The notes under the pieces are model-generated. The model did not search any database. It was not told the origin of the DNA and was given only the letters and a program-made list of their open reading frames with translations. Shown piece after piece: positions 1-64,000 of a DNA stretch of 64,000 nt. Position numbers and translations under genes: made by a program. Within the stretch, counting starts at the first letter, position 1. Each line of letters begins with the position of its first letter. The DNA is from Desulfuromonadales bacterium (GTDB taxonomy: Bacteria > Desulfobacterota > Desulfuromonadia > Geobacterales > Pseudopelobacteraceae), in assembly GCA_013377095.1 (NCBI GenBank), contig JACAAY010000001.1, forward strand, positions 1 through 64,000, read 5' to 3'.

Positions 1-855
1 GTGCAGCACCATCACGCTCATATGGCCTCCTGCATGGCGGAAAATGGTCTTGATGGGGAGACCATTGGCGTAATCTTTGATGGTACCGGCTACGGACTTG
101 ACGGAACTGTGTGGGGTGGAGAATTTCTGGTCGGTGATTATCAGAATTTCCGTCGAGCTGGCCATCTGCGAACGGTAGCAATGCCTGGTGGAGACGCTGC
201 CATACGGGAACCGTTTCGCATGGCTCTGTCATATCTGTACGACCTCGGAGAAAAGGACTTCTCAGGCTTGCAGTTCCCCTGTCTTACAGGTCTGTCTATT
301 CAGGAAAGAGAGCTGTTGTTCAAGATGCTGGAGCGTGGCATTAACGCTCCTCGCAGTTCCAGTTGCGGACGTCTCTTTGATGCCGTGTCCGCTCTGCTGG
401 ATATACGGAGCAGGGTTTCCTATGAGGGGCAGGCTGCCATTGAACTGGAAGCCATGGCTGAGCAGGTGAAAACCGATGCTGTGTATGCTTTTTCAGTTTT
501 GGAATCCGAGGACGGACTGATCCTTGATATGCGTCCGGGGCTGCGTGAACTGCTGATTGATCTTGACGATGACAAGTCCCGGCCGGTGATTGCTCGTTGT
601 TTCCATAACACCATCGCAGCGGCAACAGCGGCAATGTGCGAAACGATTCGTTCCGCAAACGGCCTCAACCGAGTGGTTTTATCGGGGGGGGTGTTCCAGA
701 ACAAACTTTTGGCAGAGGGTACCGTTAACCGGTTGACAGAAAGAGGCTTCCAGGTTTTTACCCATCGGCTGGTGCCGCCAAATGACGGGGGACTGGCGTT
801 GGGACAGGCGGTCATTGCAGGATTGAAGCACACTAGAAGCGGAAATTGCCATTGA
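1..855 (+). CDS. hypF: Carbamoyltransferase HypF, C-terminal part (5' end outside window)
   Basis: HypF transfers a carbamoyl group from carbamoyl phosphate to the C-terminal cysteine of HypE, the first step in making the cyanide ligands of the [NiFe]-hydrogenase active site. Only the last 284 residues are inside the window. They form the Kae1-like carbamoyltransferase domain, with the metal-binding run QHHHAH at residues 2-7, then FDGTGYGLDG and, near the end, SGGVFQNKLL. Full-length HypF is about 750 residues with acylphosphatase, zinc-finger and YrdC domains before this part, so the GTG at base 1 is an internal valine codon and not the start. hypC, hypD and hypE follow in the same direction, which supports the call. 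Confidence 0.95.
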   Translation: MQHHHAHMASCMAENGLDGETIGVIFDGTGYGLDGTVWGGEFLVGDYQNFRRAGHLRTVAMPGGDAAIREPFRMALSYLYDLGEKDFSGLQFPCLTGLSIQERELLFKMLERGINAPRSSSCGRLFDAVSALLDIRSRVSYEGQAAIELEAMAEQVKTDAVYAFSVLESEDGLILDMRPGLRELLIDLDDDKSRPVIARCFHNTIAAATAAMCETIRSANGLNRVVLSGGVFQNKLLAEGTVNRLTERGFQVFTHRLVPPNDGGLALGQAVIAGLKHTRSGNCH

Positions 856-930
856 AGCAGTATTTGAGTTGAAAGAGTTTTGTGGAGTGATTTTCTTAAT
901 ATTACGGATGTCGCAACATAAGGAGTAACT

Positions 931-1161
931 ATGTGTCTGGCAGTTCCGATGCGGGTAATCAGCATTGAGGGAAATGATATCGTTGCGGAGATTGACGGCG
1001 TAAAGCGTGAAGCAAGCCTGATGATCATTGACGAAGATATTCAGCTGGGTGATTTCGTGGTTGTACATGCAGGGTTTGTTATCTCCAAGCTTGACGAAAA
1101 GGAAGCCCAGATAACCTTGCAGCTGATGAGGGATATGCTGCCGGACGGTGTCCAAGCATAA
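931..1161 (+). CDS. hypC: Hydrogenase maturation chaperone HypC
   Basis: HypC is the small chaperone that, with HypD, carries the Fe(CN)2CO unit to the hydrogenase large subunit. The 76-residue protein begins MCLAVPMRV, the family signature; Cys2, after removal of Met1, is the essential ligand. The length is normal for HypC/HupF. The start has a good ribosome site, AAGGAG, about five bases upstream. It lies 75 bases after hypF and 73 bases before hypD, so the four hyp genes are probably one operon. Confidence 0.96.
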   Translation: MCLAVPMRVISIEGNDIVAEIDGVKREASLMIIDEDIQLGDFVVVHAGFVISKLDEKEAQITLQLMRDMLPDGVQA

Positions 1162-1234
1162 TCCATTCCGTGCCCTATGAGTGGTTTAAATGAAAATATG
1201 TTTTTTACAGTAGGTCAGACGAGAAGAGGGTTTT

Positions 1235-2326
1235 ATGAAATACATGGATGAATTTCGTGACCGGGACGTGGTGCTTGGTTATGCCGAGGCAATCAGGAAG
1301 CTGGCGGAACAGAGGCCAGAGCCGATGACGTTCATGGAGGTTTGCGGAACCCACACCATGTCCATCTACCAGTACGGCATACGCAGCCTGCTTCCGGACA
1401 AGGTGCGGCTTATCTCGGGTCCCGGCTGTCCGGTCTGCGTCACACCCAATGGGTATATCGACCGGGCAATTGCCTGCAGCCGGTTACCCGATACTATTAT
1501 AACCACCTTTGGCGACATGGTGCGGGTACCCGGTTCCAGCTCGTCACTGATGGAGGAACGGGCCAAAGGAGCGGATATCCGGATTGTTTATTCACCACTG
1601 GATGCCGTTGCCATTGCTAAAAAGAACTGCAACAAAAGCGTTGTCTTCCTGGGAGTTGGCTTTGAAACCACTGCTCCTGCCATAGCCGGGAGTATTCTGG
1701 TTGCCAATGCTGACCGGCTCACCAACTATTGTGTACTGGCAGCCCACAAGACCATTCCCTATCCCATGGAAGTGCTCTCCAGTGATCCGGAGCTCAGGAT
1801 TGACGGCTACATCTGTCCCGCCCATGTGAGTGCCATTATCGGCGCTGATGCCTATCGCACTCTGGCCGAAAAACGCGGTGTACCCTGTGTGGTGACCGGT
1901 TTTGAACCGGCAGATGTCATGCAGGGAGTTGAAATGTTGGCCCGTCAGGTTGTGGGTGGGGTCAGCAAGGTGGAAATTCAGTATCGCCGTGTTGTCAGTT
2001 GGGAAGGCAACCGCAAGGCTCAGTCAGTGCTGGCTGAGGTGTTTTCCGTCTGTGATGCGGAGTGGCGAGGGATAGGAGTCATTCCTGGCAGTGGTCTTGA
2101 GATAAACGACAGATATGCCGTTTATGACGCTGAAAAAGTGCTGCAGGTTTCAGTCGAGGAGCCGAAAGAGCATCCTGGCTGCCTCTGCGGCGAGATACTC
2201 AAAGGTAAGGTCTCTCCGTTTGAATGTCCGCTCTTTTCAACCGTCTGTACTCCAGAATCACCCGTAGGGGCCTGCATGGTGTCCAGCGAAGGGACCTGCG
2301 CTGCTGCGCACAAGTACGGAAGGTAA
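1235..2326 (+). CDS. hypD: Hydrogenase maturation Fe-S protein HypD
   Basis: HypD is the iron-sulfur scaffold on which Fe(CN)2CO is assembled together with HypC and HypE. The 363-residue protein has the family motifs: MEVCGTHTM with the iron-binding Cys37, GPGCPVC with Cys65 and Cys68, and a C-terminal cysteine cluster (about residues 318-355: GCLCGE, FECPLF, TVC, GACM, GTCAAA) that would hold the [4Fe-4S] cluster. The length is typical. The next gene, hypE, starts 47 bases downstream. Confidence 0.96.
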   Translation: MKYMDEFRDRDVVLGYAEAIRKLAEQRPEPMTFMEVCGTHTMSIYQYGIRSLLPDKVRLISGPGCPVCVTPNGYIDRAIACSRLPDTIITTFGDMVRVPGSSSSLMEERAKGADIRIVYSPLDAVAIAKKNCNKSVVFLGVGFETTAPAIAGSILVANADRLTNYCVLAAHKTIPYPMEVLSSDPELRIDGYICPAHVSAIIGADAYRTLAEKRGVPCVVTGFEPADVMQGVEMLARQVVGGVSKVEIQYRRVVSWEGNRKAQSVLAEVFSVCDAEWRGIGVIPGSGLEINDRYAVYDAEKVLQVSVEEPKEHPGCLCGEILKGKVSPFECPLFSTVCTPESPVGACMVSSEGTCAAAHKYGR

Positions 2327-2373
2327 GATGTTACAAAACCAATTTCAAGGAAACCATATTTCAGGAGTATTAC

Positions 2374-3384
2374 GTGGATAACGACCTTATTTTGCTGGGA
2401 CACGGTAGCGGCGGAAAGCTTTCCCACCAGCTCCTTTCCGACCTCATTATTCCGGCCCTCTCGGGTATACCGGCAGCAGGGCAGAACGATGCGGCAGTCG
2501 TAACCCATAATGGACAGCGGCTCGCTTTTACCACCGATTCGTACGTGGTCGATCCGATTTTTTTCCCGGGTGGCAATATCGGTTCCCTTGCGGTGAACGG
2601 AACAGTCAATGATCTTGCCATGATGGGAGCACGGCCACTGTATATGAGTGTTGGACTGATCATGGAAGAGGGGTTCAGTAGAAAGGAGTTGAAGGAAATC
2701 CTTGATTCCATGCGTGAGGCTGCTGATGGTGCAGGGGTTGCCATTGTTACTGGCGACACCAAGGTGGTTCCGCGGGGAAAGGCTGACCGGATCTTCATAA
2801 ATACCTCGGGTGTCGGCGTTATCGAGCATGATCTGGTCATAGGTGGTAACTGTGCCCAACCAGGCGACAAGGTGCTTATCAACGGAACCATTGGAGACCA
2901 CGGCATTGCTGTGCTGGCAACGCGGGAAGGCCTCGATCTGGTGAGCGACATCCAAAGCGACTGCGCGGCCCTCAACGGTCTTGTGGCCGAAATTCTCAAA
3001 GAGGGTGAGGCCGTGCACGTACTTCGTGATCCGACCCGAGGAGGAGTGGCCACCACCCTCAAGGAGATCGCTCTGCAGTCGCAGGTCGGAGTTGTGCTTA
3101 ACGAACGGGCGCTTCCCTATAGCAGTGCTGTCAAAGGTGTCTGCGCCATTCTTGGGCTTGACCCTCTCTATGTGGCCAACGAAGGAAAATTGCTGGTGGT
3201 GGTCGCGCCACATGCTGCGGAAGCGGTTCTCGAGCGGATGCGATCACATCCGTTCGGGCGCGGGTCGGCTATCATCGGCGAGGTTACCGAGGATGTGAGG
3301 GGCCGGGTAGCGATGGATACGGCGGCGGGCGGAACCAGGGCGGTGGAGATGCTGGCTGGAGAACAGCTCCCCAGAATCTGTTGA
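2374..3384 (+). CDS. hypE: Hydrogenase maturation protein HypE (thiocarboxamide to thiocyanate)
   Basis: HypE dehydrates the thiocarboxamide placed on its own C-terminal cysteine by HypF and donates the cyanide to the HypC-HypD complex. I chose the GTG at 2374: AGGAG sits six bases upstream and the protein then begins MDNDLILLGHGSGGK, with GHGSGG near residue 10 as in known HypE. A longer reading frame exists upstream but overlaps the end of hypD and has no family similarity. The protein is 336 residues of the PurM/AIRS fold and ends in PRIC, the expected C-terminal cysteine substrate. It appears complete and functional. Confidence 0.94.
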   Translation: MDNDLILLGHGSGGKLSHQLLSDLIIPALSGIPAAGQNDAAVVTHNGQRLAFTTDSYVVDPIFFPGGNIGSLAVNGTVNDLAMMGARPLYMSVGLIMEEGFSRKELKEILDSMREAADGAGVAIVTGDTKVVPRGKADRIFINTSGVGVIEHDLVIGGNCAQPGDKVLINGTIGDHGIAVLATREGLDLVSDIQSDCAALNGLVAEILKEGEAVHVLRDPTRGGVATTLKEIALQSQVGVVLNERALPYSSAVKGVCAILGLDPLYVANEGKLLVVVAPHAAEAVLERMRSHPFGRGSAIIGEVTEDVRGRVAMDTAAGGTRAVEMLAGEQLPRIC

Positions 3385-3521
3385 TGCCCTGAACCGGAGA
3401 CCATCTTGCATTGGGCTCCCAAGCCAATGCTCTGCCAGGTTTCACGGTCAAACAGAAAGCACAGGGAGATGTGAAAAGTAACTTTTTCCTGAGAACGCCG
3501 GCATATGGTGGTTGATACACG

Positions 3522-3563
3522 GGGGGCTGATTTTTTGGGAAACTAAGCAAAAAATCAGCCCCC
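3522..3563. repeat. Perfect 16-bp inverted repeat, strong hairpin
   Basis: Between hypE and the DUF188 gene, arms 3522-3537 and 3548-3563 are perfectly complementary (GGGGGCTGATTTTTTG and its complement) around a ten-base loop. The G/C part is at the base of the stem and the T run lies inside the stem, so it is not a textbook terminator on either strand, although it could stop or protect the hyp transcript. The remaining 270-base gap (3385-3655) shows nothing else I can name. Confidence 0.75.
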
Positions 3564-3655
3564 TCTGTCGTTTAATATGGGTGGGAGTTTTATTGCTGTT
3601 TCAGCAATCGCCAGAATTACATAGATGCCGGCAGTGCAACGTGCGAGGAATTAAG

Positions 3656-4114
3656 ATGAAGATATGGATTGACGCCGACGCCTGTCCGCGCATTATCAAG
3701 GAGATCGTTTTCCGGGCTTCGGAACGTCTGGAACTGCCGGTTTGCCTTGTGGCCAACAGTGGTATGACAAAGCATCATTCCCGACTGATCACCTCGGTGG
3801 TGGTCGCTGACGGTTTTGACGCGGCCGATGACTATATTGCCGAGCATGCAGCGCCCTGTGATCTGGTCATTACCGCCGACATACCCCTGGCGGCTCGCAT
3901 TGTGGAAAAGGGGGCTGTGGGCCTCGATCCACGCGGTGAAAGATACACCGAAGAAAATGTGATGGAACGGCTCTCCCTTCGCGACATGATGCAGGAGTTA
4001 CGCGGAGCCGGAATGATCCAGGGGGGGGCGGGGCCGTTCAGCACCACCGACCGGAGGCGTTTTGCCTCTTCGCTTGACAGTCTGTTGACCCGCATGATCC
4101 GGGGGAGGTTCTGA
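3656..4114 (+). CDS. YaiI/YqxD family protein (UPF0178, DUF188)
   Basis: A 152-residue member of the YaiI/YqxD family, which has a NYN/PIN-like nuclease fold; its cellular role is not established. The start was set at 3656 because the family-defining [11 protein letters not shown] begins there and GAGGAA lies just upstream; the open frame extends further 5' without similarity. Further family features are the acidic [21 protein letters not shown], and FSTTDRRRF near the end. The C-terminal half has a run of glycines ([12 protein letters not shown]). It precedes a tiny membrane ORF by two bases, so the two are probably cotranscribed. Confidence 0.9.
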
Positions 4115-4116
4115 CC

Positions 4117-4287
4117 ATGAAAAAACTGCTCACCTGGGGTGGAACCGGTCTCTTGACCACGGCGATTCTCGACCCATTGCTCTATTCCATGATGGATATG
4201 CCGATCCCCTGGTGGCGGGATCTGGTGATGCTCTGCGCTGGCATCGGCTGCCTCTACCTGCTGTTCAAATATCGCCGCGAATGGTAG
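4117..4287 (+). CDS. Small two-helix membrane protein, unknown
   Basis: A 56-residue ORF starting two bases after the previous stop, with GGGGGAGG placed well upstream of its ATG. The sequence begins MKKLLTWGGTGLLTTAIL and has a second hydrophobic stretch, LVMLCAGIGCLYLLF, before a positively charged KYRREW tail. Two short transmembrane helices with a short loop (MMDMPIPWWRD) are likely. I do not recognise a family. It sits 10 bases before cydD. A role linked to CydDC is possible but is pure inference from position. Confidence 0.6.
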   Translation: MKKLLTWGGTGLLTTAILDPLLYSMMDMPIPWWRDLVMLCAGIGCLYLLFKYRREW

Positions 4288-4297
4288 TGCTGCCTCC

Positions 4298-6019
4298 ATG
4301 ACATCCACCAAGAGACATGACAGATCTCAACCGGAAGCATGGCTTCTGGGAGAGGCGCGGGAGGTGCGTCGTGAACTCCTGGCCACAGTTGGCTGGGCAG
4401 GTGCTGCCGGTCTGCTGATCGTACTCCAGGCCCGACTTCTTGCGGTGGCATGCCAGCGGATCGTCATTGAACGGTCCGGTATTTCATCCATAGTCCACCT
4501 GGCTGCAGGTGTTGCAACGGTGGCCCTGGTCAGGGGGGGATTGGTACTGCTTTCGGAACGGCGGGCCGTGGCAGCAGCGGCCGTGATCAAACAGCGCGTA
4601 CGCAGTGTGCTCTACCGACGATTGCTATCGTCTCGGCCTGCCGGGCTGGCAGGCGAGGAAACCGGCGCTCTTGTTGAAGCTGTCACAGCGGGCATCGAGG
4701 GACTGGAGCCGTATGTCAGCCGTTATTTGCCCCATCTGGCACTGGCGGCGCTGTTACCGTTGCTTGCTCTGGCTTTTGCCATTCCTGCTGAATGGCATTC
4801 CGGTCTGGTGCTGCTGTTTTCGGCCCCCTTTATCCCGCTTTTCATGATCCTGATTGGTCGTGGCTCGGAAAAGCTCAATCAGCGGCAATGGCAGCGCCTC
4901 TCCCGCATGGCAGGACACCTGCTGGACCTGGTGCAGGGGTTGCCCGATCTGAAAATCTGCGGGGCTGCCAAGCGCGAGGCCGAGGTTGTGGCGCATATAT
5001 CAGATCAATACCGTCAGGGCACTATGGCGGTGTTGCGTGTTGCATTTCTCTCTGCCTTTGCACTGGAGTTTTTTGCAACGGTTGGAACCGCCGTGGTTGC
5101 AGTTGTCATCGGATTCCGGCTGCTGAATGCGTCATTGACCCTGGTTGACGGTTTATTTGTGCTGTTGTTGGCGCCGGAATTCTATCTTCCGCTCCGGACC
5201 CTCGGTCTCTCCTACCATTCCCGCATGCAGGGCGTGGCCGCTGCAGAGCGGATAGCGCCGCTTATGCATGCGCCGGAAGATGCTGTGCCGTCCGGGAATC
5301 TTCCCGCTCCAGTAACCGTGCCTTTGATTGTTTTCGAGAATGTCTCCTTACGATGCACTACCGAGCGCGGTGGGTTGAGTGGAATAAACCTGGAACTGCC
5401 TGCCACCGGCATGACTGCGCTGGTGGGTGAGAGCGGTTCGGGCAAGACAACGCTGGCGCGACTGATAGCCGGCTTGACCCGCCCGGAATCGGGACGAATT
5501 ATGGTCAATGGTATTGATCTGCAACAGCTTGATCCCGAATCTTGGCGGGCTGGTCTCTCTTGGGTATCCCAACGCCCATTTTTTTTCAAGGGAACCATCA
5601 GGGAAAACCTGGTGCTGGGCTGTCCGGATGCGAGTGAAGAGGATATCCTTACGGCGCTGGATGCTGCAGCGGCAACTACCTTTACCTCGCAGCTTCCAGC
5701 CGGAATCGACACCGAGCTGGGAGACCGGGGGGCTGGGCTTTCCGGTGGCGAATTGCGCCGACTGGCTTTGGCACGGGCTTTTCTGCGCAATGCTCTGCTG
5801 ATAGTGCTGGATGAGCCGACCGCCGGGTTGGACCGGGAGAATGAACGGCTGGTAGGTGAGGCGCTTGAACGCATGGCACGGGACAGAACCGTACTTCTGA
5901 TAAGTCATCGGGAAGAAACCATCCGTCGTGCCGGACGCATTGCACTGATGACGGCCGGCCGGCTTGAGCGGGTTGTGACTGCAGATGAATATTGGGCCGA
6001 TGTTCGGGTAATGCCATGA
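4298..6019 (+). CDS. cydD: Thiol reductant ABC exporter subunit CydD
   Basis: One half of the heterodimeric CydDC exporter, which moves glutathione/cysteine-type reductants to the periplasm and is needed to assemble cytochrome bd oxidase. The 573-residue protein has an N-terminal six-helix exporter domain (about 1-310) and an ATPase domain with Walker A GESGSGKTT (about 376), signature LSGGE (about 480) and Walker B LIVLDEPT (about 503). It overlaps cydC by four bases (ATGA), typical of translational coupling. No cydAB oxidase genes are in the window. Confidence 0.88.
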   Translation: MTSTKRHDRSQPEAWLLGEAREVRRELLATVGWAGAAGLLIVLQARLLAVACQRIVIERSGISSIVHLAAGVATVALVRGGLVLLSERRAVAAAAVIKQRVRSVLYRRLLSSRPAGLAGEETGALVEAVTAGIEGLEPYVSRYLPHLALAALLPLLALAFAIPAEWHSGLVLLFSAPFIPLFMILIGRGSEKLNQRQWQRLSRMAGHLLDLVQGLPDLKICGAAKREAEVVAHISDQYRQGTMAVLRVAFLSAFALEFFATVGTAVVAVVIGFRLLNASLTLVDGLFVLLLAPEFYLPLRTLGLSYHSRMQGVAAAERIAPLMHAPEDAVPSGNLPAPVTVPLIVFENVSLRCTTERGGLSGINLELPATGMTALVGESGSGKTTLARLIAGLTRPESGRIMVNGIDLQQLDPESWRAGLSWVSQRPFFFKGTIRENLVLGCPDASEEDILTALDAAAATTFTSQLPAGIDTELGDRGAGLSGGELRRLALARAFLRNALLIVLDEPTAGLDRENERLVGEALERMARDRTVLLISHREETIRRAGRIALMTAGRLERVVTADEYWADVRVMP

Positions 6020-7683
6020 GCGGCGTCTCTGCCATTCTTCGGGTTGGACGTCGCCAGTGGGGCTGGATGGCGGCCGGGATTGTCCTTGGTATGATTGTTA
6101 TATCGGCAAACGCCCTGTTGATGGCGCTTGCCGGCTGGTTCATCGCATCAATGGCCGTTTCCGGTCTGAACGGAGGAGCTTTTGATTATTTTGTGCCCTC
6201 GGCTGTTATTCGCGCTCTGGCTCTTGTGCGCACCATCGGCCGTTATGGTGAGCGGTTGGTGACCCACGAAGGGGCATTCCGTTTTTTGGCCGATCTGCGG
6301 TCCTGGCTTTTTCGACGACTGGTGCCGTTGGCGCCGGCCGGGTTGGAGCGGTATGCAGGGGGCGATGTTGTTGGACGCCTGCGGGGTGATGTTGATAGTT
6401 TGGAAAGCCTGTACCTGCGGGTTATTGCGCCTCTTGCGGTAGGCAGTTGCTCGATTCTTCTTGCGGTTGCATTTGTGGCCTTCTGGAACTTGCCTTCCAG
6501 TCTGGTGTTATGTGGCGTGCTGCTGATGGCCGGGCTGGCGCTCCCCCTGCTCGGTCGTCGCTTGTCGGTGGAGCCGGGACACGCTGTGGTTAGGTTGACA
6601 GGAGAATTGAGGACAGCAGTAACCGAAGGGCTACAGGGGGTGGAAGAGCTGATTCTCCTGGGAGCAACTGAACTCCATGGAAAACAGGTCTGTACTCTTT
6701 CGCGCCGCCTTGTGGAGGAACAGCAACGCCTGGGGCGCATCAATGCTGTAACCATGTCTGTCTCCGCTGTCTGCGCGGGACTGGGCATGGCAGGTGTGCT
6801 GGCTGCCGCTTGTCCTGCGGTGAACGCTGGCGCTTTGACGGGACCGGAACTGGTGATGCTGCTGCTCTTCAGTGCTGCGTCCTTTGAAGCTGCGAGTATG
6901 TTGCCACATGCACTGCAGACAATTCCGGCGGTTGGTGAAGCGCTCAGGCGCATATGTCAGCTTACGGATGCGTTGCCACCGGTTCCCGATCCCCCCTTGC
7001 CGGGAGAACCGCTGCCAAGTGCTTCGGATATTGTTTTCAGGGATGTGTGCTGTTCCTATGTTGACGGACTGCCGGTGCTGCAAAATTTTAATCTGCGTAT
7101 TCCGGCCGGAAGCAGGGCGGTGTTGGTGGGCCCAAGCGGTAGTGGCAAAAGCACCATTGTTGAGATACTGCTCCGTTTTCGCGATTACAGCGGCAGCATA
7201 ACTGTGGGAGGAACGGAACTCCGTAAGCTGGCCGGCGATGATGTACGGCGTCTTTTTTCCGTGCTCCCACAGCAACCGCACCTTTTCAATACTTCCATCA
7301 GGGAGAATATCCTGCTGGCACGCCCCAATGCATCCGAGGAAGAGTTGCAGACGGTTCTGTTTGAGAGCGGCTTGGCACCGTGGGTGACCGGGCTTCCAAT
7401 GGGACTTGATACGGCAGTGGGGGAGGGAGCCTGTTCTGTTTCCGGTGGCGAGGCTCGTCGTATTGCCCTGGCGCGGGCGCTGCTGAAAGATGCGCCGGTT
7501 TTGTTGCTGGATGAACCGACTGAAGGGTTGGACGCCTCGATGGAGCAGGAGGTGGTTACCCGACTTGCAAAGCGCATCAGGGGCAAAACCGCTCTGATTA
7601 TCAGCCACCGGCCCGCTTGTACGGCGCTGGCTGATCAGGTGATACGTCTGTCAGAGTCCACGGGGGGAGTGTCCCATGGTTGA
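6016..7683 (+). CDS. cydC: Thiol reductant ABC exporter subunit CydC
   Basis: Partner of CydD in the periplasmic thiol exporter. The start was placed at 6016, inside the CydD stop (ATGA overlap), giving 555 residues beginning [16 protein letters not shown]; an in-frame ATG eight codons upstream is less likely. An N-terminal membrane domain is followed by an ATPase domain with Walker [10 protein letters not shown] (about 371), signature VSGGE (about 474) and [11 protein letters not shown] (about 497). The D-loop and H-switch (IISHRP) are intact, so it should be active. The gene overlaps the following release-factor gene by eight bases. Confidence 0.88.
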
Positions 7684-7996
7684 AATTCGTGAAGCAGACA
7701 TAAAAATCGAATATTACCGTGCATCCGGTCCTGGTGGCCAGCACCGCAATACCACAGATTCGGCGGTTCGTATCCGTCACCTTCCGACCGGTATCGTGGT
7801 ACAGGCCTCCGAAAGCCGCTCCCAGCTTCAAAATCGAGAAAAAGCCTTGGCCCGCCTGGAAGCAGCTCTGGAAAGGCGACAACAGGTTGTGAAAAAGCGT
7901 CTGGCCACGAAAGTACCTCGCAGGGCCAAGGAAAAACGCCTGACCGAGAAGAAGAACACCTCAATGCGCAAAAAAATGCGTTCAACGCTCGACTGA
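7676..7996 (+). CDS. Release-factor-like ribosome rescue protein (ArfB/RF-domain)
   Basis: A 106-residue protein with the catalytic GGQ loop of class I release factors ([12 protein letters not shown] at 20-22), but no codon-recognition domains. It has a long, strongly basic C-terminal tail ([29 protein letters not shown]). GGQ domain plus basic tail is the layout of ArfB/YaeJ, which frees stalled ribosomes by placing the tail in the empty mRNA channel. It is shorter than E. coli ArfB (140 residues), so 'peptide chain release factor-like' is the safer name. It overlaps cydC by eight bases and probably relies on its translation. Confidence 0.8.
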
Positions 7997-8215
7997 AAAG
8001 ATGAAAAAAATTGGAATTTTGGAAAAGCCTTGCTATGCTTATAAACCGGTCTGCAAGTATCACCCACTCATGTGGAGTTTGCTGAAACATCCTGCTTGCC
8101 TGATTTTTTTCTTCCACATACACACATGTACTGTTTCCCCTTAAAGGGTTGCGCTCTTGAGGAACATCTGCAACTCCTTTCGTTGGGAACTGATCTTTGT
8201 CTGAAAGGAACGCCT

Positions 8216-9073
8216 TTGGAACGCCCGCTTGTCATCTATCACGGTGGCTGCCCCGATGGTTTCGCCGCCGCCTATGCCATATCTACCCTTTTCCGGAAGG
8301 GAAATGAGTGCTGCTGCGATCTCGTGGCCGGTGTCTACAGTCAGGACCCACCCGATGTGACCGGGAGGGATGTGTATATTGTGGATTTTTCCTATCGGCG
8401 TGCGGTCTTAAAAGAGATGTGCCTTGTGGCCCGTTCGGTAATTGTCATTGATCATCATACGTCCGCCGAACAGGATCTGGAAGGACTTGAGCGGGAACAC
8501 GACAATCTGAAAGTGGTCTTTGACATGAACAAATCGGGATCCGTGCTGACCTGGGAGTATTACCATACTGGTCCCCCTCCACGGCTTTTTCTCCATATTC
8601 AGGACCGCGATTTATGGCGTTTTGAACTTGAGGGTACCAGCGATATTTATGCTGCCCTGATGTCACGGCCGATGGATTTTGCCATCTGGGAACAGCTCTG
8701 TAGCGGAGAAGATGTCTTGCTGCCTCTTCTGGATGAGGGCAGGGTTATTAATCGCTACCGCCGACGCATGATTGACCTGCACCGGGAGAAAGCGGTCATC
8801 ACCACCATTGCCGGCTACCAGGTGCCGGTTGTCAACTGTTACGAAGACATCATCAGCGATCTGGTCGGAGAGTTGGCCCATGGATTTCCCTTTGCAGCCG
8901 GGTACCACGATCAGGGCTCCCTGCGAAAATGGTCGCTGCGCTCCAACTCCGGAGGTGTCGATGTGGCAGCGATCGCTTCCCGTTTCGGAGGGGGAGGGCA
9001 TCTGCATGCGGCCGGATTTTCAACGCGACTGCCCAGTGCGCTCCTTTGCGTTCCGGAAGGTGAGTGTGCCTGA
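8216..9073 (+). CDS. DHH family phosphoesterase
   Basis: A 285-residue DHH/DHHA1 protein. Members cleave phosphodiesters in short RNA, cyclic dinucleotides or single-stranded DNA; the substrate here cannot be told. The N-terminal motif is HGGCPDG (9-15), the DHH motif is VIDHHTS (about 76-82), and the DHHA1 glycine-rich motif is FGGGGHLHAAGF (about 257-268). I prefer the TTG at 8216, with AAGGAA five bases upstream, because similarity begins there (RPLVIYHGG). The frame is open to 8072 with ATGs at 8072 and 8126, but that extension looks unlike the family and has no good ribosome site. Confidence 0.82.
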   Translation: MERPLVIYHGGCPDGFAAAYAISTLFRKGNECCCDLVAGVYSQDPPDVTGRDVYIVDFSYRRAVLKEMCLVARSVIVIDHHTSAEQDLEGLEREHDNLKVVFDMNKSGSVLTWEYYHTGPPPRLFLHIQDRDLWRFELEGTSDIYAALMSRPMDFAIWEQLCSGEDVLLPLLDEGRVINRYRRRMIDLHREKAVITTIAGYQVPVVNCYEDIISDLVGELAHGFPFAAGYHDQGSLRKWSLRSNSGGVDVAAIASRFGGGGHLHAAGFSTRLPSALLCVPEGECA

Positions 9074-9158
9074 CTGGTTGACCGCCAAGGGTCTATCACC
9101 GGGGAAAAAGGTGTTGCCGCCAGACCGGTAAATGTGCTATAAACTTAAACAATATGTG

Positions 9159-9195
9159 AACCACAGGGTTCCCCCCTGTGGTTTTTATTTTTTTT
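9159..9195 (+). terminator. Rho-independent terminator after the DHH gene
   Basis: A ten-pair stem (AACCACAGGG / CCCTGTGGTT) with a short loop is followed by TTTATTTTTTTT. It ends the upstream transcript 22 bases before the next gene, so the ABC-F gene depends on read-through or on a promoter nearby. Confidence 0.85.
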
Positions 9196-9216
9196 GGCAA
9201 GGGAGTCAAACGTACC

Positions 9217-10854
9217 ATGATTGCAGCAACAAACATTTCGCTTTCCTACGGAAAGCGTGTCCTGTTCAAGGACGTCAACATAAAGTTTACGCCGGGCAAC
9301 TGTTACGGACTGATCGGCGCCAATGGTGCAGGCAAATCCACCTTTCTGAAGATTCTTGCTGGTGAAATTGCATCCGACTCGGGTTCCATAACCATCGGGA
9401 CAAGGGAGCGACTCGCGGTTTTGCGGCAGGACCAGTTTGCCTTCGATGAATATACGGTTCTGAACACGGTCATCATGGGACATGAACGCCTCTACCGAAT
9501 TATGACCGAACGGGAGGCAATCTACGCAAAACCTGATTTCAGTGAAGCGGACGGAGTCCGCTCTGCCGAACTGGAAGGTGAGTTTGCCGAGATGAACGGC
9601 TATGAGGCCGAATCCGAGGCGGCCGTGTTGCTCAATGGTCTTGGAGTTCCGGAGGAGTTGCGCGGAAGGCTGATGAAGGATCTGGAGGGGGGGCAGAAGG
9701 TGCGCGTACTGCTGGCTCAGGCGCTCTTTGGCAATCCTGACGTGTTGCTGCTGGATGAGCCGACCAACAATCTGGACCTCAAATCAATCAACTGGCTGGA
9801 AGAGTTCCTCTATCGTTTTCCCAACACGGTCATCGTTGTTTCCCATGACCGCCACTTCCTGAACCAGGTTTGCACCCATACGGCCGACATCGACTTCGGA
9901 CGGATTCAGGTCTATGTCGGCAACTATGATTTCTGGTACCATGCCAGTCAACTCAACCTGAGGCAGCGCCAGAATGAAAACCGCAAGATCAGCGACAAGG
10001 CCAATGAACTGAAGGAGTTTATCCAGCGCTTCAGTTCCAACGCATCCAAGGCCAAACAGGCCACATCGCGCAAGAAGCTGCTGGAGAAACTTACCCTTGA
10101 GGACATGCCGATTTCGTCACGAAAGTATCCCCATGTGGTTTTCAAGCCGGAGCGCGCCTGTGGTGATATTATTCTCGAAATTCAGGGCCTCTCCAAGAAC
10201 ATTGAAGGAGTTGATGTTCTGAATGGCCTGGACCTGGTTGTCCGCAAGGGGGACAAAATTGCCTTTGTGGGTGGTAACAGTCTTGCCAAAACCACCCTGT
10301 TTCAGATTCTGGCTGGCGAGCTTGAGCCGGACGGCGGCAGTTTTCGTTGGGGCGTGACCATCACCAGTTCTTATTTTCCCAAGGAAAACAGTGCCTATTT
10401 TGCGAGTGACCTGAATCTGATCGAGTGGCTCGGGCAGTATTCACCGCCCACGGAAGGTGAAACATTTGCCCGTGGCTTCCTGGGAAGGATGCTCTTTTCC
10501 GGTGACGAAGCGCTCAAAAAGACCAGTGTCCTCTCCGGTGGAGAGCGAGTCCGTTGCATGCTGTCGAGGATGATGCTCAGTGGGGCAAACACGCTGATCC
10601 TGGATGAGCCGACAAACCATCTGGACCTGGAGTCAATTACCGCTCTGAATGACGGTTTGATCGCATTCAGTGAAGTGGTGCTGTTTGCCTCACACGATCA
10701 TGAGTTCGTTTCCACCGTGGCTAACAGGATCGTTGAAATCACTCCCGGAGGTGTTATCGACAGAGTCATGGGATTTGATGAGTATCTGGAAGACGCAGAT
10801 GTGTCGCAAGAGCGGGAGCGACTGTACCATGGCCATGCCGAATTGACGCTGTAG
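9217..10854 (+). CDS. ABC-F ATPase, YbiT-like
   Basis: A soluble protein with two ATPase domains and no membrane part. ABC-F proteins bind the ribosomal E site and relieve stalled translation. The start at 9217 (MIAATNISLSYGKR) follows GGGAG; upstream codons overlap the terminator. Domain 1 has a normal Walker A (GANGAGKST, about 35) and an LDEPTNNLD Walker B. Shared segments such as RQDQFAFDEYTV, TVIMGHERL and SRFSSNASKAKQATSR match E. coli YbiT closely. In domain 2 the Walker A reads GGNSLAKTT (about 352): two expected glycines are changed, though the lysine remains; LSGGERVR and LDEPTNHLD are intact. 545 residues, family length. Confidence 0.87.
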   Translation: MIAATNISLSYGKRVLFKDVNIKFTPGNCYGLIGANGAGKSTFLKILAGEIASDSGSITIGTRERLAVLRQDQFAFDEYTVLNTVIMGHERLYRIMTEREAIYAKPDFSEADGVRSAELEGEFAEMNGYEAESEAAVLLNGLGVPEELRGRLMKDLEGGQKVRVLLAQALFGNPDVLLLDEPTNNLDLKSINWLEEFLYRFPNTVIVVSHDRHFLNQVCTHTADIDFGRIQVYVGNYDFWYHASQLNLRQRQNENRKISDKANELKEFIQRFSSNASKAKQATSRKKLLEKLTLEDMPISSRKYPHVVFKPERACGDIILEIQGLSKNIEGVDVLNGLDLVVRKGDKIAFVGGNSLAKTTLFQILAGELEPDGGSFRWGVTITSSYFPKENSAYFASDLNLIEWLGQYSPPTEGETFARGFLGRMLFSGDEALKKTSVLSGGERVRCMLSRMMLSGANTLILDEPTNHLDLESITALNDGLIAFSEVVLFASHDHEFVSTVANRIVEITPGGVIDRVMGFDEYLEDADVSQERERLYHGHAELTL

Positions 10855-10863
10855 ATTGGGACT

Positions 10864-10907
10864 AAAAAAACGCGCCGGTTCCCAGGTGGAACGTGGCGCG
10901 TTTTTTT
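10864..10907. terminator. Bidirectional rho-independent terminator
   Basis: AAAAAAACGCGCC and GGCGCGTTTTTTT flank an 18-base loop region between two convergent genes. The A run on one side and T run on the other make it work in both directions, for the ABC-F gene and for greB. Confidence 0.92.
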
Positions 10908-10923
10908 GTGAACAGAGACAAAT

Positions 10924-11394
10924 CTAAGGCTGTTTCGGACTGATCCTGGTTATGTAGACGGTAAGATCGCCGCTTGGTCTCCGGATGAACACCTCATCGT
11001 CGACTTTTTTGCCCAGTAGTGCCTGTCCAACCGGTGAGTCAATGCTGATCTTGCCGGCGCTTACATCGAATTCGTCCGGTCCCACCAACTGGTAACTGCG
11101 TTCTGCGCCATCCATGTCTTCATAGGTAACCCAGCAACCAAAGCTGACAGACTTCGGGTTAGCGGGCAGGGAGCAGGCTTTCAGCACCTTGAGACGGCCG
11201 CCCAGGTGTTTCAGCTTTTTATCGATTTCCCGCAGTCGCTTTTTGCCATAGATGTATTCGGCATTCTCGGATCGGTCTCCCTCCGCCGCAGCGTCGGATA
11301 CTCCCCGTACAACTTTTGGGCGTTCAATACGCCACAGATAGTCAAATTCTTCCTCAAGTTTTCGCAGGCCTGCCGCGGTGATCATGTTTGTCAT
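10924..11394 (-). CDS. greB: Transcription elongation factor GreB
   Basis: GreB enters the secondary channel of RNA polymerase and triggers cleavage of backtracked transcripts. The 156-residue protein has the GreB-type N-terminal coiled coil (FDYLWRIERPKV, GDRSENAEYIYGKKRLREID), whose acidic tip D40/E43 region positions the catalytic magnesium, and a C-terminal FKBP-like domain (ISIDSPVGQALLGKKVDDE). YLWR-ERP and the YGKKRLREID block favour GreB over GreA. GGAAGAG lies six bases upstream of the ATG at 11394. The gene ends facing the ABC-F gene, with the bidirectional terminator between them. Confidence 0.9.
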   Translation of the reverse strand: MTNMITAAGLRKLEEEFDYLWRIERPKVVRGVSDAAAEGDRSENAEYIYGKKRLREIDKKLKHLGGRLKVLKACSLPANPKSVSFGCWVTYEDMDGAERSYQLVGPDEFDVSAGKISIDSPVGQALLGKKVDDEVFIRRPSGDLTVYITRISPKQP

Positions 11395-11435
11395 GCAACA
11401 CTCTTCCCGTTACTCGGTCATTTTATGCACAACGC

Positions 11436-11467
11436 AAAAGAGCCCCGAATTACTCCGGGGCTCTTTT
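11436..11467 (-). terminator. Rho-independent terminator after the cold-shock gene
   Basis: AAAAGAGCCCCG and CGGGGCTCTTTT form a perfect 12-pair stem with a short loop, starting 20 bases after the csp stop. It separates csp from greB. Confidence 0.88.
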
Positions 11468-11486
11468 GCAATGCCGGTTTTATAAC

Positions 11487-11687
11487 TTAAATTCTGGTTA
11501 CGTTTGCTGCCTGCAGGCCTTTAGGACCTTTAACCAGTTCGAACGTTACGCTATCGCCTTCTGCAAGGGATTTAAAGCCGTCGCCCGAAATCGCGGAGAA
11601 ATGTACGAAAACGTCTTCGCCATTTTCCTGCTCAAGAAAACCAAACCCCTTGCTGTCATTAAACCATTTTACTGTTCCGTTTACCAT
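11487..11687 (-). CDS. Cold-shock domain protein (CspA family)
   Basis: A 66-residue single-stranded nucleic acid binding protein acting as an RNA chaperone. It begins [11 protein letters not shown], has RNP1 KGFGFL and RNP2 VFVHFSAI, and ends in AANVTRI, all in the standard places. The start at 11687 is preceded by AGGAGAAGG; the frame is open 17 codons further upstream but that part is the 5' leader. It is monocistronic, with its own promoter and terminator. Whether it is cold-induced or constitutive cannot be read from the sequence. Confidence 0.93.
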
Positions 11688-11750
11688 GTACTTACCTTCT
11701 CCTGATACTGCTTCGTTAAGTTGATCCGTGAGAGCCACGAATATTTATGT

Positions 11751-11780
11751 ACAGTAACAGCCCTGCGACAGGCTTGTCAA
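11751..11780 (-). promoter_or_regulatory. Sigma-70-type promoter for the cold-shock gene
   Basis: On the minus strand a perfect -35 TTGACA (11775-11780) is followed after 18 bases by TACTGT (11751-11756). Transcription would start near 11744, giving a leader of roughly 55-60 bases before the csp ATG. Confidence 0.6.
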
Positions 11781-11814
11781 TCTAATTAAATGCAGAATGC
11801 AAAAAGAAAATTTA

Positions 11815-13443
11815 TCAAGCCTGCCCGCAGAGAGTTTTTCCAAGATAGTAATCGTAGCTTCCCTCATAGATTCTCATCTCGCCATGGTCGATTTCAAAAA
11901 CCCGATCCACCAGCATGCGCAGGAAGTGACGGTCATGGCTCACCAGCAGTACTGTCCCGCTGAAATTCAGCAATGCTTCCAGGAGAACTTCCCGTGAACG
12001 GATATCCAGGTGGTTGGTCGGTTCATCCATGACGAGAAAATTGACCGGACGCGCCAGGAGGGATGCCAACACGACTCGGCTCTTTTCTCCACCGGAAAGA
12101 TTTTCAATGCGTTTATCAATGGCATCACCCGAAAAGAGAAATGCGCCCAGCAGGTTGCGGATAATGCCAATATTTGCCAGGGGCAGGACGTCCTGGAGTG
12201 TTTCGAAAACGGTTTTGCGCGGTTCGAGCAGCTCCATGGCATGCTGGCTGAAGTAGCCCAGCTCCACATTGGCTCCTAGTGAGAATGATCCGCAGGTTGG
12301 ATCGGTCTGGCCAGCCAATACTTTCAGGAGGGTTGATTTGCCGGCGCCATTTACCCCAACCAGGGCAATTTTATTTCCGCGGCGAATAACCCCCGAGATG
12401 CCGCTGAATACCGGGTGGTCAGTGTTGTCCGGTGTCTTCCAGATTTTTCCCAGTTTATCCATCAGCACCACATCGTCACCGCTTCGGGGAGGCTCATTGA
12501 ATTCGAAACGAACGGTTCGCTCCTCGGGTGGAATCTCGATGCGTTCGATCTTTTCGATCTTCTTTACCCGTGACTGGACCTGGGCGGCATGGGAGGCGCG
12601 GGCTGCAAAGCGGGAAATGAACTCCTCTTCCTTTGCCAGCATGTCCTGCTGTCGTTTGTGGCTGGCAAGGAGTTGATCGCGGCGAATATCACGTTCCCTC
12701 TCGTAGAAATCGTAGTTACCGCTGTAGGTTGTGACCAATTTATTGGCAACTTCAATGATGCGGGTCACGACACGGTTCATGAAATCCCGGTCGTGGCTGG
12801 TCATCAGCAAGGCGCCGTTGAATTCGTTGGAGAGCCATTCCTCCAGCCAGATGATTGATTCCACATCCAGATGGTTGGTTGGCTCATCCAGTAGAAGTAC
12901 ATCCGGTTTCAGTGTCAGGATCTTTGCCAATGCAATGCGCATTTTCCACCCGCCGCTGAAGGATTCCACCGGGTGGTCAAAACGGTCCGGTCCGATTCCG
13001 AGGCCGGTCAGCACGGTCTGGGCGCGGGTGTCCAGGTTGTAGCCGTCACGGTGCTCGAAATTCTCCTGGGCAGTGCCATAGCGTTCCAGCAGCGCCGTCA
13101 TGTCATCGTCCGACTGCGGTACGCACATGGCCGCTTCCATCTCCTTCAGTTCCACTGCCAGACGTGTCGTTTCTGCTGAGCCGGCCATGACCTCTTCCAG
13201 GGCCGAGCATCCGGCCATATCTCCCACATCCTGGGAAAAGTAGCCGATAGTTGTATTCCTTGCGCAGGTTATTGCGCCACCATCCACCTCTTCTTCACCG
13301 GTGATGATGCGGAAAATAGAGGTTTTGCCGGCACCGTTTGGGCCCACCAGCCCACTGCGGCTGCCTGGGGTAATCTGGAAATTTGCTTCGCGGAAGAGAA
13401 GTTGCGAGCCGTGCTGTTTTGTGATGTTGGAAAGGTGGATCAT
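11815..13443 (-). CDS. ABC-F ATPase (YheS/YdiF-like)
   Basis: A second ABC-F translation factor, 542 residues, with two complete ATPase domains: Walker A GPNGAGKTS (34-42) and GVNGAGKST (about 360), signatures FSGGW and LSGGE, and LLDEPTNHLD and VMDEPTNHLD Walker B motifs. The linker between them is charged and helical (KRQQDMLAKEEEFISRF), as in ribosome-binding members. It lacks a C-terminal coiled coil of the Uup type. Both nucleotide sites look intact, unlike the YbiT-like protein at 9217. It starts four bases after tyrS and so belongs to the fau-rny-ymdB-tyrS transcription unit. Confidence 0.87.
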   Translation of the reverse strand: MIHLSNITKQHGSQLLFREANFQITPGSRSGLVGPNGAGKTSIFRIITGEEEVDGGAITCARNTTIGYFSQDVGDMAGCSALEEVMAGSAETTRLAVELKEMEAAMCVPQSDDDMTALLERYGTAQENFEHRDGYNLDTRAQTVLTGLGIGPDRFDHPVESFSGGWKMRIALAKILTLKPDVLLLDEPTNHLDVESIIWLEEWLSNEFNGALLMTSHDRDFMNRVVTRIIEVANKLVTTYSGNYDFYERERDIRRDQLLASHKRQQDMLAKEEEFISRFAARASHAAQVQSRVKKIEKIERIEIPPEERTVRFEFNEPPRSGDDVVLMDKLGKIWKTPDNTDHPVFSGISGVIRRGNKIALVGVNGAGKSTLLKVLAGQTDPTCGSFSLGANVELGYFSQHAMELLEPRKTVFETLQDVLPLANIGIIRNLLGAFLFSGDAIDKRIENLSGGEKSRVVLASLLARPVNFLVMDEPTNHLDIRSREVLLEALLNFSGTVLLVSHDRHFLRMLVDRVFEIDHGEMRIYEGSYDYYLGKTLCGQA

Positions 13444-13447
13444 GCTC

Positions 13448-14659
13448 TCAGGTCACCACGATTCGAGCGAAACGGCGGCGCCCAATCTGGACGATATACT
13501 CGCCGGCCGTATCCAGTTCCAGGTTGGCGTTGGAAATCTTTTCACCGTTCAGTTTGACGCCTCCCTGATCGATGGAGCGGCGTCCCTCGCCATTTGACTT
13601 GGTCAGACCCGCCTCGGTCATGGCGCGGGCCAGGAGCAAGGCACCATCGCTCAGCCCATGGCAGATCTGGGGCATTTCGTCGGGGATCTCGTTGTCGCGG
13701 AAACGCTTGACGAAATTTTCCTCGGCTGCTCGCGCCGCCGATTCCCCATGAAAACGGCCCACGAGCTCGCGACCCAGGGCTTTCTTGGCCTCCATGGGAT
13801 GCAGGGAACTGTCTTTCAGGCCGATCTTGAGTTTCTCAAGATCGATGAGAGGCATGTCGGAGAGCAGTTCGTAGTAGCGGATCATGAGGTCATCGGAAAT
13901 GGACATGACTTTGCCAAAAATCTCGTCACCCGGTTCATTGATGCCGATATAGTTGCCAAGCGATTTTGACATCTTGTTGACGCCGTCCAGCCCTTCCAGC
14001 AGCGGCATGGTCAGCACGCACTGGGGCTCCTGGCCCCATTCGCGCTGCAGTTCGCGCCCCACCAACAGGTTGAATTTCTGGTCGGTGCCTCCCAGTTCCA
14101 CGTCGGATTTCAGGGCGACTGAATCATAGCCCTGGACCAGGGGGTAGAGAAATTCATGGATACTGATCGGCTGCTGGCCGGAGAATCGTTTGTGAAAGTC
14201 GTCCCGTTCAAGCATACGGGCCACGGTGTATTTGGATGCCAGCCCGATCAGCCCGCTGCAGCCAAGCTCGTTCAGCCAGGTGGAGTTAAAAACCACCTTG
14301 GTCCTGGCCGGGTCCAGGATCTTGAAGACCTGTTCCTTGTACGTCTCTGCATTCTTCAGTACATCTTCGCGTGTCAACGCCTTACGTGTTTCGGATTTAC
14401 CGGTGGGGTCGCCGATCATGCCGGTGAAATCGCCGATCAGAAAGTTGACCTCGTGGCCCAGTTGCTGAAACTGCCGCAACTTATGAATCAGTACGGTATG
14501 TCCCAGATGCAGATCAGGGGCGGTTGGATCGAAGCCGGCCTTGATTTTGAGCGGTACGCCGGATGTAAGCGATTTCTCAAGTTTACTCTCCAGCTCTTTT
14601 TCGATTAAAATCTCAACTGCACCACGTTTGATAACTGCCATCTGTTCTGAAACGGACAT
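13448..14659 (-). CDS. tyrS: Tyrosyl-tRNA synthetase
   Basis: Charges tRNA-Tyr with tyrosine. The 403-residue class I enzyme has the HIGH-type motif HLGH (51-54, in [12 protein letters not shown]), the KMSKS loop KMSKSLGN (about 228), and a C-terminal S4 RNA-binding domain ([14 protein letters not shown]). It resembles the TyrZ-like bacterial subgroup, with [10 protein letters not shown] rather than TADSLHIGH. The start at 14659 ([10 protein letters not shown]) is chosen because GAGGAG lies seven bases upstream; an ATG eight codons earlier has no ribosome site. No T-box is seen upstream, since ymdB ends 27 bases before. Confidence 0.94.
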
Positions 14660-14686
14660 GCTATGGCTCCTCACACTATTCATATT

Positions 14687-15472
14687 TCAGCAACTGACCG
14701 CAATTCGCTCAATGCCGAGCGCTTTGCCGGTTATTTGGTCGATGGCGACAACAACGCCATTCAGGCGAATATCTTTTTTGGGAACTTCAAACTTGACCGG
14801 TAACTGGGTCAGAAACTTGCGGATGGCCTCGTCTTTACCGATGCCTATAACCGAATCAAAGCTGCCGGTCATGCCGGCGTCGGACATGTAGGCTGTTCCC
14901 TGGGTCAGGATGCGCTCGTCGGCGGTCTGCACATGGGTGTGGGTACCGATCACGGCGCTGACCCGCCCGTCCAGATACCATCCGAGGGAGGTTTTTTCCG
15001 ATGTTGCTTCGGCGTGAAAATCCACAAAAATAATCGGGGTTTCCTGGCGTAGCTGTTCAATTTCTCGATCAGCGGTCCGGAAGGGGCACTCCAGGTTTTT
15101 CATGAAAATGCGCCCTTCCAGATTGAGCACAGCCACCTTGATTCCACCCGGAGTCGTGACAATCATGCTGCCCCGGCCGGGGGCACCGTCGGGATAGTTG
15201 GCGGGTCGAATAATGCGCTGGTTTGCCAGTACAAGCGGAACCTGTTCCTTCTTGTCCCAGATATGGTTGCCGCTCGTGAGGCAGGCCACCCCCAGGTCGA
15301 ATAACTCCTTGACCGTCTCGGTGGTCAAGCCGAACCCACCGGCGGCATTTTCTCCGTTGGCAATAACCAGGTCGACGCGGTGCCGGTCCACCAGGCGATC
15401 CAGTTCGCGGGAAAGCGCCTGGCGGCCAGGTTTGCCGATGATGTCACCAATAAAGAGGATTTTAACGGGCAT
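14687..15472 (-). CDS. ymdB: YmdB-type metallophosphoesterase
   Basis: A 261-residue calcineurin-like phosphoesterase of the YmdB family; in Bacillus it hydrolyses 2',3'-cyclic nucleotides and affects RNA turnover and biofilm choice. Metal-binding motifs are [11 protein letters not shown] (Asp10), ANGENAAGG (about 38-46), SGNHIWDKK (His70) and the later [10 protein letters not shown] and [10 protein letters not shown]. The start at 15472 (MPVKILFIG) overlaps the end of rny by 11 bases; a longer frame into rny is not family-like. The rny-ymdB order is conserved in many bacteria and suggests a joint role in RNA metabolism. Confidence 0.92.
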
Positions 15473-17024
15473 ATTCCACGGCTCGCGTTTCCCGGATGAC
15501 ATTGACCTTGATCTGGCCGGGATAGGTCATTTCCGCTTCGATTTTTTTGGCAATGTCGCGGGCCATGATCAGCGACTGTTCATCGGTGACATGGTCGCTG
15601 GAAACCATCACGCGGATTTCCCGTCCGGCCTGGATGGCAAAGGAGTTGGTCACTCCGCCGAAGGATGTGGCAATCCGCTCCAAATCTTCAAGGCGTTTGA
15701 CATAGGTTTCCATCATTTCGCGGCGTGCACCGGGGCGTGCGCCTGAGAGCGCATCGGCGGCCTGAACCAGTACCGCCAGTACGCTGTTCGGTTTTTCGTC
15801 CTCATGGTGGGCCATGATGGCATGCACGATCTTGACGGACTCCCCGTATTTACGGGCCAGATCTGCCCCGATTACGGCGTGGGAGCCTTCCACTTCGTGG
15901 TCTACGGCTTTGCCCAGATCGTGCAGCAGACCGGCCCGTTTGGCCTGTTTGACGTTGACGCCCAGTTCCGCGGCCATGATGCCGCAGATAAAAGCAACTT
16001 CCAGCGAGTGCTGGTAGATGTTCTGGGTATAGGAGGTGCGGTATTTGAGGCGACCGATCAGTTTGATGATCTCAGGGTGAATGCCGTGCACACCCAGGTC
16101 AAAGACGGCGCGCTCGCCAGCTTCCTTGATGCCGATATCAACTTCCTCGGTGGCTTTTGCCACAACCTCTTCAATGCGACCGGGGTGGATGCGGCCGTCG
16201 CTGATCAGTTTTTCCAGCGAAATGCGGGCCACTTCGCGGCGAACCGGATTGAATCCGGACAGGATCACCGCCTCCGGAGTGTCATCGATTATCAGATCGA
16301 TGCCGGTGGCTGCCTCCAGGGCCCGGATATTTCTTCCCTCACGGCCGATGATGCGCCCCTTCATTTCATCTGATGGAAGCGGCACAACCGAAACCGTTTT
16401 TTCAGCCACATATTCGCCTGCGTAGCGCTGGACCGCCAGTGAAATAATCTCCTTGGCTTTTTTGTCAGCAGTCTCTCGCGCCTCTTCCTCGATGGCTTTG
16501 ATACGCTTGGCAGCATCGTGTTTGGCTTCGTCCTCCATGCTGTCCATCAGTTCCTTCTTGGCTTCAGCCGGTGACATGCCTGATATTTCCTCCAGCTTGG
16601 CCTGCTGGACATCGGCAGCCTTTTTCAGCTCTTCATCCTTGACTGCCAAGGACTGTTCCTTTGCAGAGAGAACCTGTTCCTTCTTGAGGTTGTCCAGCTC
16701 TTTTTGTTCAATAAGACCAAATTTTTTATCAAGATTCTCTTCCTTCTGCTGTAAACGCTTTTCAAAGGTCTGTAGATCTTTTTTCTTCTCGGTTATTTCC
16801 AGATCGTGACCTGCCTTGGCTTCAATAATCTCGGCTTTGGCCTTCAGTTCCGCTTCCTTTGTGATGGTTTCGGCCTCGCGTCGTGCATCTTCGAGCATCT
16901 TCGACGCCAATTCCTCGGATTGTCTGACGATCAGGCCTGAATCCTTTTTGTTGAGTCTGCTTCCCGCAAAATAGGCTCCGACCGCTGCCAACAGGGTAAG
17001 TACGAGCATCCAGATGTTTTGCAT
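15462..17024 (-). CDS. rny: Ribonuclease Y
   Basis: Membrane-anchored endoribonuclease that starts mRNA decay. The 520-residue protein has an N-terminal membrane helix (about 3-22, [16 protein letters not shown]), a long charged coiled coil (about 25-200, rich in Glu/Lys), a KH RNA-binding domain ([15 protein letters not shown]), and an HD domain with [10 protein letters not shown] and [12 protein letters not shown] holding the catalytic metals. The start at 17024 (MQNIWMLVL) has GAGGAGG eight bases upstream; codons further 5' overlap fau. It follows fau by one base and overlaps ymdB, so the three are one operon. Confidence 0.95.
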
Positions 17025-17025
17025 T

Positions 17026-17637
17026 TCAACAACCTCCTCTATATGAATCCGGGCCATCAGGGTGGCGCCGGTTACTTCCACAGCAAATAATCCGTTGTTC
17101 GGTGACGATAATATCCATCCGGATGTCGTGCCGGTCAGCCGGAAGATTTTGGTCAATCAGTTGGAAATCATGGCACAATCCGACGAGTGCGGCCCGAAGT
17201 CCGGGGCTCTGCAGGAAACGGTCATAAAAGCCTTTTCCATAGCCGATGCGATGACCGGTAGGGTCGAAAACTACGCCCGGAACGATGATCAGGTCTGCTT
17301 CGTCAGCCAGATGATCTGGGCTCATGCCGCAGGGTTCTAGAACTCCGAAACACCCCCGCTTGAGTTGTTTCAGGTGGTCCACCTGGCGCAGCACCATGTC
17401 CTGACCGCATACGACCGGAAAGAGCGTCCGCTTGCCGGTTGCAAAAGCTGCTTCGAGAATCAGCGCTGTATCAATCTCGTTGTGAACCGGCGAGTAGAGC
17501 GCAACACATCCCGCCCGGGAAAATTCCGGCAGGGTCAGGGTGTTGAGCTGAGCATGCCGGCTGGCCTCAAGCCACGAGTCGTGGCTGAGTGATCGTCGGT
17601 GAGCCAGCATCTGCTGACGTAAGGTTCGCTTCGGCAT
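17026..17637 (-). CDS. fau: 5-formyltetrahydrofolate cyclo-ligase
   Basis: Converts 5-formyltetrahydrofolate to 5,10-methenyltetrahydrofolate using ATP. The 203-residue protein has the family blocks [13 protein letters not shown], the glycine-rich region [16 protein letters not shown] and, diagnostic, [20 protein letters not shown] with the GYGKGFYDR motif. Its position directly downstream of zapA and a probable 6S RNA gene reproduces the conserved zapA-ssrS-fau order. The ribosome site of rny lies within its last codons. Confidence 0.93.
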
Positions 17638-17711
17638 GATCCCCTATCGCTTTCAGACGGGAATAGTGTGCTGCGTATTGGCGAGTGAAGGTCCCGGAGA
17701 ATGTTCCGGGT

Positions 17712-17927
17712 GGGGTCGGTCAGGGGGGAAAGGTGTGGAAATGGCTCGTCAGTGCCGTGGTTAATGGTGCTGCTCCGGTTCCTGTGCTCGAGGAGCTATT
17801 TCTTTCCTTTGTTGAGAATATATTCTGCTGCGTGCAGATATCAGTAAAAAGAGGCGCTGTCGTGTTGCGCACTCGAGACTGATTGAGCTGTTGCGAATAT
17901 ATGATCAAGTCTCCCTGAAGAGACCTT
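17712..17927 (-). ncRNA. ssrS: Probable 6S RNA
   Basis: The 299-base gap between zapA and fau holds no ORF of note and sits exactly where many proteobacteria keep ssrS. On the minus strand the ends can pair: GGTC-TCT-TCAGGG (17925-17913) with CCCTGA-CC-GACC (17725-17714), ten pairs around a small internal loop. Further in, CTCG-AGTGC can pair with GCACT-GA-CGAG. A closing stem, an interior bubble and an inner stem-loop over about 215 bases fit 6S RNA, which binds sigma-70 RNA polymerase. The exact ends are estimates. A separate short hairpin (17693-17710) follows. Confidence 0.62.
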
Positions 17928-17936
17928 GCGTATCAC

Positions 17937-18209
17937 TCAGGCCGATTCCAGTTTGTCGAGCATTCCCCGTAGCCTGACTTCAAGGGATGCGTCTTCTTCA
18001 AGCATTTTTTGCAGATCAAACAGCTCTTCGGTAGTATTGAGCAATGCCAGGGTTAGTACCAGTTGGGCATCGCCGCTCTTGAGGGCTGCGCCGATTTCCT
18101 GCAACCTAGTGTTGACAAAGGTTTCAATCTGCTGAACCTTTGCGGCGGATGCAGAGCTTCTCACCGAGATTTCCCGGCCCAATACCGATACGGAGTGGGA
18201 TGTTTTCAA
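17937..18209 (-). CDS. zapA: Cell division protein ZapA
   Basis: ZapA binds and bundles FtsZ filaments. The 90-residue protein opens with HSVSVLGREISVRS and continues into a helical second half (FVNTRLQEIGAALKSG, LALLNTTEELFDLQKMLEE), the ZapA pattern of a small N-terminal fold plus coiled-coil dimer. It starts five bases after the ZapB-like gene and precedes the probable 6S RNA. Confidence 0.88.
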   Translation of the reverse strand: MKTSHSVSVLGREISVRSSASAAKVQQIETFVNTRLQEIGAALKSGDAQLVLTLALLNTTEELFDLQKMLEEDASLEVRLRGMLDKLESA

Positions 18210-18214
18210 TCTGG

Positions 18215-18391
18215 TCAGATCCCGTCCAGTTTTCCCAGGATGGCGTCGATGCGGGACCTGAGCGTCTCCTTGTCTGACTTGAAGCGCTCATTCTCTTCCG
18301 TGAGTCGTACGTTTTCTTCTTTTAATACCTGGTATTTATTCAGAAGGTCGGCGACCTTGCTGTCAAGTGATTCAATAAGCTCGTGATTCAT
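18215..18391 (-). CDS. zapB: ZapB-like coiled-coil cell division protein
   Basis: A 58-residue protein that is almost entirely one heptad-rich coiled coil: MNHELIESLDSKVADLLN, then LKEENVRLTEENERFKSDKE. ZapB is a short coiled-coil partner of ZapA at the Z-ring. The start at 18391 has AAAGGAGAG upstream and a strong promoter just before it; a longer open frame upstream (to 18613) runs into ftsY and is basic and Ser-rich, not coiled coil. The assignment rests on size, coiled coil and adjacency to zapA, since such short coiled coils carry little sequence identity. Confidence 0.78.
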   Translation of the reverse strand: MNHELIESLDSKVADLLNKYQVLKEENVRLTEENERFKSDKETLRSRIDAILGKLDGI

Positions 18392-18418
18392 GGGTTCACT
18401 CTCCTTTCGGGGGAAATA

Positions 18419-18447
18419 ACTATACGCGGACGTAGGGGTGAAGTCAA
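18419..18447 (-). promoter_or_regulatory. Strong sigma-70 promoter for zapB-zapA-ssrS-fau
   Basis: Minus-strand TTGACT (18442-18447), a 17-base spacer and TATAGT (18419-18424). Transcription would begin near 18412, about 20 bases before the zapB ATG. It divides the division/RNA-decay operon from ftsY. Confidence 0.78.
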
Positions 18448-18509
18448 GCCCTAATTGCCCGAAATTGCGAGCTTCCCGCCTCTTCGGGCGCTGTTTGGGC
18501 GCTGGTTTG

Positions 18510-19616
18510 TCAGGCTTGGAAGAGGGCATCCGTGAACTCCTGCGGGCTGAAATCACGCAGGTCTTCGATCGTCTCGCCAACTCCGATATAGCGGACCGGC
18601 AGGGCAAATTCATGGCTTACCGCCACCACAATTCCACCTTTGGCCGTGCCATCAAGCTTTGTCAGGGCGATGCCGGTAACACCGGCGGCCTCCTTGAAAA
18701 GTCGTGTCTGGGATATGGCGTTCTGGCCGGTGGCCGCATCCACCACAAGCAGGGTCTCGTGGGGGGCGCCGGGGATTTCCCTGTCGATGACGCGGCGGAT
18801 TTTCTTCATCTCCTCCATCAGATTAACCTTGGTGTGCATGCGCCCCGCCGTGTCAACAATCAGTATGTCAATATTTCTTGCCACTGCTGCCTTGCAGGCG
18901 TCGAAAACAACTGCCGAGGGATCCGCTCCCTCCTTGTGACGGATGACATCCACACCGGAACGTTCACCCCAGACCACCAGCTGTTCGGACGCCGCTGCCC
19001 GGAAGGTATCTGCCGCCGCAAGCAGAACCTTTTTTCCCGATGCCGTGAAACGGGAGGCCAACTTTCCGATGGTGGTGGTCTTGCCGACGCCGTTCACTCC
19101 AATTACCAGCAGCACAAAAGGTTGCCGGTTGTCGATATCCAGTACACTGTGGTGAGCGGTCAGGCGTTGAAGAATCTCTTCCTTGAGTGCGCTTTTCAGT
19201 GCCTCACCGTCTTTCAACTCGTTGCGACCAAGGCGCTGCTCCAGCCTGCGGATCAGTTCTACCGTTGTCTTGACACCCACGTCGGAGGTGATCAAGATCT
19301 CCTCCAGCTCTTCCAGCGTATCGGCATCGATCTCTTTTTTCCCCAACACCAGTGTATCAATACGCCCGATCAAGCCATCCTTGGTCTTCTGCAAACCCAG
19401 CTTGAGTCGCTCAAAAAAACCAGGTTTGGCCGGGGGAACCGGCTCGACCACGACAGGGGCGACAATCTTCACTTCAGGAGGTTCTCTCCGGAGAGTGTTC
19501 TGCATCTCCGCTTGGGGTTCCTGAGCAGATTCGAGCGATATATCTGGTGATGATGGCACGCCGCTTATTTTATCGATCAATCCTTTGAAGAAGCCCTTCT
19601 TTTTCGGCTGTTCCAT
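18510..19616 (-). CDS. ftsY: Signal recognition particle receptor FtsY
   Basis: GTPase that docks SRP-ribosome complexes at the membrane. The 368-residue protein has a short acidic/Pro-rich N-terminal part, the helical N domain, and the G domain with [15 protein letters not shown] (about 173), [20 protein letters not shown] and [10 protein letters not shown]. The start at 19616 ([16 protein letters not shown]) has GAAGGGAG upstream, and its ATG overlaps the preceding stop (TGATG). The long A domain of E. coli FtsY is missing, as is common. smc and a roadblock-like gene lie upstream in the same unit. Confidence 0.95.
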
Positions 19617-19975
19617 CAAATCTCCCTTCTCAGCTCCGCAACGGTGTTGCGGAAACGGTAAAGCGCGAGATGCAAGGGGCATCTTCGATCAACGCTCATC
19701 ATCAGTGAATAATCATCATCAATACACCCGATAATCAGGTGCGCCTGGTCGGTTGATATGGAAAAGTCCCGGACAGCCTCCTCGCTTTCCATGCGGATGG
19801 AGAGTTCCTTGAGGTGGTTGAGAAGAATTGCCTGATGGGCGGCCATGAAACGGATGTCATAGGGGGTGCAGTGACAGTACTCCTGTACGGCCTCCCCCTC
19901 CCAATCAACCAGAATTGCTCCGATTGAATGGGGGGTGCTGTTGACCAGTTCTTCCAGAATGTTGCTATAAGGCAT
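19616..19975 (-). CDS. Roadblock/LC7-like protein
   Basis: A 119-residue protein with the size and pattern of roadblock/LC7 (MglB-like) domains: ILEELVNSTPHSIGAILVDWEG, then a helix, then a strand-rich second half (HLIIGCIDDDYSLMMSVDRR). Such proteins regulate or dimerise with small GTPases. Here it lies between smc and the SRP-receptor GTPase gene ftsY and overlaps ftsY by one base. The start at 19975 (MPYSNILEEL) follows GAGGAG by eight bases; a GTG three codons earlier is possible. The fold call is by pattern only. Confidence 0.65.
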   Translation of the reverse strand: MPYSNILEELVNSTPHSIGAILVDWEGEAVQEYCHCTPYDIRFMAAHQAILLNHLKELSIRMESEEAVRDFSISTDQAHLIIGCIDDDYSLMMSVDRRCPLHLALYRFRNTVAELRREI

Positions 19976-19996
19976 GAATCGCACTCCTCGTTTCTA

Positions 19997-22900
19997 TTAA
20001 TGCAGTTTTACTGAAACGACCTTTGATGAGCCGGGAGACTCCATGGTGATCCCGTAGAGCGTGTCGGCCACCTGCATGGTAGCCTTGTTATGGGTGATGA
20101 TAATGAACTGGGAAAACGCGCTCATCTCACGCACCATTTCATTGAAACGGCCGATATTGGCATCATCCAGTGGCGCATCGACCTCGTCAAGCAGGCAAAA
20201 CGGGGTTGGCTTGATCAGGAAAATAGAAAAGATCAGCGCCACCGCGGTCAATGCTTTTTCTCCGCCCGACAGAAGGGTCACGTTCTGGAGCTTTTTGCCC
20301 GGTGGTTGCACGATAATATCGATTCCGGTCTCCAGCAGGTCATCCTCGTTGGTCAGCCGCAACTCGGCCTTTCCGCCGCAGAAGAGGCGCGGAAACACCT
20401 CCTGAAACTTCGCGTTGACCAAGTTATAGGTTTCCAGAAAGCGTTGCCGCGTGGTGCGGTTGATGCGTTGAATTGCCTGTTGCAGGCTGCGGAGCGACTC
20501 CTCCAGATCATCCTTCTGGGAGGTAAGAAACGAGAATCGTTCTTCCATTGTAGCATACTCATCAATTGCCATCAGGTTGACCTCGCCCATATCATCCAGC
20601 AGGCGTCTCAGTTCGGATTGACGCTCCTGGCGGGAGGGCTGATCAAACTCCGTTGCTTCCAGTCTGGTCAGCGCGTCGGACAGCTCGATGCGGTGTTTTT
20701 CCAGAAGAGACCGCTCCAGGTGATCGATCTGCATGGCCAGGGTTGAGAAACGCAGGTTGAGATCTGCCTGGACCTGGCGAACGGCGTCGTTTTCTTCACG
20801 TATCTTTTTTGCGTCGCTCTCGGCCGCGGTCAGTTCATGGCTGGCTGCCTCGTATGCCAGGCGCGTCTCCGCAAATCGTTTTTCCTCAGCGTCTTGCGTG
20901 CGTACCAGCTCCTCAAGACGCTCGGTAAGCGAAGCAATGGATTCCTGCAGCTTGCTTCGCTCCAATTGCCCCTGTTCAAGCTCCCCATGATCACTGGTCA
21001 TGCGCCGGGTCAACTCATGGGACTGGCGATCAAGGTCAGCAATACCGCTCAGGCTGGCTTCACGTTGTTCCTTGAGGGTTGCCACCTGTACCCGAATGGT
21101 GGTGACCCGCTCGCGGAGCAGGGATAGCTGCTCGCGACAGTTCTCCAGCTCGCCCTTGAAGCGGGAGGCATCCTGCTCAAGCCCCGGGGTGGTCTCTCCG
21201 ATCTCTGTCAGTTTCCCTTCTGCCAGGCGTTGCTCGGCGTCAAGGGTGTCGCGCTCCTCACTCAGTGATGCTGCCTCAAGAGTCTGAACCTCCAGGCGTT
21301 CCTCGGTGCGGATAATCTCATCTGAGGCGCGTTGATGGTCCTTGCGCAGTCCGGCCAGTTTCAGCTCTGCCTGATGTAGCAGGGTAGCGCTGTTTTTCAA
21401 TTCTTCGCCCACGTTCCGTGCGTCAAGGCGCAGTCGGTCCCGTTCGGCTCCCAGTTCTGCCACCAACCGGTCCAGGTTGTGTGTCTGTACCTCCAGTTCC
21501 CTGATTTCACGTTTTTTATGGATGATACCCTGGCGTATCTGCTCGGGGGAGCCGCCGGTCAGGACACCACCCAGAGCAACCATGTCGCCATCGCGGGTGA
21601 CAAAGGATAGGTCGGGGTGGTTCCTGGCCAGCTCCATGGCCTGCGGAAGGTTATCCACCAGCATGATTTCCTTCAGGATCTGCCGGATTAATCCCCCGTG
21701 GGGGCCGGATACCTGAATCAGGTTCTCCAGGGGGAGCGCTCCCGTCACCCCGGGCGCGGGTGATGGCTCACCTGGCAACGGTAGCGCCAAACCGGCTCGC
21801 CCACCGTTGTTATTCTTGAGAAATTCCAGGGCCTGAACCGCGTCACGCTCATCGGAACAGAGCACACATTGTAAACGATCCGCCAGAGCAGCCTCCAGGG
21901 CTGTTTCCAGCTCGCGGGGGGCTGTTATGCAGTCAGCCAGCAGTCCGCTGAAGCGTGGCCGCAGCTCAGGAGATTGCATCAGACTTTTGACCCCCCGACC
22001 GTAACCGGCAAACTGGGCTTCCAGCTCCTGGAGGGAATGCAGACGCGACGATGCGCGGTTCAACTCGTCACGTTGTTTTTGCCACAGCGCTTCCTGCTCG
22101 GGCAGACGGATCTTCAGATCGTCTTCGCGACGTCGCAGGGTGGAGACCTCAACCTGAAGTACTTCCTGTTCGCCTTCGCAGCGTGAGATATCTCCATTCA
22201 CCTCGGCAGCACGCCGGCGGTTCAGCTCCAGGCGTTCAGCAAGCTGGATTCTCTCGCGACCATGGCGTTCCAGGCGTTCGTCCAGAGCAGTCAGCTGTTT
22301 GCGGGAGCTCTCCAGGCGATTCTTGTACTGAGCTGATTCGGACAGCGCAGAAAAAAGTTCTTTACGTTTCCCCTCAAGCAACAGGAGTAGTTCCTGCTCG
22401 GCGCGCTGGTGACCAGTCAGGGCAGTTTCCTCTTCGGTCAGGGTTGTCTGCAGCGCTTCTGCTTCGCTGGATGAGGAGTCGCGGCGTTGTTCGAGCAGTT
22501 GGCGTTGCGCAGCGCATTCCCGCAAGCGTCCCCCCAGTTCGCCGGATTCGCTTTCCAGTCTGGATATCCGCCCGGTCAGGCTTGACAACTCCTTGCGTTG
22601 GAATTCGAGGCCGCTTTCGGTCGTGCTGAGCAGATTCCTGATGCGGTAGATTTCCTCCTGGTTGGTGGCCAGGTTTTTTTCCGCTTCCACCAGTTGCAGG
22701 CGTGTGCCCTCGATACGTGATTCCGAAAGAGCCGACGCAGAGAAAACGTCGCGAATACGCTCATTGAGCGTGGCTTGGTCACTCTCGGCCGAACGCCGCT
22801 GGGCAAGTGCCGTACGGTACTCATGGGCTGTGAACAGTAACTCGATTTCCCGTAGTTCGTCACGGTACTCGCGGAACTTTTCTGCTTTTTTGGCCTGGCG

Positions 22901-23527
22901 CTGGAGTGATGCCAGCTGGCGTTTGATTTCACCCAGTACGTCCGCCAGACGGGCCAGGTTCAGGCGAGTGCCTTCGATCTTCTTCAGTGCCTGTTGCTTG
23001 CGGGACTTGAATTTGGTTACTCCGGCAGCTTCTTCGATCAAGAAGCGCCGTTCTTCGGGGCGTGAGTGCAGGATCATGCCGATCTTGCCCTGTTCGATGA
23101 TCGAATACGCCCGCGTTCCAACACCGGTATCCATGAACAGTTCGGTGATGTCCATCAGCCGGCAGGGGGTTTTGTTGATCAGATAGTCGCTTTCGCCATC
23201 GCGGTAGAGACGGCGGGTAAGCTGGATTTCGGCGTAATCCAGGTATTTTGCCGGCGCACGGCCATCTTCGGTGGAGAATACCAGCGACACTTCCGCCATT
23301 CCCAGCGGTTTTCGAGTTTCGCTGCCGACAAAAATGATGTCCTCCATGGCTTTGCCGCGCAGGTTTTTTGCCGATTGCTCACCCATGCACCAGCGAATGG
23401 AGTCGACGATATTGGATTTACCGCAGCCATTGGGTCCGACCACACCGGTTACTCCCTGCTGAAAATCCAGCACAACCCGATCGGCAAATGATTTAAACCC
23501 GGTAATTTCCAAACGTTTGATTTTCAT
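19997..23527 (-). CDS. smc: Chromosome segregation protein SMC
   Basis: SMC forms the long-armed ATPase of bacterial condensin and organises the chromosome. The 1176-residue protein has the N-terminal head MKIKRLEITGFKSFADRV with Walker A GPNGCGKSN (31-39), about 330 residues of coiled coil, a hinge (roughly 505-670, with FAGYGRGVKSLM and DGDMVALGGVLTGG), a second coiled coil, and the C-terminal head with LLSGGEKALTAVA (about 1081) and FCLLDEVDAPLDDAN. Length is standard. No convincing ribosome site precedes the ATG, although the N-terminus is clearly right. scpA and scpB are not in the window. Confidence 0.96.
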   Translation of the reverse strand: MKIKRLEITGFKSFADRVVLDFQQGVTGVVGPNGCGKSNIVDSIRWCMGEQSAKNLRGKAMEDIIFVGSETRKPLGMAEVSLVFSTEDGRAPAKYLDYAEIQLTRRLYRDGESDYLINKTPCRLMDITELFMDTGVGTRAYSIIEQGKIGMILHSRPEERRFLIEEAAGVTKFKSRKQQALKKIEGTRLNLARLADVLGEIKRQLASLQRQAKKAEKFREYRDELREIELLFTAHEYRTALAQRRSAESDQATLNERIRDVFSASALSESRIEGTRLQLVEAEKNLATNQEEIYRIRNLLSTTESGLEFQRKELSSLTGRISRLESESGELGGRLRECAAQRQLLEQRRDSSSSEAEALQTTLTEEETALTGHQRAEQELLLLLEGKRKELFSALSESAQYKNRLESSRKQLTALDERLERHGRERIQLAERLELNRRRAAEVNGDISRCEGEQEVLQVEVSTLRRREDDLKIRLPEQEALWQKQRDELNRASSRLHSLQELEAQFAGYGRGVKSLMQSPELRPRFSGLLADCITAPRELETALEAALADRLQCVLCSDERDAVQALEFLKNNNGGRAGLALPLPGEPSPAPGVTGALPLENLIQVSGPHGGLIRQILKEIMLVDNLPQAMELARNHPDLSFVTRDGDMVALGGVLTGGSPEQIRQGIIHKKREIRELEVQTHNLDRLVAELGAERDRLRLDARNVGEELKNSATLLHQAELKLAGLRKDHQRASDEIIRTEERLEVQTLEAASLSEERDTLDAEQRLAEGKLTEIGETTPGLEQDASRFKGELENCREQLSLLRERVTTIRVQVATLKEQREASLSGIADLDRQSHELTRRMTSDHGELEQGQLERSKLQESIASLTERLEELVRTQDAEEKRFAETRLAYEAASHELTAAESDAKKIREENDAVRQVQADLNLRFSTLAMQIDHLERSLLEKHRIELSDALTRLEATEFDQPSRQERQSELRRLLDDMGEVNLMAIDEYATMEERFSFLTSQKDDLEESLRSLQQAIQRINRTTRQRFLETYNLVNAKFQEVFPRLFCGGKAELRLTNEDDLLETGIDIIVQPPGKKLQNVTLLSGGEKALTAVALIFSIFLIKPTPFCLLDEVDAPLDDANIGRFNEMVREMSAFSQFIIITHNKATMQVADTLYGITMESPGSSKVVSVKLH

Positions 23528-23612
23528 GGAATTGGCACTTTAGCAGAGGAGGGGAAAGCATGTCCAGCGTGATATTTTGCCTGGTACGGATCATCCGGCG
23601 AGGTGTGAGATA

Positions 23613-24446
23613 TCATGCTTCCAAGGTGTATCCGACGTGCGCGGGCTGGAATATTTTGGGAAGAACCTGTGACAGTCTGGCCGAGGCGGCAAAGCCGGTG
23701 CAGTGGCTTGCGGCGAGTTTGTGGAGGCTCATGTTTTTCAAGACGCAAATGGTCTTGTCAACCTGTTCCTGACCACAGAAACCGAGGTGCGTTCCACCAA
23801 TTATGGCATGGATATCGCGCCTTCCCATGTTGTGGGCAACATGTTCCAGTGTGTTGGCCAAGCCGGCATGGCAGCATCCCAGCACAAGAACCAAACCCCT
23901 GCCGGTTTCCAGGACCAGCGATTGGTCATCGGGTGTGGTGTCGATCTGCTGTCTGTTGCAGTCGCCAAACAGTCCCCTGTCGCCGGTTTCAAATGGAACA
24001 GTGCGCGGCACTTCACCGGTCAGGAACATGCCGGGTGCGATCCCGCGAAAGTCTGCCGAAAGATCGAACAGCGCTCCTGCCGCTTCGAGAGTGTTCCTGT
24101 TCTGGGGAATTCCAATCGAGAGACATTCGCCGGTGTCTTTTACACGATAACGTGAAGAGAAAACAGACGGATGGCTGTAAATCCGTTTATGTCCGTTCTC
24201 TTGAAGCAGGGGCAGCAAGCCTCCACTATGGTCGGAGTGTCCATGGGAAATAATCACCTTTTGTACGCTAGCCAAGTCCTTATTCATACGCCTGGCATTA
24301 TGCAGCAAGGTCATTCCCTGCCCGGTATCGAACAGAAGTGGTTCTTCTCCAGAGCGTTCTATCAGAGCTGAGAAACCATGTTCCCCCAATGTGCCGGAAA
24401 TCGGGCCGACGGTATTTTCACAGAGAACGGTGATACGAAATGTCAT
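23613..24446 (-). CDS. Metallo-beta-lactamase fold hydrolase
   Basis: A 277-residue metallo-beta-lactamase fold protein with the HxHxDH motif SHGHSDHSGG (68-76), an upstream LLFDTGQG strand, a later metal-site block VLGCCHAGLANTLEH, and IIGGTHLGFCGQ. Within the superfamily it resembles the archaeal/bacterial subgroup linked to pterin metabolism (MptE/'dihydropteroate synthase-like' annotation); the substrate is unknown. It overlaps the GCAxxG-type gene by four bases (ATGA). Confidence 0.82.
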   Translation of the reverse strand: MTFRITVLCENTVGPISGTLGEHGFSALIERSGEEPLLFDTGQGMTLLHNARRMNKDLASVQKVIISHGHSDHSGGLLPLLQENGHKRIYSHPSVFSSRYRVKDTGECLSIGIPQNRNTLEAAGALFDLSADFRGIAPGMFLTGEVPRTVPFETGDRGLFGDCNRQQIDTTPDDQSLVLETGRGLVLVLGCCHAGLANTLEHVAHNMGRRDIHAIIGGTHLGFCGQEQVDKTICVLKNMSLHKLAASHCTGFAASARLSQVLPKIFQPAHVGYTLEA

Positions 24447-24877
24447 GGGCGCTCCCTGGATAACATCTCAGCCAGTTTGCCTGCCACCTCTCCGGTCAGA
24501 ACCGGGCAGATATCCTTGGGGTGTGTGGCACGGATGGTTTTGCAGCAGGTAACTCCGTACTTTTCCTTGAACCAGGTGTGCAGTTCACGGGTCATATGGA
24601 TAATCCGTTTTTTATCATTCTGCAACACAAGCCCCAGGCCAATGGTTGCTCCGGAAACAGCGCCACAGATGCAGCCCGAACCGGAGCCTCCGCCGAACCC
24701 GCTTGCCATGTGCGTAACCTCTGAGGGAAGATCAGGGCGGAAATGGTTTCTGATGGTCGCCAGAACCGCTTCCGCACAGTGATACGAACCGGAACGGTAG
24801 TATGTCTCGGACTCAACCCGGCATTGCTCGGCCAGTTCCGTTGCCTTATGTACGGTGTTTTTCGTGAACCAAGTCAT
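24443..24877 (-). CDS. C_GCAxxG_C_C family cysteine-rich protein
   Basis: A 144-residue protein of the C_GCAxxG_C_C family, often found beside redox enzymes and probably binding a metal or cofactor; the exact role is unknown. Conserved cysteines are Cys34 (SYHCAEAV), Cys69 and Cys71 (GSGSGCICGAVSGATIG), the pair in KYGVTCCKTI, and ICPVLTG. The start at 24877 (MTWFTKNTVHKA) has AGAAGGAG five bases upstream; the 42 upstream codons lack family features. It is translationally coupled to the metallo-hydrolase that follows. Confidence 0.84.
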   Translation of the reverse strand: MTWFTKNTVHKATELAEQCRVESETYYRSGSYHCAEAVLATIRNHFRPDLPSEVTHMASGFGGGSGSGCICGAVSGATIGLGLVLQNDKKRIIHMTRELHTWFKEKYGVTCCKTIRATHPKDICPVLTGEVAGKLAEMLSRERP

Positions 24878-24962
24878 GATACTCCTTCTGTAATGGGTCA
24901 TGGACAGTATGAAAAGCAACTGACTCAGATAGTACATGAACTCCAGGTCGAGCGGAAGAATG

Positions 24963-24997
24963 AAAAAGCCGGAAAACGCGTGGCGCTTTCCGGCTTT
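24963..24997 (-). terminator. Rho-independent terminator after pal
   Basis: AAAGCCGGAAA and its partner TTTCCGGCTTT form a stem around a GC-rich loop, followed on the minus strand by further T residues. It lies 25 bases after the pal stop and ends the Tol-Pal transcript. Confidence 0.85.
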
Positions 24998-25021
24998 GAT
25001 CAAACTCCGTGGGAGTTGAGC

Positions 25022-25606
25022 TTATTTGATAATGACGAATTCAGCCCTTCTGTTTTTTGCCCAGGCTTCTTCATTGCTACCCTGCACGGCCGGTTTCTCC
25101 TTGCCGTAGCTGATGGTTGAGAGGCGGTTGGCAGGAACCCCCAGGGTGAGCAGATACTGCAGGGCTGATTTAGCGCGGCGTTCCCCCAGGGCCAGGTTGT
25201 ACTCTGCAGAGCCACGCTCGTCGCAGTGACCTTCAATTTTAACCTTCACATTGGTTTTAGACTTCAGCATGATATCGGCATTCTTGGAAAGTACTTCACG
25301 CGTATCCTGACGCAACTCGGATTTGTCAAAGTCAAAATATGCAATTTCAAAGGCTGTCTCGGCCGGTGTCTCTTTGACAACAGGTGTCTCTGACGGTTTT
25401 TGAGCTTCGACGACAGGTTTTTCGGTTTCGGTGACAACCGCCGGCGCTTCGGTCTTGGGCGTTTCTACCTTGGGGGTTGTGGGCTGAGAAGGTGCGGTAA
25501 CCGCTACCGGCTCTTCTGCTTTGACCGTCTCCTTGTTTGCGCATCCGCCAACCGCGAGTGCCGCCATGCTTAATCCTACCAGTAGTGAAATCATCCCTCG
25601 TTTCAT
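25022..25606 (-). CDS. pal: Peptidoglycan-associated lipoprotein Pal
   Basis: Outer-membrane lipoprotein that anchors peptidoglycan and works with TolB. The start at 25606 (MKRGMISLLVGL) has AAAGGAGAG upstream. A lipoprotein signal ends at AVGGC with Cys22 as the lipidated residue. Residues 25-90 are a Pro/Glu/Thr/Val-rich linker, longer than in E. coli Pal. The OmpA-like domain follows, with FDFDKSELRQDTREVL and the peptidoglycan-binding EGHCDERGSAEYNLALGERR. 194 residues in total. It is the last tol-pal gene, with its own promoter candidate upstream. Confidence 0.93.
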   Translation of the reverse strand: MKRGMISLLVGLSMAALAVGGCANKETVKAEEPVAVTAPSQPTTPKVETPKTEAPAVVTETEKPVVEAQKPSETPVVKETPAETAFEIAYFDFDKSELRQDTREVLSKNADIMLKSKTNVKVKIEGHCDERGSAEYNLALGERRAKSALQYLLTLGVPANRLSTISYGKEKPAVQGSNEEAWAKNRRAEFVIIK

Positions 25607-25667
25607 CGTACTCTCCTTTGTTGATATTATGATACTTCGCCAATAATTAGACACAAATCATTCGCAA

Positions 25668-25695
25668 AGTATACATCAGGATACCTGTATTGCAA
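25668..25695 (-). promoter_or_regulatory. Possible internal promoter for pal
   Basis: In the 156-base tolB-pal gap, minus-strand TTGCAA (25690-25695), a 16-base spacer and TATACT (25668-25673). This could let pal be made in excess of the Tol proteins, as expected for an abundant lipoprotein. Confidence 0.5.
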
Positions 25696-25762
25696 TCGCT
25701 AATTGCGGGTTAATTCCAAAATACACCAAAAGGACTCCCTCAAAAGACAACCCGTAAGGAGG

Positions 25763-27040
25763 TCAGCGGGGCTGCCAGGATGGCTGGGTCCCTCGTCCCT
25801 TTCCCTGGCTGACACGTGTCTGGCCGGAACCGTCGGAACGCATAACGTAGATTTCGTCACTCCCTTCCCGTCGGGAACTAAATGCCAAAAAGCGGCCATC
25901 GGGCGACCAGGCCGGATTTTCACTGCTGCCGGATGTGGTTAGTTGGGTATCGTTGCTACCGTCCACATTGATGGTATAGATCTGGAACCCTCCTCCCTGC
26001 ATGCGGGCGTAGGCAATTTTGTCACCTTTTGGCGACCAGCGCGGGTTGACGTTGTACGCGCCATTTGTTGTCAAACGCCTCACGTTGCCGCCATCGGCAT
26101 TCATAACAAATATCTGCGGTTTCCCGAGCCGGTCGGAGACAAATGCAATCTGGGAACCATTTGGCGACCAGACCGGTGATACCTCAATGGCTTGGTTGAT
26201 CGTCAGGCGCACCGGGTTGGAGCCGTCCTTGGCAATGGTGTATATTTCCGCGTTTCCATCTTTGCTGAGCGACAGGGCAATCTTTGACCCATCGGGTGAC
26301 CATGCGCCGGTAATGTTGAGGCCCGATCTGCTGGAGACGGGTAATTCGACCGTGCTGGAGAGCGATCGCTTAAAGAGATCGGCGTTGCCTCGTTTGTAGG
26401 ATGTAAAAATAATTTCACGACCGTTCGGCGAAAAGTCAGGATTGAGATTGATGGAGCCATTTCGGGTCAGTTGCATAAAATTATGGCCGTCCCAATCCAT
26501 GATGGCGATCTCCTTGTTGCCTGACCGGGTCGTAACAAATGCTATGTGCGTGGTAAAGCAGCCCTTTTCCCCGGTCATGACCAGCATGATCTCGTCTGCA
26601 AAGGTATGGGCAAAACGGCGCAAATCCTTGGTTTTTCCCAGGTAGCGCTTTGCCGTCATCATCTTGCGGTTGGGGACATCGAACAGTCTGAATTCGACCG
26701 TAAGTTCATCGCCCCTGATACTGTACTCACTTCGCACAAGCAAGTCGTATCCGGCATTGACCCAAGGCAACAAATCGGTTTCCGCAAGAGAAAGCCTGCC
26801 CGACGGCGATTGCTCCCTGGTTTCGGCGGCAACAATACCTGAGATGTTCATGTCAAATGCAATTACATCACCAATTTCTTTTGCCGATGCCGATACAGGG
26901 GAGGCATCCGGGCTGCGGGGAGAATCCACAACCAGTTTCAGCTGGCGGCTGCCTGGTGCAATAACCTCGATGTAGCCGGGTTGAGCCGGAAGGAGGGTGG
27001 GAATCAGGAGCAGGGCCAGACATAACAGAAAGGTTTTCAT
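25763..27040 (-). CDS. tolB: Tol-Pal system protein TolB
   Basis: Periplasmic beta-propeller protein linking Pal to the inner-membrane TolQRA motor. The chosen start at 27040 gives a clean signal peptide (MKTFLLCLALLLIPTLLPAQ); an ATG four codons upstream is also possible. An N-terminal alpha/beta domain (to about 165) is followed by repeated propeller blades with the pattern W-S-P-D/N-G (AWSPDGSKIAL, VWSPNGSQIAF, RWSPKGDKIAY, AWSPDGRFLAF). Its length of about 425 residues is standard. It follows the TolA-like gene closely. Confidence 0.93.
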   Translation of the reverse strand: MKTFLLCLALLLIPTLLPAQPGYIEVIAPGSRQLKLVVDSPRSPDASPVSASAKEIGDVIAFDMNISGIVAAETREQSPSGRLSLAETDLLPWVNAGYDLLVRSEYSIRGDELTVEFRLFDVPNRKMMTAKRYLGKTKDLRRFAHTFADEIMLVMTGEKGCFTTHIAFVTTRSGNKEIAIMDWDGHNFMQLTRNGSINLNPDFSPNGREIIFTSYKRGNADLFKRSLSSTVELPVSSRSGLNITGAWSPDGSKIALSLSKDGNAEIYTIAKDGSNPVRLTINQAIEVSPVWSPNGSQIAFVSDRLGKPQIFVMNADGGNVRRLTTNGAYNVNPRWSPKGDKIAYARMQGGGFQIYTINVDGSNDTQLTTSGSSENPAWSPDGRFLAFSSRREGSDEIYVMRSDGSGQTRVSQGKGRGTQPSWQPR

Positions 27041-27055
27041 GGGTATCCGCATTGT

Positions 27056-27826
27056 TTAGGGTTTGTTTTTAGTTATTTGGCGGGGCATAAACCTGAAATA
27101 GCCTTCAAAAACCATGTGGTTGGGAGGAGGTTTTAGCGTTTCGCCGACTAGTTCTATGGCGCGCTGCACGGCTCGTTCAAAGGCGTGGTCGCCGGTGCTG
27201 CGCTCAAATTCCTGCCGAGTGATCTGACCGTTGGCGCCAATGGTGAGGTGTACATCCACAACCGGGTTTGCTGTTGTTAACATGCTGGTCTTTTTAAGAG
27301 CATCTTCCAGTCGCGACTTGAGATAATCCTCATAGCGGCTGCCTGCCTCGGTGCCACCTGCGCCGGGCATACCGGATCTGCCGCTGCCGGTGGCTGCGAC
27401 CTTGCGGCGCAGGCGCTCAAGGGTAGCCTGCTGCTGCTGCGCCTCAGTCTTGCCTTGCAACTTGGCCATTTTCTCTGCAAAGGCATCTGATTCTGCGACT
27501 GATTTGCCTTTTTCCGTGGGTTTCTTCAGTGGTTGTGGCTTTTGGCGGGTTTCAGGTTTCTGCGGAACGGGGAGGGTCATGCTCTTTTCCAGAGCAGGAG
27601 GAGAGGGCGCTTCCAGGTCATCCCCCTTCTGGGTCGGGCTGCCTGCCCGTGGAGAGGCCACCGGCAAGTTGACCACATCAACGTAGTAAGTCTCCTGCAC
27701 GGATGTTGTTACGGGAAACAACCGTCCCGACCAGATCAGCAACAAAAAAACCGCCAGGTGAATGACGGTGGAGACAATCAGGCTGACACCGAATGTGCCT
27801 TCAAATGTGGACCGCCTGATCGCCAT
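27056..27826 (-). CDS. tolA: TolA-like energy-transducing protein (TonB C-terminal family)
   Basis: A 256-residue inner-membrane protein that would reach from the TolQR motor to the outer membrane. One membrane helix lies near the start (SLIVSTVIHLAVFLLLIWSG); then comes a long Pro/Lys/Gln-rich periplasmic stretch (about 50-150) and a TonB/TolA-type C-terminal domain (YEDYLKSRLEDALKKTSM, VDVHLTIGANGQITRQEF, AVQRAIELVGETLKPPP). Its place between tolR and tolB makes TolA the best reading rather than TonB. It overlaps tolR by one base. Confidence 0.87.
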   Translation of the reverse strand: MAIRRSTFEGTFGVSLIVSTVIHLAVFLLLIWSGRLFPVTTSVQETYYVDVVNLPVASPRAGSPTQKGDDLEAPSPPALEKSMTLPVPQKPETRQKPQPLKKPTEKGKSVAESDAFAEKMAKLQGKTEAQQQQATLERLRRKVAATGSGRSGMPGAGGTEAGSRYEDYLKSRLEDALKKTSMLTTANPVVDVHLTIGANGQITRQEFERSTGDHAFERAVQRAIELVGETLKPPPNHMVFEGYFRFMPRQITKNKP

Positions 27827-28239
27827 TATTTCTGCGCCGGTTCCGTCACCATGCCGAGACGTTCGATGCCGGCCCCCTTTATGTCTGCCATCGCCTTGAC
27901 CACATCGCCGTAGGGAACGCCGGCGTCAGCCTTGAGAAAGATCTCTTTCTTCTCCCGGTTCGCAAACATGTCGGTCAGTCGGGAGCGCAGATCCGCGGCC
28001 GGAACTTCATCTTTGTTGATGAAAATCTTGCCACTCCTGTCGACCGCGACCACAACGGTCTCTTCGGCCTGGGTCATGGCTTTGGTGTCAGCCTTGGGCA
28101 GGTTGACCTGCACCCCCTGTTGCATCATGGGGGCGGTAACCATAAAAATGACCAGCAGCACCAGCATGACATCCACCAGCGGTGTGACGTTGATCTCGGC
28201 CATGATGCCACGGTTGTCATTGCGTCCGCCCATGGCCAT
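27826..28239 (-). CDS. tolR: Tol-Pal motor subunit TolR (ExbD family)
   Basis: A 137-residue ExbD/TolR protein. After a short cytoplasmic start (MAMGGRNDNRGIMAEINV) comes one membrane helix with the conserved aspartate, VTPLVDVMLVLLVIFMVTAP (Asp23 region), needed for proton-driven force, and then the periplasmic dimer domain. The neighbours tolQ and tolA fix the assignment to Tol rather than Exb. Ends of adjacent genes touch or overlap, showing one transcript. Confidence 0.93.
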   Translation of the reverse strand: MAMGGRNDNRGIMAEINVTPLVDVMLVLLVIFMVTAPMMQQGVQVNLPKADTKAMTQAEETVVVAVDRSGKIFINKDEVPAADLRSRLTDMFANREKKEIFLKADAGVPYGDVVKAMADIKGAGIERLGMVTEPAQK

Positions 28240-28241
28240 GG

Positions 28242-28913
28242 TTATTTACCCGTGATGTTGCGCTGCACGATGTTGAGGAACTCGGTGGAAAAGCTATCCA
28301 TTTCATTGATCAAGACACGGATCTTGTGCTGGAAATGATTGTAGGCCATGACCGCCGGAATGGCGGCCACCAGGCCGATGGCGGTAGCGATCAGCGCCTC
28401 GGCAATGCCGGGGGCCACAACTGCCAGGGAGGCGGAACCGGTTTTGCCGATCCCCTCAAAGGCGGTCATGATGCCCCAGACCGTGCCGAACAGCCCGATA
28501 AAGGGGGAAGTGGAACCGGTGGTGGCCAGGAAGGTCAGGTACTTTTCCAGCCGGGTGATCTCCGAATTTGTGGCGCGGCGCAGGGCGCGGGAGACGTTTT
28601 CAATCCCCCCCAGATCGGTGCTGAGGGCGCTACCGTCGCTTTTGGCGTTGCCATCCACAACTTTTTTGAGTTCGGCGTAGGCTTCGTTGAACAGCACCGT
28701 CAGGGGTGAATTGGCAAAACGGTCAACCTGTGAGGCAATTGCGTCAAAACGGGAGGATTTCCAGAACAGGTCCATGAATCGCTCGGACTCGCTGTTGGCG
28801 CGGTGCACCTGGAAGAATTTGAACAGGATGATGGCCCAGGAGACCACGGAGAAGAACAGCAATAGGATCAGGACAAGCTTGACAATGATACCGGCATTAA
28901 GCAACAAGGCCAC
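28242..28913 (-). CDS. tolQ: Tol-Pal motor subunit TolQ (ExbB/MotA family)
   Basis: A 223-residue proton-channel subunit. Three membrane segments are visible: one near the start (IIVKLVLILLLFFSVVSW), and two toward the end (FLATTGSTSPFIGLFGTVWG and GIAEALIATAIGLVAAIPAV), the latter carrying the conserved Thr/Gly pattern of TolQ. The GTG at 28913 is preferred since GGAGG lies eight bases upstream; a TTG five codons earlier overlaps that site. It is the first gene of the tol operon here; ybgC, often upstream elsewhere, is absent. Confidence 0.92.
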   Translation of the reverse strand: MALLLNAGIIVKLVLILLLFFSVVSWAIILFKFFQVHRANSESERFMDLFWKSSRFDAIASQVDRFANSPLTVLFNEAYAELKKVVDGNAKSDGSALSTDLGGIENVSRALRRATNSEITRLEKYLTFLATTGSTSPFIGLFGTVWGIMTAFEGIGKTGSASLAVVAPGIAEALIATAIGLVAAIPAVMAYNHFQHKIRVLINEMDSFSTEFLNIVQRNITGK

Positions 28914-28947
28914 GTGAAGCACCTCCAATTGATGAATTCATGACAAA

Positions 28948-28976
28948 AACCTAGTCCTAACAGATAATCAAGTCAA
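28948..28976 (-). promoter_or_regulatory. Probable sigma-70 promoter for the tol-pal operon
   Basis: Minus-strand TTGACT (28971-28976), 17 bases, then TAGGTT (28948-28953), about 35 bases before the tolQ start. The -35 and the spacing are good; the -10 is weak. Confidence 0.5.
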
Positions 28977-28984
28977 GCCGAAAA

Positions 28985-29755
28985 TCAGTACAGCTCCGGT
29001 CTGCGGTCATTAAAGCAGGGAATCTGGTCACGCCAGTCGGTGATCTCCTGCATGTTCAGCTTGGCGATGATTTCGGTTTCAGAGTTGTCAGCTGCCGCAA
29101 GTACCTCTCCTTTGGGACCGATGATCATGCTCATGCCAAAGAAGTCCAGTTTGCCGATCACTCCGCAGGCATTGGAGGATACGACAAAGAGCTGGTTTTC
29201 AATAGCTCTTGCCAGCAGCAGAGTGCGCCAGTGCACGTCGCGTGGCTTGGGCCACTGGGCCGGAACGCAGACTATCTGGGCGCCTTCAAGAGCGAGACGG
29301 CGTGTCAACTCCGGAAATCGAAGATCATAGCAGATGATTACACCGATTGTGCCGACGGAGGTCTTCGCCAGAAGCCATCCGTCACCACTGGAAAAGGATC
29401 GGTCTTCACCCAACAGAGAAAAAAGATGGATCTTTCGATAGACACCGGTCAGTCTTCCGTTGTCAATCAGATGAATGGTATTGAAAACCTTATCTCCATT
29501 CGGCTCAGGCATGCTTCCCACGATGACCAGGCCCAGTTCACGGGAAAGTTCCAGGAGTTCTGTAACAATGTCTGCAGTACGCATGGCCAATGTACCCAGG
29601 TTTTTATAGGAAAAGCCTGTGGTCCACATTTCAGGCAGCACAGCCAGTTGAGCTCCCTGATTCGAGACTCGCTTGAGCGCTGCGCGAACATGAGCAAGAT
29701 TGCTGTCGATGTCGCCTGGTTTGATAGTGAACTGAATAGAGGCTGCGGTAATCAT
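28985..29755 (-). CDS. Carbon-nitrogen hydrolase (nitrilase / omega-amidase family)
   Basis: A 256-residue nitrilase-superfamily amidase. The catalytic triad is visible: Glu42 in VLPEMW, Lys108 in YRKIHLF and Cys142 in ICYDLRFPE. The sequence most resembles the Nit2/YafV omega-amidase branch (PGDIDSNLAHVRA near the start, RAIENQLFVVSSN late), which removes the amide of 2-oxo acid amides or repairs damaged glutathione; the substrate is inferred. The start at 29755 (MITAASIQF) has GGAGC upstream; an ATG five codons earlier is the alternative. Confidence 0.85.
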   Translation of the reverse strand: MITAASIQFTIKPGDIDSNLAHVRAALKRVSNQGAQLAVLPEMWTTGFSYKNLGTLAMRTADIVTELLELSRELGLVIVGSMPEPNGDKVFNTIHLIDNGRLTGVYRKIHLFSLLGEDRSFSSGDGWLLAKTSVGTIGVIICYDLRFPELTRRLALEGAQIVCVPAQWPKPRDVHWRTLLLARAIENQLFVVSSNACGVIGKLDFFGMSMIIGPKGEVLAAADNSETEIIAKLNMQEITDWRDQIPCFNDRRPELY

Positions 29756-29895
29756 GTTACTATGCTCCATGGTGCTGATGGTCTATTACCTGAAATCACA
29801 GCTTAAATTCGAATGTCGGGAAACGAACAGTCATTTTTGCTATGAAAAAAGCCCCGCAAGATACACAAGGCTCATGAGTTTGTGAATCGGCATTT

Positions 29896-30075
29896 TCAGA
29901 GCTCTTCAAAGTCATCTTCCGGACTATCCACGCCCTCTGGATGCTTATCGTCCAACTCCGAATCAGCCGTGTCACTCTTCAGTTTCAGGAGAAACAGTTT
30001 GTTGTCGGAAATCGTTCGCTGAATTTCATCCAGAAGTACCTGGAGGCCCCCAGTTTCAGATGCGTTCTCGGGCAT
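29896..30075 (-). CDS. Small acidic protein downstream of trxB, unknown
   Basis: A 59-residue ORF whose ATG lies three bases after the trxB stop codon. It begins MPENASETGGLQVLLDEI, has a helical middle (QRTISDNKLFLLKLKS) and ends in an acidic tail (GVDSPEDDFEEL). No Shine-Dalgarno is evident, so it would rely on coupling to trxB. The codon pattern and composition look protein-like, and the gap would otherwise be unusually long here. I do not recognise a family. Confidence 0.5.
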   Translation of the reverse strand: MPENASETGGLQVLLDEIQRTISDNKLFLLKLKSDTADSELDDKHPEGVDSPEDDFEEL

Positions 30076-30078
30076 GGG

Positions 30079-31125
<1,047 letters not shown>

Positions 31126-31220
31126 TTATGAATAAATGGGAAAATGTCGAGTGTGTTCAGGAAGGCCGGATATATAGCCTTCGGCAGGGTGTAATTCGGT
31201 ATGTGATTTTTCTTCTTGGG

Positions 31221-31598
31221 CTATTCGGGTTTGCTACGCAGTCCGGCAGCAATATTGAAGTTTATATCAATGACAATCGAAATTTTTTCAGGATCGGGAT
31301 AGGCCAATACTTCGAAAAGGCGCTTGTCGACGAAGATGCTCAGATTCAGAATGTCTTCACGGAGTTTCTTTGGTAACGGGTTTTCGGGGTCGGAGAGCTC
31401 AGCCTGGAAAAAACTCCATACTTTTTGATTGAACTTTATAGCTTCTAACAATTTCTGGTCGCGGTCAGGCGCGTTCCAGTTGTCCTTAACCTGTTTCAAC
31501 ATGATTCCGGCGCGTGACAGAACTGAAGCTTCCAACTCCCTGCCACTAAGAGAGTCCTTCTGCATGTTTGTGTAGGCGTTAACTGGATTGAGTGACAT
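31221..31598 (-). CDS. flaF: Flagellar biosynthesis regulator FlaF
   Basis: A 125-residue FlaF protein. The family layout is clear: an N-terminal NPVNAYTNMQ, then GRELEASVLSRAGIML, FNQKVWSFFQ, a DPENPLPKKLREDILNLSIF block and DINFNIAAGLRSK at the end. In alphaproteobacteria FlaF is needed for flagellin synthesis and secretion and works with FlbT. The gene starts 20 bases inside flbT, with GAGGAG about ten bases upstream, so the two are coupled. The pair is rarely seen outside alphaproteobacteria. Confidence 0.88.
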   Translation of the reverse strand: MSLNPVNAYTNMQKDSLSGRELEASVLSRAGIMLKQVKDNWNAPDRDQKLLEAIKFNQKVWSFFQAELSDPENPLPKKLREDILNLSIFVDKRLFEVLAYPDPEKISIVIDINFNIAAGLRSKPE

Positions 31599-31977
31599 TT
31601 TTAAGCAACTCCTCTTCGTACTGTATTAATTTTTTTGCGATTTTCAGAGCCTGGTAAAACTTGTTTTTGATAATAAGCTGACTGATCTGTGAAATCAAGT
31701 CTTTCATGCTGGGTGCCGCACCCAGGACATCGCTGACGAGTTCCCAGTATAGGGGTTGCAATTCTGGCTTCTTCTCACCTTCAATGTACAGAAGCTGGAT
31801 GACAAAATAGATGCGACGACAGGGGCTGTTTGCATCGGCTTCGGAAAGTATATCAGCTTGACGCAGAATGGGAACATTGTTTTCTATGAGCAGGTGACAG
31901 GAAGAGGCGCCATTTTTGATAACGGCGCCTCCGATGATAATTCTCTCGTGGGGCTTGAGCGCGAGTTTTAGTGACAT
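31579..31977 (-). CDS. flbT: Flagellin post-transcriptional regulator FlbT
   Basis: A 132-residue FlbT protein: LALKPHERIIIGGAVIKNG at the start, then LLIENNVPILRQADIL and SPCRRIYFVIQLLYIEGE, all characteristic of the family. In Caulobacter FlbT binds the leader of flagellin mRNA and promotes its decay when secretion is blocked, while some relatives stimulate flagellin production. It follows an unknown flagellar-block gene by two bases and overlaps flaF. The linked flagellin gene would be the likely target. Confidence 0.88.
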   Translation of the reverse strand: MSLKLALKPHERIIIGGAVIKNGASSCHLLIENNVPILRQADILSEADANSPCRRIYFVIQLLYIEGEKKPELQPLYWELVSDVLGAAPSMKDLISQISQLIIKNKFYQALKIAKKLIQYEEELLKNVTQSS

Positions 31978-31979
31978 GT

Positions 31980-32831
31980 TTACGTTAACCTTTTCAGGAA
32001 GGTGTCGCCGGCAAACGCCATGCCGACGGGAATGGCGGAAAATATCCCGCTGATATCGCGGCTGTTGGCCGATGCCGACTGTTCGGAAAGGGTGGCTGTT
32101 CCTTGGGCAGCACCGGAAAGCCCGGTCTGGTTTGTAACTGAAGTGACAGCTGCCGGCAGGGCTTGTTGCGCAAAGTTATCAGAAAGCGATTGTCTGCGGT
32201 CGCTAACGGTTTTCGCTGCAAGATACAATGCGGAAATTGCATGGTGTATCGGCTCATCACCCGAATCCTGCGGCGGATTTGTTGGAAGTACAGGGATGTT
32301 CAAGCCGCTGGGACCGGGATCAATCTGCTGGCGATCAAGTCTCACGCTGGTGCCTTGTGAATCAAGCGTCACAGAAAACGAGCCTGGTGCTTTGGCAGGG
32401 TCTGAGATCAGTTTTGGCACCAGACTGGGGGGCGGTGGGAATGTCAGTTTCTCGATCTCATTGCGTAGCGCTGCAAAACTTTTCAAGGCCTTGACCCGTT
32501 GCTCACTGCCCGGCGGGAAGGGAGGATAGTTTTTAATGATCTCCTCCAGCGAACTCTTCATCTTATTGAGCGTACTCCCAACCTTCTGCATGGTGGCGTC
32601 GGCCTGCCTGACGCTATCCGCAACCTGATTGATTTTTACAGTTGTCTCAGAGAGTGACTGGTAGGTGCGGTTTGGCTGTTCGACTGAATTCATTTGAATT
32701 TCAGTTGGTTGTATCCGCTCCGTTAGTGTGGTACTGACAGTCTTGTTCGTGGTTGAGACAGAAGTTGAGGAAGGCCTCTCGCGCGCAACAGCGTTGGATG
32801 GGATGTTTGGCAAAATGTTCTGAACTGACAT
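31980..32831 (-). CDS. Unknown protein between flagellin and flbT
   Basis: A 283-residue protein with no family I recognise. The start at 32831 (MSVQNILPNIPSN) has AGGAGG six bases upstream. Residues 1-60 are Ser/Thr-rich and look disordered; 60-115 are helical with a probable coiled coil (TTVKINQVADSVRQADATMQ, TLNKMKSSLEEIIKN); then a Pro-rich stretch, and a C-terminal half rich in Ala/Ser. No signal peptide or membrane helix is visible. It lies in the flagellin-flbT-flaF unit, so a role in flagellin handling is likely but unproven. FlaG- or hook-associated-like functions are possible. Confidence 0.7.
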   Translation of the reverse strand: MSVQNILPNIPSNAVARERPSSTSVSTTNKTVSTTLTERIQPTEIQMNSVEQPNRTYQSLSETTVKINQVADSVRQADATMQKVGSTLNKMKSSLEEIIKNYPPFPPGSEQRVKALKSFAALRNEIEKLTFPPPPSLVPKLISDPAKAPGSFSVTLDSQGTSVRLDRQQIDPGPSGLNIPVLPTNPPQDSGDEPIHHAISALYLAAKTVSDRRQSLSDNFAQQALPAAVTSVTNQTGLSGAAQGTATLSEQSASANSRDISGIFSAIPVGMAFAGDTFLKRLT

Positions 32832-32857
32832 GACCAGCCTCCTGTGCAGATGCAACT

Positions 32858-32885
32858 AAAGGGGGGAGGAAAAATCCTCACCCCC
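32858..32885 (-). terminator. Hairpin after flagellin, possible partial terminator
   Basis: On the minus strand five G-C pairs, a bulged T, then GAGGA / TCCTC close a TTTT loop, followed by only TTT. It begins about 30 bases after the flagellin stop. The short T run suggests attenuation or mRNA protection, which would make flagellin more abundant than the downstream genes. Confidence 0.5.
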
Positions 32886-32914
32886 CCGTGTTTCTACGTG
32901 AGCCCTTCTAGTTC

Positions 32915-33748
32915 TTAGAAGAGTTTCAGGACGGACTGGGCTGCCTGTGACGACATGCTCAGTGCTGTGGTCCCCAGGGACTGGCGGGTCTGCAGCATCA
33001 GCATGTTGGCGCCTTCATTGTTCATGTCGGCCAGGGTCAGGTTGTCGGATCCGGTCTGCAGCGTGTTGATCATCTGGTCTGTGTAAGTCTGGCGAGTAGT
33101 GATGATATTCAGGTTTCCTGCCAAAGACTTGGACTGACTGCGCAGGGTAGTGATCGCCGTGTCCATGAGGGACTGATCCGCAGAGATGTTGGCGTTGGTT
33201 GCCCATGCGGCAGTTCCTGCGCCGCCGGTTGCTACAGTTGCCATCGACAGACCAGCCGTGGAAGCTGTAAAACCGGAGACCGTCAACGCGGAGGAAGCGT
33301 TCTCGTTAAAGGCTACGGAAAGGTTATCCGCGTTCAGGAGGTTTGTGCCCTTGTACTGTGAGTCGGTGGCCAAGGAATTGATCTGCGAAGTCAGCGTATT
33401 ATACTGTGTGGCAAAAGCGTTGCGATCGGCAGTGATCTGGGTACCGAGTGCGGCTTGCGCCAAGCCTTTTGCGGCCGAAACCAGGGCGGTGATGGCGGTG
33501 ATGCCGGCATCAGCTGCTTTTACGGTCTGAATAGCCTCGCCCATGCCGTCCTTGCGTGAGCTGAAGTCAGCAGCACGGTTGAGTGCGGCCTGTGATGCGA
33601 AATAGTTGGTCGGGTTGTCAAGTGCGCTGTTGACCTGTTTGCCGGTCGAAAGCCGCTCCTGGGTGCGGTCAATACTTTTGGACGTGTTTTGAAGTTGGAG
33701 CAGGTTACTGCGCATACCGGCTGTTAATGAGATGTCTGAGAGTGCCAT
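32915..33748 (-). CDS. fliC: Flagellin
   Basis: Filament subunit of the flagellum, 277 residues, very short because the surface-exposed D2/D3 domains are missing. The start at 33748 (MALSDISLTAGMRSNLLQLQ) has AAGGGGA seven bases upstream. The N-terminal D0/D1 helices include RTQERLSTGKQVNSALDNP and the C-terminal part ends SSQAAQSVLKLF, the family's secretion and polymerisation ends. The N-terminus is of the alphaproteobacterial style (no SLN-NLN pattern). The centre (about 145-175, FNENASSALTVSGFTASTAG) is Ser/Thr-rich and could be the O-glycosylation area for the enzymes encoded upstream. Confidence 0.93.
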   Translation of the reverse strand: MALSDISLTAGMRSNLLQLQNTSKSIDRTQERLSTGKQVNSALDNPTNYFASQAALNRAADFSSRKDGMGEAIQTVKAADAGITAITALVSAAKGLAQAALGTQITADRNAFATQYNTLTSQINSLATDSQYKGTNLLNADNLSVAFNENASSALTVSGFTASTAGLSMATVATGGAGTAAWATNANISADQSLMDTAITTLRSQSKSLAGNLNIITTRQTYTDQMINTLQTGSDNLTLADMNNEGANMLMLQTRQSLGTTALSMSSQAAQSVLKLF

Positions 33749-33811
33749 GGTGATTTCCCCTTTCTGGGAGTTTAATGTAGGTGACCTTCTGGCCACTGTC
33801 TGTTAGTACTC

Positions 33812-33838
33812 ATATCGGATGGAGTTTTCAGAACTTAA
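33812..33838 (-). promoter_or_regulatory. Sigma-28 (FliA)-type promoter for flagellin
   Basis: Minus-strand TTAAGTTC (33831-33838), exactly 11 bases, then TCCGATAT (33812-33819). The FliA consensus is TAAAGTTT, 11 bases, GCCGATAA; each box matches at six of eight positions and the spacing is exact. It lies about 65 bases before the flagellin ATG and separates flagellin from the glycosylation block. Confidence 0.8.
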
Positions 33839-33887
33839 ACAAAAAAAAGATTTCTTCAAAAATAGTTCTCCATATACGAACAATAGA

Positions 33888-35534
33888 CTATGTATGCTTC
33901 TTTTTGCCATGAACAAAGCCTCTGCAATAGGGCAGATGTTCCGGGTTTTCCATAAGCTTCCACCCTTCAATAATTTCAAACCCGGCTGCCCGCACCATTT
34001 GCGCCAAACATGCCAAGGTGGGTACCCACCAATTCGTCATGTTTTCGCCATATTGGGTATCCGGGTAGAACTCCATCACCATCTGGTTCCCTGGATATCC
34101 CTGGCCAAGCCCCCCCTTGTAGGGGCTGAAATCATCAAGAATTGCCGACTCAACAAAGATCTCATCCCGACATAACGCTGCAAGACGGTCGAGTGCCAGT
34201 AGTGGATGTCTCAGGTGATAGAGTGTTCCGAAGAAGAAGATCACATCGAACTTCCCGAATGACTCTTCGCGGAGATCATAGACAGACATGTCGAATCTGG
34301 GGCATCGAAACTCGGAATGCCCCAGAATTTCCCGGCAGGCATCGAAGGTCTGCCACGCCCGGCGATCCTCACGAGGCAGACTTCCCAAGTAGTCGGAAAA
34401 ATCATCGATGGCCACCACCTGTGCTGCCCCGCGCTTGAGCGCCTCAAAGGTCCAGAAACCATCCCAGGCTCCAACATCCAGCACCCGTTTGTCGCTGAGA
34501 TCGGTCGGAATCCGGTAGGAATCCTTGCTGAGCGGCGCCCAGCCGGGGGTGACGATCCCGTAGGGAAGTTCGATCCGATGGTACCAGAACGGGAATCGGT
34601 TGATTGTCTGCTGTATGGCTTCCGGTGTCATATGTTTACTCTCCGGTGGTGTGCTGAATACGGGTATCTGTTTTTGATACACATCAAGCAAATGGTGGCA
34701 GAGTTCGGTCTTGTTCTGTTGGTCGTACAGTTCAAAACAGCGGTACGTCACATCAGGGCTACCGTAGATATAACTCAGGATACCCATTTTCAGGAGTTTT
34801 TCCGAAGGCAAGTCCGCTAACTGGAGGATATCCCGGATGAAGACCGCATCGCTCCACATATGCTGCGTGGGAAAATTGGGATCGTTGCCGATGATGGGCG
34901 GCCGAAGGGACCGGCCGGCCATACCCAGAAATTTATGAAACATGAACCCCTGAGCTGTCAGAAAGCGACATACATCGCCGAACAGGGGCTGCTTATAGTA
35001 CAGGGGGATGAATTCCACCTCCGTAACGATGGTCACCACGTTTTCAAGCGCACTCGTGCCGCCATTAAACACATCCAGCTCAGCTCCCTGAATATCGATC
35101 TTCACAAAATCCACATCATGGATACCATGTTGCGCCATAAAATAATCCAGACTGACCGTATCCGTGGACGTTACCGACTCCAGCATGGCGACTTCGAGGC
35201 CGTTGTACTGACGAAGCAGTTCTTCCTGCGGTTTGAACAAGGAACAACACATCTGGTGTCGTGTCCTGAACAGCAGGCGACGTTCCTCCGACCGTCCCAG
35301 AGCCACCGGGAAATAACTGATTCCCGAAGGGGCTTTCCTGTTTAGTTCTTCACAGAGTTTTTCTTCAAGTTCAAAGGAGATTATCCGAGATCCTGGAAAA
35401 AGCTCCACCAGGCGGTGGAAGGCCTCTCCCTCGCCTTCAAGCGGCAATGCGCCGATCTCCAAGATGGTAAATGAAAGTGCGGAATGAACCTTGTTAACGG
35501 CTTGCGCCAAGGACGTCAATTTTTTATCATCCAT
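33888..35534 (-). CDS. Fused FkbM-type and CmoB-like methyltransferase
   Basis: A 548-residue protein with two S-adenosylmethionine methyltransferase domains. Residues about 1-250 are FkbM-like (TILEIGALPLEGEGEAFHRL, IISFELEE, then VDFVKIDIQGAELDVFNGG). Residues about 300-548 resemble the CmoB / DUF1698 group (RFPFWYHRIELPYGIVTPGW, VLDVGAWDGFWTFEALKRG, FFFGTLYHLRHPLLALDRL), known from tRNA wobble-uridine modification, though similar domains also occur in sugar clusters. Its setting beside glycosyltransferases suggests it methylates a sugar rather than tRNA. It overlaps the preceding gene by eight bases. It is the last gene before the flagellin promoter. Confidence 0.82.
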   Translation of the reverse strand: MDDKKLTSLAQAVNKVHSALSFTILEIGALPLEGEGEAFHRLVELFPGSRIISFELEEKLCEELNRKAPSGISYFPVALGRSEERRLLFRTRHQMCCSLFKPQEELLRQYNGLEVAMLESVTSTDTVSLDYFMAQHGIHDVDFVKIDIQGAELDVFNGGTSALENVVTIVTEVEFIPLYYKQPLFGDVCRFLTAQGFMFHKFLGMAGRSLRPPIIGNDPNFPTQHMWSDAVFIRDILQLADLPSEKLLKMGILSYIYGSPDVTYRCFELYDQQNKTELCHHLLDVYQKQIPVFSTPPESKHMTPEAIQQTINRFPFWYHRIELPYGIVTPGWAPLSKDSYRIPTDLSDKRVLDVGAWDGFWTFEALKRGAAQVVAIDDFSDYLGSLPREDRRAWQTFDACREILGHSEFRCPRFDMSVYDLREESFGKFDVIFFFGTLYHLRHPLLALDRLAALCRDEIFVESAILDDFSPYKGGLGQGYPGNQMVMEFYPDTQYGENMTNWWVPTLACLAQMVRAAGFEIIEGWKLMENPEHLPYCRGFVHGKKKHT

Positions 35535-38500
35535 TTCTGCCTGCCTTTTCCCGCTGAGAGAGGGACGTTTCTACACTCCCGGCCTGTTGCTTAAGCATAC
35601 CCCTGTAGGCCTCCTCCAGAGCGGAGACAAACCCAGCAGCATCCATCAAAGCTGAAGATCGCATTCGTGAACGGAGCGTTTGTCTGTAGCGAGCAATACG
35701 ATCCGGGTCACACGCCAATTCCACAGCACGTGTTATGTATTCGTCATGACTGGTGGCAATCAGCTCCGGTATCCCAACAGCGGTCAGAATACTTGCCCCC
35801 ACCCGTGATACATGTGTGTTCCCGGCCAGACTGACCACAGGTACCCCCATCCAGAGCGCTTCACATGTTGTGGTGGTGCCACAATATGGAAAAGTGTCCA
35901 AGGCAATATGACACGTGCTGTAGCTCTTAAGATGGTCCTCCCGACTCGAGGTAAAGCCGGAGATGATCAGCCGAGTCGTGTCTATTCCCCGCTCCGCGAA
36001 ACGCAACAGCACGCGCTCTCGTACCCCCTGGTCAGCTAAAGGGCCATTTTTAAGCGAAAGCTGCGCATTGGGCAGCATATGAAGTAGCCTGGACCACAGG
36101 TCAAGGGTCGTATTCGAAATTTTTGCGAGATAATTGAAGCAGCAAAAGACGATCTGTCCACTGGGCGGCGGAGAAATATCCGGCGACGTGAGTGGTGCTG
36201 AATAGCAGAGAAATGACCGGGGAAGTCGTACCAGATGCTCGCTGTAGAAGTGATCGGTGAGTCCTGGTGGATCGGCCAGTGGATCGGTCAAACGAAAGTC
36301 GATTTGCTGCAATCCGGTCGTATTGGGATAACCCAGCCAGGTTACCTGTAGTGGAGCAGGACGCAGGGCAAATGTCCCCAGTCGGTTTCCTGCAGTATGG
36401 CCGGACAGATCCACGAGAATATCGATACCGTCTTCTTGGATCCTGCTGGCCAGTTCGGTGTCGGAAAGGCCATACACGATACGCCATTCAATTCCCGAGA
36501 CCTTTATCTTCTCGGTAAACTCGTCTGACACAGCTGCGCAATCATAACAGATTATCTCAAAACGCTTCTGATCATGACATCGCAACACCGGCTCGATAAA
36601 GAAACCAACCGGGTGCATCCTGAAATCGGCAGAGACGTACCCTATCCTGACGCGACCGAAACCAACAGGTTTTTGTTGGCATGTTTCCCTATCCACGTCA
36701 GCCGGGAAGATTTTAGCCAGTCGGAGATGCTCGTCACTGATATACTCCGGAGTAAATTCATCAGAATAGTTGAGCAGCAACAGCAGGTTGTCCGCTGCAG
36801 CCTGAAAGGTGGGCCTGATCAAAAGGGCACGATTGTAGTAATCTATCGCTTCGCCGATACGTCCCTCAAAGTTACATAAGCGTCCCATATTGCAGAGGGC
36901 TTCAGGAAAGTCGGGACGTAGTGTCAGTGCCTGCCGGTACAGGTCATTTGCCTCACTGATCCGCCAGTAATATGCGCACAGGTCGCCAAGGTTGCTGTAG
37001 CCTTCGGGGTTTTCCGGCGTCAGGCGGATCACCTCTTCATAATGGCGATACGCCTCTTCAGGTCGATTGGACTCAAATAGACAACGAGCGAGACAATTAT
37101 GGGCACGGATATGCTTGGGGTCCAATTTCAGAACATGGGTGAAACAGTCAATTGCTTCAGGTATTTCTCTCCTGCTGGCGTGTGCGCTACCGAGCTGAAA
37201 CCATGACTCCTGATGGTCAGGGCATCTGGTTGTAATCAGGCGCAGCAGCGGGAGTGCTTCTGAACAGCGTTGAGATGTCATAAACAGCAGTGCCAGACGG
37301 AAAGCTGCCTCAAGGTTCTCGGGACATCTTAAAAGAATATTCTTATAGATTGCCATGGCCTGCTCTGAATGGCCACAATCCTGGAATGCTCCAGCTTTCA
37401 TGATCATGATATCGTTCAGGCTGTCCGCAATAGTATCCTGGCTGACGCCGGGGAGTGTTTCCTTCCGTCCGGCAAATCGGGCCAGTTCTCTGGCAATATT
37501 TGCAAGTACAGGTTCCCACTCACCGGGCGCCTCCTGCCTGAACAATCGCATTGTTGGATACCAGGGTGAATCATTGCGATCACGCATCCATCGCCAATCG
37601 TTATTGAAGGGAAGCATCAACCATACCGGTCTACCCAATGCGCCGGCCAAGTGGGCGACCGCTGAGTCGACGGTGATCACCAGGTCCAGGCAGTTCACAA
37701 GGGCAGCGGATTCGAGGAAATCGCTGGCTTCACCGGTCATGTCCAGAAGGGGGAAGGAGGGATAATCCTTTGTGGCAGGCCCGAACTGCAGGCTGACAAG
37801 GGTGATATCCTGAATGTTCCCCAGTGGCGCCAGCAACGCCGGCAGAATCGAACGGTTGTGATCGTTTCCATGATCTTTATTGCCCGCCCAGGCAAGACCG
37901 ATCTTTATGCCCACATGTAATGAAAATCTGCTTTCCCACTGTTGTGCAACTTCTGTCGGAATCCTCAGATAAGGAGGTGGGGGGGGCGGCCAGGAACGAC
38001 TGCCAAGGGCGAGTGGCAGGCTCATCATGGGGACTTGGAAATCCACCGGGGGAACCGCTTCCCCCAGTGAAAAGACTTCTGACACCCCCGGAACAGTTCC
38101 AAGCAACCGTGTGATCAGACGGTCCTTGCCTTCAACGAAAACTGTAGCGCCCTCGGCCTGCAACTGTTGCACATAGCGGACAAACTGAATGGAGTCACCG
38201 TATCCCTGCTCACAGTATACGAGGAGTTTCCTTCCGGAGAGCGCCTGCCCTTCCCAGCGCGGAATATCCGTATGCCGTTCCGGAATCGGCTTGCCCTTGC
38301 GAAAGCGCCACTCGTATTTGAGCCACCCTTCCCGGAAGCGACCTGCGGCCAGCAGTGCAAGCGCATGATTAAAATGCCCCTCAGCATGATCGGGTACGCG
38401 GTCAAGAAGCGCTTCCAGGCATGAAATCGCAAGCGGAATTCTACCCGACCAGTGATAGCAAACCCCAAGATTACAGAGCGCGTCGCTTGATTCGGGATTG

Positions 38501-39111
38501 GTGTCAAGAATCTTATTTAAAACATTTTCAGCCTCAACATATCTGTTGAGCCTCAGCAGAGTCACACCAAGAGAATTACTGGTTTCGATTCTTTTTGGGT
38601 CAATTGCAAGAGCCGCGGAAAAGCATTTCTCTGCCTCGGCAAAGCATCCCTGCCGGAGAGTCACTTGACCAAGGTCGTACCATCCATCTGCCAGGTCCGG
38701 TCGTAGTTGTACGAGCTTTTCAAGGAGAGGTCGTGCTTCGATGAGGCGATTGAGCTCAAGATAGAGACTGCCAAGTCCAAGAAGGGCTTCGGCAAAAGAG
38801 GTAACAAGGCCAAGCGCTGCGCAATAGGCTGTTTCAGCGGCAGCAATCTCCCCCGTCCATCGCAGCGTGTTGCCGTAGTTGTAGTGGTATATGGGATTGG
38901 AAGAGTTCCGTGCAATGGCCTCACGATAGTAACTAAGTGCCTCTTCATAGCGTCCCTGTGCGTCGAGGGTTGTTGCGAGTGCGTTTAGAGCTTCAGCATC
39001 ATCCGGATGCATACTCATGCAACCTCTGAACTCACTTTCAGCCTCAATGAAGCGTTTTTCGGAGAAGAGCCGGCATCCTTTTTTAAAATCAAATATCTTG
39101 TAGTCATTCAT
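35527..39111 (-). CDS. TPR protein with GT9-like and GT41 (O-GlcNAc transferase-like) domains
   Basis: A 1194-residue protein. Order: TPR repeats (about 1-270, e.g. GRYEEALSYYREAIARNSSN), a GT9/ADP-heptosyltransferase-like domain (about 294-543; YCEQGYGDSIQFVRYVQ, LVITVDSAVAHLAGALGRP), more TPRs (about 590-800), and a GT41 domain (about 819-1160; RIGYVSADFRMHPVGFF, DILVDLSGHTAGNRL, PLQVTWLGYPNTTG). GT41 enzymes add single sugars to Ser/Thr of proteins, so this is a good candidate for initiating flagellin glycosylation. The start MNDYKIFDFKKG at 39111 lies just after the stop of the preceding gene, with a poor ribosome site. Confidence 0.85.
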   Translation of the reverse strand: MNDYKIFDFKKGCRLFSEKRFIEAESEFRGCMSMHPDDAEALNALATTLDAQGRYEEALSYYREAIARNSSNPIYHYNYGNTLRWTGEIAAAETAYCAALGLVTSFAEALLGLGSLYLELNRLIEARPLLEKLVQLRPDLADGWYDLGQVTLRQGCFAEAEKCFSAALAIDPKRIETSNSLGVTLLRLNRYVEAENVLNKILDTNPESSDALCNLGVCYHWSGRIPLAISCLEALLDRVPDHAEGHFNHALALLAAGRFREGWLKYEWRFRKGKPIPERHTDIPRWEGQALSGRKLLVYCEQGYGDSIQFVRYVQQLQAEGATVFVEGKDRLITRLLGTVPGVSEVFSLGEAVPPVDFQVPMMSLPLALGSRSWPPPPPPYLRIPTEVAQQWESRFSLHVGIKIGLAWAGNKDHGNDHNRSILPALLAPLGNIQDITLVSLQFGPATKDYPSFPLLDMTGEASDFLESAALVNCLDLVITVDSAVAHLAGALGRPVWLMLPFNNDWRWMRDRNDSPWYPTMRLFRQEAPGEWEPVLANIARELARFAGRKETLPGVSQDTIADSLNDIMIMKAGAFQDCGHSEQAMAIYKNILLRCPENLEAAFRLALLFMTSQRCSEALPLLRLITTRCPDHQESWFQLGSAHASRREIPEAIDCFTHVLKLDPKHIRAHNCLARCLFESNRPEEAYRHYEEVIRLTPENPEGYSNLGDLCAYYWRISEANDLYRQALTLRPDFPEALCNMGRLCNFEGRIGEAIDYYNRALLIRPTFQAAADNLLLLLNYSDEFTPEYISDEHLRLAKIFPADVDRETCQQKPVGFGRVRIGYVSADFRMHPVGFFIEPVLRCHDQKRFEIICYDCAAVSDEFTEKIKVSGIEWRIVYGLSDTELASRIQEDGIDILVDLSGHTAGNRLGTFALRPAPLQVTWLGYPNTTGLQQIDFRLTDPLADPPGLTDHFYSEHLVRLPRSFLCYSAPLTSPDISPPPSGQIVFCCFNYLAKISNTTLDLWSRLLHMLPNAQLSLKNGPLADQGVRERVLLRFAERGIDTTRLIISGFTSSREDHLKSYSTCHIALDTFPYCGTTTTCEALWMGVPVVSLAGNTHVSRVGASILTAVGIPELIATSHDEYITRAVELACDPDRIARYRQTLRSRMRSSALMDAAGFVSALEEAYRGMLKQQAGSVETSLSQREKAGRNG

Positions 39112-39115
39112 AGGA

Positions 39116-42100
39116 TTATTCACCGCTTCCGTCCAGTACTGTAGGATCAATTCCCAGCAACATGCCACCCTTGCGGAGTTCCTGGGCCATGTCTTCACGC
39201 CCCGCGACATCAAGCTCCAGGGCTCGATCACGGATATAATCTGCGATTGCGTAGTTTAGAGACTCCAGTTCCGTATATGTCGTCCGGGCCAGGTCATGTT
39301 GGTTCGTTACAAGGTAAAGCACCGTCAGCAATGCCAACAGAAGCGGATAATCGGGATGCATCGCCAGCACGGGTGTCAATACGGTAATGGCGCTGTATGG
39401 ATCGTCGCAGAACATCACACAGGTGCCGAAGTTAAAGGCCGCCTCCTTGTGGTAAGGATCAAGTTCAAGCGCTCGCCGTGAGGTATTCAGCGCCTCTCGG
39501 TAACGTTTCATGCCAATGAGCACATAGCTCTTGTTGAATAGAGCCTCCACCGTGTCAGGTTGCACTGATAACACTCTATCCCACAATGCCAGTGCTTCAT
39601 CGAACATCTCCAATTCTCCCGCCTGAACGGCAAGTTCTGTCAGTGCTATTATGTCATTGGGCCGTTCAGCAAGCTTCTCTTTCCCCAGATCGAAGTAGCG
39701 GCGCTGCTTGATTGCCAACTCCTCCGGCAACCCGAAAAGTTCACCGTAGTGATGTACCGTGAAAGATGTCGCTGTACGGATTGCAACACCAGCACTCCGT
39801 AATGAAGGCTCCACCAGTTCATGAACCTCACCGCTGAAGCAAAAGAGCGGATCATTCGGGAATAATTTGACCCGCTGGGCAGGATACCACCCATCAGCCC
39901 GTTCCTCTGACGGGTAGAGGCCATCGTTTGCAGTCCAACCCTGGACATTGATCCGTTCCGTATAGTTTCTGACTATGATACTCCACGCCTCTTTTCTCAC
40001 CGAAGAAGAGCATACCATGTGGCGAAGTGTGTCATGATCCTGTGCCGAGAGAACCTCATCTGCATCCATCACCAGAATCCATTCTCCTCGTGCCTTTGAG
40101 AGAGAAAAGTTGCGAGCATCTGAAAAATTTCCGGTCCAGCTAAAATTGAAGGTTTGGGCACCAAAAGCGGTTGCGATATCTATGGTGCGATCCGAAGAAC
40201 CCGTATCAACAATCACCATCTCTTGGACGACCGGCATTACGCTCGCAAGGCAACGAGGCAGGTTGGCAGCCTCATTCTTCACGATCATGCAGAGTGATAC
40301 GGATTGCGGCTCCCCCCCGACCAATGGATTCCGTGGTCCCTCCTGCCGGCGCAGCTCCAGGGCTGCATCCAACAGATCCCCATCTGCCCCCAATATGGAA
40401 AGTGCCTTCAGTAACACATCCAGAGCCTCACTCGTTTTTCCCACGCTTAAGAGCGTTTCGGTAAGAGATCGTATCAGCAGCCGACTTTCGGGATAACACC
40501 GCAACTTTTCGCTCAGCAATCCGAGGGCCTCTTGCTGCTGTCCCATCCTGGCAGCGGCGTCTAGATATGTCTCCATGATCTTTCCGTCCAGCGGCGACAG
40601 CTGTGCCCCGCGCTTCAACAACTCGTATCCAGCCTGCTTTTCACCGGCAGTCCACAGCATAACTCCCCGGTTGGCACATGGTTCTCCGGCGGTTGGACTG
40701 GCCTTCATGGCTCTCTCAAACCAAACGGCAGCGTCATCCAAATTACCTCGGCGGTGGGACAGCAGGCCCATGATGTTTAACGCCCGCACATTGTCGGGAT
40801 CAATTTCGAGTGCCTCAGCAGCACACCGGCTGGCCTGGTCGTCCTCTCCCATTCCTTCCCGACAAGCGGCCTGTAATGAAAGAATGGTCGCTCTTGGTGT
40901 TTCCTTGGGCATTTCCGGAAAAACCTGCCCGGCATCCTGAAAACGTTTGTCCGTTAGCAGGATGTCAACCAACGCCAGATAGGGCGCAGGATCATCCGGG
41001 GAAACACGGATCCCCTTCTGCAATAATTCCTCAACAGCATGATCTGTTTCCCCGCGCACGGTAAACCGATATGCTTCCGAGATTGCCCGATTCACAATGC
41101 CTGCGCGCAGCAGTGTTTCGTCATCAAGGACACGTCTTGACAGCACATCAGCCGTTTCAGTCCGGCCCTGGGGCACAGTACATCTTTTCAGTTCGGTGAG
41201 TGCCTCCTTCGGCAGACAGCCAGACTGAACAGACAGCTGCAATAGGTTCCGTGCCAATTCCGTGCGCTGTACATCAGCCAGTTTGTGTATGCAGTCAACG
41301 ATAAAACTGGTGATGGCGAAGTTGATCTGTTTGAGCATCTGCAAAAATTCCTCTGCCGATGCACTGTCTCCACGACATAGCCGGATTACAGATAGTAATG
41401 CCACTGCAGGTGGATACGCAGGATGAATGGCAATGATCCGAAACAGTTCGGCTTCGGCTTGCGATAGATCTCCGACGTATAGCTCGCCGGTGGCGTAATA
41501 AAATGCAGCCTCCTTCATGGAAGGATCAATTTTCAACGCCTGTTTGGCTGCCTCGATTGATTCCGGATAGCGCTTGAGATGGTTCAAAACATGGCTGCGG
41601 TTAAAGTGAGCCTGCTTGTTGTTCTGCTGGATATCAAGCACTCGATCCCACAATCCTAGAGCCTCATCAAAACGTCCCACCTCCCCGGCCTGGATAGCCA
41701 ATTCCGCCAGTGCACCAGCATCATTGGGGCTGGTTTTCAGTTTTTCTTTTGCAAGTTCATAGTAATTCAGTTTTTTTGACTTCATGGCATCTTTGTCCAG
41801 ATGACCATAATGGTGAACGACAAACGGCGCCTGGTGGACAGGTATCTCTAAACGCTTCAGGGAATGTTCGACAACCTCATGAACAGGACCCTCAAAGCGG
41901 ATTCTCTGATCGTTTGGAAATAGTCTGGTTTTAGGGCTCGGGCACCAACCGATCCCCCGTTCTTCCCGTGAATACTCTCCGCTGTTTGCCGTCCAGTCGT
42001 GCTGCATGGAGTCCGTCATGTAATTTCTGGTAGTAACAGACCATGCCACCTGTTTTCTCTTGGATTGAGCCAGCATCGATTTTAAAACTTCATAATCGCG

Positions 42101-44686
42101 TGCCGAGAGCACCTCGTCGGCATCCATCACCAGGATCCAGGCTCCTTTTGTCTTTGAAAGAGCATGATTTCGAGCGCTGGAGAAGTTCCCGTTCCAGGTG
42201 AAATCGTAGACCCGAGCCCCAAAGGCGGTGGCTATTTCGACCGTATGGTCAGTTGAGCCGGTATCAACAATAATCATCTCATCCACGACCGGTTTCAGGC
42301 TGGCAAGACAGGCCGGCAGAAATGATTCCTCATCCTTGACGATCATGCAGAGTGAAACGGAGCGCGTACCCGCTTCAGCCAGACGATCGTAGAGACCTAT
42401 GTGCCGGACTAATCGCAGTGCCATGCTCAACAACTCTTCGTCTACGCCGAATCTGACGAGAAATATCTCGCATGCCTCCAACGCCTCCCTCTGCCGCCCA
42501 CACCTTTCGAGCATTTCGGCGTGATGCCGCCCCAGGTTACAGCTGTCAGGATACTGATGCGCGGCATCGGTAATCACCAGAAGGGCATCGACCAGATGGT
42601 CAAGCCGTTCAGACATATCCCGCAGAATTATTACCGCTTCCCCGTTCAACGGATCAACCACCACCGCCCGGCGCACAGCCTGATACGCACCATCCTGATC
42701 ACCGTTCCCCCACAACAACATCCCCAGTGACAACCATCCGCCACCGCAGGAAGGATCTGCCTCAATCGCTTTCCGGAAGAATGCCTCCGCTTCTCCCGGT
42801 TCCCCTCGACGTGCCGCCAACGTGCCAAGAACAACCAGCACACGGGGACAGCTCCCGCCATCAGAGAGAGCTCGTTCCGCGCACCGTGCCGCGGTACCAT
42901 CGTCTCCGAGAGCGGAATAACAGAGCGCCTCAAGTTCGGCCCCAGAGATCCCGGTGCCCCCGGGAAACTCGGCCAAAACCTGGAGCGCTTCATCATAACG
43001 ACCGGAAGCAATCAGCATCTCCGTTAGTGCGATATATGGCGTTTTACACGAGGCGTCCGCTTTGATCCCCTTCTGAATCAGTATCTCTACAGCCTCATTC
43101 AGGAGTCCTTTCTGATCACGTCGCTGGGCCTCCTCAACTGAAATCAGTATCAGCCAGCGGCGAAGTGTTGCTTCATCAAGATTATTGGGCGCCCATTTAT
43201 AATTAAACAGCTGGTGGTTATTCTTCATGGCCTGAGAAAAATCAACCCGATTGCCGGTAAAGGTTGCGCCACCGGCATGATGCACAAACACGTCACCCGC
43301 AATCATGTTGCGATAGCCGGCCAACTCCGCCCGCAAACAGTAGTCGTCATCCTCGAAATTTCCCGAACCGAAGTCTTCATCCAGCAAACCGATTTTTTCT
43401 GGCAGCTCCCGCCGGAAATGCATGCAGAATCCGACAATACGGCGTTGGCGGATAATCTGGTAGCGATTCCTCTCGCGGAACGCCGCTGCCCAGGCAGGCA
43501 GTTCTTCCAGGGTTCCATAGCCTGAATCCGCTACCACCTGTACCCCGCTGGCGCTGTTTGTCATGGGACCGACGATGCCAACATCCGGGTAGCGGTCAAG
43601 CAGCTCCCGCATGCCGGTCAGCCAGCCTGACGTCACTATCGTATCATTATTCAACAGAACGATATGTGAGCCCGCAGCAGCCAGGATCCCCTGGTTGCAT
43701 CCCTTGGCAAACCCCAGGTTGGAGCCGTTTTCTATTATTCGACAGATTGGATCGTGCGCCGCCTGCTCCCGCAGCCAATCCAGCGTGCCGTCGCTTGAAC
43801 CGTTGTCGACGAAGATGATCTCGTACGGGGCGTCGGTATGTGCCCGAATGCTGGCCAGGCAGGCCTTGGTGTATTCAAGCTGGTTCCAGGTCAGGATGAT
43901 GATGGAGGTCAAGTCAGGCGTGCTCGACAGCGGGGCGAGGGTGGGGGGGCGGCTTGAGATGATGGTTTCGATGTACTCGGCGGCCTCTTTGTTTGAGTTG
44001 ATTTCCGGGTACCAGGTCATCTGGATGAATTGATCGAGCTGGCGCTGAAACTCGACAGGACCAGGCGGGAGCGGTTGGTGTCCAGCCATATCAACTAGGG
44101 TATCACCATCGATACGCATTACCGTGCAACCACATAATGTCGCTTCTGTCAAAAGATGCGTCCGATGATCATAGCTGTAAAATGTTCTGGTGCGATTAAG
44201 AAGTTCTGCCAGTTCCCGTCGTTTTGTCGGCCACTTATAGGTGATCTCGATACACCCGTTTGTTGCGGGGTGATGGGTGTTCTGCCCCTTTCCGACCCAG
44301 ACACAGTCTACGGTTCTCTCCAATTCTCTATCCGTGAAAAAATCTTCGATTATCGGTATTTCCAGGTATACCCCGTTTGAATATTGGGAAAACTCTTCCG
44401 TATAGGCCACCAGTATTTCATTGCTGTCATATTCGGTGGTTCCGCCAAGTTTGCCCGGCACATTCAGAATATATCTGACCACTCTTTTTGCATTCAGGGG
44501 ATTGCCTGGAATGATTTCCGGATAGACGACAATGTCGTCATCCTGAATGGCATAGGGAGCATTGATGTCAATATTGGGGATTATGGCATCCTTGCCCGAT
44601 CGGATCAGCCATTTCTGCAGTTCCTGCAGTACTGCGATGCCGGCGGTTTTTTGATTGTAGGTCGGAGCTACAATGACATATCTCAT
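39116..44686 (-). CDS. Giant TPR protein with three GT2 glycosyltransferase domains
   Basis: An 1856-residue protein. Residues 1-260 form a GT-B-like or unknown N-terminal domain (MRYVIVAPTYNQKTAGIAVL). GT2 domain 1 (about 264-500) has TSIIILTWNQ, IFVDNGSSDG and VLLNNDT. After TPRs comes GT2 domain 2 (about 773-950; SVSLCMIVKDEE, DTGSTDHT, VMDADEVL), another TPR stretch, and GT2 domain 3 (about 1459-1652; SVSLCMIVKNEA, DTGSSDRT, VMDADEVL), then final TPRs. Domains 2 and 3 with their TPRs are clearly an internal duplication. It would extend a glycan in several steps. The start overlaps the upstream FkbM stop by four bases (ATGA). Confidence 0.85.
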   Translation of the reverse strand: MRYVIVAPTYNQKTAGIAVLQELQKWLIRSGKDAIIPNIDINAPYAIQDDDIVVYPEIIPGNPLNAKRVVRYILNVPGKLGGTTEYDSNEILVAYTEEFSQYSNGVYLEIPIIEDFFTDRELERTVDCVWVGKGQNTHHPATNGCIEITYKWPTKRRELAELLNRTRTFYSYDHRTHLLTEATLCGCTVMRIDGDTLVDMAGHQPLPPGPVEFQRQLDQFIQMTWYPEINSNKEAAEYIETIISSRPPTLAPLSSTPDLTSIIILTWNQLEYTKACLASIRAHTDAPYEIIFVDNGSSDGTLDWLREQAAHDPICRIIENGSNLGFAKGCNQGILAAAGSHIVLLNNDTIVTSGWLTGMRELLDRYPDVGIVGPMTNSASGVQVVADSGYGTLEELPAWAAAFRERNRYQIIRQRRIVGFCMHFRRELPEKIGLLDEDFGSGNFEDDDYCLRAELAGYRNMIAGDVFVHHAGGATFTGNRVDFSQAMKNNHQLFNYKWAPNNLDEATLRRWLILISVEEAQRRDQKGLLNEAVEILIQKGIKADASCKTPYIALTEMLIASGRYDEALQVLAEFPGGTGISGAELEALCYSALGDDGTAARCAERALSDGGSCPRVLVVLGTLAARRGEPGEAEAFFRKAIEADPSCGGGWLSLGMLLWGNGDQDGAYQAVRRAVVVDPLNGEAVIILRDMSERLDHLVDALLVITDAAHQYPDSCNLGRHHAEMLERCGRQREALEACEIFLVRFGVDEELLSMALRLVRHIGLYDRLAEAGTRSVSLCMIVKDEESFLPACLASLKPVVDEMIIVDTGSTDHTVEIATAFGARVYDFTWNGNFSSARNHALSKTKGAWILVMDADEVLSARDYEVLKSMLAQSKRKQVAWSVTTRNYMTDSMQHDWTANSGEYSREERGIGWCPSPKTRLFPNDQRIRFEGPVHEVVEHSLKRLEIPVHQAPFVVHHYGHLDKDAMKSKKLNYYELAKEKLKTSPNDAGALAELAIQAGEVGRFDEALGLWDRVLDIQQNNKQAHFNRSHVLNHLKRYPESIEAAKQALKIDPSMKEAAFYYATGELYVGDLSQAEAELFRIIAIHPAYPPAVALLSVIRLCRGDSASAEEFLQMLKQINFAITSFIVDCIHKLADVQRTELARNLLQLSVQSGCLPKEALTELKRCTVPQGRTETADVLSRRVLDDETLLRAGIVNRAISEAYRFTVRGETDHAVEELLQKGIRVSPDDPAPYLALVDILLTDKRFQDAGQVFPEMPKETPRATILSLQAACREGMGEDDQASRCAAEALEIDPDNVRALNIMGLLSHRRGNLDDAAVWFERAMKASPTAGEPCANRGVMLWTAGEKQAGYELLKRGAQLSPLDGKIMETYLDAAARMGQQQEALGLLSEKLRCYPESRLLIRSLTETLLSVGKTSEALDVLLKALSILGADGDLLDAALELRRQEGPRNPLVGGEPQSVSLCMIVKNEAANLPRCLASVMPVVQEMVIVDTGSSDRTIDIATAFGAQTFNFSWTGNFSDARNFSLSKARGEWILVMDADEVLSAQDHDTLRHMVCSSSVRKEAWSIIVRNYTERINVQGWTANDGLYPSEERADGWYPAQRVKLFPNDPLFCFSGEVHELVEPSLRSAGVAIRTATSFTVHHYGELFGLPEELAIKQRRYFDLGKEKLAERPNDIIALTELAVQAGELEMFDEALALWDRVLSVQPDTVEALFNKSYVLIGMKRYREALNTSRRALELDPYHKEAAFNFGTCVMFCDDPYSAITVLTPVLAMHPDYPLLLALLTVLYLVTNQHDLARTTYTELESLNYAIADYIRDRALELDVAGREDMAQELRKGGMLLGIDPTVLDGSGE

Positions 44687-45858
44687 GATGGTGAAGTTTC
44701 CCTTACTGCGTCAGTGGTTGCGTACAGGACGGTTTCTCCGGTGAAAGAGGTATAGTTTCGCAAATGGAAACGGTAGCCAAGCCCCAGACTGTCGAGATAG
44801 AGCGGTATCTCCCACAGGTGCTGTGGGGCATGATACAGGCAGATCGCCAGATCCGGGCGGCTTTCCCGAATCGTATTTTCAGCGCCTTTCAGCGCTTCAA
44901 GCTCAGCCCCTTCAATGTCCATGATGATATACGTCGGATTAAATCCGGGCAGAACATGGTCAATCGTAACAGCTTGAATCCATGACTGACCCGATGCCAA
45001 GATTCTCGACCCGAAACTGGTGTCGGAATAGGTAAATGGCTCTACTCCATCATGGCTGTAAACGGCGCAGGGGATCGCGGTTACCCGCCGGGCCAGGACA
45101 TGCCTGTTTGTGGACAGGTATTCCGCAGTCAACCTGAACTGATTCGGATCCGGCTCGAAGCAGACCAGTTCATCGATCCTCCCTGTCCGGCACAAGACGC
45201 TGGCCAACTCGCCAATGCTCACCCCGCAGTAAATGGTTCGGGAATAGCCCTTGGCCAACGGGAAGCCTTTGGGGGTATACTGCTCGCCCCTGTCGCACAT
45301 GGGAATTGCAACCGGCTTTCGCTGAAGGTGGGTCTGCAGGCAGCGTATGAAGACCTCTCTGCTGCGGTCGTCATCCAGAATGTTCAGACAGGCTTCGATG
45401 CTTTCCCGCTGATTCGAAAAATAGGCAAATCCGATGTCCTCAAGCTCTTGAGGCAGGCAAAAGGGGTTATGAATCTCGTAGATATCCATCAGCGAGATGA
45501 TGTTGAGAAACCCTATCTGCCGCAACGATTGGACAACCTCGTCAAAATAGCGCTGTTTGCCGAGGCAGACAACCACCACTCCTGTCTCTTTCTCCTCGAT
45601 GGACGGCTGATAATCCGAGGGAGAAAAGGCAGGAATCCCCTCAAAGGTTTCGCCTTGGCCAAATTTTCGATCCAGAACGACAGACGGGATATGGCCGTAC
45701 TGCCGCATGACTACCTCTTTGAAGTAGTGGAACGACTCTCCTGCCCCGTACACAATGATAGCGCGTCCCTGGAAAATTTTATGGATGAAAAAGGCGTCTC
45801 CCGGGAATGATCCTTGATCAAACATTTGGGAAAGGGCAGTTTTGTAATCATTCATCAT
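44683..45858 (-). CDS. FkbM methyltransferase with N-terminal Rossmann-like module (paralogue 1)
   Basis: A 391-residue protein, the most divergent of six paralogues. The N-terminal module has AIIVYGAGESFHYFKEV and VVLDRKFGQGETFEGIPAF. The FkbM domain has CFEPDPNQF, YIIMDIEGAELEALKGAE and PDLAICLYH. Motif I, normally an acidic strand end then G-x-x-x-G, reads TIYCGVSIGELAS, so SAM binding may be altered. FkbM enzymes O-methylate sugars or similar acceptors. It ends in an ATGA overlap with the giant glycosyltransferase gene. Confidence 0.8.
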   Translation of the reverse strand: MMNDYKTALSQMFDQGSFPGDAFFIHKIFQGRAIIVYGAGESFHYFKEVVMRQYGHIPSVVLDRKFGQGETFEGIPAFSPSDYQPSIEEKETGVVVVCLGKQRYFDEVVQSLRQIGFLNIISLMDIYEIHNPFCLPQELEDIGFAYFSNQRESIEACLNILDDDRSREVFIRCLQTHLQRKPVAIPMCDRGEQYTPKGFPLAKGYSRTIYCGVSIGELASVLCRTGRIDELVCFEPDPNQFRLTAEYLSTNRHVLARRVTAIPCAVYSHDGVEPFTYSDTSFGSRILASGQSWIQAVTIDHVLPGFNPTYIIMDIEGAELEALKGAENTIRESRPDLAICLYHAPQHLWEIPLYLDSLGLGYRFHLRNYTSFTGETVLYATTDAVRETSPS

Positions 45859-45877
45859 AGTTCTTCTGGCCTTTCAT

Positions 45878-47104
45878 TTACGGCACGGCAAAGAGAATCG
45901 TCTCTGAAAAGGTTGTGCAATAGTGCCGGAGATAGAACTTGTAGTCCGGATAGAAATTATGCAGCAAGAGAGGGATTTTAAAGATGTCGTCACGTTTGTG
46001 ATAGAGGCTGATGGCCAGCTTGGGCCTGTTTTGGCAGATGGTTCCTATTGCTCCGATAAGGGCCTGCAACTCGGCGCCCTCAATGTCCATTTTGATGAAA
46101 GTGACTCCTGCGTCCGGGATCAATTCATCCATACTGGCCACATCCACCTCAATCGTGCCGTCATTGCTCAGGCTTCCCGGGGTGCCGGCCTGCAGCGGAT
46201 CCGGATTGGAGAAGCGGAGGCGGTCACGCTGCGACCACAATCCGTAGGGGAGGCAGCGCACATTGGGGAGATGCTGCGTGTTGAGTACGAGCTGCCTGAA
46301 ATTGTTCGGATCGGGTTCGAAATTGATGATTTCCCGGTACTCAAGCCCCTTGGCCGCGCAGCTCGCGGCGAACTCGAGGGCGCAGTCGCCCACCAGAGCG
46401 CCCACATTGGCAAAGACCTCCTGCTCCCCCAGCTGACAGAAGTCGCTGTTGAAATAGAAGTAGTTCTCGTCATAGCGCGGTTCGGAGAAGAGCTTGTCGC
46501 CCGGAGGGGCATGCAGATCCGCATAGCCATCGATGAAGCGCCGGAACGAGGCGTAGTCGTAGGCACTGGCGAACAGGGCGATGCGCCGGACGAACAGCTC
46601 CTTTGATTTCTGGTCGGAGAGCAGGTCGAAGGCAGCCTGCAGCTGCTGTTCGTGGGCATACAGCTCCGCTACCGTCCAGCAATACTGGTTGACGAGGTTG
46701 GTGTAATAGAGCAGTGGCTCGGTCGGAGGGATATGGAGCCGGTCCTCTGAAAAACCGCAGCCCAGCAGCTGATCATGGATCTGCAGGGCGGTCTGCCGAG
46801 CCGTGGAGATGACGATCAGGCAGTCCCGGTGGCTACTGGCCAGCTCCTCCAGGGAGATGACCGGATGCCCGCCGCAGCGGGTGCCGACGAGGGCGGGGTT
46901 GTTGTCGCAGAAGGCGGCGATCGTAACGAAGTGGATCTTCAGGGCGTTGCAGAGGTAGCTGCCGGCCGATCCCGCGCCGAACAGCACCACCGGTAAGCTG
47001 CCGCCGGTCACGGCGGCAAGGTGCCAGCCCAGAATGTTCGGCAGGAAATCGGCCATTTCGCAAGATGTTGTCAACTCGTTTATTTCACGCAGTACCTGGT
47101 TCAC
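45878..47104 (-). CDS. FkbM methyltransferase with Rossmann-like module (paralogue 2)
   Basis: A 408-residue protein starting at a GTG with AAGGAG six bases upstream. N-terminal module about 30-150: PVVLFGAGSAGSYLCNAL, FCDNNPALVGTRCGGHPVIS. A helical linker (YAHEQQLQAAFDLLSDQKSK) shared with its paralogues follows. The C-terminal FkbM domain has VFANVGALVGDCALEFA, INFEPDPNNF, VTFIKMDIEGAELQALIGA and PKLAISLYHKRDD. Clearly GC-rich over its N-terminal half compared with the carbamoyltransferase region. The substrate is probably a sugar; this is inference from context. Confidence 0.84.
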   Translation of the reverse strand: MNQVLREINELTTSCEMADFLPNILGWHLAAVTGGSLPVVLFGAGSAGSYLCNALKIHFVTIAAFCDNNPALVGTRCGGHPVISLEELASSHRDCLIVISTARQTALQIHDQLLGCGFSEDRLHIPPTEPLLYYTNLVNQYCWTVAELYAHEQQLQAAFDLLSDQKSKELFVRRIALFASAYDYASFRRFIDGYADLHAPPGDKLFSEPRYDENYFYFNSDFCQLGEQEVFANVGALVGDCALEFAASCAAKGLEYREIINFEPDPNNFRQLVLNTQHLPNVRCLPYGLWSQRDRLRFSNPDPLQAGTPGSLSNDGTIEVDVASMDELIPDAGVTFIKMDIEGAELQALIGAIGTICQNRPKLAISLYHKRDDIFKIPLLLHNFYPDYKFYLRHYCTTFSETILFAVP

Positions 47105-47133
47105 CTGGTGCTCCTTCGGCGGTTTGAGTTCAT

Positions 47134-48414
47134 TTATTGGGCGGGAATAGCGAATAGTACCAAGTCGAAAAGGGTATAGCCGTAATGCCGCAGGTACAAT
47201 TTGTAGTCCGGGCTGAGCGAGTGGATTAACAGCGGCAGCTCATACAGGTCGCTGTGCTTGTGATAGGCGCTGATGGCCAGCTTGGGGCGGCAGCGCTCGA
47301 TTACCCCGGCCGCCCCCCGGAGCGCCTCGATTTCGGCGCCTTCCACATCCATCTTGATATAGGTGACGTCGCCATCGGGAAACTGCTCGTCGATGCCGAT
47401 GGTCTGTACCTCGGTTCTGATGGCGCCCGGGGTGGGGGCCTTGTCACTGCACGCCTCGAGCACGGCGCCCGGGTCGCATTCCGAAGCGCTCAGGAAGGTC
47501 AGGGTGGTGGCATGGGACCAGAGCCCCTTTTGGATGCAGGTGACGTCGTGCAAACGGGCTGTATTGTTCTTCAGGAGCCCGAAGTTGCCGGGGTCCGGCT
47601 CGAAGCAATAGATCCCCCTGTAGGCCACGCCCTTGTTCTCGCAGGTTCTGGCGAAGGTGGCTGCCGACAGCCCGTTGAACGAGCCGCCATCGATCAGCAC
47701 CTCGCCATCCTCCAGGCGGGCGATATCGTTGTTGAAGTAGCCGTAGTCCTCGGGGGAAACGTAGAACGGGAATGCCTCCCGCTCCGGTTCATTCAGCTCC
47801 GAAAAGCCGGAGATATAGTTGGAGAAGCGCGAGAAATCCATGGGAGAGGTGAAGAGGGACAGCCGGGCGATGAAAATGTCCCTGGATTTCTGGTCGGCCA
47901 GCAGTCCGTATGCGGTTGTCAACTCCTCCTGGTGGTTCTTCAGGTCGTCCATTGACAAGGCATGCCGCGGATTCTCGGTGTAGTACGCGCAATGACAGTA
48001 GTAGCCGAGGCCAAGCAGCGCCGGTTTTCCGATCGGCGAAACCGGAATCAGTCTTTCCGCGGCGAAGCCATTCTCCAGCAGCTGCCGCCGGATTTCGGAT
48101 TCGTACACGCTCGATGCGATGACAATCAGGTGATTCCTGCAGGAATCTTTCAGCTCTGCGAAAGGGATGACGGGGACACCGGAATAGTGGCGGCCGATCT
48201 CGGACGGGTTGTTGTCGCAAAAGCAGACCGGCTGTACGCCATGCAGCTGCAGTACCTGGCAAAGGTCCCGTCCCACGGCTCCGACGCCGAACAGGGCCAC
48301 CGGAACCGCCCCGTCCGTGGCTGCCTGGCGATGCTCTCCAAAGACGAGCGTGAGGAAATCCTCCTGTTTATGGGATTGGGAATAGGCTTCGATGCTTTCA
48401 AGCAATTTGTTCAT
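47134..48414 (-). CDS. FkbM methyltransferase with Rossmann-like module (paralogue 3)
   Basis: A 426-residue protein. Start at 48414 (MNKLLESIEAYSQ) with AAGGA nine bases upstream; a GTG eight codons earlier is possible. N-terminal module: PVALFGVGAVGRDLCQVL, VCFCDNNPSEIGRHYSGVPV. FkbM domain: VLIDGGSFNGLSAATFA (intact motif I), CFEPDPGNF, TYIKMDVEGAEIEALRGA and PKLAISAYHKHSDLYELP. It is strikingly similar to the protein at 55606-56907, sharing long blocks such as FPFYVSPEDYGYFNN and YLRHYGYTLFD, which points to recent duplication. Confidence 0.86.
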   Translation of the reverse strand: MNKLLESIEAYSQSHKQEDFLTLVFGEHRQAATDGAVPVALFGVGAVGRDLCQVLQLHGVQPVCFCDNNPSEIGRHYSGVPVIPFAELKDSCRNHLIVIASSVYESEIRRQLLENGFAAERLIPVSPIGKPALLGLGYYCHCAYYTENPRHALSMDDLKNHQEELTTAYGLLADQKSRDIFIARLSLFTSPMDFSRFSNYISGFSELNEPEREAFPFYVSPEDYGYFNNDIARLEDGEVLIDGGSFNGLSAATFARTCENKGVAYRGIYCFEPDPGNFGLLKNNTARLHDVTCIQKGLWSHATTLTFLSASECDPGAVLEACSDKAPTPGAIRTEVQTIGIDEQFPDGDVTYIKMDVEGAEIEALRGAAGVIERCRPKLAISAYHKHSDLYELPLLIHSLSPDYKLYLRHYGYTLFDLVLFAIPAQ

Positions 48415-48441
48415 TTCAGCTGTTCCTTCCCTGATCACCCA

Positions 48442-49680
48442 TCAAGGGATTGCAAAGAGCGTTGTTTCGCCAAAATTGTTGCTGAAATGCCGGAAGTACA
48501 GTTTGCAGGTAGGCATCATCTCATGGATCAGCAGCGGGATCTCGAACAAATCGTTTCGCCGGTGATAGGCGCTGATGATCAGCCTGGGGTTGCAGCGGGC
48601 AATGGTCTTCCGGGCGCCGTTCAGCGCCTCGATTTCGGCTCCTTCGATATCCATCTTGATGAGGGTCACCTGCGCGGAGGGGAGCTCTTCATCGATGCAG
48701 GTTGTCGGGATCTTCAACACCTCCGACCGTTTGTCGGACAGGTCCTCGTTGGAGTCATTTTCCGAAACGATACGGGTACTGCCTGGCTTAAGGATATTCG
48801 AGTCGGCAAAGCTGAGGGTCGTGGCGTGGGACCAGAGGCCAAATGGTCGTAGCAGGATGTTGTTGATCTGGGTGGTGGAGCGCTGCAGTTCTGCAAAGAT
48901 CCGCGTATCCGGTTCGAAGCAGATAATTTTGCAATATGTTGCCTGCTGTTTTTTTACCGCCTTGATGAATTCAAGAGTCGAATCGCCCGTAAAGGCGCCG
49001 CCATCCACGAACAGTTCGTCATCTGCCAGCCGGATCAGGTCATTGTTGAACTGTAGATAGGCCTCGCTGTCGTTCATTCCTTGGACATTGCGAGCATCCG
49101 ATAACTTTGAAATAAAATCACGGTATGATTGGAAATCTGCACCACGAACAAACAGAGCAATTCTGGTGACAAAAATATCTCTCGATTTATCATCAGCTAA
49201 CAAACTGTAGACTTTTTGCAGATCATCAGCATGTGCAAGCAAGTCCTCATCCGACCAGTGCCATTGAGCAAGGTGCGTATAGTAGCAGATCGCCTCGCTG
49301 TTCGATATTATAAGCACCCGTTCGGCGTTGAATCCGGCATCCACCAGTTGCTGCTTGATCTGATCACCGTACGCTCCGGAGGTGACGACAATCAGACTGT
49401 TTGTATGCTTCTGCCGCAAATCGGCCAGGGAGATGATCGGCAGACCGCAGTACAGCTCACCCTCTCGCAGAGGGTTGCTGTCGCAGAAACAGACCGGATT
49501 GACCCCATGCCACTGTAGAATGGGATAGAGTTCCTTGCCCGCCGATCCCGCTCCAAATAAAACCACCGGAACAGCGCCCATGACTGCTTCATGTCTGAAT
49601 TCCCCAAAGATTGTAGGCAGGAAATCAGCCTCTTCGCAGGATTTTGACTGGCTAATAATTAGTTGAAGAACATAGTTCAC
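48442..49680 (-). CDS. FkbM methyltransferase with Rossmann-like module (paralogue 4)
   Basis: A 412-residue protein beginning at GTG (AAGGA six bases upstream). N-terminal module: PVVLFGAGSAGKELYPIL, VCFCDSNPLREGELYCGLPI, then LIVVTSGAYGDQIKQQL. The linker helix is followed by the FkbM domain with LFVDGGAFTGDSTLEFI, CFEPDTRIF, VTLIKMDIEGAEIEALNGA and PRLIISAYHRRNDLFEIP. All family motifs look intact. The middle of the gene is visibly more AT-rich than paralogues 2 and 3. It follows the small unknown gene by 33 bases. Confidence 0.86.
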   Translation of the reverse strand: MNYVLQLIISQSKSCEEADFLPTIFGEFRHEAVMGAVPVVLFGAGSAGKELYPILQWHGVNPVCFCDSNPLREGELYCGLPIISLADLRQKHTNSLIVVTSGAYGDQIKQQLVDAGFNAERVLIISNSEAICYYTHLAQWHWSDEDLLAHADDLQKVYSLLADDKSRDIFVTRIALFVRGADFQSYRDFISKLSDARNVQGMNDSEAYLQFNNDLIRLADDELFVDGGAFTGDSTLEFIKAVKKQQATYCKIICFEPDTRIFAELQRSTTQINNILLRPFGLWSHATTLSFADSNILKPGSTRIVSENDSNEDLSDKRSEVLKIPTTCIDEELPSAQVTLIKMDIEGAEIEALNGARKTIARCNPRLIISAYHRRNDLFEIPLLIHEMMPTCKLYFRHFSNNFGETTLFAIP

Positions 49681-49713
49681 GGATTATCCTTGCATGTATA
49701 ATAAATCAACAGG

Positions 49714-50067
49714 CTAAAAATTATAAATAAATGCCGGAATGCCTGTTTTGGCCTGTACGGCAGTCTCAGCCTTATTGTGAAATGCTGCAATCGTGGCGAT
49801 AACGGCAAATTCCTTCATGTATTCATGCCCCTGATAGTGCCACATGTTTTGCAACATGGTTCGTAATTCCACGGGAGTGTTAAAATCGTAGTCGTACACC
49901 TCCGATTCAAACAGTTGCATATCAGACTTGTTGCAATAGTAGCTGTCAGTTTCCTCCGAAGGAGTACTCATGATTTCACTGCATTTCCCGTCTTGATGAA
50001 TTTTGGAGCAGCACTCAAGGATCTTTTCCTTCTCGGTATTCGGCGTTTTAAAGTTAGTCGAGCTCAT
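49714..50067 (-). CDS. Small unknown protein coupled to the carbamoyltransferase
   Basis: A 117-residue protein of no family I recognise. The ATG at 50067 has GGAGG seven bases upstream, and the gene overlaps the carbamoyltransferase by 14 bases. The N-terminal third is Cys-rich (ILECCSKIHQDGKCSEI, DSYYCNKSD); the rest is probably helical (FNTPVELRTMLQNMWHYQGH, EFAVIATIAAFHNKAET) and ends GIPAFIYNF. No signal peptide or membrane helix. The tight coupling suggests a partner or regulatory subunit of the carbamoyltransferase; this is inference. Confidence 0.7.
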   Translation of the reverse strand: MSSTNFKTPNTEKEKILECCSKIHQDGKCSEIMSTPSEETDSYYCNKSDMQLFESEVYDYDFNTPVELRTMLQNMWHYQGHEYMKEFAVIATIAAFHNKAETAVQAKTGIPAFIYNF

Positions 50068-51898
50068 ACTGTTCCCTCCAGTTTACATCGTTGGCGAGTG
50101 CTGACTGGTCTTCTTTGAGCAGGACGCAGTTTTCCAGAACCAGGACATCCATGTCTGTACGCATAAAACACAAGAAGGCATCCTCCGGTGTGCAGACTAT
50201 CGGTTCACCCCGGACGTTGAAGGATGTATTGACCAGAACTGCGCAACCGGTGATCCTTTCAAAATCGGCAAGTACCTGATGAAGCAGTGGATGGTCAAGT
50301 TTATTGACGGTTTGCAGGCGGGCGCTGTAATCAACATGGGTAACAGCTGGAATTGTCGAGCGAATCTGGTTGACTGCGGGAAGCATGTCTGCGTTATCAT
50401 TCTTGTCAGAGATATACTTTGACAGTACGAATTCCTTGCGCAATTCCGGCTTCACCGGCGCGGTCAGGAGCATATAGGGACTTTCACCGGTAAACTCGAA
50501 ATAATTTCCGACCCGTTCACTCATCACAATCGGTGCAAAAGGCCTGAATGACTCGCGGAACTTTATCTTCAGATTCAGTTTTTGCTGCATCTCCGGTGAC
50601 ATGGGGTTGCCTAATATACTACGGGCTCCCAACGCCCGAGGGCCAAATTCCATGCGGCCGGAGAAAAAGCCGATGATCTTGTCTTTTGACAGCATTTCGG
50701 CAACACGAGAGGTGAGTTCCGCGTTGGATGCAACAACGGAATAGTTCGCTTTGTGACTGTCAAGGAAATCCCTGATCTTCTCCTTGGAAAAGGATGGACC
50801 GAGGTAACTCCCCTTTTGTGCATCGCGTACCCCGACGGTTCGTTTCGTCTTGAAACAGGAGTAATCCGTGTACAGTGCAGCACCTAACGCACCGCCGGCA
50901 TCCCCGGACGCCGGCTGTATCCAGATGTTGTCGAAAATTCCCTTCGAGTGGATAGCGCCGTTGGCGACACAATTCAGTGCGACTCCGCCGGACAGACACA
51001 GATTCTTCTCGTTGGTAAGTTTGCGGGCATAGATGGCCATTTTGACCATGATCTCTTCAGTTACCTTCTGGATCGAGGCGGCAAGGTCCATTTCACGCTT
51101 GGTGATGGTACTTTCCATCTGGCGACGAGGGCCGTCAAAGAGACCACAGAACGTATCGTCAACCGTGACGGTATCACGCTGGAACCTGAAATAGTCGAGA
51201 TTTAGGCGGTAGGAACCATCTTCCTTGATATCAATCAAGATGTCCTTGATCTTTTGGGTATATTTGGGTTCGCCGTAGGGGGCCAAGCCCATGAGTTTGT
51301 ATTCGCCGGAATTGATTTTGAAACCACAGAAATAGGTGAAGGCGCTGTACAGCAGGCCAAGTGAATGGGGGTAGTTGATCTGCTTGATTATCTCGATGCT
51401 GCTGTCATGTCCGCGACCAATGGTGCTGGTCGCCCATTCGCCGACACCATCCATCGTAATAATAGCTGCCGATGAATATGGAGACGGATAAAAGGCCGAT
51501 GCCGCATGAGATACGTGATGCTCGCAGGCCATCAACTTGCCATGCTTGCCCAATCCGCCAACGGCGTTCTCTATCAGCATGTGTATCCAGAGTTTATTGG
51601 CGAACATCGTATCAAAGCTTTTTTCAATGAGTGTGGCGCTGTCGGTGCCCAGGGCACAACAGTTTTTCAACCATCTGTCCAGCGTCAGCAGCGGGTTGTC
51701 GTAATAGACCACGGCATCCAAATCAGCGTTGGTCATGTTGCCTTCGGCAAGGCAATAGCCAATGGAATGCGTTGGTATGGAAAGGTCATTTTTCTTTCTG
51801 GTAAACCGTTCTTCTTGGGCAGCGGCAATGATTTCGCCGTCAACACACAATGCGGCTGCACTGTCATGGTACAACGCTGAAACGCCGAGTATCTTCAT
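50054..51898 (-). CDS. Carbamoyltransferase (NodU/CmcH family)
   Basis: A 614-residue O-carbamoyltransferase, a family that uses carbamoyl phosphate and ATP to carbamoylate sugars (as NodU does for Nod factors) or antibiotics. The Kae1-like N-terminal domain begins MKILGVSALYHDSAAAL, carries the metal-binding CEHHVSHAASAFY (His127, His128, His131) and ITMDGVGEWATST, then NSGEYKLMGLAPYGEP. The C-terminal YrdC-like part has GRMEFGPRALGARSIL and AVLVNTSFNVRGEPIV. Length is standard. The start has GGGAG eight bases upstream. In this block it likely carbamoylates the same glycan the methyltransferases act on. Confidence 0.92.
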   Translation of the reverse strand: MKILGVSALYHDSAAALCVDGEIIAAAQEERFTRKKNDLSIPTHSIGYCLAEGNMTNADLDAVVYYDNPLLTLDRWLKNCCALGTDSATLIEKSFDTMFANKLWIHMLIENAVGGLGKHGKLMACEHHVSHAASAFYPSPYSSAAIITMDGVGEWATSTIGRGHDSSIEIIKQINYPHSLGLLYSAFTYFCGFKINSGEYKLMGLAPYGEPKYTQKIKDILIDIKEDGSYRLNLDYFRFQRDTVTVDDTFCGLFDGPRRQMESTITKREMDLAASIQKVTEEIMVKMAIYARKLTNEKNLCLSGGVALNCVANGAIHSKGIFDNIWIQPASGDAGGALGAALYTDYSCFKTKRTVGVRDAQKGSYLGPSFSKEKIRDFLDSHKANYSVVASNAELTSRVAEMLSKDKIIGFFSGRMEFGPRALGARSILGNPMSPEMQQKLNLKIKFRESFRPFAPIVMSERVGNYFEFTGESPYMLLTAPVKPELRKEFVLSKYISDKNDNADMLPAVNQIRSTIPAVTHVDYSARLQTVNKLDHPLLHQVLADFERITGCAVLVNTSFNVRGEPIVCTPEDAFLCFMRTDMDVLVLENCVLLKEDQSALANDVNWREQYELD

Positions 51899-52068
51899 CT
51901 CTCATTTTCTCCCACGACAACAAAATATCCGCTGTGATTGCAACCTTCTGAATGTACCAGGTTATACCACCTTGGTGCATCCGCCTCTCATTTTCATGGA
52001 GGGTTTCAATGCCTGGGTTAGGCTTTATGTCTTTTGAAATAAATCATGCCACGTTTTCCTTACTGAAA

Positions 52069-53871
52069 TTATGACCCAAACAGCCGCATGCTGGGTACCA
52101 GGCCCTCGTTTTGTATATCAAATACCGGTACAAATATACGCTCTACGGATGGATATTTTTTGCAAATGGTGTCATATATCTCGTCTTTGCGGCTCAGAGC
52201 CATGATTATTACCGCCTGCACATTATTTGCCGCAATTTCGTCTGGCGAGTAAATTTTCTTATTGCAGATACTCATACCTTGTAGCCGTTTATCTGCATCG
52301 ATTAACAGGTATCTTTCCGAGGTAAATAAACTGTATTTTTGCATGAGTTTGTAATATATACCACCCGCACCCCACAAGCCGATATTGCCCGTGGCTGGTA
52401 GAACCGATGACATGACATCTTCTCTGCATTGAGCGATTTCAATCGGATCTACTCCGTTTAGCAAACCGCAAGAAGAACATGTGTATATCCCATTATACCA
52501 AAAGAACAAATCGGTATAATTCACCTCTCCGCATTTCCTGCACTCAAACTCTATAGAACAATTTCCATTGGATCTCACATCCAGCACTCTAAGACTTCGG
52601 CAAGCTACGTGGGGTTTTAATCGTAATTCAGTAATCAGGGATTGCAGGTCAAGATATTCCTCGTTCGAAAGTTTCGAAACATTTACCACTGGACAGCCAT
52701 CTTTTAAAAATTGTTCCTTATCACTTATTATTCCGGCATCGCATGCATATTTGTACAAATATGTACCGGGGTATGAGCTGATTAAGTCGAGATTGATATA
52801 GTCCCGCCCCAGATGTTTTTCCCAGAAATGTATTGTGTTAGAGACCGTGGCTGGCGTTTCATTTATGTCTCCAAAGATAAAGTTGGAGAAGACATTTATA
52901 TTTGCCTCGTACGTGTTGTTTAGAGCCCGCTCAATTTGATCGACAGTAATTCCTTTGCGCATGCTCTTCAGAATTGAATCATCGGCACTTTCTAGGCCGT
53001 AGCTGATGCTTCGGCAGCCTGACTTCTTCATTTCAACGAGCATTTCGACATCCACATCACATACTCTGAGGCACAATGACCAGGACAAGTTGTATGGCTT
53101 GATGCGTCTACAGAACTCCATCACCCGATCCCGCTTGGTGGCAAACAACTCATCAATCAATGATATTTCCTTGAGTCGAAAATGCTCAACCTGATAATCA
53201 ATTTCCTTGAAAATATTATAGAGAGATCGTTGACGATATTTTTGGCCTGACGGGTGAAAACAAAATGTACACGCAAGGGGGCATGAACGACTACACGTAA
53301 CCACCCCATAACCAGAACATTCAGTCCATTTTGCGTAGTGAAACCCGTCGAAATCTGGAAATGAAATGCAATCAAGATCAGATATTTCTTCGCGCTGCGA
53401 GGTTATCGTGAGTGTGTCATCCTTTTCTCTATAGATGATGCCTGGTATGTCCGAGTACGACGAACCGGTATCCAATGCATGGGCCAATTCGCACATTGTA
53501 ATTTCACCCTGGCCAATAATGCCGATATCCGCATTCAGCACGCGCATTGCGGTAACAGGATCAGAACTGATGATACCTCCACCAACGACGGTGATAATTG
53601 AAGGATCATGTTTCCGTACGCTCTCCAACACGTCCAGTATTTTCTTGTAATCCAGGCTGAGGCCGCTTGTGCATATCACATCGATGCTAAGCTGGCGAAT
53701 CAACTCTTGTAGAATGGAAAATATATCACCCTCTTGATATTCCAGGTTTACCGTGTAGACATCGTGCCCAGCATTTTTCATGCTTGATGAAACATAGGCT
53801 AAGCCTATCGGGAATATCGATAGTGATGTTCCTCTTGATGCGTCTCTCGGCATAATAAGTAGATATTTCAT
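52069..53871 (-). CDS. B12-binding radical SAM protein with zinc ribbon and Rossmann-like module (copy 1)
   Basis: A 600-residue protein. Order: an N-terminal cobalamin-binding domain (1-145; FPIGLAYVSSSMKNAGHDVY, TVVGGGIISSD), a radical SAM core with SCPLACTFC (Cys about 197, 201, 204), a zinc ribbon (CRKCG ... CSSCG, about 440-470), and a C-terminal Rossmann-like module (NIGLWGAGGIYYKLMQKY, LIDADKRLQGMSICNKKI). B12-type radical SAM enzymes often methylate unactivated carbon or phosphorus. The start at 53871 (MKYLLIMPRD) has AAAGGAG upstream. Distinctly AT-rich compared with copies 2 and 3. The 229-base gap upstream (53872-54100) is AT-rich with no ORF. Confidence 0.85.
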   Translation of the reverse strand: MKYLLIMPRDASRGTSLSIFPIGLAYVSSSMKNAGHDVYTVNLEYQEGDIFSILQELIRQLSIDVICTSGLSLDYKKILDVLESVRKHDPSIITVVGGGIISSDPVTAMRVLNADIGIIGQGEITMCELAHALDTGSSYSDIPGIIYREKDDTLTITSQREEISDLDCISFPDFDGFHYAKWTECSGYGVVTCSRSCPLACTFCFHPSGQKYRQRSLYNIFKEIDYQVEHFRLKEISLIDELFATKRDRVMEFCRRIKPYNLSWSLCLRVCDVDVEMLVEMKKSGCRSISYGLESADDSILKSMRKGITVDQIERALNNTYEANINVFSNFIFGDINETPATVSNTIHFWEKHLGRDYINLDLISSYPGTYLYKYACDAGIISDKEQFLKDGCPVVNVSKLSNEEYLDLQSLITELRLKPHVACRSLRVLDVRSNGNCSIEFECRKCGEVNYTDLFFWYNGIYTCSSCGLLNGVDPIEIAQCREDVMSSVLPATGNIGLWGAGGIYYKLMQKYSLFTSERYLLIDADKRLQGMSICNKKIYSPDEIAANNVQAVIIMALSRKDEIYDTICKKYPSVERIFVPVFDIQNEGLVPSMRLFGS

Positions 53872-54100
53872 GTACTGCTCCTTTACAAACGGTGCGCTCT
53901 CACCAATCAGTAATGGCATGCCGGGCATCATCAATTGCTCTCATACAATGACAATAAAGCCAGATACAATACCGCATAATAAAATCACTGGCTGACAGTA
54001 AATCTACGTTCTGTATAACGCTTTGCCAGATTCAAATAGAAACCATAATTAAATGGAAAATGTTTTTATTCACAAGCGCGTCAGGATTGGCGCAGAAGTT

Positions 54101-55546
54101 TTAACTATGGAGTGCTAATTTATGCCATATACCCCTGTTTGCTAGCTCACGATAGATTCGATCGGCTAGAAGCTGGTTGCCTTTTGACGTGCAATGGACT
54201 GTATCGCAATAGATATCTGGATAACCATAAAACGTATCTTCTATTGGAATAATAAAATCTGAGCTTTTCGAGATGGTTCGTGCTTGGGAAAAAAAGTTCA
54301 CCAGTTCAAAATTATGAATTGAGAAGTGCTTGCTTTGATCGGTTTCGCAGGAAAACGCGTTGGACACAAAATGTTGTAACAAGGAAACGAGGTTCAAAGA
54401 ACCATTGTTCAACTGATCCTTTATAGTTTGACCCGCGCTGATAAAAAAATTATGCAAAAAACTATTAATCCTGAATACGACGTCACAGCTTGCCAGATAG
54501 TTGCAATCATGCCATCCAAATGGCTGAATAAATGCTAAATATTCAATCCCAAACTCCTTACAAAAGGCGCTCATTATTCTGTGGTTCTCATGCCATTCCT
54601 GCCAGCGCGACTTGCTTGATTCAATGCCATAACTGATCTGTTCATAGACGGTCTCTATGCCGTGATAATCAGAGCACTGCGTCTTATGTGACAGTAACGG
54701 ATTTATGACGTTTTCAATTGCGGCAAAATGTGAGTGATGCTTGGGATGGTTTTTATGACTAAGAAATGAGAGTCCATCATTGAATCCATCAAGCACGATG
54801 ACCACATCGGGTGATATAGACAACCCGTCTCTCCATAACTTCAAGAGTTCCTGTGCTGAACTATATCCAATTATTCCGCCATTATATATGCATGCATCAA
54901 TGCCAAAGTTGCTGAGGATCTTCTGAAAGTGACGAGGCCACGAACCATGGCTGCTCTTTTGAAGGGCGTCGTCGTTCCATTCGAATAAATCCATCACATC
55001 GGGATCGGTTGTTGAGCCACCCAATGTAATTATTTTAATTGACTGATTACAATTGCATGCATCGGATGTTTTGCTCGACAAAAGCTGAAAACCTGGAATT
55101 TCTGATGATCGTCCATAGCCCAAGAAGAAATCCAGTTCGTTTGCTGTTGGCATATGTATGCCGTCATTTAAAGAAGCATCGAAGATAATACCAAAGTGCT
55201 TTTCAGGCTCCAAGCCAAGCCCTTCAAGCGTTGTTATCAACTCAGTTGGTGACTGCGCTGCAATTGCGACAAATATATCATTGTAATTTTCATACATTAT
55301 TTTCAGAGGTTCATATACCGGGAGTCCACATATAGTCATGCCTTCTTTTGCCGCTTTGTCCACGAAGTAGGCTGCGTTATACCCCAATAGGCGCAATGCC
55401 TCATAAAAAACGATTCCACGCGCACCAGAACCGTAAATAATAAACGACTTCTCGGTTTTTCCCTGTATAAGCTGCCGAGCTTCACTGACAATCAGTGCCA
55501 TCAGCGCATCAGGCATGTTGGATTGTGTTGATGTCATAGGTCCCAT
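54101..55546 (-). CDS. SGNH/GDSL-type hydrolase with N-terminal Rossmann-like module
   Basis: A 481-residue protein. N-terminal module about 30-135: SFIIYGSGARGIVFYEAL, AYFVDKAAKEGMTICGLPVY. The C-terminal SGNH domain has the block I serine in IKIITLGGSTTDPD, block II NGGIIGYSSAQELL, block III VVIVLDGFNDGLSF, and the late DIYCDTVHCTSKGNQLLADR supplying Asp and His. SGNH enzymes remove or move acyl groups, for instance on sugars. The start is uncertain: ATG at 55546 with GGAG ten bases upstream, ATG at 55537, or TTG at 55552. It is the most AT-rich gene in the window and differs sharply from its neighbours upstream. Confidence 0.8.
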   Translation of the reverse strand: MGPMTSTQSNMPDALMALIVSEARQLIQGKTEKSFIIYGSGARGIVFYEALRLLGYNAAYFVDKAAKEGMTICGLPVYEPLKIMYENYNDIFVAIAAQSPTELITTLEGLGLEPEKHFGIIFDASLNDGIHMPTANELDFFLGYGRSSEIPGFQLLSSKTSDACNCNQSIKIITLGGSTTDPDVMDLFEWNDDALQKSSHGSWPRHFQKILSNFGIDACIYNGGIIGYSSAQELLKLWRDGLSISPDVVIVLDGFNDGLSFLSHKNHPKHHSHFAAIENVINPLLSHKTQCSDYHGIETVYEQISYGIESSKSRWQEWHENHRIMSAFCKEFGIEYLAFIQPFGWHDCNYLASCDVVFRINSFLHNFFISAGQTIKDQLNNGSLNLVSLLQHFVSNAFSCETDQSKHFSIHNFELVNFFSQARTISKSSDFIIPIEDTFYGYPDIYCDTVHCTSKGNQLLADRIYRELANRGIWHKLALHS

Positions 55547-55605
55547 TCTCAAATGACTCCATAGCTAATGGCGGTCTCGCCGTTTATAATTTATCTAGCT
55601 TTTCT

Positions 55606-56907
55606 TCAAGAGGGGATAGCAAACAACACCATGTCAAAAAGCGTATAACCGTAATGCCGTAAATAAAATTTGTAGTCCGGGTTCAGGCTGCGTATCAATA
55701 ACGGCAGCTTATACAGATCACTATGCTTGTGATAGGCGCTGATGGCCAGTTTGGGTTGGCATCTCCGAATCGTCCCGGCCGCTCCACGGATCGCCTCTGT
55801 CTCGGCGCCTTCAACGTCCATCTTGATAAAGGTTATTTCCTGATCCGGAAACTGTTCGTCGATGCTGGTGGTGGGAATTTCAATTCGGTAGGCGCACTCT
55901 TCAATGTCGGTATTGCCGCAGCATTCCAGAAAGGCCGCCGGATCACATTCCTTCGTGCTGAGAAACGTAAGCGTCGTCTGGTGCGACCAGAGTCCGCGCT
56001 GGATGCAGTGGGTGTCGTGCAGCCGGCTGGTGTTTTGTTGCAGCACAGTGAAATTTCCTGAATCGGGTTCGAAACAGTAGATCCCTCCGTAGGTCAGGCT
56101 ATTGTCCTCGCACGTTTTTGCGAACGTGGCGGCCGACAGGCCGTTGTAGGCGCCGCCATCCACCAGGATCTCCCCCTCCCGCAGGTGGACAACTTCGTTG
56201 TTGAAATAGCCGTAATCCTCTGGCGAAACATAGAACGGAAACGAATCCCGTTTTGTTTCGTTCAGTTCGGAATGATCACGGATATATTGCGAGTAATTGG
56301 AGAAATCTAGCGGCGAGGTGAAGAGCGCAAGGCGGGCGATAAAGAGGTCTCTCGATCGCTGGTCTTCCAGCAGGTCATAGGCCTGCGCCAGCTCTTCCCT
56401 GTCCTGCTGAAGGTCGGCCAGCGATAGGGCGTGCTTCGGATTGAGGGTATACCAGCAGCAGTGCTGATAGTATCCAAGCAGTTCGGGGCTGAGAATCGGC
56501 GCTATGGAGACGATCCGTTCAGCCGGAAAGCCATGTTCTTGCAACTGGGATTGTATCTCGGACGCATATTTGGCTGAAGCCGCGACGATCAGGCTGTTTC
56601 GGTGCGTCTGCTGCAGTTCGGCGAAGGGAACGACCGTAACTCCGTGATACACCTGGCCGATTCGGGTGGGGTTGTTGTCACAGAAGCATACAGGTTGCAC
56701 GCCATGCAACTGAAGCACCTGGCAGAGTTCTGTTCCGACCGCTCCGGTGCCGAACAGGACAACCGGGGTTGTGCCGTTCAGGGCCGCTTTGGTGAAATCC
56801 CCGAAGAGTGAGCGCAGAAAACCGCTGTCGCCATGGTTGCCGGCACACTCAGCAAGCCTGGCCAGAATGTCATTCCCGTTAGCTATGGGTAGTCTTGAAG
56901 CTGTCAT
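55606..56907 (-). CDS. FkbM methyltransferase with Rossmann-like module (paralogue 5)
   Basis: A 433-residue protein, close homologue of the one at 47134-48414. N-terminal module: PVVLFGTGAVGTELCQVL, VCFCDNNPTRIGQVYHGVTV. FkbM domain: ILVDGGAYNGLSAATFA, CFEPDSGNF, ITFIKMDVEGAETEAIRGA and PKLAISAYHKHSDLYKLP. All motifs are intact. The start is ambiguous: ATG at 56907 (MTASRLPIANG) with AGAGGA ten bases upstream, or a GTG two codons earlier. The next gene upstream ends 41 bases before. Confidence 0.86.
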   Translation of the reverse strand: MTASRLPIANGNDILARLAECAGNHGDSGFLRSLFGDFTKAALNGTTPVVLFGTGAVGTELCQVLQLHGVQPVCFCDNNPTRIGQVYHGVTVVPFAELQQTHRNSLIVAASAKYASEIQSQLQEHGFPAERIVSIAPILSPELLGYYQHCCWYTLNPKHALSLADLQQDREELAQAYDLLEDQRSRDLFIARLALFTSPLDFSNYSQYIRDHSELNETKRDSFPFYVSPEDYGYFNNEVVHLREGEILVDGGAYNGLSAATFAKTCEDNSLTYGGIYCFEPDSGNFTVLQQNTSRLHDTHCIQRGLWSHQTTLTFLSTKECDPAAFLECCGNTDIEECAYRIEIPTTSIDEQFPDQEITFIKMDVEGAETEAIRGAAGTIRRCQPKLAISAYHKHSDLYKLPLLIRSLNPDYKFYLRHYGYTLFDMVLFAIPS

Positions 56908-56948
56908 GGTCACCACATCCTCTTAGAATAGTGCTGCAACTCTGCTGC

Positions 56949-58214
56949 TCAGAGTGTCGCATACAGATCGGTATCGCACAGATGATAGGTATTATGGCGC
57001 AAATACAACTTGTACGCCGGGCAGATACCATGCAGCAGCAGCGGGATCTCGAACATGGAGGTGACGGAATGATAGGCGCCGAGGGCCAGCTTGGGCTTGT
57101 CACGGGCGATGATGCCGGCCGCGCCCCTGACCGCTTCCGGGATCACGTTGCCGCCCGGATCCATCTTGATCAGGGTGACCTTTTCACCCGGTAGCGCCTC
57201 GTCCAGGCTGACCACCGGTATCTCGATATTCCCCGAATGATCAATGGTGCCGGCCTGATCATGGATGCCGGTGTCTGAGGTGCTGAAGCGCAGCATCTGG
57301 GAGTGGGACCAGACCCCTGCCGGATGGCAGACGACATTTTGATAGCCGGCCGTGTTTTTCAGCAAGGCCTGGTAGCAGTGGGGATCCGGTTCAAAGGCGT
57401 GGATTTTCCGGTACTCGACCCGCGCCCTGGAGCAGGCCTCCACGAAGGTGGCAACCGTGTCGCCGTCATAGGCCCCGACATCGATATAGACCTCGTCGGG
57501 TGACAGGGTCAGGACATCGTTGTTGAAATAGAAATAGTCCTCTGGGGTGCCCTCGTAATGTCCGAAGCCGAACTGAAGCACCGGCTGGCTGAAGTTCCGG
57601 ATAAAATCCTGGAACAGTTCAAAATTCCCGTTGGAGGCCATCAGCGCCAGCTTGGCGATATACAGCTCCTGCGAGTGCTCATCCGACAGCAGCTTGTAGG
57701 CAGCGAGAACCGCCTGTTCGTGCTCTCGGTAAGTGTCCAGGACGGTTCGCTCGCCGCACTCGATCCGGTAGCCGGCAATCAGGCACTGGCTGCCGATCAT
57801 GGCATACATGAACAGGATCGGCGTAATGGGATCAGACTGCTGGCAGAGTACCCGGTCGCTGACGAATCCGCTACGCAGCAGCTGGTCCGTAAGGGGGGCC
57901 AGGTATTTGTGGGAGGCGATGATGATCAGGCTGCTGCGATGGGAATCTTGCAGCTCCTGATAGGTGATCACCGGAATGTTGCAGTATTCGCCACCTTTAC
58001 GGGTGTCGTCATTGTCGCAGAAGCAGACCGGGCTGACACCATGGGTTCGCAGGGTCGCGCAGAGTTCGGCCCCCAGCCCCCCGGCGCCGAATAGCACCAC
58101 CGGAGCACCGTCGAGGGCTGCCTGGCGATGGCCCCGGAAGAGGGCCTCCAAAAAATCCGGTTTCGTCTCGGCTGCTGCGATCCGGCCAACGATCTGTTGC
58201 GTAAGTGTGTTCAT
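56949..58214 (-). CDS. FkbM-like protein with Rossmann-like module, core motif altered (paralogue 6)
   Basis: A 421-residue protein with the same layout: module (PVVLFGAGGLGAELCATL, VCFCDNDDTRKGGEYCNIPV), helical linker, then FkbM domain with EVYIDVGAYDGDTVATF and AFEPDPHCY. The core FkbM signature K-M-D-I/V-E-G-A-E reads KMDPGGNVIPEAVRGA here, so the Glu-Gly-Ala-Glu step is lost while the surrounding fold and the following PKLALGAYHS remain. The enzyme may be inactive, a binding-only subunit, or changed in specificity. A sequencing error is less likely since the frame stays open to a normal end (LYATL). The ATG at 58214 has only a weak ribosome site. Confidence 0.82.
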   Translation of the reverse strand: MNTLTQQIVGRIAAAETKPDFLEALFRGHRQAALDGAPVVLFGAGGLGAELCATLRTHGVSPVCFCDNDDTRKGGEYCNIPVITYQELQDSHRSSLIIIASHKYLAPLTDQLLRSGFVSDRVLCQQSDPITPILFMYAMIGSQCLIAGYRIECGERTVLDTYREHEQAVLAAYKLLSDEHSQELYIAKLALMASNGNFELFQDFIRNFSQPVLQFGFGHYEGTPEDYFYFNNDVLTLSPDEVYIDVGAYDGDTVATFVEACSRARVEYRKIHAFEPDPHCYQALLKNTAGYQNVVCHPAGVWSHSQMLRFSTSDTGIHDQAGTIDHSGNIEIPVVSLDEALPGEKVTLIKMDPGGNVIPEAVRGAAGIIARDKPKLALGAYHSVTSMFEIPLLLHGICPAYKLYLRHNTYHLCDTDLYATL

Positions 58215-58248
58215 AGCCTGCCTGTCGAGTATATGGAGTCATGAAGCG

Positions 58249-60054
58249 TCATGTCGGTTCGACCGTCCGCAGCCGCGGCACAACCCCCTCGGGGGTGATG
58301 TCGAACGTTGGAACCAGGATCCGCCGCACCGAAGGGAAGGTGGCGGTCAGGGTGGCATGGATTTCAGCCTTGCGGCTCAGGGCGGTGATGATGACCGTTT
58401 CGATCCGTTTCCGCACGATGACATCGGCCGCCTGCACCTCTTTCCCGCAGATCGACAAACCCTGCTGGGCCGGGTTCACGTCCACCAGCAGGAAACGCTG
58501 CGCGGCGAGGAGGTCATACTTCTGGAACAGCTTGTAGAATATCCCTCCGGCCCCCCACAGGGCAATCTCGCCGTCGGTCGGCAGGGCGGCCAGGAAGGCA
58601 TCCTGGTTGTGCAGCGCCTTCTGGAAGGGGTCGATGAAGTTTGTCAGGCCGCAGGCGGGGCAGCGCACCTCCTGGCCAAACCAGAATGGCACCCTGGTGT
58701 CGCTGTGTGTCGCGCAGGCCCGGCAGGCATAGTCGATCCGGCACTCTCCGTCCGGTCGGATCGATTCGATCTCGAACGAACCGGCCGGGACATGGGGGTG
58801 GAAGCGCAGCTCGGCCACCTTCGATCGCAGGGCGTGATATTCGGTCGCGTCGAGCCTGGACACGTTGACGAGCGGGCAGCCGTCACGGAGAAACTGCTCC
58901 CGGTCGCCGATCAGGCCGTTGTCGCAGGCGTGGCTGTAGAGGAACGACCCGGGAAACACCGAGATCATGGAAAGGTTCAGGTAGTGCCGGCCGGTGTGGC
59001 GCTGCCAGAACGCCAGGGTGTTTGCAACGGTTTCCCGGCATTCGTTGATGTCGCCGAAGATGAAGCCCCCCTCGATCATCAGCCGCGCCGCGTAGGTCAG
59101 CTCAAGCGCCTCTTCGATCTGCCGGACGGTGATCCCCTTGCGCATGCTCTTCAGGATGCTGTTGTCGGCGCTCTCCAGGCCAAACACCACGTTGAGGCAG
59201 CCGGACTCCTTCATCAGCCGCAGCATCTCGGCATCCACGTCGCAGACCCGCAGGCAGCAGCTCCAGGACAGGTTGTAGCCCTTGATCCGCTTACAGAACT
59301 CGGCCACCCGCTGGTGGGATGTGGCGAACAGTTCGCTGCTCAGGCCGAGGCAGGTCACGCCGTATTGGCGTACCTGGTGGTCGATTTCCGCGAAGATGCT
59401 GTCAAAGGAGCGCTGGCGGTACTTTTCCCCGGTCGGGTGAAAGCAGAACGTGCAGCGAAACGGGCAGGAGCGGTCGGTCAGCACCAGGCCGGACCCGGAT
59501 GAGGCCACCCAGCGGCCGTAGCCGAAGCCGTCGAAATCGGGGAAAGGGATGCCGTCCAGATCGGCGATCTCCGCCCGCGGCGCCGTGATAACCAGAGAAT
59601 TGGCGGCATCCCTGTAGATTAGCCCCGCGACAGCGTCGATCGGTTGATCGTTTTCCAGGGCGCGGGCAAGTTCGCACATGGTGACCTCGCCTTCGCCGAT
59701 AACCCCGATGTCGGCATTCAGGACGCGCATGGCCGGTTCCGGGTCGGAACTGATGATTCCCCCCCCCACGACGGTGATGATCCGGGGATTGACGGCGCGA
59801 GCCGCGTCAATGACCTCCTTGAGTTTGGCGCAGTCCCGGCTGAGGCCGCCGGTGCAGATGACGTCGATGGCATGCTCCGTCAGCAAGCCGCGCACAAGGG
59901 CTGCGGTATCGCCCTCCAGGTAGTCCAGGTTGGCGGTAAACACGGCGAAGCCGGCCCGTTTCATGCTGGCTGACACGTAGGCCAGGCCGATCGGGAATAT
60001 GTTGAAGTGGTCGATGGTGCCGAGGCTCTTGGGCATGACCAGCAAAAAATTCAT
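58249..60054 (-). CDS. B12-binding radical SAM protein with zinc ribbon and Rossmann-like module (copy 2)
   Basis: A 601-residue paralogue of the proteins at 52069 and 60051. B12-binding domain: FNIFPIGLAYVSASMKRAGF, TVVGGGIISSDPEPAM. Radical SAM motif: RSCPFRCTFCFHP (about 190-203). Zinc ribbon: CRACA ... CPACG (about 440-470). C-terminal module: EIALWGAGGIFYKLFQKY, LVDVNPAQQGLSICGKEV, then TVIITALSRKAEI. GC-rich, unlike copy 1. The ATG overlaps the stop of copy 3 by four bases (ATGA), so the two are made together. The 34-base gap before the FkbM gene is empty. Confidence 0.87.
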   Translation of the reverse strand: MNFLLVMPKSLGTIDHFNIFPIGLAYVSASMKRAGFAVFTANLDYLEGDTAALVRGLLTEHAIDVICTGGLSRDCAKLKEVIDAARAVNPRIITVVGGGIISSDPEPAMRVLNADIGVIGEGEVTMCELARALENDQPIDAVAGLIYRDAANSLVITAPRAEIADLDGIPFPDFDGFGYGRWVASSGSGLVLTDRSCPFRCTFCFHPTGEKYRQRSFDSIFAEIDHQVRQYGVTCLGLSSELFATSHQRVAEFCKRIKGYNLSWSCCLRVCDVDAEMLRLMKESGCLNVVFGLESADNSILKSMRKGITVRQIEEALELTYAARLMIEGGFIFGDINECRETVANTLAFWQRHTGRHYLNLSMISVFPGSFLYSHACDNGLIGDREQFLRDGCPLVNVSRLDATEYHALRSKVAELRFHPHVPAGSFEIESIRPDGECRIDYACRACATHSDTRVPFWFGQEVRCPACGLTNFIDPFQKALHNQDAFLAALPTDGEIALWGAGGIFYKLFQKYDLLAAQRFLLVDVNPAQQGLSICGKEVQAADVIVRKRIETVIITALSRKAEIHATLTATFPSVRRILVPTFDITPEGVVPRLRTVEPT

Positions 60055-61889
60055 GGCGTGGCCCCCGGGACAGCGTCCGGGCCGAATGGCTCCAGGAACG
60101 GCACGATCCCGTTGGTGGTTAGCCTGAACGAGGGGATCAGGATCATGTTCACCGATGGAAAGCGTTCGACCAGGGTGGCATGGATTTCATGCTGACGGCT
60201 CAGGGCGGTGATAATGACCGTGGTTATCCCGCTGCTGGCGATCAGCTCGGGGGGGTGAACGATCTTTTTGCAGATCACCAGCCCCTGCTGCTCGGGGTTG
60301 GCATCCACCAGCTGGAACCGTTCGCCGGCTAAGCCACTGACCTGCTGCATGAGCTTGTAGTAGATCCCGCCGGCGCCCCACAGGACGACGGCCCCATCCC
60401 CCGGCAGATTGTCAAAAAACCGACTCTGGTTGACGGTGGCCCCCCGGAAGGGGGCGACCTCGTTTTTTATCCCGCAGGCGGCGCAGTGGCAGATTTCGGT
60501 GAACCAGAACCAGACCACCGCCCGGTTGCTTGTCCGGCACTTGCGGCAGACGAATTCGGTCGTACACTGGCCATCCTCGCTGATATCCAGGATCCGCACC
60601 GATTCCGCCGGCACATGGGGGTGCATCCGCATCTCGGTGATCAGCGAGGTCAGGTCGTGGAATTCGGCGGAGCTCAACCGGGAGACATTGACGATCGGGC
60701 AACCGTCGCGCAGAAACTGCTCCTTGTCGCTGATGATCCCGTTCCAGCAGGCATGTTCGTACAGATGGGTGCCCGGGTAGGTCTGGATCAGGCTCAGGTT
60801 GATGTGGGTCTTGTTGTTGTACTTCCACCAGAGTTTCATTGTATTTGCGACGGTTTCGGCATTCTCGGCGATATCACCGAAGATGAAGTTCGAGGCTTCG
60901 GTGGAGATCCCGGCTGCGTAGCTCAGGTCCAGGGCACGTTCGATCTGGTCGACCGTGATCCCCTTGCGCATGCTCTTCAGGATCGAGTCGTCTCCGCTCT
61001 CCAGCCCGTAGCAAACCAGGTTGCATCCCGCTTCTTTCATCTGCTGAAGCAGTTCCGCGTCGACATCGGTCACGCGCAGGCAGCAGCTCCAGGCCAGGTT
61101 GTAGCCCCGTATCCCGGCGCAGAAATCCAGTATCCGTTTTCGCGTGGTGGCGAACAGCTCGCTGGTCAGCCCGATGCTGGTCAGCTGGAAGTGTGTCTTC
61201 TGGAACTCGATTTCCGCGAAGATATTCTCCAGTGAGCGCTGGCGGTATTTTTCCCCGGTGGGGTGGAAACAGAATGTGCAGCGGAATGGACAGGAGCGGT
61301 CGGACAGCAGCACGCCGGCCCCGCCGAAATACGTGACCCACTGGCCATAGTTGAAGCCGTCATAGTCGGGAAACGGGATGCTGTCCAGGTCGGCGATTTC
61401 CATCCGCGCGGGTGTCGTAACCAGCTTCCGGTCGCTGCCACGATAGATCAGACCGGGAACGTTGGCGTATGTCTCACCGGAGTCCAGGGCGGAGGCCAGT
61501 TCGCAGAGCGTGACCTCTCCCTCGCCGATGACCCCGATGTCGGCGCCAAGCACGTTCATCGCCGTTTCCGGATCGGAACTGATGATCCCGCCACCCACTA
61601 CCGTGATGATTTGCTGATTGATTCGGCGGGCGCTGTCGATCACATCCTTGATCTTGTGACAATCGAGGCTGAGGCCGCCGGTACAGACGACATGGATGTC
61701 GTTGTCCAGCATCATCCGCTGCAATACCGAAAAGGTGTCTCCCTCGGGGAAATCCAGGTTGGCGGTGAACACCGCGAAGCCGGCCTGTTTCAGGGCTGCC
61801 GATACATAGGCGATACCCAGGGGAAAGATAATCGAGGTGGTGTTGGCGCCGGTTGAGAGCTTTTTCGGCATGACGAGCAAGTAATTCAT
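60051..61889 (-). CDS. B12-binding radical SAM protein with zinc ribbon and Rossmann-like module (copy 3)
   Basis: A 612-residue paralogue. B12-binding domain: IIFPLGIAYVSAALKQAGF, ITVVGGGIISSDPETAM. Radical SAM motif: RSCPFRCTFCFHPTGEK (about 195). Zinc ribbon: CRKCR ... CAACG (about 447-475). C-terminal module: VVLWGAGGIYYKLMQQV, LVDANPEQQGLVICKKIV, TVIITALSRQHEIHATL. The B12 domain and the radical SAM core together suggest C-methylation or another difficult radical reaction, possibly on a sugar. AAGGG precedes the ATG. It lies 56 bases after the fourth radical SAM gene. Confidence 0.87.
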   Translation of the reverse strand: MNYLLVMPKKLSTGANTTSIIFPLGIAYVSAALKQAGFAVFTANLDFPEGDTFSVLQRMMLDNDIHVVCTGGLSLDCHKIKDVIDSARRINQQIITVVGGGIISSDPETAMNVLGADIGVIGEGEVTLCELASALDSGETYANVPGLIYRGSDRKLVTTPARMEIADLDSIPFPDYDGFNYGQWVTYFGGAGVLLSDRSCPFRCTFCFHPTGEKYRQRSLENIFAEIEFQKTHFQLTSIGLTSELFATTRKRILDFCAGIRGYNLAWSCCLRVTDVDAELLQQMKEAGCNLVCYGLESGDDSILKSMRKGITVDQIERALDLSYAAGISTEASNFIFGDIAENAETVANTMKLWWKYNNKTHINLSLIQTYPGTHLYEHACWNGIISDKEQFLRDGCPIVNVSRLSSAEFHDLTSLITEMRMHPHVPAESVRILDISEDGQCTTEFVCRKCRTSNRAVVWFWFTEICHCAACGIKNEVAPFRGATVNQSRFFDNLPGDGAVVLWGAGGIYYKLMQQVSGLAGERFQLVDANPEQQGLVICKKIVHPPELIASSGITTVIITALSRQHEIHATLVERFPSVNMILIPSFRLTTNGIVPFLEPFGPDAVPGATP

Positions 61890-61945
61890 TCAGGTACCCT
61901 TTGATCGGAATCCATGGCCGTCCCGTTTCCGTGCGACAGTCGCAA

Positions 61946-63397
61946 CTAGGCGAGTTCTGCCAGTTGCGTGCCAGCCCCCATGTTTCGGGAGATTGCCTTA
62001 AGGATTTCGCTGCGGTGTTTCTCCGGCGGGACCACCAGGATGACATCGGCGGCGACCGCCGGGATGTCTTCGTAGCCGTAAATGGTGCGGCCATCCAGCG
62101 TTTTACCCTGCTGGATCGGGTTGCGGTCGATAAATCCGATCCAGTCCGCCCGCTGGATCTCCCGGTCGGACAGCAGCTTCTGGGTCGCCGGACAGGCCGG
62201 CACTAGCAGGACACGTTTGCCTTCCAGGGACCAGGGTGTCAATTTTCCGTCATGTGTGGTCAGCGACAGCGGGTCGCAGGTGAATCGCTCCGGCTCGCCC
62301 TGCTCCGGTTGGTCTCCAGACCGGAAATCCCGGAGCACCAGATCGGGGTTGCCCAGCGGCACCGTCGTGCCATGCCGATCGATGGCTGACAAGAGCCGGT
62401 CCATGATCTTCTTACCCTCTTGGCTGACGGTTGCGATGGCTTCCTTGTAGTAGTGAAAGGGCTCAAGTCCATGTTTCCTGAGAAGCAGGTACAGCTTTGC
62501 ATAGGCCTCGATCTGCGGAGCGCAGTCACGGTCGGCCTGGCGCAGGAACATTGGGGCGAAGTCGAAGGTCAGCCAGACCTGCTGGGGACGCAGCGCCAGC
62601 ATGGCGTAGGCAAATCCGGCAATATCGTCATCACCGTAGTTGGATTCGCAAAAGATATACTTGGCGGCCAGCATCCCCTTGCCCTTGCTCCCGGCCACCG
62701 CGTAGCGGCTCAGGTTTTCCAGCACCTGCAGATAGCTGTCGCGTCCCCGCAAAGCCCTGTAGGTTGATGGCGTGCCGGCATCCACCGAGGTTGCCGCGAT
62801 GTAGATCGACCCATCCGCCAGCCCGTCGTAGATGGCCTGGTGAAACTCGACCCCGTTGGTGAACATGAGCACCCGGATTCGGCGGTTGCGGAAGAACTCC
62901 AGATACCCCTCCAGGTTCTCCAGCAGGGTCGGCTCGCCACCGGCGAAATCAACGTGGGCGTTCCACTCGACCTCGTCGGCCGAAAAGACGTTCAGCACCG
63001 CCAGGGCGTCGTATTGCGCCGGATAATGCATGTTGTCGCGGGTATAGGCGCAGTAGGAGCAGCGCAGGTTGCAGATGCTGTAATGCTGCAGGTCAACATG
63101 CCCCAGGCGGGAAAAGGAGATGTCGCCATAGCGCTTTTGCTCGACCATCAGGCACTGCTTGCAGTCCATCTCGCTCTGGTCGTCGTTGAGCATGCGGATA
63201 TATTCTTTCCTCTTGGCAACAATAAAATCTTTGGTCACCACTCCTTGGACGACATCTTCTGCGCTGCAGAACAGTGGCGGCATCAGGGCCCCGCGGGTGC
63301 ATGCTCGAATTCCCTGGATGCTCAGGTTCAGTCCGCTTTCCAGTTTGCAGCAGCTCTTGACAATATCATCCGGCTGGAAGGGGTCTTTTGTCATCAT
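61946..63397 (-). CDS. Radical SAM protein with C-terminal Rossmann-like module
   Basis: A 483-residue radical SAM enzyme without a B12 domain. Cys109, Cys113 and Cys116 (ICNLRCSYC) bind the cluster; VDFAGGEPTLLENL is the SAM-binding GGE motif. Earlier cysteines (Cys16, 17, 33, 44, and CKQC at 79-82) may bind another metal; such Cys patterns recall twitch/SPASM-type radical SAM proteins. The C-terminal module (about 385-480) is the most divergent copy: RVLLVPACPATQKLLSDREI, FIDRNPIQQGKTLDGRTIYG, ILVVPPEKHRSEI. AGAGG lies five bases upstream of ATG 63397, and the SDR stop codon directly precedes that ATG. Confidence 0.83.
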   Translation of the reverse strand: MMTKDPFQPDDIVKSCCKLESGLNLSIQGIRACTRGALMPPLFCSAEDVVQGVVTKDFIVAKRKEYIRMLNDDQSEMDCKQCLMVEQKRYGDISFSRLGHVDLQHYSICNLRCSYCAYTRDNMHYPAQYDALAVLNVFSADEVEWNAHVDFAGGEPTLLENLEGYLEFFRNRRIRVLMFTNGVEFHQAIYDGLADGSIYIAATSVDAGTPSTYRALRGRDSYLQVLENLSRYAVAGSKGKGMLAAKYIFCESNYGDDDIAGFAYAMLALRPQQVWLTFDFAPMFLRQADRDCAPQIEAYAKLYLLLRKHGLEPFHYYKEAIATVSQEGKKIMDRLLSAIDRHGTTVPLGNPDLVLRDFRSGDQPEQGEPERFTCDPLSLTTHDGKLTPWSLEGKRVLLVPACPATQKLLSDREIQRADWIGFIDRNPIQQGKTLDGRTIYGYEDIPAVAADVILVVPPEKHRSEILKAISRNMGAGTQLAELA

Positions 63398-64000
63398 TCA
63401 AACCTCTTGATCTTGGGCGTAATAGAATTTTGCCTTCTTCATGGCCGTTGGCAGATCCAGGCCGGCATAGTCTTGAGCGATAAACCAGCGGCCATTGATA
63501 TCTCCATCAAGCACGGCACCCAGCAAAGCACCGGGGATCACACTTTCTACGGAATAGGGCGCGTTGGGACCTCCCATATCCGTCCTTACATAGCCTGGGC
63601 AGACGAGCGACATCATCACTCCTGTACCCTCAAGGCTGGGCGCCAGATCATGGACAAACTTGTTCAGGGCCGCCTTGCTGCAGGCATAGGCCATTTCACC
63701 CGGTCGTTTCTGGATAGTGCTGGAAATGTTGATCACTCGTCCGAAACCCCGCCGCATCATCGCAGGAATCAGGCGATAGCAGATCCGGATCGGCGCGATG
63801 GTATTGATGCTGAAATGGGCCTGGAAATCAGCCGATGCAATGTTCCAGGGATCGGCACCGCAAGGGAGCGATATCGCGGCGTTGTTGAACAGGAGATCTA
63901 TGGGAGGAAAATTGGCTTCCAGGTCATCCAGTAGTGCCTCTACCTCTTGCGGATCGCCAAGCTCGGCGGCAATAGGCAGTACCTCGACCCCCAGGCCGGC
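63398..64000 (-). CDS. Short-chain dehydrogenase/reductase, partial (5' end outside window)
   Basis: The last 200 residues of an SDR; the reading frame is open to the window end, so the start and the NAD(P)-binding TGxxxGIG motif lie outside. Seen here are the LLFNNAAISL strand (NNAG-type motif), the catalytic serine in RVINISSTIQ, the catalytic AYACSKAALNKF (YxxxK), and PGYVRTDMGG. An internal Met at 63760 is not the start. It probably oxidises or reduces a sugar or acyl precursor in the same pathway, being directly joined to the radical SAM gene downstream. Confidence 0.85.
   Translation of the reverse strand, partial: AGLGVEVLPIAAELGDPQEVEALLDDLEANFPPIDLLFNNAAISLPCGADPWNIASADFQAHFSINTIAPIRICYRLIPAMMRRGFGRVINISSTIQKRPGEMAYACSKAALNKFVHDLAPSLEGTGVMMSLVCPGYVRTDMGGPNAPYSVESVIPGALLGAVLDGDINGRWFIAQDYAGLDLPTAMKKAKFYYAQDQEV

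Follow-up and report, generated by a model that had tools for sequence, protein, structure and literature searches.

Neighboring genes in the window (the whole stretch of DNA analyzed here, 64,000 nucleotides) code for unrelated enzymes that appear to carry the same extra part, which raises the question of what this part is and what it does there. We found a common add-on domain of roughly 95 residues (the module) on twelve neighboring enzymes of five kinds (Table 1). A preliminary description of this DNA had counted eleven modules in four classes of enzymes, at the N terminus of six FkbM methyltransferases (F1 to F6) and an SGNH hydrolase (S) and at the C terminus of three B12 radical SAM proteins (B1 to B3) and one radical SAM protein (R). 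All eleven carriers were confirmed with the module at these sites. The SDR encoded at 63398, which has an N-terminal module past the window end, brings the numbers to twelve carriers in five classes. Since a profile built from the eleven modules is circular, the training set of an HMM was limited to 55 FkbM modules of other genomes, with the window and a syntenic locus (L050) of a Desulfarculales genome (UBA702) left out. This out-of-sample HMM unites all twelve, in agreement with the proposal that the unrelated enzymes share a homologous module of Rossmann type. It matched exactly the eleven and the SDR among 746 ORFs (about 100 kb: the window plus the following 38 kb, L019 and L020), with no further carrier in this set at E<=10 (Z=5000), the weakest of the twelve being B2 (domain E value of 1.2e-3). 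When the whole genome was ranked with the circular profile A1, the eleven took the top eleven places, followed by the SDR (12th) and a CapD-sized protein (13th), an ORF of 693 amino acids on another contig and the one other convincing match in the 5.26-Mb genome. An all-against-all BLAST within a tiny database joined the classes weakly and mostly co-linearly (F4-S, 1.9e-7; F3-B2, 9e-5; F5-R, 5e-5).

Table 1. Module-bearing genes and their neighbors (positions are those of the window unless marked as contig positions; E values as reported)
Feature	Position	Strand	Gene and evidence
F1 module, N-terminal	45508..45774	(-)	FkbM methyltransferase gene 44683-45858; profile E 7e-22; out-of-sample domain E 7.5e-9
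F2 module, N-terminal	46727..47002	(-)	FkbM gene 45878-47104; out-of-sample E 9e-22
F3 module, N-terminal	48040..48315	(-)	FkbM gene 47134-48438; out-of-sample E 2e-24
F4 module, N-terminal	49303..49581	(-)	FkbM gene 48442-49680; out-of-sample E 1e-24
NodU/TobZ-type carbamoyltransferase, without module	50054..51898	(-)	Carbam_trans_N E 2e-86
B1 module, C-terminal	52126..52398	(-)	B12-binding radical SAM gene 52069-53934; out-of-sample E 1.5e-8
S module, N-terminal	55187..55459	(-)	SGNH/GDSL-like hydrolase gene 54101-55552; out-of-sample E 2e-11
F5 module, N-terminal	56503..56778	(-)	FkbM gene 55606-56916; out-of-sample E 1.5e-24
F6 module, N-terminal	57840..58112	(-)	FkbM gene 56949-58214, altered DPGGNVIPE motif; out-of-sample E 1e-21
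B2 module, C-terminal	58309..58581	(-)	B12 radical SAM gene 58249-60054; out-of-sample E 1.2e-3
B3 module, C-terminal	60129..60404	(-)	B12 radical SAM gene 60051-61889; out-of-sample E 5e-5
R module, C-terminal	61952..62227	(-)	Radical SAM gene 61946-63397; out-of-sample E 8e-6
SDR C-terminal catalytic part	63398..64000	(-)	380-aa SDR, contig gene 63398-64540; adh_short E 3.4e-29
SDR module, N-terminal	contig 64247-64498, beyond window	(-)	Module E 3.7e-9; out-of-sample 1.1e-14
Flagellin	32915..33796	(-)	Flagellin_N E 1.9e-12
TPR glycosyltransferase, GT41	35527-39231		Glyco_transf_41 E 5e-65
TPR glycosyltransferase, GT2 domains	39116-44686		Glycos_transf_2 E 1e-67

All six F proteins score above the cut-off of the FkbM model TIGR01444, and F1 to F5, not F6, do so for the Pfam FkbM domain (Methyltransf_21). 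B1 to B3 have B12-binding and Radical_SAM domains above the Pfam cut-offs, with the CxxxCxxC motif as CPFRCTFC or CPLACTFC; by their domains they belong with the B12-dependent radical SAM methylases, and methylase activity is predicted for them. The match of S to Lipase_GDSL_2 (E value of 7.8e-6) lies under the Pfam cut-off. In B1, B2, and B3 and in both L050 orthologues, the stretch from the radical SAM domain to the module contains zinc-ribbon-like CxxC...CxxC motifs. F6 (56949-58214, (-)) and its L050 orthologue (8691-9980) have DPGGNVIPEA in place of the DxEGAExEA of other FkbM proteins; a frameshift behind this odd motif was ruled out, since the orthologue reads the same DPGGNVIPE, and the conserved variant of the FkbM signature perhaps reflects a changed activity. 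At 33888-35534, the window also encodes a fusion of an FkbM domain with another methyltransferase domain; this protein lacks the module.

The sequence pattern originally given for the module is corrected to the consensus [FYW]GAGxxG(K/R) ... F/VxDNN(P) ... G ... G(I/V)PV, but the glycine loop is not found in all modules. It is replaced in R (VPACPATQ) and in the R orthologue (VPACPLTQ), its third glycine is absent from the B modules, and GxGxxG is also incomplete in SDR modules. Among 127 module copies, the Asp after strand 2 is kept in 91% (the next residue being mostly Asn or Ser) and the two loop glycines in 95% and 88%; the nucleotide-type loop and this Asp are the most conserved residues of the module. 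A Rossmann-type fold was predicted with confidence by AlphaFold, and searched with Foldseek, for whole F4 (pLDDT 92.7, pTM 0.90) and for the B2 module (pLDDT 95.4, pTM 0.88), the two that were modeled, in line with the shared fold that had been proposed.

The nearest solved folds are those of Rex with NADH and of two terminal domains, the N-terminal one of UDP-quinovosamine dehydrogenase and the C-terminal one of MtmC and KijD1, both sugar C-methyltransferases. Among the Foldseek matches listed for the B2 module, 3nkl came first by E value, with Rex next, and MtmC and KijD1 came first by TM score: the C-terminal domain of MtmC aligned over about 110 of 116 residues (TM 0.67-0.68, rmsd 2.6-2.8), and that of KijD1, solved with TDP, gave a TM of 0.65. 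Sequence relatives with known sugar-nucleotide ligands or roles are VioB, PglD-like proteins, and UDP-quinovosamine dehydrogenase. The suspected kinship to NDP-sugar-binding domains is supported by NCBIfam matches to NeuD/PglB/VioB (E values down to 2e-7), by Pfam Methyltransf_14 (best E value of 3.6e-4), and by the solved neighbors 3nkl, VioB, MtmC, and KijD1. The N-terminal domain of a PglD-like acetyltransferase is a UDP platform, in which two adjacent Asp residues lie at the ribose and the uracil, respectively, and a Ser is near the ribose and phosphate (PMC8040287). By shared pattern rather than residue-wise alignment, the Asp and the GAG loop of the module would be placed at the same UDP-contact positions; however, the second Asp, which reads the uracil, is mostly Asn or Ser in the module, so the base contact differs from that of the PglD-like enzyme. 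Our tentative reading, to which we give slightly less than even odds, is that the module is an unnamed family in the PglD_N/Methyltransf_14/Rex-like Rossmann group that may serve in substrate recognition in glycan-tailoring enzymes; among several readings this is the likeliest, with a presumed ligand.

One point against substrate recognition is the similarity to the NADH binder Rex, which is almost equally close. In sequence (E value of 4e-10 with the A6 profile) as in fold, Rex ranks with the best neighbors, its C-terminal NADH domain shares the sequence pattern, and GxGxxG followed by an acidic residue after strand 2 is what would be expected of a module that bound NAD(H), whether as a cofactor or for redox sensing. 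We consider this improbable, given that the loop is degenerate in R and incomplete in the B and SDR modules, that the SDR has its own NAD(P) domain while methyltransferases and radical SAM enzymes catalyze without NAD, and that the aromatic-GAG and DNNP features equally suit sugar-nucleotide kin. Rex differs further in its winged-helix DNA partner domain, which is not found with the module, and in its loop, which is not present in all module classes.

The statement that no described system is built this way was too strong. An FkbM methyltransferase from Methylobacillus flagellatus solved in 2007 (2py6) has the same N-terminal Rossmann module and FkbM domain, and it is the best solved match of F4, at full length (Foldseek E value of 3.7e-21; profile E value of 8e-66 across nearly the whole chain). 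However, 2py6 has about 20% identity to F4, its own glycine loop is degenerate (GTKGFG), and it informs FkbM only and no other enzyme class; together with FkbM, it is named in only two open-access papers, and no characterization of it was found in the open-access text searched. Methyltransf_14 (PF08484; MtmC, KijD1) is likewise an accessory domain of enzymes that modify sugars, the sugar C-methyltransferases, and resembles the module in fold (TM 0.65-0.68 for B2), but its partners and positions are unlike those of the module; among the matches listed, the best reached 20.8 bits (E value of 3.6e-4, at L095), with 15.6 for F2, under the cut-off of 23.5 bits. PglD_N/NeuD domains are of the same Rossmann type, with NeuD giving the NCBIfam values above and a solved relative the UDP platform (PMC8040287), but the module is found with FkbM, radical SAM, SGNH, SDR, and other partners and not with a left-handed beta-helix transferase, and it differs in the second Asp. 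PglD_N matched one related protein only, weakly and below the cut-off. Plain membership in PglD_N or Methyltransf_14 was ruled out, as the scores lie under the curated cut-offs. We found no description of the module in the open-access literature searched, mostly abstracts.

Beyond this locus, the module recurs as a widespread accessory domain, so far without a name, of enzymes that make bacterial glycans. The evidence for it is stronger, and its range wider, than could be seen in the preliminary description. In a sample of 80 loci encoding FkbM relatives from many phyla, 64 had module matches and 34 had two or more; two or more partner groups were present in 31 loci and four or more in 13. Partner groups were defined by BLAST linkage at 1e-5, and one representative was scanned per group for part of the groups, which gave about 15 partner families, almost all of them acting in glycan biosynthesis, with the module at both termini; no description of this spread was found among open-access papers. 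The partners above Pfam cut-offs with a module at E<=1e-5 include FkbM, Methyltransf_23, Methyltransf_11, Methyltransf_24, TylF, radical SAM, GT4, GT8, GT2, GT56, TagF-type, cytidylyltransferase-like, and MptE-like. The window adds SDR and B12 radical SAM, and module scores were weaker in the scanned representatives of PIG-L, GNAT, RgpF, GT-D, and others. Genomes picked for carrying the module (n = 18) have 3 to 39 copies on few contigs, numbers that, owing to this selection, are no prevalence estimate. Of 118 genomes sampled evenly from the phylum of the window, 16 (this genome included) had a match at E<=1e-10, and this one alone had more than two. No common expansion in relatives was found: among 97 relatives and the phylum sample, only this genome has more than three matches (thresholds: E<=1e-6 for profile A1, E<=1e-10 for A6).

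Other arrangements of the module also occur. A 577-aa protein (L021, G066:C122:503-1066) has tandem modules at residues 2-87 and 100-189, and two ORFs, of 120 aa (L023, 1423-1785) and 133 aa (L095, 17759-18160), consist almost only of the module and are either free-standing copies or fragments. The latter lies immediately before a radical SAM gene that carries the module, and overlaps the start of this gene by 8 bases.

The main rival of substrate recognition is that the module is a docking or oligomerization part by which tailoring enzymes are joined or held on a common scaffold, with a ligand that is absent or structural. The module is present on enzymes with quite different substrates, glycosyltransferases included, it is strongly clustered in genomes (the 3 to 39 copies in those picked for it), its glycine loop is dispensable in R and the R orthologue, and the 133-aa copy at L095 is apparently free-standing. 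The loss of the loop in R and of the third glycine in the B modules makes a single uniform nucleotide mode impossible for all modules, and a single NDP-sugar reader is less natural for GT4, GT8, GT2, and TagF-like partners, since they already bind their own donor nucleotide. Nevertheless, conservation is highest in the nucleotide-type loop and at the Asp that follows strand 2, the close folds are ligand-binding domains, and no partner protein or scaffold was identified, and we regard docking as less likely than not. A common role in substrate recognition or docking is the best idea at present, with a predicted ligand.

Locus L050 has 17 co-linear counterparts of the genes from RfbF to F1 (33-79% identity), of which 7 carry modules in the same places as in the window (74% module identity for F1); all seven genes after the RfbF-to-GT2 part of this cassette carry the module. 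The extras of the window copy are F2, F3, F5, B1, S, the carbamoyltransferase, and the HAD phosphatase. Among 93 modules placed in a tree, whose 93 columns leave the deeper order unresolved, the window modules of shared genes group with their own class or with the L050 orthologue, and a clade of window modules only was rejected by the AU test (p-AU 5e-8). The idea that the module had moved between classes and termini inside 19 kb is not supported as stated, since the grouping follows class across orders, and the tree and the AU test for a window-only clade reject recent shuffling within the locus. One clade of window and L050 modules is compatible with the data (p-AU 0.36), and an older spread within the cassette lineage is possible. 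That modules track the orthologues of their partner class, and that the FkbM-module architecture is widespread (as in 2py6), would also fit an ordinary fusion relic, i.e., an ancient N- or C-terminal Rossmann domain kept in each family as a fold stabilizer only. This has little probability in our view considering the about 15 unrelated partner families, the use of both termini, the strong co-clustering of carriers, and the conservation of loop and Asp.

Beyond the window end, the genes continue with gaps of mostly <60 bases in the order SDR, GT2, epimerase-like, two radical SAM, NUDIX-like (so read by us from the sequence), HAD phosphatase, acetolactate-synthase-type TPP enzyme, NeuB-like, RfbH, RfbG, and RfbF. 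The last three score above NCBIfam cut-offs and, as RfbF, RfbG, and RfbH are the established route to CDP-4-keto-3,6-dideoxyglucose, this compound is a likely early product of the operon. The TPP enzyme may make a yersiniose-like branched sugar. The NeuB-like synthase (L019, 10273-11778) has a C-terminal part that we read as cupin-like, and no CMP-sugar synthetase was noticed in the operon. With the out-of-sample HMM, no module was found in the operon genes from RfbF to GT2, and all genes after GT2 down to F1 carry it except the carbamoyltransferase; in this operon, the CDP-sugar genes are without the module and the tailoring genes have it.

Farther downstream of F1 are flagellin and the TPR glycosyltransferases. 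The latter are very large TPR proteins adjoining flagellin (35527-39231 and 39116-44686), one with GT41 and the other, of 1856 aa, with three GT2 stretches. The operon looks like a flagellar sugar-decoration operon, in which the glycan would likely be transferred to flagellin by the TPR glycosyltransferases. Flagellin glycosylation islands, for example of Geobacillus and Enterobacteriaceae, also have glycan genes near flagellin, and FkbM is mentioned in these reports (PMC5109656, PMC4875605). The Desulfarculales cassette lies on a contig of 47 kb, where flagellin gave no match at E<=1e-10, and the related loci, spanning at most about 21 kb, gave one weak match (L119).

Under substrate recognition, the first genes of the operon (RfbF, RfbG, and RfbH) would build a CDP-activated 3,6-dideoxy sugar, which the TPP enzyme and the NeuB-like synthase probably branch or extend. 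The SDR reductase, the radical SAM and B12 radical SAM proteins, the SGNH hydrolase, and the FkbM O-methyltransferases would each have their module bind the shared end of one precursor (the nucleotide and first sugar being likeliest) and let the catalytic domain alter this precursor, and the TPR glycosyltransferases beside the flagellin gene would attach the finished product to flagellin; we infer the ligand binding, the identity of the ligand, and flagellin as the target. More doubtful is the generalization that a common handle-reading module is an assembly-line part, with which at least 15 unrelated families might act in turn on one nucleotide-linked precursor, in a manner comparable to carrier-domain docking in polyketide enzymes.

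One unnamed domain links methyltransferases, radical SAM proteins, reductases, hydrolases, glycosyltransferases, and nucleotidyltransferases in the glycan clusters of many phyla. If the module reads a common substrate handle, its presence would mark the genes of a cluster that act on the same intermediate, and one binding assay could show what class of substrate many uncharacterized enzymes use, B12 radical SAM proteins included.
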